This document shows, one piece after another, positions 1-33,254 of a DNA stretch of 33,254 bases (position 1 is the first letter of the stretch; every line of letters begins with the position of its first letter). The stretch spans positions 1 to 33,254 of the forward strand of contig JAULBX010027872.1 of assembly GCA_032358255.1 (NCBI GenBank), in the 5' to 3' direction. The position numbers and the translations under genes were made by a program. This stretch comes from Heterotrichella gracilis (taxonomy: Eukaryota; Sar; Xanthophyceae; Tribonematales; Xanthonemataceae). A model generated the notes under the pieces. The model made no database searches. It saw nothing but the letters and a program-made list of their open reading frames with translations, and was not told where the DNA came from.

Positions 1-567
1 CTTTTCGAAGGGCTTCGACGTTCAAGAAGAGAGTCGCGAAGCCTTTCGGACGACAAAGAAGGACGAGAGGGCCTGTGTATTGGTGCACCCGCCCGCCCAC
101 CCAGGGGAGACAGGCAAACTCGCCATTCTCACGAGCACCGTACGAGGTTCCCTTCTCGATATGATCCGGATTCGCGAGCAGTGAACTAATTCTAATTCTA
201 ATTCTAATTTGCACAGAATTCTTGATTCTGACTCTAAATTGCCGGCACAGAATCGAGGACAAACTTTAGCAGGGGGCAAACGTTTGCCAGAATCAGCCTG
301 TAGTTTTTGAACTTGTTCTGAATAGAAACTGCACATGGGACAGCTGGGTTTCCACCACCATGTCGAACACCAATGTCAGCCTGAACCAATGCCTGCACTA
401 AGTGCCTGCACTACCTGCATTGCCTGCACCCTGCATTGCCAACGTGATCCATGGATCCACACCCCAACCCCACCCGCACTGGCCCAATATCGTGTTGACA
501 AGCAAAGAAATATCTAACGAAGTGTTATAGAACATTCAAAGTTCTATAAAACTAGGCGAGTACATAC
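1..567. other. 3' flank of the TON2-like gene; no gene recognised
   Basis: This stretch lies downstream of the stop codon of the minus-strand TON2-like gene. The open frames in it are short, and none gives a recognisable protein or continues a neighbouring gene. It holds a small CTAATT repeat and a run of TGCCTGCA-like words near 388-440. Unlike most of the window it has no clear CCCTAAA tract. The terminal part near 520-567 is presumably 3' UTR, but no polyadenylation signal stands out. Confidence 0.5.
186..209. repeat. CTAATT microsatellite, four units
   Basis: Four consecutive CTAATT hexamers are visible. They lie in the non-coding flank of the TON2-like gene and no function is suggested. 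Confidence 0.8.
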
Positions 568-3500
568 TCAATCCTCCCCCCCGTCCTCCTCCCCGGCCCC
601 TCCCCGCATCAAGCTCTCCCTGTTCTCCCACGCCCAGAACACCTCCACATCAGCCAACACCCCAAGCACAGTTCCCGCCACACCACACCGCGCAAGGTCC
701 CTCGGGGTAATCCGGGGGGGGCGCGCGGGGCGGATGAGATCCATGAGCTCGTGGGTGACTGCCTGGATGGAAAGGTCTGGGTTATGCCCTGCCTCTACCC
801 ACACGCGGTGCACGTCCTTGAAGAAGAGGTACAGGTCCGCCTGCAAGTAACTCATGGGGATTTTAGAGGAAATATATAAAAGGAGTTTCACAATACTTAT
901 TAAATCAGTAAGAGGGGGCGCCAGGGGCGGATGAGGTCCATGAGCTCGTGTGCGACTGCCTCAATGGAACGCTCTGGTAAATAGGTACAAGAATAGGTAC
1001 AAGTCCACCCGCAGGCAATTCAATTGCCATGATGGGATTGTTGAAGAGCATATTTGAGGAGGGGCTTCTCATTTCCAACATAAACAAAAGGGGGCGCGCC
1101 ACGGCGCAGGGTGGGTCATGCCCATCAACACGAGGGGGACTGCTCGTTTGGAAAGGCCTGGGCGAACCCCGCGACATGCGGTGCCCTAATCGTTTTCAAG
1201 AGGTGGCAATTGGAGGTTGAGAATTCGATGACAGTTAGGAGTGTAATGTGACTTTCACAAGACTTATCCCAATAAAGCCCATAGCTATAGTACAAATTAT
1301 TCAGGAGACTAAGTAGACTACCGTATTTTTGTATTTTTGTCTGACATCCACATAATTTCAAGGTATCTTTTACATTACCTGTGTGAGGTAGCCCCTGCCC
1401 TGCAAATCGAAAACCCTGAACAGCCATCGGATCCCAGGGAGGGTTTCTCGCTCCTCCCAGGCCAGCAGAAAATCCACAAATGTCAGGAAATCCATCTGGG
1501 TGAACGTGGTGCCGTAGGGGTCTGTGCGGGTGACCACATGCTCCTCAAATACGCGCTGAATGAAGAAGGGGGATAACGTCCCGGTACCAAACCTGCAAGG
1601 GCAGGAACATTGTACTGCTGCGGTGATGTTTAACCTGTGAGGATAATTTACTATGCCTAGGAAAGAAGATCACGAAGGAAATGAATAATTACCCTAGCCA
1701 AGAGCCGGCCTTTACAACGCGGCATTCACAGCAGATCCTTACCCCACCAATTCTTCCCTGCTCACCGCCCCTTCCCCCTCTATCTAACTCCACAAATAGG
1801 CACTCTCTCCACAAAGTGCAGGCTGAAGTAGTTGCGTGCGGCAGCAGATGGTACCAAGAAAAGGGCGCCATTAAGGAATTAATTGCAAACCCTGACCCTA
1901 ACTTTTGGGTATTGGGTCGTGGCCCACTCACCCCGCCAGCTCTTCCCTGCTCAGAAACCCCCTGCCCACCCTGTCCAGCCCCACAAATAGATCCTGCTCC
2001 CTTTCCACGCAGCGCAGGCTAAGCTAGTCGCGGGTGGCGGCCCCAAGAAGAGGGCACCCTAATGGAATTAGCCGGAAACCCTTCCCTCACATGTATAAAC
2101 CCAGCTAAGGGTTTTTGGTCGGCCAAACCACTCACCCCGCCAGCTCTTCCCTGCTCAGAAACCCCCTGCCCCCACTGTCCAGCCCCACGAATAGATTCTG
2201 CACCCTCTCCACGCAGCGCAGGCTGAACCAGTTGCGGGTGGCGGCACCGGGGGGTGCGGCCTGTAGGCGCATCAGCTCAGAAGTGACTGGGCTGTGCAGG
2301 AGCTGGCGGATGGGGATCCTGGGGATGGGGATGAGGATTTACCTTGCGGTTAGTATGGAATGGGTGGGGAAGTGTTGATGATTGTGTGCCACAGTGTGGT
2401 GAAGGGAGGGTGCCACCCGGGGTGACTGCAACATCCCTAAATCCTAAACTCTAAAACTATTTTAAGATTGAGCTGGCCAGCAGCTGGCAGATGATATTGT
2501 GGGAGGTGTTTAGGGTTTTAGGGTTTTTACCCCGCACCTGCCCTTGGCTGCATGGTACATCACAAATTTCCTCGCCACCACCCGGCAGTACTCCTCCACA
2601 TCCTCTGGATCTTGGAGCAGGTCCAATTTGGGCACCAGCGGTACCATGTGCGCCAAAAAGCGCTCCAGCTGGGGGCATGTGAGGAAGCCAGCGCCATCAT
2701 CATCGTAGCAACTGAGGGTGATGCGCTGGGGGTGGGGAGAGGTGGAAATGGGTGAGCTCAGTTTGGGCTATGTAGGTTAGAAACCTGGAATCCCACGCAA
2801 ACAACCCGTTGAAACAGCCTAGTGAGGACACTCTCTGCGCAAGGGAGGGCTCCAGCTGGAGGTATGTGAGAACACTGGTGCCATCTTCATCGTAGCAAAT
2901 GAGTGTGATGCGCTGGGGGTGGGGAGAGGTGGAAAGAGGGTGAGATTGGTTTGGGAAATGTAAAACATTCAAAACCTTAAACCTTTAGATATATAAACCC
3001 TGCGCGCTCAACCCTAAACCATGAATACAGGTACCCAGAACCCACCAGCTGCAGCGTTGCGCAGCGCGTCTGCATGTACTCAACAACTCCGCCGCGGCGA
3101 CCCTGCCCCAGCCATCCTTGGGCAGGCGCAGGAAGACAGGCGCAGTCATGACGAAAGCAAGCTCACGGGCAAGTGTAAATCCTAAGCCCTAAAACCTTAG
3201 CCATGTATCCTGCAGGTAGATAAATTGAAAACCCACCAGCTGCAGTGTGGAGCACCGCGCCTTTATGACCTCAAACAACTTCGCTGCGGCCACCCTGCCC
3301 CAGCCATCCGTGGGCAGGCGCAGGGACACAGATGCAGTCATGAAGAAGGCGAGCTTGCGGGCAAGTAAAACCCCTAAACCCTAAACCCTTAGCCAACTAC
3401 CCTCCAGGTAGATACGTTGAATACTCACCAGCTGCAGCGCGGAGCACCGCGCTTGTATATATTCAAACAACTCCGCCGCCGCAACCCTGCCCCAGGCATC

Positions 3501-4217
3501 CTTCGGCAGGCGCAGGAACACAGATGCAGTCATAAAGAAGCCAAGCTTGCGGGCGATCGTCCCCGGGACTTGCGCCAGGATCCCACGGTAGCCCTCATAG
3601 GGGAGGCGATCATCGCTGGATGAGGCTGTGTCGTGTGATAGCTGGCGCTGGATAGCCAGTTGGACTTCATCCCAGTCTGACGGATCGAGGATGACCTCCT
3701 GGAGCTCCTGGATGAGGGGTGTTCAGGGTTTAGGATTTACGTTTAGGGTTGAGAGTTAGGGTTGCCTTGCTGGATTCCCTCCCAGTCTGAGAGCTGCAGG
3801 ATCACGTGCTGAGCCTTTGCAGATGAGGAAATTGCTCTCGGGGTTTGCAATTAGGGTTTATGGTTGAGGCTGCTCTGTGTGACAGCTGGCGTTAAATGGC
3901 CAGCTGGACTTTAGTCCCTGAATTCTATATCTGAAGTTTGATAGAAATTTATCTCCTGGACCTCCTGAATAGAGAACAACAGTACCCCGGGTTATGGGTA
4001 TTTAGGGTTTCAAGGCTGGACAGTGTGAATGACCTACTGAAGCTCCACCATGACCCCCTGGTTCAGGGTTTGGAGTCCAGGATTTAGGGTTTGGCTATAA
4101 AACACCGCTCATACCTTGGATAGACTTTGGAGGACTTACCATGAGGGCTTGCAGATTTGCTTCCCCAGCTGAGGGCGCTCCTTCAAGGTTTGCATCTGTC
4201 ACCTCCTCGCTACCCAT
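568..4217 (-). CDS. TON2: TON2/FASS-like protein phosphatase 2A B'' regulatory subunit
   Basis: Exons, 5' to 3' on the minus strand: 4217-4140, 3707-3429, 2725-2538, 2318-2136, 1592-1379, 840-568 (404 aa; all phases agree). The family targets PP2A and, in plants, organises cortical microtubules and the preprophase band (TON2/FASS; animal PPP2R3C). An EF-hand-like loop (D127-D-D-G-A-G-F-L) is followed by Y-C-R-V-V-A-R-K-F, then N-W-F-S near 211 with a second loop ending G-R-G-F-L. The segment F-L-x-F-V-D-F-L-L-A-W-E leads to F-D-L-Q-G-R-G-Y-L, and the C-terminus has F-W-A-W-E-N-R-E. Order and spacing match TON2. The N-terminus is about 75-100 residues shorter than plant TON2. The chosen ATG follows TCCTACAG, a possible acceptor, so upstream exons may be missing. 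Introns are full of exon copies. Family assignment is firm; the start is not. Confidence 0.88.
905..1016 (-). repeat. Decayed copy of TON2-like exon 6 in intron 5
   Basis: This segment repeats the exon 6 stretch around 711-840 (GGCGGATGAG, TCCATGAGCTCGTG, GACTGCCT), with an internal deletion and many substitutions. It has no continuous frame matching the exon and is read as a fossil tandem duplicate. Confidence 0.7.
1735..2062 (-). repeat. Two decayed copies of TON2-like exon 4 in intron 4
   Basis: The segments near 1924-2062 and 1737-1860 each repeat exon 4 (2136-2318), including the ACTCACCCCGCCAGCTCTTCC donor-side block in the nearer copy. The nearer copy has an in-frame stop on the coding strand, and the farther copy is more diverged. 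Both keep the order of the source exon, so these are successive tandem duplicates. Confidence 0.8.
2835..2935 (-). repeat. Copy of TON2-like exon 3 5' half, with acceptor
   Basis: The segment repeats the first part of exon 3 (2640-2735), including the acceptor context CCCCCAGCGCATCAC on the coding strand and a mutated EF-hand-like loop (Y-D-E-D-G-T-S-V-L-T). It lacks the second half of the exon. The nearer copy at 2538-2725 is taken as the real exon because its frame continues through Y-C-R-V-V-A-R-K-F to a donor in the right phase. Confidence 0.8.
3035..3380 (-). repeat. Two copies of TON2-like exon 2 3' end plus CCCTAAA tracts
   Basis: Copies near 3041-3180 and 3230-3375 repeat the last third of exon 2 (3429-3560), with the blocks CACCAGCTGCAG, CCCTGCCCCAGCCATCC and GGGCAGGCGCAGG. 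Each ends, where the exon would continue, in degenerate CCCTAAA units (CCTAAGCCCTAAAACC and ACCCCTAAACCCTAAACC). Together with the real exon this is a three-copy array. Confidence 0.85.
3765..4065 (-). repeat. Decayed copies of TON2-like exon 2 5' end in intron 1
   Basis: Weaker copies of the exon 2 5' part (3640-3715) occur near 3771-3830 (CCCTCCCAGTCTGA) and 3866-3975 (TGTGACAGCTGGCG, CTCCTGGACCTCCTGAAT). They are separated by TTTAGGG-like stretches. No frame is preserved. Confidence 0.6.
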
Positions 4218-5497
4218 CGCCTGTAGGATTTCGCACCGCAAGTGACCAGCCCAAATACTTCCGTGTTCTATAAGGTCATTTATTCAGCTGTTTTGTCGGG
4301 TGTGTACGAGTCTGACCTTCAAAAATAAATCCCCTGACTTGGTTTGACCACAGCCACCGGTACCCATTGACATCCGTGTAAACCCACAGGAGCTATCGGC
4401 ATTCCATATCGTATATTGACACTAGATGACTGGAACTGGCTTTTAAGATTGATGTGCCTTATTGGTATATGTATGCGGGGTGGCAAAAGTAGTGTGCACA
4501 CAACAAGTTGGCTCAATAAGTTGGCTCAACAAGTCGATCGGACGGCATGCACGGATGCGGCCTCTTATTCGACGCCAGCTGGGCGGTGTGGGAGTCCAGT
4601 GCAACAACAAAAATACAGTACATAAAAATGCCTTTATGCCAGGACATCTTCTGCTGTCTACGGTGACGGCTCAACAGGACCCGGTTTCGCTTGCATATGC
4701 GGTTGAGTGGGCGGGCTGCGGCACTGGCGGGAGGCGCCGTTTGGCGTGCCATGGCGACGTTTGTAGACAAGCACATAACAAAGGCTGCCAAAGACTCTCA
4801 GGCTCTTGCCAAACCACGCGATAGGCTGCAGACTGGCGACCTGATTCGACCCAACCCGCGAACGTCACTGCATCCCGCTTGCAAAACCCATTCCACGAGA
4901 CCATGCCTGCACGGGAGGTACGGGCAACAACGCCAGGGACTTGGGCGAAGAACTGAATTTCAGCACTTCACGATGTTGATGTCTAACTGTTTGGTAGATG
5001 CTTATTTGAACTGGCACCCCTGCATCGACCCACTCTAGGGCCAGGCATGGCAGCATGCCGCAACTGCCTTTTTGCAAGCAGCGCTTCAGCGCATCGCGGG
5101 CTGTGAGCGAATATGGCGTAGCGATAAGCGTAACCTACAGATCAGCTTTGGAAAAGGAGAAACCCCGTTCAGCGTCGATTGAGTCAGCTGCACTCACAAA
5201 GGTTTTGCTCCACACTCACATCCTGTCCTCTGCGCAGGTCGATAGAGCAAATAGCGGCTTTAGCTGAGAAGGGAGGCTCGTGCGCTCAGTATTAAAGAGA
5301 ACTGCCACAAGTAAGATACTCATTTCTCGCTTCCAATACCTCGTCATCGCTCTCTCCCAGAAACCTAAGAGGGCATGCATGCACACCAATGCATGCACAC
5401 TGCAAGCGACTTGGGCTCACAACCTGTTGGCCCGTTGCTCGCACGCAGGTAGCCCCGGAGTTCTGAACACAATCCAGCAGCACCCAACTCGATAGCG
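4218..5497. promoter_or_regulatory. Shared upstream region of the divergent TON2-like and P-domain genes
   Basis: About 1.3 kb separates the start codons of two divergently transcribed genes, so it should contain both promoters and 5' UTRs. I see no TATA-like box at a convincing distance. The open frames here overlap on both strands, resemble nothing known and have no splice support. Missing 5' exons of the TON2-like gene could lie here, but I found no sequence like the TON2 N-terminal region. There are no CCCTAAA tracts, unlike inside the genes. Confidence 0.45.
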
Positions 5498-8400
5498 ATG
5501 AAACCCAGCCAGTTTCACCGGCAGGATGTGGCCTTCCTGCTCCTATTGGCTGCCTTCATTGTGGCCCATGCACAAACGGTACCGGCACGCCAACCCCACA
5601 CTCAACACCAAAACCACTGTACCCAGCTTCCCTGAAACGCACTGTGATACCATATGACAATACCAATTTTTCCAAGTCAACCAGGGCTTTCTAGCCCCGT
5701 TCCTGTCAACTCCAGACCGTATAATCCAGACCCCTTTAATGTGACAACAAGCAACAGCAAGCACTCTCCCTGGTCCCCGTCTACTCTTCCCACACCTTGT
5801 ACTCACCATCCACGCCTTGTAATCATTCTAACCTTCTTTTTGCACTTTTACAGAGCTGCAGGACGTATGAACAGCTGGGTCCCATTGTCCCTGGCGTGGA
5901 ATACCTCAATGACACCATCACAGTGGCCGATGCCTTTGATGTGGCTGACATCAAAGTGGTCATCAACCTGTCGCACCGCAAAATAGGGTCTCTAAGGGTA
6001 AGTGGGGTCCAGTGAAAAAAACTCAACCCTCACCCTATCACACCGCATGCGGGTTAGGGTTTTCAGATTAAGTGCAGTCCCCAAGAACCCTACATCGCAA
6101 ACCCCAAGAAAACCATCCCAGTGGCGGATGCCTTTGACGTGGGTGACATCAAGGTGGTCATCAATCTGTCACACCGCAAAATAGGGTCTCCAAGGGTAGG
6201 TGAAAAAACCCTTAACCCTAAACCCTAAACGTTTCCAATTGAAGTGGGTGACATCAAGGTGGTCATCAATCTGTCACACCGCAGGGTTGGGGCGCTCAGG
6301 GTCTGTGGTAAACCCAAAGCGCTCAACCATGAACCCTAAACCCTCAAAAGTATCCCTGTCACAAAACAGGATTGGGGTGCTCAGGGTAAATGGGGGTACA
6401 GTACCCCTGAAACCAACATTGGTAGCAGCCTAAAACCGCCTCCGCACCCACCTGTCACCCTAAACCAACTCCCGCACCGCTGCAGCCCCAAAACCCTAAC
6501 AATAAACTCCCCTAAACACCTACCCCCTTCTCCCCTTTCCCTACAGATCAAGCTGCAGCCCTCCAGCCCCTCCGGCTCCAAGTCCATCGTGCTGAAGATG
6601 CACGGGCTTGGAAAATTGGGGAATGACATGCTGGGATCAACATTCTGGGATAACGCGACAGCAAATTTCCCGGAGCCAGCGGTAGGTGCACTACAGTGGG
6701 TATACCCAAAAGCTAGGGTCTGCTAGGGTTCATCTTTTGGGATTCAGTCATGCCAGCGGCAAATATACAGCTAGAGGATGCTGCAAGAATTTTACTTCAT
6801 AGGCAAGTCCTCCGTCTCCCAAGTGACCCCCTCTTCTCCATCCTCCCCGCCCCTTCCAATAGTGTGATTAGGGATTAGAATTCTTGCCCAACCCAGCGGA
6901 TGTCTCATTCGCCCCACCTCATTCTTGCCCTTGCCTCCCATACGACCCCCATAATTCTCCCCCTTGTCCTCTCAGGACACCGCCCCCTTCACTGGTGTGT
7001 TCAAGCCCACTCAGTGGATGTCCTACCTGATTGAGGGAAGCAGCACCCAGGCGGGGGCGGGAGGCAGCCAGGGCAACTGGACTTTGGTCATTGGGGATGT
7101 GGCGACAGCCCCAGAACAGTGCGTCCCAACCCTAAACCCTAGACCATGTATGGAAGACCCCCAATCCAAAACCCTGAACCCTATATGTAGCTCCCCATGT
7201 TTTTAAAATAGGGTTTTTAAAGTAGGGTTTATAAAATAGGGTTTTTGGGCATGAATTGCATTGACAGGGAAGCAACACCTAGGCAGGGCTGGGAGGCAGC
7301 CTGTACAACTGGACCCTGGTCATTGGAGATGCGGCGACAGCGGCAGAACAGTACGCCCCAACCCTAAACCCTAAATTCTGGAAACCGGACACCTAAACAA
7401 CCTGCAATTCCATGATTTAGTGAGTTACCCGCAAACCAAAACATTTCTCCCATGCACCCCCACACGTGCGAAATCTCCCAAGCCTGAACAAGTGGTCTCT
7501 CACATTGTGCCCCCTGCCCCCCGTGGTCTCCTATTACCCTGCACATGTCATTTTGCTGCACTCTTGAGGGAAAGTATGGTGACCCAGAACCGCAAAAAAA
7601 TATACCCCCAACACGCTTCGATGCACTCTGCAGCACATATGCAACCCGCAAAACCCTGAACATTTCCCCCCTGTACCCCCGCAGGCGCGAAATCTACCTC
7701 AACAAGTGGTCCATCACATTATGCCCCGTGCCCCCAGTGGTCTCCCAGAGCGGACCCCCCAACAGCCGCGCCCCCTCTCCCCCCTCCCCACCCAAGCCCA
7801 CCACCCCACCGGTGGGGATTGCGGGCCATCCCGAGCCCTACACCACCATCGGCCAGGGTCTCACCTCCCGCATTGGCTGGAATGTCAAGTTTGTGAGCGG
7901 CATGCAGGCGCAGAAAGATTGTAGGTTATTGGAATATTTGCATTTGTTATAAGGAATTTATCTATGTTTTAAATAAAAAACCATGTAAAATTGGCTGGAG
8001 TGGCAAATTGTGAGCGGCATGCAGGCGCAGATTGTAGGTCATCGAAATCTGCCTTTTCCCTTTCATTTCCCCCTTACATATACTATTAGAAACCATGAAA
8101 ACAAGTCAAGTTGGAAACCCATTACATGAAGGGAGTGGCGCACCACGTTCCCTCGGAGCCTTACACCACCATTGGCCAGGGCCTCACCTCCCGCATTGGC
8201 TGGAATGTCAAGTTTGTGAGCGGCATGCAGGCGCAGAAAAACTGTAGGTTATTGCAATTTCTCTTTCCCTTCATTTCCCCCCCAATGAATTGAACTCAAA
8301 CAAGAAATCATGCAAACATGGTAAATTGAAAACGTTGTATACGTTATACCGAAGAACTATTGGGCGCCCGAGCCTTACACCACCATCGGCCAGGGTCTCA

Positions 8401-10914
8401 CCTCGAGGATCCTGCATTGGCTGGAATGTCAAGTTTGTGCACATGAGCGGCATGCAGAAAGGTTGGAGGTCATTAGTAATGACTCATTACAGTTGCCTTG
8501 TCCCTTTGATTTTCTTCCTGTGTATTCAACAAGCTTCTAGAAAGCATGAAAGGCAAGGTACCTTTAAAGCCCTCGGGAGTGGTGCGCCCCTGTCATCCAG
8601 AGGCCTATACCCACCTGCCTATACTACCAGGGCATGACCACCCGCGCTGGCCGGAAATTAAATATCCATTGTGCCACGTCAACCAGAAAAACAGGCAGGG
8701 AGATAGAGGGAGATACAACGTAGTCACTCGAAATGAATCGCACTCTGTTTCATCAGCCCCCCCTCGCCGCTACTGACCCCCTCCTACCCCCTCCCCTCCC
8801 GCAGCCCTCCCCAAGGAGTTCCTCCTGGACCACGGCCAGTCCCTCAAGGATGCACGCAGCAACCTGTTTGGATTCAAGTGAGTGCAGAACCACTCTGCCA
8901 TGCCTCCGTCACTACCTTTCTGTTCTCCTGTCGTTATCAATCCAGCCCTGTGCGCATCTGTCCATTACTAATGATTAAGTCGAGGAGTTTCCTCTATTGT
9001 GTCCAGTGATTCAAAATTGATTTCAATATTATCCTGCGCTGAACAACCCAAGGCTTAAGACCAATGACACGCTGGCAACTTTATATTTCCTGCTTAATTT
9101 TTTTTCTTGTTTACTTTTTTTATGTTGATGCTAATCACCGTACTCCCCATTTTATTTTAAATTTTGTATTCTTGCAGGCCTGCGCTTGATCAGGCCAACG
9201 ACCTGCTGACCAATGTGAGCTCAGCGGCTGACAACAGGACCAGAGAGATACTCAAGGGTGCGTGCGTGCAACCCTAAACCCTGCAACGTTAGACGAAACC
9301 CATGCGTACGCTAAAAACCCTAATCAGACCTGGCATTGAGTCCAATCCACCATCTCACAACCTCTTGGGGACAACACCTGGTGTCAATTTCCTGAGTGGC
9401 GCACCCGCCGCGACCAGTTATTGCGCGCAACCATATTTGCGCTTGACCCTAAACCTAAACCCTAAACCTGCTGATGTGGTGCACCTTTACAGCGCTGATG
9501 CTTTAGTCAGCATACATGTGACAACTCATGTGAATGGGATCTATCTTGCACAATTTCAGGTGACAACACCTGGTGCCAAACCCCCGAGTGCCGTGCCCGC
9601 CGCGACCAGTTCTGGCGCGCCACCATCTTTGCGCTCTACCTCTCCCAAGCAGATGACATCCAGAAGGCCCTCATCGACAATGCCAAGACCGCACTGCAGC
9701 ACCTGAACGAGACGTGGCCGCTGCCGGTGGGTGCATTAATGTTAGGAGTGGGGTGTGGTGTGGCTGACACGGTTTCTTGTGATGGGGTGACTTCAATATT
9801 TCCCCTCAGTTTTACACCACACCCCTTGCACCCACCGCAGTGGGCACCCATTGCACCCCCCGCCAGTTACTTGCCAATGTGCCACTGGCGGTGGGTCGAG
9901 GGGTAGGGTGTGAAGTCCGTGAAGACTGCACCCTTCATTATTAATTTCCAGAATATACGCTGTAAGGATACAGCTTGATACACATATTATTAAAAAGGGG
10001 GCTCTAGCATTTTTCTCCACCTGGTTCACAGGCCACCATGGTGGGGTGGGGCTGACTGCTGCGGTGCATTGTTACCCCCCCTAAGGGACTGGTCCCACCC
10101 CTGGTGCCCTCGTCATTTGGAAGGCGCGCCATTGCTGACCGCCAACCTCCCCATTTCACCTCCACTACAACACCTGTTTTCCTCCCCTTGCAGGGCAAGC
10201 TCACCGATGGCCTTGAGAGCTGGTTCGGCACGCTGACAGACGAGCACCAGGCACTCAAGAACGCCACAACACACATGAAGAAATCGGTGCGTATAGACCC
10301 TAAACCCTAGCCCTAAGCCCTAAACCCTAAACAGGTTTGGCACTCTGACAGACGAGCACCAGGCACTGAAGAACGCCACAACACACATGAAGAAGTCGGT
10401 GCGTATAAACCATAATCCCTAGATCCTGAACCCTAAACCTACACACATGAAGAACGCCACCTCACACATGAAGAAATCGGTGCGTGCCTGCAAACCCTAA
10501 ACCCTACTATCCTAAACTGAAGAAAAGCACCTCACACGTGTACGCCACGATGTACATGAAGAGATTGGCTCATGCCACAAATCCCCCAAACCCTAGACCC
10601 TGAATATGTAACTTGTTCCCCTTCTCAATAGAAACAATTGTATGTTTTAAATCTGCAGATGTAGAGAAATGATTGTTTTGCTCCCCTTGCAGGTCAAGGA
10701 CATGCTGGTGGGTGACGGCAGCCTCAAGAAGACCATCAAGGACGAGCTGCTTCAGTTCATCGACCCCAAACTGGGGGAGAAACTCGCTCCCCTTGACCTC
10801 AGCCACGGCTTCCCCGGCCTGTTCAAGCTGAGCGACCACCTGGGGGTGGATCTGGAGCAGTGGGTGGACAAGGCAAAGGGCTCTGTGTCGTCCTGGTTCC
10901 AAAACATGAACTGA
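5498..10914 (+). CDS. Secreted P/Homo-B domain protein without a protease domain
   Basis: Exons: 5498-5578, 5854-5997, 6547-6681, 6976-7118, 7685-7920, 8805-8877, 9178-9257, 9560-9726, 10194-10286, 10693-10914 (457 aa; phases agree). Residues 1-27 form a signal peptide (hydrophobic L-L-L-L-A-A-F-I-V core). Residues about 46-185 match the P/Homo-B beta-sandwich of proprotein convertases: V-x-V-V-I-N-L-S-H-R, S-P-S-G-S, F-W-D-N-A, A-P-F-T-G-V-F-K-P and G-N-W-T-L-V-I-G-D. An SPPSPP-type proline linker follows. The rest (about 210-457) is helical, with W-C-x3-E-C, several N-glycosylation sequons and a C-terminal E-Q-W-V-D-K-A-K-G-S-V-S-S-W-F motif that I do not recognise. No subtilisin domain or catalytic triad is present. 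A wall, matrix or secretory-pathway role is inferred. Confidence 0.82.
6105..6400 (+). repeat. Two to three copies of P-domain exon 2 with CCCTAAA tracts
   Basis: The segment near 6115-6197 repeats the exon 2 tail (GTGGCGGATGCCTTTGACGT through the donor AGGGTAGGTG) and is followed by CCCTTAACCCTAAACCCTAAA. A second copy near 6241-6290 repeats GTGGGTGACATCAAGGTGG through CACACCGCAGGG. A much shorter trace may lie near 6365-6390. The copies keep a donor-like end but no good acceptor. Confidence 0.85.
7205..7560 (+). repeat. Copy of P-domain exon 4 end and copy of exon 5 start
   Basis: The segment at about 7263-7372 repeats the end of exon 4 (GGGAAGCA, ACTGGACCCTGGTCATTGG, GCAGAACAGTACG) and runs into CCCAACCCTAAACCCTAAA; it has an in-frame TAG. 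The segment at about 7445-7540 repeats the start of exon 5 (GCGAAATCTCCCAAGCCTG, AACAAGTGGTCTCTCACATT). They flank each other in the intron between the two source exons, in source order. Confidence 0.8.
7985..8690 (+). repeat. Four copies of P-domain exon 5 3' end
   Basis: Copies near 7990-8035, 8141-8247, 8368-8470 and 8570-8665 repeat the block from GAGCCTTACACCACCAT through GGCATGCAGGCGCAGAAA. The first two keep the donor GTAGGT at the exact exon boundary; the later ones are progressively altered. The copy at 8141-8247 differs from the exon at only a few positions. Confidence 0.88.
9260..9475 (+). repeat. Partial copy of P-domain exon 8 fused to a CCCTAAA tract
   Basis: At about 9364-9452 the intron repeats the first half of exon 8 (GGGGACAACACCTGGTGTCA, CGCCGCGACCAGTT, ATATTTGCGCTTGACC). 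It then changes abruptly into CCCTAAACCTAAACCC at the point where the exon reads CTCTACC. A separate short tract follows the exon 7 donor near 9270. Confidence 0.88.
10287..10600 (+). repeat. Two to three copies of P-domain exon 9 end with CCCTAAA tracts
   Basis: The copy at about 10332-10410 repeats GACAGACGAGCACCAGGCAC through the donor TCGGTGCGTATA almost exactly. A shorter copy at about 10441-10490 repeats ACACATGAAGAA and TCGGTGCGT, and a decayed trace lies near 10520-10580. Each is followed by CCCTAAACCC-like units, as is the donor of the real exon 9. Confidence 0.88.
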
Positions 10915-10919
10915 CGGCG

Positions 10920-11345
10920 CAAGCTGGCGTCTCTTGCTCGATGGTTGGGCATCAAAAAGAGCAGGGTTTGATCATTGATGGATGAAGGGGCCAGAAGGGT
11001 TTGCAATGCAATCCTGGTAGCCCGGAGGGGTTTCCCAACAGATAACTTTGAAGTGGATTTGGATGAGTGGGTGGACAAGGCCAAGGACTCTGTGTCGTCC
11101 TGGTTCCAAACCTTGAACAGCTGTGGGCTACCCTTGAAGGGTTTGCATCCTGGTAGCGCGGAGGGTGGTCAAGTAGATTTGGAGCTGGATGCAGATAATC
11201 TGGATGCGTGGGTGGACAAGGCTATAGGTTGATAAGGGCTCTGTGTTGTCTTGGTGCCAAGATATGAACTCATGGCCCAAGCTATAGCGTCTGTGGCTCA
11301 GTATTTGGGCATCGGGGTGGAGTCGAGTTTGATGGATGAATGGAT
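10920..11345 (+). repeat. Tandem copies of the last P-domain exon and its 3' UTR
   Basis: Segments at about 11043-11120 and 11170-11345 repeat the terminal coding block (GAGTGGGTGGACAAGGCCAA, TCTGTGTCGTCCTGGTTCCA). The second also repeats the following 3' UTR (GGCCCAAGCTATAGCGTCT, GGCATCGGGGT, GATGGATGAATGG). They lie downstream of the stop codon and are not part of the coding sequence. Confidence 0.82.
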
Positions 11346-13019
11346 GGATCGATGATGTGAACCATGATTGCTCAATCTCAGTTTCTGCGGGGGTTGAAAT
11401 CCACTTACCGCCAATGGGTTGCCAGTCGATGGAGAGCTGTTTGGGTGATGCATGGATTAAGGACCTGGCATCATTGTTTGCCAGGGACCCAGAGCTCAAT
11501 TCATGTTGAGATATTTGACCCATATTGGATTCTTATGGACTGCAATCATGATCATGATAAATTACATGCAGTTACTGTCTCCCTGCTATTACAGATAGGT
11601 GGCCCCATTGGATGTGATCCTATCACCTATATCCCCAAAGCGGGCACTTGCAGAATTTGAACCTTCTATGTTGCGCATTAGAATTCGGGACCACTAGCAT
11701 CGGTGTAAAGAGACTGGATTTTGGAAAATCAATGATCAGTGGGGCTGGTGGTTGAAGTGGGGTCTATTTTATATATGTGATGGCTGGTTCAGGAAGGAGG
11801 GTACAATCAGAACCGTTCCCGCCGCAGGCTGCCAGTTATTGGCGAATCTGAGTTCGTCATCATGCATGCGGTCCGTGGCTAGCTTGGCATCTCCTACCTT
11901 CGGCCCCGAAATATTCTTCTGAATATCGTCCATGCCCTTCCACATGGGGTTAGAAACTGTGGAGCTGCATGCAGTGGTGCGGCTCAGGCCTTATAAGTGG
12001 GCAGTGGGCATTTGGTACCCTAGGGTCTGGACCAACCCTTCTATAGGGTTTACCCACAACCAAATTGGTTATAACCCTGGATAAGCTTGTAACCTGACTC
12101 AGGTTGTGGCATTTGCCAACAAAAGTGGCCAGCCAATCGTGCACAGGGTTAAAGAGTTGTGCTACCTATCCTTGAAACATATGCGCCATTCTGACAACCC
12201 AGTACCACCTTTAGTACAGCTGGAAACCAAAAGTGGTTGATGCATGCTCCTGGCGATCTTAGCCTTCCTGTAGGAAAGTATACTGCGAGTGCTGGGTGAA
12301 CAGTCTGAGACACGACCAGTGGAGTACAGCGTTGAAGTTCCACACCAGCAAAAGCTGATGCCAACAACACTAGCTGCCAACCTCGTTGACTAGGGTAAGT
12401 TAGCACGGCGTTGATGTCGCTTGTCTAGGGTGGGTATGATGCTTTTTTTAATACGTACGCGTTGAAGGATATAGCTACAGTAGAGAAAATATGCAGAACG
12501 TTGAAACGTCGTGGGTTTCGACGTGGATCTTTTCCTAGTGACTACGAAGCCACCCTTGAAGCTACGGTCACCCAGCAGCTTGTCGTGTAGAACGTGCCAG
12601 TTCCCTCAGCGTGCAATGTAGCCTATCCATTTCCCTCCTGCAGGGTTGTATCTCGTGTTCCCCCCATATGCATGCATCCCCCCCATATGCATGCATTACG
12701 GCATTAGGGTACCGGTGTCGAGGGTGCAGCTTGTCACCCACCTTGCAAACCGTGCCAGCTAGGAACTAACCCTACTAGGTCAAAGAGAAACCCTCGGGAC
12801 TTGTCACCCACTTGACGTGTACCTCCTTTGTTTGCAGACCCTAACTAGGGGGTTTCCTGCTGACCCAGGGATGGAACGAGGCGTCCTGGGACAGGACTGG
12901 CAGCAAGGCATGAAGAGCAGACTACCAACCTGGCAGTAAACACTACCCCACCTTGGTTGCCTACACACGATTTTACCCTCGCCTAGTGTTTTCGACCACC
13001 CTGGCGCCAGCTCCATACT
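11346..13019. other. Intergenic region between the P-domain and GT77-like genes
   Basis: Both flanking genes read rightwards, so this holds the end of the first 3' UTR and the promoter of the second. Open frames are short, lie on both strands and are not recognised. CCCTAAA tracts are absent or very degenerate. A two-unit ATATGCATGCAT repeat is present. I see nothing else I can support. Confidence 0.45.
12662..12696. repeat. Tandem repeat CCCCATATGCATGCAT, two units
   Basis: Two copies of the 16-bp unit CCCCATATGCATGCAT are separated by three C residues, about 320 bp upstream of the GT77-like start codon. The ATGCAT cores are palindromic. A regulatory role is possible but not shown. Confidence 0.75.
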
Positions 13020-16000
13020 ATGCCATGCCTCTCCCTCATTGCGCTGCTGTGCTGTGCCACCAGCTGGTTCTGGATATTGCCAGTGGCAAGTGCCGCTCCA
13101 CTGGCAGAAGATGAAAGCAGCCAGGTAGGATGGTTTGTTAAACCCTACAACCCTGAATCAAGAGATTGACAATTAGAATAATTAAAATTAGAATAATAAT
13201 GTACCCGTCGCGGCTCAGAAAGCCATAGACTACACGCTGGGACAGGGGCAGCATCCCTGCAGCGGAGGTGTGCAGAGCAATGCGCGCTCACATGCAAAAA
13301 CAACGGTTCGCAAGAAAAGAAAATGATCCCCGGAAAAAACAGTATAATGAGCCCGGGTTGGCTCCCTCATGACTGTCTCAAAATTCCTGTAAAATTCCTG
13401 TAATTAAGTAACAATCCCCCCCCCAAGAGATTGACAACCTTATGCGTGATCGCAAGCTATCCATGAATGAACCCATGAACGCTCCATGAATAAATCCACC
13501 AATTCTGTTCGTGAGTAAATCCATGTACAAATTACCAGCAGGAGCCAGTTTTTGGTATGTAAAGAATTGAGGTGTATATCAACACTCTATTTCAAACTCC
13601 AGGACCTCCTCCCGTCCACCCAGCATGAATTGCAAACAACCCCCCTGGGGAAGCGCCGGCTAAGCTGTGGTTTCACCTCTGCCTACGCCCTCAACGTCAC
13701 CACCACCCATGGCAAGGTTTCGCATCTGGATGCCCAGGATGAGATGCTGTACCGCAAATGGGTGCGGTCCTCGGGCAGGTGAGGAAAGACCCTGGACCCT
13801 AAACCCTGTATTGACCCTAATGGGTGGCAAATAGCTGCTCCACAGATGAGTGTGGCCGGTTCAAGGGCAGGCGTGAAAAGCCCTAAACCCTGGGCCTTGA
13901 ACTCAAAACTCTTCTCATGTGCGGAAAACATGTGCAACGCCAAATGCCGCAATCATTTCAGATCCCATTGTGACTTCGGCGACACCCATGACATCGTCAC
14001 ATGTATTGGGGACACCGTCAAATATACACTGTGCGAGCTGGTTTTCCATCATCTTCACAATCTATTTATGAACACCCTTCAGATCATGTGGCTTTGGACA
14101 CCTGCTCCCCTCCCGCACCCACTTCAGCCTGTACAAGCTGCCCTCATTTAGCGGGGACATCCACAACAGCGCCACCTTCGGCGCAGTGCTTAAGGTGCGG
14201 TGGCTGCGTGTTTGCATATTCTTCCCCGCAACTTCTTTCCTACAAATCATTCCATATCCCCCATCCCATGCTCCCCTCCTACCCCCAACATGGAGGAGTC
14301 TTGACGTGAAATCCATAGGACTGCTGCATGACGTTTGTCCTTACCTGTCCTATTGTCCAAACTCAAATGCCTCCTTTTGCCATACCCTACAACCAAAATC
14401 CTAATTCAGACCCTACACCCTAACACTCCATTTGCATCAGGCCTGTTCTGAAGAAGGACAACTCTACACCCTAAACCTGAACCCTGAATCGTAACCCCCC
14501 TCCAAAATAGGCCCGCTCATGGAAGAAGGAGACTATTTTCTTCCTGGTGGACGACAAACACATGTGGGAGGGGCTGAACCTCATCCTCAATTTCCGAGCA
14601 CTGGGGTATGACCACTGGGTGGCTATTTCCACCGAGGAGACCTGCCAGAAGATCATGGCGGCACTGGAAAACGCAGGTGCGCCAGGGTATTTGCCAACTT
14701 TTTAGTTATTGTGTTAGGGTCGAGGGTTGTGGGCCAGGGATTCTGAGAGGAGCTGAATCCTCATTTTAAATGTTGCAATGCACCAAACTCTAATGCAATC
14801 CATCTAGGCCCTGATAGCAATCTAGATCCCCTAACGACACACCTCCCTCCCCCCTGCAGCGTGTGTGTGGGACAACCTTCACCTGCACAGGTGGGCGCCC
14901 CCCACCCTGCTCCAGCACTCGATGCAGGGAATCATGAAGAAGTTCATCCTGCTGTACGAAGTGAGAGCTGCCCTGAACCCTAAACCTTCAACCCTTGCCC
15001 CAAACCCTAAATCCATGCCCTACGGCACCAGGGAATCATGAAGAAGTTCATTCTTCTATATGAGTTAAGGCCTGCTCTGATAAACATCGTTTAAACCGGT
15101 ACCCTACACCGCCTATGCACCCGCAAGGGGGAATACTCGTTCTATGTACGAGATGCAAATCTGGTGCTATCATTTGAGGTAGATTCTCTCTATGAAGCGC
15201 GTGGTATGCATTCAGCAAAGAAAGGCTTTCCAAGTCAGCATCAATTCATTGGAAATTACTTAGCTTGCGTGGTAGTCAGCAGTTGGCTCTGTTTACCTAG
15301 TGTGCCTAGCAGGAAGAATGCATTGAAGTAACTAAATAATAATAACGATAGTAATGACCAAACGGTAACCCCAACCCCATCTCCAATTCAGGTTGCGCGC
15401 GCTGTGCGCTTTGGTTACAACGTGCTTGCCACCGACATAGACGTGGTGGTTCACGATGACATATACACCCACCTCAAGGCGCCGCCCTTCGACAGGATCA
15501 ACATCATATACCAGGTGGGTTGGCTGGTGCTATGCAGGGATGTATTACTAACGGCGAGGATGGAAGTTGCCTAAACAAGAGTGAAAAACCCTAAACCCTA
15601 AACCCCAAACCCTACACCCAACAGACGTGGTGGTTCACGATGACATGTACACCCACCTCAAGGCGCCGCCCTTCGACAGGATCAACATCATATACCAGGT
15701 GGGTTGGCTGGTGCTATGCAGGGATGTATTACTAACGGCGAGGATGGAAGTTGCCTAAACAGTAGCGAAAAACCCTAAACCCTAAACCCCAAATCCTACA
15801 CCCAACAGACGTGGTGGTGCACGATGACATGTACACCCACCTCAAGGCGCCGCCCTTCGACAGGATCAACATCATATGCCAGGTGAGGGGCTCGTTATAA
15901 AGGAGGAAAGGGATGGAAATTTCACTGGCAGTGACTGGAGTGACATGGCACTGGCAATGACTGCAATGACACCCATCTAAAGCCCGTAAACCCTAATCCC

Positions 16001-19000
16001 AGTATAGACAAGGTGTGTGCATGATGACATATACACGCACCTCAAGGCGCCGCCCTTTGACAGGATCAACATCATATACCAGGTGGGTGGGGTGGAGAAG
16101 GGGACGGTTGGTGCAACGCCAGGACTGGAACTGAGTGCACGACTCCATAGTTGTAGCAACAAACCCAACACCCTCAACTCTACCGCAGAAACCCTTTAGG
16201 GTCCGGAGCGACCATCTGCTCGGCCTGCAAGCGGGGGTGACATACTGGCAAAACACCCTCCCAATCCACAACCCTAAACCATAAGCCCTAAACCCTGAAC
16301 CCTATAAACTTTGTATGCCCTGATTTTCACACCCCCTGACAGCGCAGTAGGGAATGTTGAACGACCACCTGCATGGCCTCAACAGGGGGATCACCTACTG
16401 GCAAAACACCCTCCAAAACCCTGAAACACCTCCAATACCAAAAAACCAAACCATGACTCCCGAAACCCACAGGATGAGATGCTCAACATCCACCCCTCCA
16501 AGCTCTAAACCCTTTAAACCCTAAAACATCACTCCCCCTCCACACAGGATGAGGTTCTGAATGACCACCTACCCGGCCTCAACAGCGGCGTCACCTACTG
16601 GCAAAACTCCCTCCAAAATCCTAAACCCTAAACACTGACTCTTTAAACTGTGTAATGTGCAGGATGAGGTGCTGAATGACCACCTGCCTGGCCTCAACAG
16701 CGGCGTTACCTACTGGCAAAACATCAACCCCAATGGGCCCGCGGCGTGGGCGCTGATGGAGTTTGTTGACAGGGGGATGCGATACGCAGAGAATTCAGAG
16801 TGGGTTAGCGCGGAGTACCCCGATGACACGGTGCGATGAAACCCTACACCTTGGAGGGAAACCCTACATCCTCAACCCTAAAATCTACATAGAGGCTGTA
16901 AAGGCTGGCGCCAAAATCCCTAGTCAAAGTGGTTCTGATGCGTACCCGCCTAGGCGTACTGAATGATGTTCTGCTGTCATCAGCCTGAACAGGCGCATGA
17001 CAATAAACACCACCCTACACAAAACCCTACACTAGACCCTCACTTCAACCCTAACTACCCGGCACCATAGTCCTGACCCTTGCATTCAAAACCCTTGCAG
17101 ATCCAGGCCCGCCTGTGGTCCCTCACCCGCCAAGGCCTGCTGGATGATGTGCTGCTGTCATCTGCACTGGGTAGGCGCATGGCCATACACACCACCCGGC
17201 GGCTGAGGCATGACGCCAAGTTCACGGAATGGGAAGAGGTGAGGGGTGTAGGGTGTTTGGGGTTTACAGCTCATCTGAAACCCTATTTTTCTTCCGGCTG
17301 GACAGGGGATGATAATCCCTGCAACGAGGTCTGCATTGCTGGCATATTTTATGACACTGCCACACCCACTCCCCCACTGCAAAGCTTCCCCGCACCCCCC
17401 CCACCTCCTTTCTTTCACCCAGCACCCTCCAATTGGGATCCCCAACGCCATCACCCTTGTCTGGGAGGGGCCCGCCACGTGGCAGCACACATAGAAGTGG
17501 AGCCCAGTGCTGCTTTCCTCCCCTCGCTGCATTACTGGCTCCACCCGTCCCCGGTGATGTTGCCTGAGGCCAGTTACTGACCCCACCAATGAAATTGGTA
17601 GTAGTAAAATCATATGATAGTATTGTCTCAAGTACTTCTTTTTTTCTAATTCCCCCTATCCCGCAGACCAATAAGCGCCTGCATGCCACCATACTTTCCT
17701 CGGAGGGGCGCGCCACGTGGCAGCATGCTGAGAATGTGGAGCTGAGCGCATCAGCGCAGGCGCGGTTCGGCCACAAGACAGGTGGGTGTGGGAGGGGAGA
17801 GGGATGGGGTGGGTGTGTCGGTTTGGATGGTTTAGCATTGGTGATGGTGGTGTGTGGGGTAAGGCTATGGTAGGGAGGGTGTGTGCGCGCGCGAGGAAAG
17901 TGGGGTTGTGCCACGTGGCAGCATGCAGAATGTGGAGCTGAGCGCATCAGCACAGGCGCGGTTTGGCCACACGACGGGTGGGTAGGGCAGTGGCGGGGGT
18001 GGTGGTGGTTGCCTTTGTGTGTTTGGCTTTGATCGGTGTGTGTTTCAATCAAGCAGGGTCGGGGGTGCGTCCCATCTGGGAACAGAGAGGCGCATTATAT
18101 CCCACCACCACCCACAATAAGTGCTGACAATTTATTGCCCGGCCCGCCTTCCTTGGGCCCATATTCCTCCCAATTCCTCCCAATTCGCAATCACATGCCC
18201 CATCATGCACTGCGCACAGCTGCGTTCCATTTTGACCCACATGCATGTCACCAACAGCATCGCCTCGCCCCCCACAAACCCACGCATTTTCCCCACATGT
18301 CGTGACCCCTCGGCCGCCCCGCAGTGCGCGTGGCCCCCCCAACACACCCACACATTTTCCCACACTTCCCTAATTTCAATTCACGTGCCCCACCCCGTAG
18401 TGCGTGTCATCTGGGCCCGGATGCGTTTTGTCAATGGCACCGAAAGCGACCCCGGGCCGGAGGGGCCCATTATGCCCCCCACCCGTGGCAGGTGGGCGCA
18501 ATACATAATGGGGAGGATGCGCAACGAGAGCGGGTCGCCTTGGACCTCCCCTGATGATCGGCAAGGGGAGGAATCAACAGGGGGTGCCAGCGAGCGCTTT
18601 GGCAAGGCGCATGGGAAGAGCAACTTCATCCAAAACATGGACTCGGGTAAGGGTGTGTGGTAGGGATTTGGGGAGGGTTTAAAAGGGTTTTGGGCAAGGG
18701 GAGGATGGGTAATGAGAGCGGGTTCCTGGGATTGCTGGGGCCTCATAATGCATTAATTTTACATTTTGCCTTGCAGGAAGCAGTGGTGTGCAATGCCCCC
18801 CGATTAGGGGGTTCAGGGTTTGAGGGGGATTGAGGGGGATTAGGGGGTTCAGGGTTCGCCCGAATCTCCAATCGGGGTATCACTCCAGCCAACCTGCTGG
18901 TTGCTCTGCAGGGAATTGCGGGGGCCAGTGGTGGGGCCGGCGCCCCCCCGGGACCCTGTTTGCGCACACTGTGGGGATTGCGGGGGACCACATGATGCGC

Positions 19001-21841
19001 GTGTTCTTCTGGCAGGTGCTGGGCTGGTGGAACTGGAGGGTAGGTCCATAAACCCTAAGCACAAAACCCTAAACAAAGACCCTCTGAAGCCGTGCTCCTC
19101 AGCAATTCACTGCTGATTTTACCCTAGGGTTCTTTCCTTGTATGAGCTATGGTTGAGGGATTGCAACTGTATAAAGCAGGTGCAAGCAACCCTATCCGTA
19201 ACCCTATTCGCATGTTGCAGCCCCCCTGTTACACACCTCACTAACCATCTCCTAGGATTCATGCATTTGAGGTTTAGGGCCTGCGGCTCTTCTCGTGCAT
19301 GCACATGGAACCTTCTCTGTGAGTTACATCTGCCTTCCCCATTTGCTGGCTACTCTCTGGTAATCCTCCTACTTCACTCTCTCAATTTATGCTCACTCCC
19401 CCTTGCAGGTAAATGGGCTGCTGCATCAAAATTTTCGTCGCCCAGGCCCTGTACCTGTCCTCCACCAAAGGCCGCCCCACCCTTCCCCGCCAGTCATTGC
19501 ACATGCACTGCCTCCACTACATCCCCGTCACATGCCCCCCTTGCTAGCTTTAAATTATCATCTTCTCCTCATTATGTTCCTTGTTGCTCACCCCCTTGCA
19601 GGTGAATGCCCTGCTCCACCAGCATTTCGATCGCCCAGGGCTCTACCTATCTTCCACCAAAGACCGCCCCACCCCCCCAGTCATCGCCTACCACCCCTCC
19701 CTTGCCCTCAACCTCACAGATGACAATCTGGTGCCCATTCTGTTTGGATTGGCTACGGTAATGATCTCACCCATAATCACAGCTGATCACAATCTTGTCT
19801 AATTCTGATCATAATCTTGTCTAATTTTGTAATTGCATGTGATCATATCTCCATAAATGAATATAGTCATTGCATCCACCCTTCCCCTGCACTCAACCTC
19901 ACCGATGACAACCTTATTTGTCAATACTGTCTGGATTTGCAACAGCAATGATCACACTGCTTGATAAAAGCCCGATCATAGTCACGTCTGATCATCTTGT
20001 ACCACCCGTCTGATCACGCTTTGATCATAATCTGACCTGATTAGTGGTAGACATTTTGTTCGGAACGAGCTCAGCTTGCCATGCATTTCCCCTCCGTGCT
20101 AACTCCTCCCTCACCTCCACCACGACCACATGCATGGCCATCACCACCAACTCCACCCCCCACCGCTCACCCCAGGCCGCCCTAGTAAGCAATCGAGTGG
20201 CGCTCCTCCCCTTGGCCATGTGCGAATCGCTCTACCTCACTGATCCAAACCGATCCTGGGGACAGAAGCTGGTATTCGGGTGTGAGGGGGCCCGCAGTGG
20301 CAAGCTTTTGGTGCCCCTCATCGACCCGGATTTGTACCCTGAAAATAGGCTCCGGGCCTGCTTTGCATGGAGCTACCGCCCGCCAGATTGCAACCACTGG
20401 GTGAGTGGTGATTGGTGGTGGCGGGTGGGTGGCGGTGGTGGGAGGGAATGTGTGGTTGAAGGGAGATGTCAGCTGGTCTCTAGCCATTGGAATGGTTGTC
20501 TTGCATCTTCAGCACAACACTACACAAATGATTGATTGGTTGCGATTTCATCACAACGCTACACAATTAAATGACCGATTGCCCGGCAAGACCATGCTCC
20601 CTCCCTTTATTTCAAACCCCCCTTTGCTCCCTCCCCTTCACATATTATAACTCACCCCTTTGCCACTTTCCCCTTCCACAGACCATGCTGTACCCGGACT
20701 TCAAGCACCTGCTGCTGCACCTAGAAAACCCCGCCAAAGCCCTCCCAAACCCTAGGAACACCCTAGGGTTTGTCCAGGGTTTCGCCCCCTCGACCGCCTT
20801 CAGCCTGCCCCTCCAAGGGCAGAGTGTCACGATCGAAAAACTGGGGATGCAACTGGAGCAGCTGAAGGAGCGGCCTGTAGTATATCTGACAAATGTGAGG
20901 CAAAAAATTTGGTCTGGGTTTGTAGGGTTCTAGGAACCTGTAGGGTGAAGGGTTCTAGGGTACCACGATCAAGGAACTGGAGGTGCTGCATCAGGGCCCG
21001 GTGGTATACGTGGCACATGTGAAAATGGTGTCGGTAGGGTCACTGTAGGGTTTTAGAGTATTCTTTCGCGCGGGAGACTTCCACCCTTGTGATTGGTTGG
21101 TTAGTTAGTTACATGCATTGCATCATTACAGCCAGATTAGCATGCAGTCTCGCACATGCATTGCCAATTTCTGCCACCTCCTGGTCATGTGTGAGTTTGA
21201 GGTTACCCCTTGTGGTTGTCCCTTTCGACATTGGATTTTGACATTACTTGACCCTGCATCATGGTCCCGCATTGATCAGGTAAGGTCTCAGTCAATTCTT
21301 GGTTTCTGCTTGTAAGAATATACATAGTGCAAAAACGTTTAGACATGACCCCCTCAAAGTATTTTTTTCAAAGTTTCAAACTGATCGAAAACTGATCAGA
21401 CGTTCGTAACGCTTGTCTATGCCTGATCAAAGTTCGTCAAACGTCGTCGAAGTTCGATTCGACGTCGTTACAAGTCGTTACAAGTCATCCGACCATTACG
21501 ATTTCGAGTTTGATCAGTCAAACACGTTTTCCAAAACATATTTTTTGGGGGTCATGTCTAAACGTTTTTGCAATAAATACGTGACAAATTGCAATTTGAA
21601 TTGCAAAACGATGTATTGCAATTTGTTATGGTTTTCGTATTCAATTATTACTTTACCATTCCCCGACCTCCCCCTTCTCCATACCATGGGCCCACATTAA
21701 CTTCCCTCCCCTTCTTCGCAGGTGTATTCTCTGGAGGACGCAGGTTCGGTCTGGGCCAATGCGCGGCAGGAGTCCTACTGCCTCCAGAAGCTGTACAACG
21801 TGGATGTGGTGCAAAAAGCGCTGGGCACTACCGAGCGATAG
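13020..21841 (+). CDS. GT77-like nucleotide-diphospho-sugar glycosyltransferase
   Basis: Exons: 13020-13124, 13603-13778, 14083-14194, 14511-14676, 14860-14960, 15392-15514, 16663-16830, 17101-17238, 17667-17781, 18401-18646, 18912-19039, 19602-19757, 20176-20400, 20682-20894, 21722-21841 (763 aa; every junction in phase). The N-terminus has a hydrophobic segment (about 4-27), so it is a type II Golgi/ER anchor or signal peptide. The catalytic region starts K-K-E-T-I-F-F-L-V-D-D, then has M-K-K-F-I-L-L-Y-E-V-A-R-A-V-R-F-G-Y-N-V-L-A-T-D-I-D-V-V, with the D235-x-D metal/nucleotide-sugar motif, then L-N-S-G-V-T-Y-W-Q and H-T-V-G-I-A-G-D. This order fits PF03407/GT77 (land plant XEG113/RRA-type arabinosyltransferases), at somewhat greater length. 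The exact sugar and acceptor cannot be told. Introns contain many exon copies and one MITE-like element. Confidence 0.82.
13125..13602 (+). other. GT77-like gene intron 1, no exon copies seen
   Basis: This 478-bp intron has an A/T-rich ATTAGAATAATTAAA stretch near 13170-13200 and a CCATGAAT-type repeat near 13460-13525. It has one short CCCTACAACCCTGAA telomere-like trace just after the donor. It is one of the few long introns in the window without a recognisable exon fossil. Confidence 0.6.
13779..14082 (+). repeat. Telomere-like tract and probable decayed copy of GT77-like exon 3 start
   Basis: ACCCTGGACCCTAAACCCTG follows the exon 2 donor within about 10 bp. Near 13966-13990 the words TTTCAGATCCCATTGTG and TTCGGCGACACC resemble the start of exon 3 (CTTCAGATCATGTGGC, TTTGGACACC). 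The match is short, so the copy is tentative. Confidence 0.45.
15000..15066 (+). repeat. Copy of GT77-like exon 5 end
   Basis: The segment from about 15027 repeats GGGAATCATGAAGAAGTTCA and TTCTTCTATATGAGTTA, the last 35 bp of exon 5. It is preceded by CCAAACCCTAAATCC, and the telomere-like tract also follows the real donor at about 14970-15010. Confidence 0.85.
15515..16090 (+). repeat. Array of GT77-like exon 6 tail copies, including 184-bp near-identical units
   Basis: After exon 6, the unit donor - GGTTGGCTGGTGCTATGCAG - TTGCCTAAACA - CCCTAAACCCTAAACCCC - CCAACAGACGTGGTGG - exon tail repeats with a period of 184 bp (donors at 15515 and 15699). Further exon-tail copies lie near 15812-15882 and 16012-16085. 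The first two units differ at only a handful of sites. Each exon-tail copy after CCAACAG is 74 bp long, not a multiple of three, so splicing it in would shift the frame. Confidence 0.92.
16195..16625 (+). repeat. Four copies of GT77-like exon 7 start with CCCTAAA tracts
   Basis: Copies near 16208-16255, 16346-16412, 16470-16500 and 16547-16612 repeat the exon 7 start (CAGGATGAGGTTCTGAATGA, CCACCTACCCGGCCTCAACA, CACCTACTGGCAAAAC). Three of them switch at the same place, after TACTGGCAAAAC, into CCCTCC and CCCTAAACCC-like sequence, where the real exon reads ATCAACCCC. The copy at 16547 keeps an intact acceptor. Confidence 0.9.
16831..17060 (+). repeat. Partial copy of GT77-like exon 8
   Basis: The segment at about 16950-17015 repeats the middle of exon 8 (CTGAATGATGTTCTGCTGTC, AGGCGCATGACAATAAACAC), then runs into CCCTACACAAAACCCTACAC. 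It contains stops and lacks the exon start. Confidence 0.8.
17415..17530 (+). repeat. Decayed copy of GT77-like exon 9 in intron 8
   Basis: The segment repeats the exon 9 blocks CGCCATCACCCTTGTCTGGG, GCCCGCCACGTGGCAGCACA and GTGGAGC, with substitutions. It precedes the true exon 9 at 17667-17781. Confidence 0.65.
17890..17990 (+). repeat. Copy of GT77-like exon 9 3' half in intron 9
   Basis: The segment repeats TGCCACGTGGCAGCATGCAG, AATGTGGAGCTGAGCGCATC, GCGCGGTTTGGCCACA and the donor ACGGGTGGGT. It is close to the source exon, but a deletion near its start breaks the frame. Confidence 0.88.
18165..18400 (+). repeat. Repeated intron-end/acceptor segments before GT77-like exon 10
   Basis: Related blocks containing ATTTTCCCCACA or CATTTTCCCACA followed by CACATGCCCC, CCCCGCAGTGCGCGTGG and the real CCCCGTAGTGCGTGT appear two or three times. 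The acceptor at 18400 is used here because it continues the phase from exon 9. The GCAG at 18325 is a possible alternative acceptor, but its reading frame is less plausible. Confidence 0.6.
18690..18911 (+). repeat. Short copies of GT77-like exons 10 and 11 flanking telomere-like sequence
   Basis: Near 18697-18735 the words GGGGAGGATGGGTAATGAGA and GCGGGTTCCT copy the middle of exon 10. Near 18774-18806 TTGCAGGAAGCAGTGGTGTG and CCCCCCG copy the exon 11 start with its acceptor. Tandem GATTAGGGGGTTCAGGGTT units lie between them at 18800-18860. Confidence 0.65.
19400..19550 (+). repeat. Copy of GT77-like exon 12 in intron 11, with acceptor
   Basis: The segment repeats exon 12 from the acceptor CCCCTTGCAGGT through GGGCTGCTGCATCA, CGTCGCCCAGGCCCTGTACC and GCCGCCCCACCC. 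A one-base difference in the GGCCCTGTACC block breaks the frame relative to the real exon at 19602-19757. Confidence 0.85.
19758..20045 (+). repeat. TGATCA-rich repeats and a short exon 12 copy in GT77-like intron 12
   Basis: Degenerate units of CTGATCATAATCTTGTCTAA recur at 19785-19845 and again, more diverged, at 19965-20045. Between them, near 19875-19950, is a copy of the end of exon 12 (CCCTGCACTCAACCTCACCG, ATGACAACCTTATT, GTCTGGATTTGC). There is no CCCTAAA tract here. Confidence 0.75.
20940..21060 (+). repeat. Partial copy of GT77-like exon 14 end
   Basis: The segment at about 20961-21027 repeats CACGATCAAGGAACTGGAG and the exon end (CGGTGGTATACGTGGCACAT, GTGAAA). TGTAGGG/TTTAGGG-like words flank it on both sides. 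Confidence 0.75.
21328..21572. mobile_element. MITE-like element with perfect 26-bp terminal inverted repeats
   Basis: The left arm at 21328-21353 (TGCAAAAACGTTTAGACATG followed by ACCCCC) is the exact reverse complement of the right arm at 21547-21572. The 193-bp interior is AT-richer than the surroundings, has GTCGTTACAA repeats and TGATCA words, and codes for no protein. It sits in the last intron of the GT77-like gene. No clear target-site duplication is visible (flanks CATAG and ATAAA), so the element family cannot be named. Confidence 0.75.
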
Positions 21842-23569
21842 CTTTTGACATGGCTCTTTCCTATTCCAAACGTTGCAATTCCTGGTGCTAGCCCAGTGCT
21901 GGTCCCTGCCAGGGTGGATTCTAAGTGCATGCACGAGCCCCGGGAGGGGGGGCGGGAGGGGGGCGGGGGTGGATTTGCGATGCGCAGGTGCAGGAGACTA
22001 CTGTTACGGCACTGCATGCACAAGCCGCTTGTGGGCTGTACAAACGGTGGTCATGGGACGGCTTGACAATGTTGCAGGGCACGAGGGGGAGGCTGACGAG
22101 GAACCCAACCACATTGATCAAGCTTGATCAACCAATTTGGAAAGTTGGCATTCAATTTGACATTTATTGCCAATGGCCCCATAATCATTATGGGGCTGCG
22201 GCAAATCTTTGGCAACCATAATGGGGACTTAAATGGCACTGCCGCTGAGCAGGTATACCTTCCGTACCATACGTCAGTGACGGTATACATTTGATTGTAA
22301 TCACTGATTGTTACCAATCAATGAGTCGGTTACATACTTCAAGCCTAGCCCATTGGCCCCAGGGGCCTTCACTCCGCCTAAGGCTTTGCGCGTCCATTTC
22401 CATCCTTTCTTTTTATCTTTTAGTATTGGCTGAGGCGCTTTAGCGCTTAAAAGCGTTACAGTTGACCGGTGCTGTTAACCAGCAATTCAAAGATCATTTA
22501 ATTCGAATGATTTGAACAAACATTGTATGACATGATCCGATCATTGTCAATCAATGAATGTCCAAATTGAATTTAATTTGGGTGCCCTGGTGCAAGCCAA
22601 ACTGGGCCTCTGACTCCATGCCGCACGTTTGCCTGAAATTTCCTATCAGATAGACTTTCTTCACTCTGACACTGCCTGAGAACTCGTAAGTCAGTGCACT
22701 CGCTTGCCAAGGATATTAATGTACCGCATGCCCCAGACTGGGACCCTACATCTCATTACATGAAGTTGCCCCAGGATTGGCTTACAAAGAAAGCACACTA
22801 TGTGAAGGAAAGGCACAATTAATTGCGGAATGTTTAAGCAGCTGAAAGCATATTGTGAGGTGCGTTTTAGGCTTAACGGCTCTGCGCCACTTGGCACTTG
22901 GCTTCAGCCAGTTTGGTTCTGTCAAAACGTGATGACGTTGCAAACGTGATGATATTGTCAGTAAGTTATCACCCACATACAGTAGGTACCTTATAAGCCA
23001 AGGCGCATGGTTACGTCCAATAGTAGTACAAGAGTATTTAGGATAATGGCTGTTTGACTGTCCCGTGGTACTGACGCATCAGATCTGTCCAATTCACTGT
23101 CCCTGGGCATGCCCTACTTAAGTCTCCGCATCACCCCCTTGAACCCCATCTCATTCACTCATGTGAGTTCATGGTGTCCAAACTCCCCAGCCGCCGCCCC
23201 CCCGCCCCCCCTCCCGGACCGCTGCGCAGGCCTCCAATGCACCCCATTTGACGTGATTCAAGCACCGTATGGGCTTCAGCCTTCAGAGGGAGCCTCCGAG
23301 GGGTGCACACACCTCCCCCTCAACACCCTCCGTGCATGCGCCCTCGGGGCGCCCCCTGTCGCCACCTCGGCGCCCCACCCCAGGCCATTGGCCAGGTGGC
23401 ATCGCCTCGTGCCCACCACACCGTGTCGGGGATACAACAGTTGCTGACCAGCTCCGAAGGAATTACAGCGACAGCTGGTGGTGCTGACCAGCTCGAAAGG
23501 GAATTACATCTGTTGCTTATCTATTGAAAGGGATTTACATCTGTTGCTGGCCCAGCTCTTGCGCGTGCA
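21842..23569. other. Intergenic region between convergent GT77-like and HARE-HTH genes
   Basis: This holds the 3' UTRs of two convergent genes. TGTAA, the polyadenylation signal typical of chlorophytes, occurs at 22296-22300, about 455 bp after the GT77-like stop; that use is only a suggestion. No protein is recognised in any frame. The stretch 22300-23100 is plain, more AT-rich sequence. Near 23310-23420, words such as TGCATGCGCCCTC and GTCGCCACCTCGG loosely resemble the last exon of the HARE-HTH gene and may be a decayed copy. Confidence 0.45.
22176..22196. repeat. Near-perfect hairpin with 10-bp arms
   Basis: GCCCCATAAT and ATTATGGGGC flank a single C. It lies about 335 bp beyond the GT77-like stop codon and could form an RNA hairpin in the 3' UTR, if the UTR extends that far. 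A related word CATAATGGGG follows at about 22219. Confidence 0.65.
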
Positions 23570-26500
23570 TCACCTCTCGTAGCCCACCTCGCCCACCCCC
23601 GTGTGCATGCCCTCGCCACCATTGTGGAACTCGGTGGGGTACGGCCTGCGCAGGAGGGGTCAGGGTTCAGGGTTGAGGGCACTGGTTGGGGTACTCAGTG
23701 GGATGTGAGCTGGGCAGTGGGGTTAGGGTTTAGGGTACTAGTTGGGGTCCGGGTCTTTATCAGATATACTGGATTGCACATGCACCATACAAATGCAGTA
23801 TGTTTTTTTGTCAAAGCCAATGATTGCTCCAACAATTAAACAAAAACCCATACTTCTCATACGCACTTGTCCAATTTTCTTCTTGCAATCAACCAAGCCC
23901 CGCCACCCACCTGTCGCCCTCCCGCTCCCCCTCCCTCCCCAGGTACCTCCCGCCGCCATTCGGCCCCATCCCCATCCCCATCCCCCGCCCGCCACCGCCA
24001 CCGCCACCGCCAACCCCCCGCGCCCCCCCATTGTCTGGCGAGTAATATCCCCCCCCTTGTCGGGGCTCCATGGCTGCTGCTGACATCACGTGCTCTGCAT
24101 GTGACATGTGTGATGGCATGTAGTTCATCATCTCCCGGGCCTGGTGGGCCTGCTGCAGGGCGATGTGGGCGCTGGCCAGCTGGGCAGCCATCTCAGCTTG
24201 CTAATTTGGAAAGGGGCGGGAAACGTATTAGTACCGAGGGTTTACAGCTCAGGGTAAAAATGAATGGGGATGGGATGGGGATGTTATTTGCAGGGTGGAA
24301 TTTGCAGGTGCAGGGGGGGTCAATGGGTGCGTGGGCCTGCTGCAGGGCGATTGGGCGCTGGACAGCTGGGCAGCCATCCCCGCCTGCTGCAGGAGGTACA
24401 GGGTTTTGAGGTTCAGCGGTGTAGGGTAAGGTTTTCGGTTGTGGGGTTAAGGGCATCTGCTGCGGCGACATGCATGGAGCTGAATTGTTTAGGGCTGAAC
24501 GCTTTAAGGACAGGGTTCAGGGGCAGCACCACCCACCTGCTGCGGCGACATGTAGCCTCCCGGCGAGCTGCCCGCCATCGCCGCTGCCATGGCCGCCATT
24601 TGCGCCATGTGGGGCGGCAGGTTCATGTTCATTGCAGCCGCCATGCTCGCCGCCATGGCCGCCATGCCCATCCCGGGGGGGAAAGACATCTGGCCCGTGC
24701 CCGCCATGCCGCCGCTGCCACCGATCCCGCCATGCCCGCCGCCGTTCCCCACCATGCCGCCGCCGTTCCCCGCCATGCCGCCGCCCATCCCCACCATGCC
24801 GCCGCCGTTCCCCGCCATGCCGCCGCCCATCCCCGCCATGCCGCCGCCCATCCCTGCCATGCCGCCGCCCATCCCGCCATGCCCGCCGCCCATCCCGGAC
24901 ATGCCGCCGTTCCCGCCCAATGCCGCCATGTGCGATGGCGACAGAGTCGTCGGCATGCTGTCGGGGCCGCGCGGGTGGTGGTGGTGGTTGTGGGGGTTGT
25001 GGGGGGCCGGGTGGGTGGAATAGTGGTTGCTGGGTGTGGCGGCGCTGGGGTGGGGGGGCAGGGGGCCGCCTGCGGGTGCACGGGTGGTGGTTGGGATGGG
25101 GATTGTCTTGGGGATGGAGATGGACCAAAGGCAGATATTAATAATATCATTTTATATGTTCAAAGGCGCGACGGGTACATTATTATTCTATTTCTATTTC
25201 TATTTCTACATGTTCAATTATGTATCGCCCTTGACGGTGTGAAGATGTGCACTCATCAGGCATCCAAGCAAGCACGCATGCTGCAGAGCGTGGGCTCAAG
25301 TGTTTAGGGTTTAGGGTTCAAGGGTTTAGGGTGACACCCTAATCCACCGTGACCCACCACCCTACACCCTAGAAGCCCAAACACCAGAAAGGTGTACACA
25401 TTCCAACAACGGGGCACAAATCAACTCGCATCCCCCCCCCCCCCTTCCTCGCACCCCGCCCCACCTTTCTCATATCCGCGACCCGATAGCCGCATTAAAC
25501 CACGCAACCATAACCCTAAACCCTACAACCCTGCACCGCACCTGGGTACATGCCTTGCATCGATGGGATTTCCTTGCTGTAGGTGTGGCCATGCCCGTAG
25601 CCCTCTCCCTCCACCCCCCCTTGCCTCACTTTCAGGTCGGAGAGGGTGTGCACATAGGCGCGCAGGGCATATAGGCCCTGGCCCACCCGCACAAAGATAT
25701 CGTTCTGTGGGCAGGGGAGTAGGGTTTAGGAATGGGACTAGGGTAAGGTCAGTTGAGGGTGCGGACAGTATTGGCATGGCGATGCCAGTTTGGAGAGCAG
25801 CGTAAGGGTTTAGGGTTTAGGGTTTAGGGCGAGGGTGTGCACATAGGCGCGCAGCGCATATAGGCCCTGGCCCACCAGCACAAAGATGTCGTTCTGTGGG
25901 GGCACACAGGGTGGTGGTTAGGGTTCAGTGTTTGGGGTGTAGTGTTCAAGGGAAGAACAGTAAGGGTGCTGACAATATTGGCATGAAGACGTTGTTGTAA
26001 AGAGCCAGGTTAGCGGTCTAGGGTTTAGGGCGAGGGTGTGCACATAAGCGCGTGGGGCGTACAGGCCCTGGCCCACCCACACAAAGATGTCGTTCTGTAG
26101 GGGGCAGGGGATTAGGGTTTAGTTTTGGGACTGGGGAAGGTAGCGGACCACAATTTAGGTTTAAGCATGGTCCTGCACTGACATCAATTCAACCCTAGCC
26201 CTAAGCTGTACACAACATCACAGGCACCCATGATGACAAGCAACCTTGACACACAAGACCCTGGCTTAGGGTTGGCGTATAAGGGTAAATGACTCACCCC
26301 TGTGCAGCAGGCGTTGATTGTTGCGGCGGGGGTTGCGGCGGATCCCCAGTCCCGCAGGTCCTGGCGCACGGTCTCCTCATATATTATTTTTGGCGTTAAT
26401 CCCCCTGGCCCGGCTTGCTTCAGCACCTGGGAAGCAGCAGAGTTTAGGGTTAAGGGTTTAGGGTTTATGGAGGGTGGGTTGGGTGACCTGGTAGGGTTGC

Positions 26501-28382
26501 AGCAGGGTGGGAGGGGAGAGAGGAGGGTCGTGCCCAACAGGGGAGGTTCTGAGGGGTAAGGTGTGTGTGCGCTTGCATGGCAAGGGGGGTTCTGCACGCT
26601 TTTGAGGAGTTGCATCCCCTATGCCTACCTGCTACAACTTTGAGCCTCAGCTGCAGAGTCTGCTCCAACTCCTCACCTTCTTCACTACACGGTATGCAAA
26701 GTCCTGTGCTCCCCCAAGAGTTTTTTCACTCGCCAATCAAACTTCAAAATACGCAATCACGAGCTCTATCCCCTCATGCCTTACCTGGTAGATGATGTAC
26801 TTCACTGTCCCTGTGCGGCACTGCCGTTCGTCATCCTTCAACCGCACTTGCAGGGTCTTCTCCAACCACTCCTCATCCTCCTTACTAAGGGAGGCAGCAG
26901 CAGCCAGGTGCGAGGGGACGGCGTTGTTTCCCCCTTGACCACGGGCCTGTGCGGAGGAGGGGTCCCCATGCGGGGGCCGTTGCATGGATTCAGTGGCGGT
27001 GGCTGGCGAGGGGGTGTGGCGGGAGGGGGGGGTGGCCTTGGCGGGGGGTGGTGCGGCGGTGGTGCGGGGTCTCGCCTGTGGGTGTGGGGTGGGGAGGGGT
27101 GTTATTGAGGACGGGGCGAGAAGAAATTCCAATCAGGTATACATATGCGTACGCATCCCAAAAAGGGTCCTTCGGGGGGAGCATGCAACTGCTACACATC
27201 CATTATTGTCCCCCAGCCTTGAAACCCCAAACCCTAAACCCATTCCTCTTCACCCCCCATCCATTGCGCATCCCTTCCCCAGCCTCCCCATCCCCCCAAC
27301 CCGCCTGTGGCCTGGTAATTTCCTCCCCGCCCTTCCCGCGGTGCACAACCCCTTGAATGGCTCCAGAACCGTGTCCCTCTACCGCCCACTTCCAACATCG
27401 GACTGTAGCATGTTACCTCCACCATCCCCACGCCACCTACCGCCACCACCCACCCCTATCCCACTCCCCACCACCCCACCCACCTGCGGTCTGCCACTGA
27501 CTTCCTCCCCTGCCCTTTGATGGTACACAGCCTCCTGGGTGGCCTCAGAATCCTCATCGGACCACTGCGCCTTGGCTTTGTCGCTCGCCTTCCTACGCCT
27601 GCGCTGGGTCCCATTGCTCCCCTCGTCGGCAGGCAGCGGAGTGCCCGCCAGGCTCTGGAGCACGTGCGCCATCTGCAAGCACAACAGCAAATAAATATCC
27701 ATTAAAACTATGTGGATTTGCTAGAGAGCTGGGTAGCAGGTTGGGTGGGAACACAGGCCCCAACTTTTGCACAGGCGCCATCTTTTGCGTACATACTCAG
27801 TACATCGAGTACGTACTCGCACACAATATATTTGTGACAACACGCTTTCCGGATTGCACTTGCACAAAATAATAAAAGCTGTTCACCCAACCCACCCGCA
27901 GTGCTTAAGGATTATTTTTATTTGAGGTATAAACCAGCATTAAAAACGAGGAGTGGTACATTTGATAGTATGAACACAAAATAGATAGATACTAATCCAC
28001 CCACAACTCAGTTTCCATCCCCTCCTGCAGCTTCCCATCCTCTTCCCTTCCTCCCCATCGCTCCCCACTGGCTGGGCCTGCTTGCATTCCCACACTTTAA
28101 ATCCTAAACCCTAAAACCTTTCAAAAAGTTAATTTCCATCCCCACCTGCAGCTTCTCCTCGTCCTCCTCGTCCTCCTCCTCCTCATCATCACTCCCCTCT
28201 GGCTGGACCCGCTTGCGCCGCTTTGACCCCGTGGCACTTGCGGGTGTGGCACCCGGCTTTGCGCTCACTCGGCGTGCACTGATGGGGGGCTTGGTGGCCC
28301 TGGCGGGTGTCGGGGATTTGGCGGGTGTCGGTAGGGTGTCTGGGGTGTCGCTGCGGCGTGTGCGGGACTTGCGGGGGACGCT
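23570..28382 (-). CDS. HARE-HTH domain nuclear protein with Met/Gly-rich repeats (5' end unresolved)
   Basis: Exons on the minus strand: 28382-28146, 27672-27484, 27075-26785, 26426-26298, 25704-25542, 25069-24537, 24200-23911, 23645-23570 (635 aa visible; phases agree). In order: a Ser/Pro/Lys-rich basic stretch with S-K-R-R-K-R; an acidic run of D/E (about 62-76); a second basic patch Q-R-R-R-R-K; and, at about 232-299, a HARE-HTH fold (T-V-K-Y-I-I-Y-Q-V-L-K-Q, L-T-P-K-I-I-Y-E, T-P-A-A-T-I-N-A, I-F-V-R-V-G-Q-G-L-Y-A-L-R). After that come a His-rich stretch, a long G-G-G-M-A/G repeat, Ala/Met runs and a Gln/Ala helix. HARE-HTH occurs in chromatin proteins such as ASXL and plant DDT/homeobox factors, so a chromatin role is inferred. 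The first exon opens at an acceptor with no ATG. A tiny upstream exon ending at 28435 (donor GTAATT) is possible. The donor at 23911 could instead be about 30 bp upstream. Confidence 0.75.
24280..24480 (-). repeat. Copies of the HARE-HTH gene exon 7 start and exon 6 end
   Basis: In the intron at 24201-24536, about 24325-24395 repeats the exon 7 start (GGGCCTGCTGCAGGGCGAT, TGGGCGCTGGACAGCTGGGC). About 24450-24475 repeats the exon 6 end (ATCTGCTGCGGCGACATG). A TAGGGTAAGGTTTTCGG telomere-like stretch lies between. Both copies sit next to their sources. Confidence 0.8.
24705..24915 (-). repeat. Coding minisatellite for Gly-Met repeats
   Basis: Within exon 6 of the HARE-HTH gene, units related to CCGCCGCCCATCCCCGCCATG repeat with few differences and encode G-G-G-M-A-G-M/N-type repeats. 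The period is a multiple of three, so copy-number change would keep the frame. Long open frames on the opposite strand here are by-products of the composition. Confidence 0.85.
25800..26110 (-). repeat. Two copies of HARE-HTH exon 5 start fused to CCCTAAA tracts
   Basis: Copies at about 25828-25897 and 26030-26099 repeat the exon 5 start with its acceptor (coding strand CCCACAGAACGA, TCTTTGTG). Both break at the same place, after GTGCACACCCTC, into GCCCTAAACCC. The real exon at 25704-25542 continues instead as TCCGACCTG. All three acceptors look usable. Confidence 0.9.
26620..26700 (-). repeat. Decayed copy of HARE-HTH exon 3 segment
   Basis: CAGCTGCAGAGTCTGCTCCA and ACTCCTCACCTTCTTCACTA resemble the exon 3 stretch near 26835-26890 (CTTGCAGGGTCTTCTCCAAC, CACTCCTCATCCTCC). 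The similarity is partial. Confidence 0.5.
27995..28125 (-). repeat. Decayed copy of HARE-HTH first exon 3' end with CCCTAAA tract
   Basis: AGTTTCCATCCCCTCCTGCA, GCTTCCCATCCTCTTCCC and GGCTGGGCCTGCTTGC repeat the end of the exon at 28146-28382 and its donor context. TTTAAATCCTAAACCCTAAA lies between the copy and the exon. Confidence 0.75.
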
Positions 28383-31171
28383 CTGCGGCAATGGGGGAGG
28401 GGGGTGGATCGCGTGAGAAAAGCTGTGTAATTACCTTGGCGACACCGCGGCTGCTACGTGTGACTCATGTAAACCCTAAACCCTAATAGAAGCCACAACC
28501 TTGTGGCACGTGTGGGTCACAAGCCCTTATGTAGGTTAAATGGGTAGCTACAAGTGTTCCAGTGGCGGCTGCTACGTGTGACGCATTTAAACCCTGAACC
28601 CCGCCACAACCATGTGGCATAGGCCCGTGCACAGCCCCGTGCAGCGGTGCATACGCCTGTGCAGATGCGCTAACTGACCCTGCAAGGGACCCTGCAACAG
28701 CCTGGCCCAGAAGCCCACTCCATACAAGCGCAACCCCCCTTAGAAGGCACCCGCAAGGGGCAATGCTAGGGCATGATACGCTCAAAAGACCAGGTTTATA
28801 CAGCTTTTAAAGGAGTTTTGCACAACTGGCTACATCAGCTGTGTTTGCGAGTGGGGAGGGTGCATACAGCAAGCCCTTGCGGTGCAAGGGTTGGGTGGGT
28901 TCCCGTTGGGGGCAGGCTGCCAGGCTGGTGTGGCGTTGCACCAAGGGATGCTGGGGGCCACCGGCAATCTGCTGTGGCGTTCACCACGCATGCTGCTGGG
29001 TGTGCAAAATAGTGAAGCACTGTACACAGCAGGCTCTCACCCAGGATGGAATCTCAAGAGAGAGGGAAGGTTGCCGCAGATGTGTGTTGAATTGAGCACT
29101 CACCGACATCAACCCCGGGTGTGGCGCCTCATGCTCTCCACCAGACTGCTTCCGGCCGCTCTGTGCCATGTTGCCCCTGCCTGTTGCCCCTGTTGCAGCA
29201 GGCCTGGCTGTTGTCCCAGCTGTGTGTGTCCTTTCGGCCTCTACACCTCAGACCGTCGAGGTGGCAAGCCTGTGCAACAAGCAGCCCTGTTGCTGTTGCC
29301 CCTGTTGTGTATCTCCTTGATGCCTTTACACCTCAGGTTCAGACCGTCGAGGTGTCAAGTCTGTGGTGCAACAAGGGGCGCTGTCAAGTTCATGACCACC
29401 CAACCAAGCAACAGTGGGGTATTTTGAGTGGTGCAAGCTGATCCCATGGGGCAGGTGAATCAGTGGCATGTGTTCCCACGCCATGCAGAAGGAGTGCAGC
29501 TACTGACGAGTGGTTCGTGTGACTGGCGTTGACGGCAAGTGAGTGGCGGTCGCTGGAGGAGTGCGAGGGACACAAACAACCAGTGGCTGCAGAATGCTGG
29601 GGGGGGAGGTTCCACATGCCTTCAAGGGTTTTCAAAACCACGGCCTCGCATCACATCGGCAACGGTGTGTTGCTTGGGGTACGTTCGGACGGTATTCACT
29701 GCTTTAAAAGGTTTTAGTGCTCTTGCCCAAGGGACCAGCCAAAGGCACAACAAGGTTCTCGCCAGGTTTAAAACGTTCCGTGGAAAGCACACACGCATGC
29801 CACCCGACTCAGACAGACACACCGCGGGAGAAGGCAGGCAGGAGGCAAAGTGGTGAACAAACAACCAAATGTGGCCCGATCCCGTACATTCTGACGCGAG
29901 TCTTCACGCTGCCTTATGGCAGGTTGTCGAAAGCCAGGGATGCACCAACTCACCCGTTTAAGGCCGCCAAGCGAGGGAACCTGGGTTCCCCAGTTAGAAT
30001 ACTTCCAGCTCCGAGCTTTCACCCACTTCTAAAACCACTGCCGGTTTGCTCCAAATCCTGCGACGACGGCGCCACACGCTGAACAACCGTGGTACCAAGG
30101 ATGCGTTGTGTGATGCCCATGTGATGCAAAACGGACATGCACGTGCATCGCTTGTGACGCCAAGAAAGACCACATCCCCGGTGAAAACGCAGCAAACGCA
30201 CAGGGAGTCTTGCTGCCACGATGTTCAAGCGCTGGACGGGTGCCACAGAGCGCCAAGTGCTTGTATGCAGGACGGCTGATGCCTCCACGACGATCACAAA
30301 CATGGCATGGATCCGTGGGTGCTTACAAATTTCCGGCAAAAACCTGTCTCGGACGCAGCATACAGGCCAAAAGCTGGGCGGCTGTGAACCTTTCCAAACA
30401 GCATCAGGGCTATACACACGACGGGCCGTGCAAATAGTTTCCTCTCAGGGGCCAAGTCGTACAAACGATACCGAAAGGGTAAAGCTGCATCGGCGCGGGA
30501 AACAGCTGGCATCACCCACGCCCTGCACCATGCACTACCCCAGAGCCGTGGGAAAGGTTTTACCTGCAGGTTCCTCCTCGCGAGCTCCCTTGGCAGGTTG
30601 AACACAGCTTGGCGAAAGTGCTTTTCACCAGTTCTGCTAGGCAATGCCCACCTGGGCCACGTCACTTGGGTACCACACGACACAGCTGTTTTGAACAGCA
30701 GCTGGGCAGGTTCGTCGGCGACAGAACCCTCAGGTGTCTTGCAAGTAGCTCAGCAACCCAGGCAATGCTCGCGTTTAAAACAAGGGAGTTTCAAATTGGC
30801 GCCAAGAGAATGCGTGATGCATGTACATCCTCGTATCCTTTACTGGCGACCAAGGACACCGCTACTGCTTTGCCAGGCGCAAACAACACCTTTGCTTTGA
30901 CACACGACCGACCTCGTAGCTTTGCAATACAGCTTGTAAAGGGGCTTTGCTTGTTTACGTCGTCCGAGAAAAAGGTTGGAGGGCTTTCGTCAGCCTGTTC
31001 ACAAAACGTTTTCAGCTAACCGTGTTGTGCTTCCCTTGTACCACCCTGGAACCACGCAAAACCCAACCCATTCGGCGCTGTGTGGGCGGTGCTCTCTCAA
31101 AGATAAAAGAGCAAGAAGCACCTAGAAACCCACCATTCAAGCCTGGAACCCTGTGGTGAATTGGCACCCAC
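28383..31171. promoter_or_regulatory. Upstream region of the divergent HARE-HTH and AhpC/TSA genes
   Basis: This 2.8-kb stretch should hold both promoters and the missing 5' exon(s) of the HARE-HTH gene. Between 28440 and 28625 a block (CTGCTACGTGTGAC, CCACAACC) occurs twice around CCCTAAACCCTAA, possibly copies of a small 5' exon or UTR. From about 29400 to 31150 there are no telomere-like tracts or exon copies. Open frames up to 132 aa occur on both strands but resemble nothing known and lack splice support. Confidence 0.45.
29175..29385. repeat. Tandem duplication of about 100 bp
   Basis: Two units share TTGCCCCTGTTG, CTACACCTCAGACCGTCGAG (TTTACACCTCAGG plus AGACCGTCGAG in the second) and a GTGCAACAAG end. 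They are diverged by small indels. No gene is recognised here. Confidence 0.75.
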
Positions 31172-33124
31172 ATGGGCACAATGCTTTTAACGCAGAGTGT
31201 GGCTCGCTCCATCGGGGCGCCACTCCTGGTGAAGGGCAGTTATCGTCCCAACGCAGCACTGTTTACCAGCCAGGGAGTGCGCAGCGGCTCAGGTGCAGGG
31301 CCCCATCTGTCACAGAACACCCTGTTTCGTGGAAGCCAGGGTATTGGGACACCATCTGCGAGGAGTGGTGTTCGCATGGCAGCCACATCATCAGCTGACA
31401 TCCAGACGTCTGCAAACCCGTACGAGGCGCTGCAAGGCCTGGAGGTGCGTTACAGCGTGGTGCTAGGAGGTGCACAAGAGCATAAACCTGCTTGCTAAGC
31501 AATGGAGTAGTTTTGCCTCTCGGAATGTGGCCGGAATGTGCCTACATCTGTAACCATGTGGTGCAAAAGCCCACTTAGTAGTGAGTCCTGATGGCTTCAT
31601 ATGTGCTACTAAACCACTCAGGCAACGTTCACGTGAACCGGCCGCCATCGATTTTTCCCTGTGGTTATATCCTTGGGCACCAAGTGACATGTCACCTGGT
31701 GCATCTGAGGTGCAGCTAGTTCCCTTCTGCCTCTTCCCACTGCACCTGAGCTGCTAGGAAGCTTGCCCTGGATTAGGGTTTTTAACTTGAAAACCAATAA
31801 TAGACGGTGTATATACTAGTGCCCACTGGCAATGCCCATATCTGGACTGCACGCAATCCAACCTATCTCAGGCGGTGTCAAGGGTCCTGGAGCGCTCAGG
31901 TTTCGGTTGCTTTCCTCTAGGTGTACCTGGTGTCTACCCAGGGCAAGGTGGAGGTCACCAGTCTGTGGGGCGCCAAGGAGCGTGCGGTGCTGGTGTTCGG
32001 GCGCAGCATGGGATGACCCTTCTGCTGGTAAGCCCATGCTGTCAGTGTCAGATACTAGTGAGATACTTGTGACACTGTCGCTGCACATGCATGGGTATGG
32101 GTGAAGGAGCCTGCCCCGCGGTTGCCGCCACTCGAAACCCTCTTGCGAGGCTAAGCGTGGCACTGCAGCCATGGCGTGTCCCCCCACCCCCTACCCCCAA
32201 CTACTCACCGGTGGCGGGCTCCCCACTCACCCCCCCCCCACCTGCCCCCAACTCACTCACCCCCACTCATTGCAGGGAGCTTGCGGTGCAGCTGCGCCGT
32301 GACCTGCTCCCAGCAGCAACCTCCCAGGGGGTGAAAGTGTACATGGTCACCATTGGGCCCCCCGCTCGTGGCTTTGAGTTCTGTGAGAAGACTGGCTTCC
32401 CACCAGAGCACCTGCTGGCCGATCCCGACAACGTGTGCTACAGCGCTGTGGGGTTCAAGAAGGGGGTGGCAGAGACCTTCCTGAGCTGGAAGGTGTGCTT
32501 CAATCCTACTTGGGGTCAAGTACTAGGTTTAGGGTTTAGGGCTCCTGAGCTGGAAGGTGTGCTGTACGCATCCCTTGCGGGACTTCAGCGTTAGGATTTA
32601 GGGCTGGTTAGGGTATGCACCGAAATTTCGTCTGCATGGAGATGGGCGCTCATGCTTCCCAGCAATTACCCAGCAGAGCACCTGCTGGCTGTTCACTTGT
32701 GCTACATGTGCTTAATTAGATATAAACAAATGGGTAACAGTGGACTTGCACGATTAAAAGAAACGCATGTGGGGTATAAGAAGGGCGTGCCAGAGACGTT
32801 TCTGAGCTGGATTATCACATATGCCCCTCGGGCCATCCAGAAGCGCATCCAAAAGGGAAGCACGGGCGATCTCAAACTCTGAGCCATTTAGGCTAAAACC
32901 CTGGTTGAGTTTTGTGCAGACCCCACTGGCCATCTGGAAGCGCATTCAAGGGGGAAACACAGGCGACCATAAAACCCTAAACCCTAACGATAAACCCTAA
33001 GCTCTGGCTGTGTTTTTTGCAGACCCCCATGGCCATCTGGAAGCGCATCCAGGGGGGAAATGCAGGCGACCTCAAGGGCGTGTTCAAGAACTGGGTGCCC
33101 TGGAACCCACCCAAGATGGACCAG
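31172..33124 (+). CDS. Plastid-targeted AhpC/TSA (PRXL2/SelU-like) protein, candidate selenoprotein, 3' truncated by the window
   Basis: Exons seen: 31172-31444, 31921-32027, 32276-32492, 33023-33124 (233 aa so far), then a GTGGGT donor near the window edge. Residues 1 to about 70 are rich in Ser, Ala and Arg and lack acidic residues, as in a chloroplast transit peptide. The thioredoxin-fold part runs R-A-V-L-V-F-G-R-S-M-G, then an in-frame TGA codon (123), then P-F-C-W-E-L-A-V-Q-L, V-K-V-Y-M-V-T-I-G, L-A-D-P-D-N-V-C-Y and W-K-R-I. The TGA occupies the first Cys of the CxxC redox motif that land-plant relatives carry just before W-E-L-A; SelU proteins are known to have UxxC. The frame is in phase before and after it. 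A stop reading would leave only 122 residues and abandon clear homology. The SECIS element would lie beyond the window. Family call is firm; Sec use is inferred. Confidence 0.82.
31445..31920 (+). other. Intron 1 of the AhpC/TSA-like gene
   Basis: This 476-bp intron has no exon copy that I can see and only a single TTAGGGTTTTTAAC word near 31773. It contains nothing else of note and ends TTTCCTCTAG. Confidence 0.6.
32014..32016 (+). other. In-frame TGA, probable selenocysteine codon
   Basis: The codon lies in exon 2, eleven bases before the GTAAGC donor, in ATG-GGA-TGA-CCC-TTC-TGC. Together with TGC it gives U-P-F-C, and the next exon supplies W-E-L-A. Position in the fold, conserved neighbours and phase all point to selenocysteine rather than termination. 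Confidence 0.75.
32493..33022 (+). repeat. Fossil copies of AhpC/TSA-like exons 3 and 4 in intron 3
   Basis: Near 32537-32565, CTCCTGAGCTGGAAGGTGTG copies the exon 3 end and donor after TTTAGGGTTTAGGG. Near 32660-32710, CCAGCAGAGCACCTGCTGGC copies mid exon 3. Near 32769-32883, TATAAGAAGGGCGTGCCAGA continues directly into GCCATCCAGAAGCGCATCCA, joining exon 3 and exon 4 sequence. Near 32921-32970, CCATCTGGAAGCGCATTCA copies exon 4 and its acceptor, then CCCTAAACCC follows. Confidence 0.88.
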
Positions 33125-33254
33125 GTGGGTCTAGCCTAGACCGTCTAGGTGCGGGGGATTCTGGGGTACTGCCGTTACATACAGTGGGAGCCACGTAACT
33201 GAGTAAGGTTTGTTTGGTGTTTATAAATTCCATATTGAGCTGAAATCACCTGCA

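What the first reader, a model, noticed from the sequence alone, without database searches (positions are those of the whole stretch)
568..33124. Introns are built from decayed tandem copies of neighbouring exons joined to CCCTAAA tracts
In all five genes, in both orientations, most long introns contain one to four partial copies of the adjacent exon next to telomere-type CCCTAAA/TTTAGGG units. I count roughly 35-40 copies by eye. Examples are 3041-3380, 7990-8665, 15515-16085, 16208-16612 and 25828-26099. Copies lie beside their source, in the same orientation, and range from nearly identical to barely recognisable, so the process seems recurrent. Possible routes: break repair with telomeric-repeat addition at exon ends, replication slippage between telomere-like tracts, or local templated synthesis. 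I know of no standard name for this architecture.
Basis: partly seen in the sequence, partly recalled or inferred. Interest (0 to 1): 0.88.

Follow-up and report, generated by a model that had tools for sequence, protein, structure and literature searches.

The report
Exon-copying, telomere-marked introns in an alga
Introns in this green-alga genome carry many decaying tandem copies of the ends of their neighbouring exons, often joined by bits of the cell's own telomere repeat, which looks like the scar of a recurrent DNA-repair process and suggests one way introns can grow.

Summary
The window (a whole contig of a 68.5 Mb, trebouxiophyte-like green-alga assembly) has five genes and 39 introns. 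22 of 39 introns carry same-sense copies of an adjacent exon (0/100 shuffles, z>5), and all 62 CCCTAAA/TTTAGGG 7-mers are intronic (0 in 7.5 kb of exon, 0 in 7.8 kb of other DNA). TTTAGGG is this genome's telomere repeat. The pattern recurs in 230 kb sampled elsewhere. Copies cover 19% of intron bases and tracts 7%, so 'built from' overstates it. Copies are short tandem duplications, 30 of 43 crossing a splice site; a tract lies at the duplication junction more often than chance (33 of 59 against 17.9). Spacing is bimodal, near 100 and 190 bp. No copy shows the intron-birth order (0 of 43). Best reading: repeated break repair that duplicates ~60-190 bp and adds telomeric filler, with splicing hiding the survivors. 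Each ingredient is known; the scale, intron restriction and spacing are unexplained, and nine paper searches showed no description. No sister-species or RNA data were available, so the mechanism is inference.

The parts
568..4217 (-). gene 1: PP2A B''-type regulatory subunit, 6 exons
   Evidence: residues 71-390 colinear with a B'' gamma-like protein
5498..10914 (+). gene 2: P-domain protein (PF01483), 10 exons
13020..21841 (+). gene 3: 763-aa protein, 15 exons, no Pfam match
23570..29169 (-). gene 4: HARE-HTH protein (PF05066), 9 exons
31181..33124 (+). gene 5: AhpC/TSA_2 protein with in-frame TGA, 4 exons seen, cut by contig end
3040..3362 (-). two copies (3181-3362, 84%; 3040-3170, 82%) of the 3' end of g1 exon 2 (3423-3554) with its donor; spacing 192, TTTAGGG in sense at the junctions
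3861..3911 (-). copy of an inner 5' part of g1 exon 2 (3617-3667), 78%
2836..2962 (-). copy of 5' end of g1 exon 3 with acceptor and 49 nt of intron, 82%, spacing 188
1738..2044 (-). two copies (1924-2044, 91%; 1738-1846, 74%) of the 3' end of g1 exon 4
914..1162 (-). two copies (914-977, 86%; 1104-1162, 71%) from g1 exon 6
6101..6308 (+). two copies (6101-6202, 87%; 6239-6308, 80%) of the 3' end of g2 exon 2 with donor; CCCTAAACCCTAAA at 6216-6229
7266..7373 (+). copy of the 3' end of g2 exon 4 with donor and CCCTAAA tract, 85%
7427..7531 (+). copy of the 5' end of g2 exon 5 with acceptor, 79%
7990..8474 (+). three copies (7990-8031, 8156-8258, 8367-8474) of the 3' end of g2 exon 5; no tract found at these junctions
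9367..9448 (+). copy of the 5' end of g2 exon 8, 82%, running into a CCCTAAA tract
10297..10485 (+). telomere tract 10297-10332 and two copies (10334-10439, 90%; 10450-10485, 94%) of the 3' end of g2 exon 9
11053..11118 (+). copy of the last exon of g2 (10846-10911) in its 3' flank, 89%
15029..15080 (+). copy of the 3' end of g3 exon 5, 81%, behind a CCCTAAA tract
15586..15619 (+). CCCTAAA tract at the first junction of the g3 exon 6 repeat
15623..16095 (+). three copies (15623-15758, 99%; 15807-15885, 96%; 16004-16095, 90%) of the 3' end of g3 exon 6 with donor; 184-bp unit
16200..16607 (+). three copies (16200-16262, 70%; 16344-16408, 82%; 16545-16607, 94%) of the 5' end of g3 exon 7
16944..17015 (+). 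copy from g3 exon 8, 82%
17447..17510 (+). copy of g3 exon 9 5' part, 77%
17903..18029 (+). copy of the 3' end of g3 exon 9 with donor, 79%, spacing 198
18698..18723 (+). weak short copy from g3 exon 10, 88% over 26
19398..19482 (+). copy of the 5' end of g3 exon 12 with acceptor, 81%, spacing 193
19865..19992 (+). copy of the 3' end of g3 exon 12 with donor, 74%, spacing 186
20975..21022 (+). copy of the 3' end of g3 exon 14, 73%
28005..28085 (-). copies from the 3' part of g4 exon 2 (two alignments, 79% and 84%)
27284..27368 (-). weak copy of the 3' end of g4 exon 3, 68%
26635..26688 (-). weak copy from g4 exon 4, 69%
25805..26136 (-). tract 25805-25829 and two copies (25828-25900, 95%; 26029-26136, 85%) of the 5' end of g4 exon 6 with acceptor
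24331..24388 (-). copy of the 5' end of g4 exon 8, 92%, spacing 186
32669..32811 (+). copies from g5 exon 3 (32768-32811, 86%; weak 32669-32694, 88% over 26)
32824..32968 (+). two copies (32824-32875, 75%; 32896-32968, 85%) of the 5' end of g5 exon 4

Best explanation
These are scars of a recurrent DNA-repair process. A stretch of roughly 60-190 bp is duplicated in tandem at a staggered break, and telomere repeats are added at the junction (unit, then TTTAGGG or CCCTAAA tract, then unit). The likely route, inferred and not shown, is a break with long 3' overhangs, one or both extended by telomerase, then filled in (CST and Pol alpha-primase, the telomere C-strand machinery) and joined. Duplications wholly inside coding exons are mostly removed by selection. 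Those that span a splice site, or lie inside an intron, survive because the spare copy is spliced out; they then decay, and further rounds (including exchange between tracts) lengthen the intron. Shown: the copies, adjacency, sense orientation, intron restriction of the tracts, tract at the junction in the pooled sample, identity of the tract with the telomere, divergence of the copies, bimodal spacing. Inferred: telomerase, overhangs, timing, selection.
For: The tract motif is the genome's telomere repeat: 7-unit arrays start within 4-138 bases of the beginning of six contigs and end 3 bases before the end of C607; a telomerase RNA-binding domain is encoded (C626, E 4.8e-13). A tract is at the junction of exon-intron duplicates in 33 of 59 pairs against 17.9 (sd 3.2) for random intronic windows, 0 of 500 simulations as high. 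Exon-side outer edges have a tract in only 7 of 59. Young pairs (85% identity or more) carry a junction tract in 25 of 40, old pairs (under 80%) in 14 of 44, as if tract and copy age together. 30 of 43 copies cross the splice site; median reach is 76 nt into the exon and 6 nt past the splice site, the query being limited to 60 nt of intron. Both tract orientations occur after donors (19 CCCTAAA, 15 TTTAGGG within 40 nt in the samples; 318 and 703 matches genome-wide, backward controls 20 and 33), as expected of a strand-symmetric DNA process. Copies diverge: 4 stops in 26 gapless copies and 108 amino-acid-changing codons (7.2 and 151 expected if every change were random and in the copy). Precedent: telomeric repeats insert at breaks, with duplication alone in 3 of 66 horse loci (PMC7215372, passages); small tandem duplications arise by CST-guided Pol alpha fill-in of 3' overhangs (PMC8355091, passages).
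Against: A random-break model predicts tracts in intergenic DNA too: the window has 0 of 62 there, the samples 39 in 86 kb of unassigned DNA against 89 in 80 kb of intron. In the window alone the junction enrichment is not significant (54 of 500), and for intron-intron pairs it is weak (7 of 18 against 3.7, 28 of 500). The intron-side outer edge has a tract almost as often as the junction (27 against 33 of 59), and 18 of 33 junction-tract pairs also have an outer tract. 15 of 40 young pairs have no junction tract, 7 of them with one at an outer edge; the three g2 exon 5 copies have none. In-register microhomology expected of telomerase priming could not be shown: 19 boundaries, mixed. The 2.2-fold third-codon-position excess is above my unsimulated guess of 1.5-1.75 for an unconstrained copy. 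No empty orthologous locus was available.
Confidence: 0.5

Rival explanations
1. Two separate things: the telomere-like tracts are intronic elements kept by selection because they help splicing or expression, and the exon copies are ordinary tandem duplications that gather in introns.
For: Tracts are intron-specific and peak 10-40 nt from both splice sites (1.5-3.3 per kb against 0-1.34 in other bins); within 40 nt of acceptors the sense strand is CCCTAAA 26 to 3; genome-wide a donor-like AGGTRNGT precedes GTTTAGGG within 30 nt 703 times against 296 at 100-130 nt, and CCCTAAAC 318 against 182.
Against: Near donors both orientations occur (19 to 15), and the genome-wide donor bias is towards TTTAGGG while the acceptor bias is towards CCCTAAA; the acceptor bias follows from avoiding the AG of TTTAGGG upstream of an acceptor (recalled splicing rule). 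Junction enrichment over random intronic windows (33 against 17.9) links tract and copy. 17 of 39 introns have no exact 7-mer.
Confidence: 0.2
2. Replication slippage or unequal exchange between pre-existing telomere-like tracts copies the DNA between them.
For: Some arrays repeat exon end plus tract as one unit (15439-15885, 184 bp); donor-tract hits recur 86-105 bp apart on C26, C93, C42 and C76; 18 of 33 junction-tract pairs also have an outer tract.
Against: The exon-side outer edge has a tract in only 7 of 59 pairs and exons hold almost none (1 hit in 64 kb), so the first duplication of an exon end is unlikely to come from exchange between two tracts.
Confidence: 0.12
3. The copies are functional alternative or mutually exclusive exons.
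For: Several copies keep open frames and splice sites (15625-15698 and 15809-15882 lie between AG and GT); third codon positions differ most (233 of 948 against 103 of 954 and 106 of 948), more than I would guess for an unconstrained copy; 108 changed codons against 151 random.
Against: Some third-position excess is expected when only the source exon is constrained; 4 stops in 26 gapless copies are not significantly fewer than random (7.2 expected, 0.138 of simulations as low); 17 of 43 copies have indels; gene 1 without copies aligns colinearly with an orthologue over residues 71-390.
Confidence: 0.08
4. Intron birth: tandem duplication inside an exon created these introns (Rogers model).
For: Direct repeats of exon sequence in introns; known cases exist (PMC4974935, passages).
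Against: Birth predicts a copy of the downstream exon right after the donor and of the upstream exon right before the acceptor. In the window no upstream-exon copy lies within 145 nt of the acceptor (26 copies) and no downstream-exon copy within 109 nt of the donor (17 copies); 22 of 26 and 14 of 17 lie on their own exon's side. Copies that carry intron flank post-date the intron.
Confidence: 0.05
5. Assembly or tandem-repeat artefact.
For: Tandem repeats are prone to mis-assembly; one unit is 96-99% identical.
Against: Most copies differ by 5-30% and pairs occur in 19 of 24 stretches.
Confidence: 0.02

Closest known systems
Short interstitial telomeric sequences inserted at double-strand breaks (primates, rodents, horse; PMC7215372, passages)
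   Same: Same motif as the telomere, internal, few units, sometimes with duplication; telomerase proposed
   Different: There duplication alone is rare (3 of 66 horse loci) and the intron share (31% in human) is as random; here tracts are almost confined to introns and associated with 60-190 bp duplications
Small tandem duplications by CST-guided Pol alpha-primase fill-in at 3' overhangs (PMC8355091, passages); paired-nick duplications in plants (cited there, paper not held)
   Same: Tandem duplication of the stretch between staggered nicks
   Different: No telomeric filler in the passages I saw; here a tract is common at the junction and spacing is bimodal
[quoted passage not shown] PMC4974935, passages)
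   Same: Tandem duplication of exon or exon-intron sequence hidden by splicing
   Different: Creates a new intron; here existing introns are lengthened
Introners / introner-like elements (recalled; mentioned in PMC12730881, passages)
   Same: Genome-scale intron change
   Different: Introners are dispersed families; here copies are local to each gene
Tandem exon duplication giving alternative exons (recalled)
   Same: Adjacent exon copies
   Different: Copies here are partial and decaying

Membership tests
Short interstitial telomeric sequence (ITS) | Motif equals the organism's telomere repeat | tested here: met
   7-unit arrays at six contig starts and the end of C607; four more contigs have reverse arrays whose contig lengths I did not see
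Short interstitial telomeric sequence (ITS) | Inserted in one step into a formerly empty locus | not testable with these tools
   no related eukaryote genome held
Short interstitial telomeric sequence (ITS) | Nucleotides in register with the repeat at the break | tested here: inconclusive
   19 boundaries, overlaps -5 to 11
Short interstitial telomeric sequence (ITS) | Intron share as expected of random insertion (as in human) | tested here: not met
   62 of 62 intronic in window; 89 intron against 39 unassigned in samples
Small tandem duplication from staggered breaks | Direct, head-to-tail copy next to its source | tested here: met
   49 near direct, 0 near inverted, 0 distant direct in window
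Small tandem duplication from staggered breaks | Depends on CST / Pol alpha / end joining | not testable with these tools
   needs mutants
Intron gain by tandem duplication | Copies in the order downstream-exon copy after the donor, upstream-exon copy before the acceptor | tested here: not met
   0 of 43 window copies
Introner | Dispersed homologous copies in many genes | tested here: inconclusive
   0 distant direct pairs in the window, 7 in three of 18 readable stretches of the first fetch; not searched genome-wide
Alternative tandem exons | Copies under coding constraint | tested here: inconclusive
   4 stops and 108 changed codons in 26 gapless copies; third-position excess

The most novel reading that the evidence does not exclude
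In this alga a telomerase-coupled, transcription-linked break-repair pathway with a fixed reach (about 100 or 190 bp) is the main engine of intron growth: each event copies an exon end and stamps the junction with telomere repeats, so intron length records repair history.
Probability: 0.3. Interest if true: 0.87.

Novelty: new variant of a known kind. Interest (0 to 1): 0.7.

Why it matters
How introns lengthen is, as far as I know, poorly documented outside transposons. Here each event leaves two readable marks, an exon copy that dates it and a telomere tract that points at an enzyme, at many loci in one genome. If the mechanism is right, the genome is a large natural record of telomerase acting inside genes, and sister strains would let intron growth, break repair at splice sites and the role of telomerase be measured directly.

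Tried and rejected
Self-training the gene finder gave one run-on gene per stretch and was discarded; a model trained once on the five hand genes was used instead. In one search, on the window, it found five genes and 35 of 44 exons exactly among 79 predicted, with gene 1 one base out of frame in training; that was fixed but window accuracy was not re-measured. Predicted exons in the samples include some copies, and unassigned DNA there includes missed genes, so sample class counts are approximate.

Telomerase-priming microhomology: too few clean boundaries. RuBisCO for taxonomy: no match; COX1 was used. HSP90 loci could not be cut. The acceptor pattern TGCAG (3271 and 2658 matches) is too common to mean acceptors and its reversed control is not a fair one, so I draw nothing from it. 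The far donor counts are inflated by tandem arrays, counts are matches and not loci, and GTTTAGGG can overlap a GGGT donor tail, so the donor ratios are rough. PDB search with gene 5 found nothing. A shuffle version of the antisense and non-adjacent controls timed out and was replaced by a raw-score comparison. Nucleosome or half-nucleosome spacing as the cause of 100 and 190 bp is only a thought.

Rows dropped: sample stretch L021 is all N; L009 is 55 bases of the window's own end; pairs with few non-telomere bases or low complexity were removed before the 135 count; 27 overlapping pairs were left out of the 108, and 14 with spacing outside 50-260 bp out of the mode test; copies with under 25 exon bases or 33 bits were left out of the 43; 17 gapped copies were left out of the stop test.

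Full report
Source. The window is the whole 33,254-base contig C535 of a 68.5 Mb, 903-contig eukaryotic assembly. Seven-unit CCCTAAA arrays start within 4-138 bases of the beginning of six contigs (C70, C140, C609, C712, C717, C770) and, reversed, end 3 bases before the end of C607 (200,630 bases); reverse arrays on C173, C460, C660 and C872 were not placed because I did not see those lengths (45 overlapping hits in all, none for the reversed-pattern control). So CCCTAAA/TTTAGGG is the telomere repeat. The 14-mer CCCTAAACCCTAAA occurs 2784 and 2845 times on the two strands against 3 and 2 for the reversed control. The COX1 of contig C713 is 95% identical over 54% of its length to a protein of a lichen record (Candelaria pacifica MAG), 93% to unnamed environmental proteins, and 87% to Chlorella sorokiniana and Chloroidium (120 of 7999 hits listed). 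This points to a trebouxiophyte green alga, perhaps a lichen partner; it rests on one gene and on that contig belonging to the same organism. A telomerase RNA-binding domain is encoded.

Genes. I built exon models by hand (frames checked): a PP2A B''-type EF-hand protein (minus strand, 568-4217), a P-domain protein (5498-10914), a 763-aa protein without Pfam match (13020-21841), a HARE-HTH protein (minus, 23570-29169) and an AhpC/TSA_2 protein with one in-frame TGA (31181 to beyond 33124). Residues 71-390 of gene 1 align with a B'' gamma-like protein over 327 columns with 16 gap positions, leaving no room for copies of 12-42 residues. There are 39 introns, 183-1148 nt.

Copies. 22 of 39 introns score above all 100 dinucleotide shuffles (z>5) against an adjacent exon in sense: 14 with the upstream exon, 12 with the downstream one. 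In all 22 the adjacent exon beats the best of the other 42 exons, and antisense scores reach at most 28. 43 copy alignments sit in 24 introns, identity 68-99%. The window has 49 near direct repeats, no near inverted and no distant direct ones; shuffles have none. Copies reach 30-137 nt into the upstream exon (26 copies) or 49-124 nt into the downstream exon (17 copies), and 30 of 43 cross the splice site. They cover 19.3% of intron bases.

Tracts. 62 of 62 CCCTAAA/TTTAGGG 7-mers are in introns, none in 7.5 kb of exon or 7.8 kb of other DNA (P 2.3e-10). Counting all rotations: 466 intron, 12 intergenic, 7 exon. Sense CCCTAAA is commoner in the window (48 to 14) and samples (55 to 34), but genome-wide a donor-like sequence is followed within 30 nt more often by GTTTAGGG (703 matches) than by CCCTAAAC (318), against 296 and 182 at 100-130 nt.

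Elsewhere in the genome. In 23 readable stretches of 10 kb annotated with a simple model trained on the window, 7-mers fall 89 in 80 kb of intron, 39 in 86 kb of unassigned DNA and 1 in 64 kb of exon (P 1.3e-6, intron against unassigned), with peaks 10-40 nt from donor and acceptor; within 40 nt of acceptors 26 to 3 favour CCCTAAA, within 40 nt of donors 19 to 15. Window and samples together give 135 local duplicate pairs: 60 exon-intron, 34 intron-intron, 16 exon-exon, 12 both unassigned, 13 other. Pairs were found in 19 of 24 stretches, the window having most (38).

Link of tract and copy. Among 59 non-overlapping exon-intron pairs the junction has a tract in 33; random intronic windows of equal length give 17.9, sd 3.2, never 33 in 500 runs. 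The samples carry this (18 of 35 against 6.7, 0 of 500); the window alone is not significant (15 of 24 against 11.4, 54 of 500); intron-intron pairs are weak (7 of 18 against 3.7, 28 of 500). The exon-side outer edge has a tract in 7, the intron-side outer edge in 27, and 15 have it at the junction only. Junction tracts are commoner in young pairs (25 of 40) than old (14 of 44).

Spacing. Start-to-start spacing of 108 non-overlapping pairs clusters at 85-119 bp (38) and 170-209 bp (31), with 13 between. A Silverman test on the 94 pairs of 50-260 bp rejects one mode (0 of 500 bootstraps; 0.006 when 69 loci are counted once by their shortest spacing) and not two (0.348). The window favours 190, the samples 100. 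I have no tested cause.

Order and fate. No upstream-exon copy lies within 145 nt of the acceptor and no downstream-exon copy within 109 nt of the donor, so the intron-birth order is absent (0 of 43). Differences between source exon and copy fall 103/954, 106/948 and 233/948 on codon positions 1-3, a 2.2-fold third-position excess; my rough, unsimulated guess for a constrained exon and an unconstrained copy is 1.5-1.75. In 26 gapless copies there are 4 stops (7.2 expected if every change were random and in the copy; 0.138 of simulations as low) and 108 amino-acid changes (151 expected). This fits mostly unconstrained copies but does not exclude that some are used.

Mechanism. The data fit tandem duplication at staggered breaks with telomeric filler, followed by survival where splicing hides the extra DNA. 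Passages of PMC8355091 describe small tandem duplications made by CST-guided Pol alpha-primase fill-in of 3' overhangs; passages of PMC7215372 describe telomeric repeats inserted at breaks, sometimes with duplication. Joining the two is my inference. Its weakest points are the near absence of tracts from intergenic DNA, which asks for transcription-linked breaks or for a function of the tracts, and the tracts on intron-side outer edges.

Novelty. Nine searches (capped listings with abstract starts; one search returned none) showed no description of this architecture. Of listed papers I saw passages of four (PMC12730881, PMC7215372, PMC4974935, PMC8355091) and the abstract of one (PMC11782384). 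The library lacks most subscription papers. I rate it a new variant of known processes.

Noticed in passing
window 32014-32016: Gene 5, an AhpC/TSA_2 protein, has a single in-frame TGA in GRSMG-TGA-PFC, so it is probably a selenoprotein (SelU-like by recall); the contig ends before a SECIS could be sought.
   Followed up: partly
window 10846-11346: The last coding exon of gene 2 is copied twice into its own 3' flank, beyond the stop codon.
   Followed up: partly
window 24693-24909: 21-bp tandem repeat (10 copies) inside a coding exon of gene 4.
   Followed up: no
L042 and G000:C1:295936-297372: The assembly has two COX1 matches; the second may mark a bacterial contig.
   Followed up: no
G000:C11:63168-63786: GTTTAGGG-TGCAG hits whose ends are spaced 192, 101, 193, 102 bp, an array mixing both preferred spacings.
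   Followed up: no
window against L010-L028 and L037-L041: The window is denser in intronic tract 7-mers than the samples (3.5 against 1.1 per kb), so loci differ.
   Followed up: no
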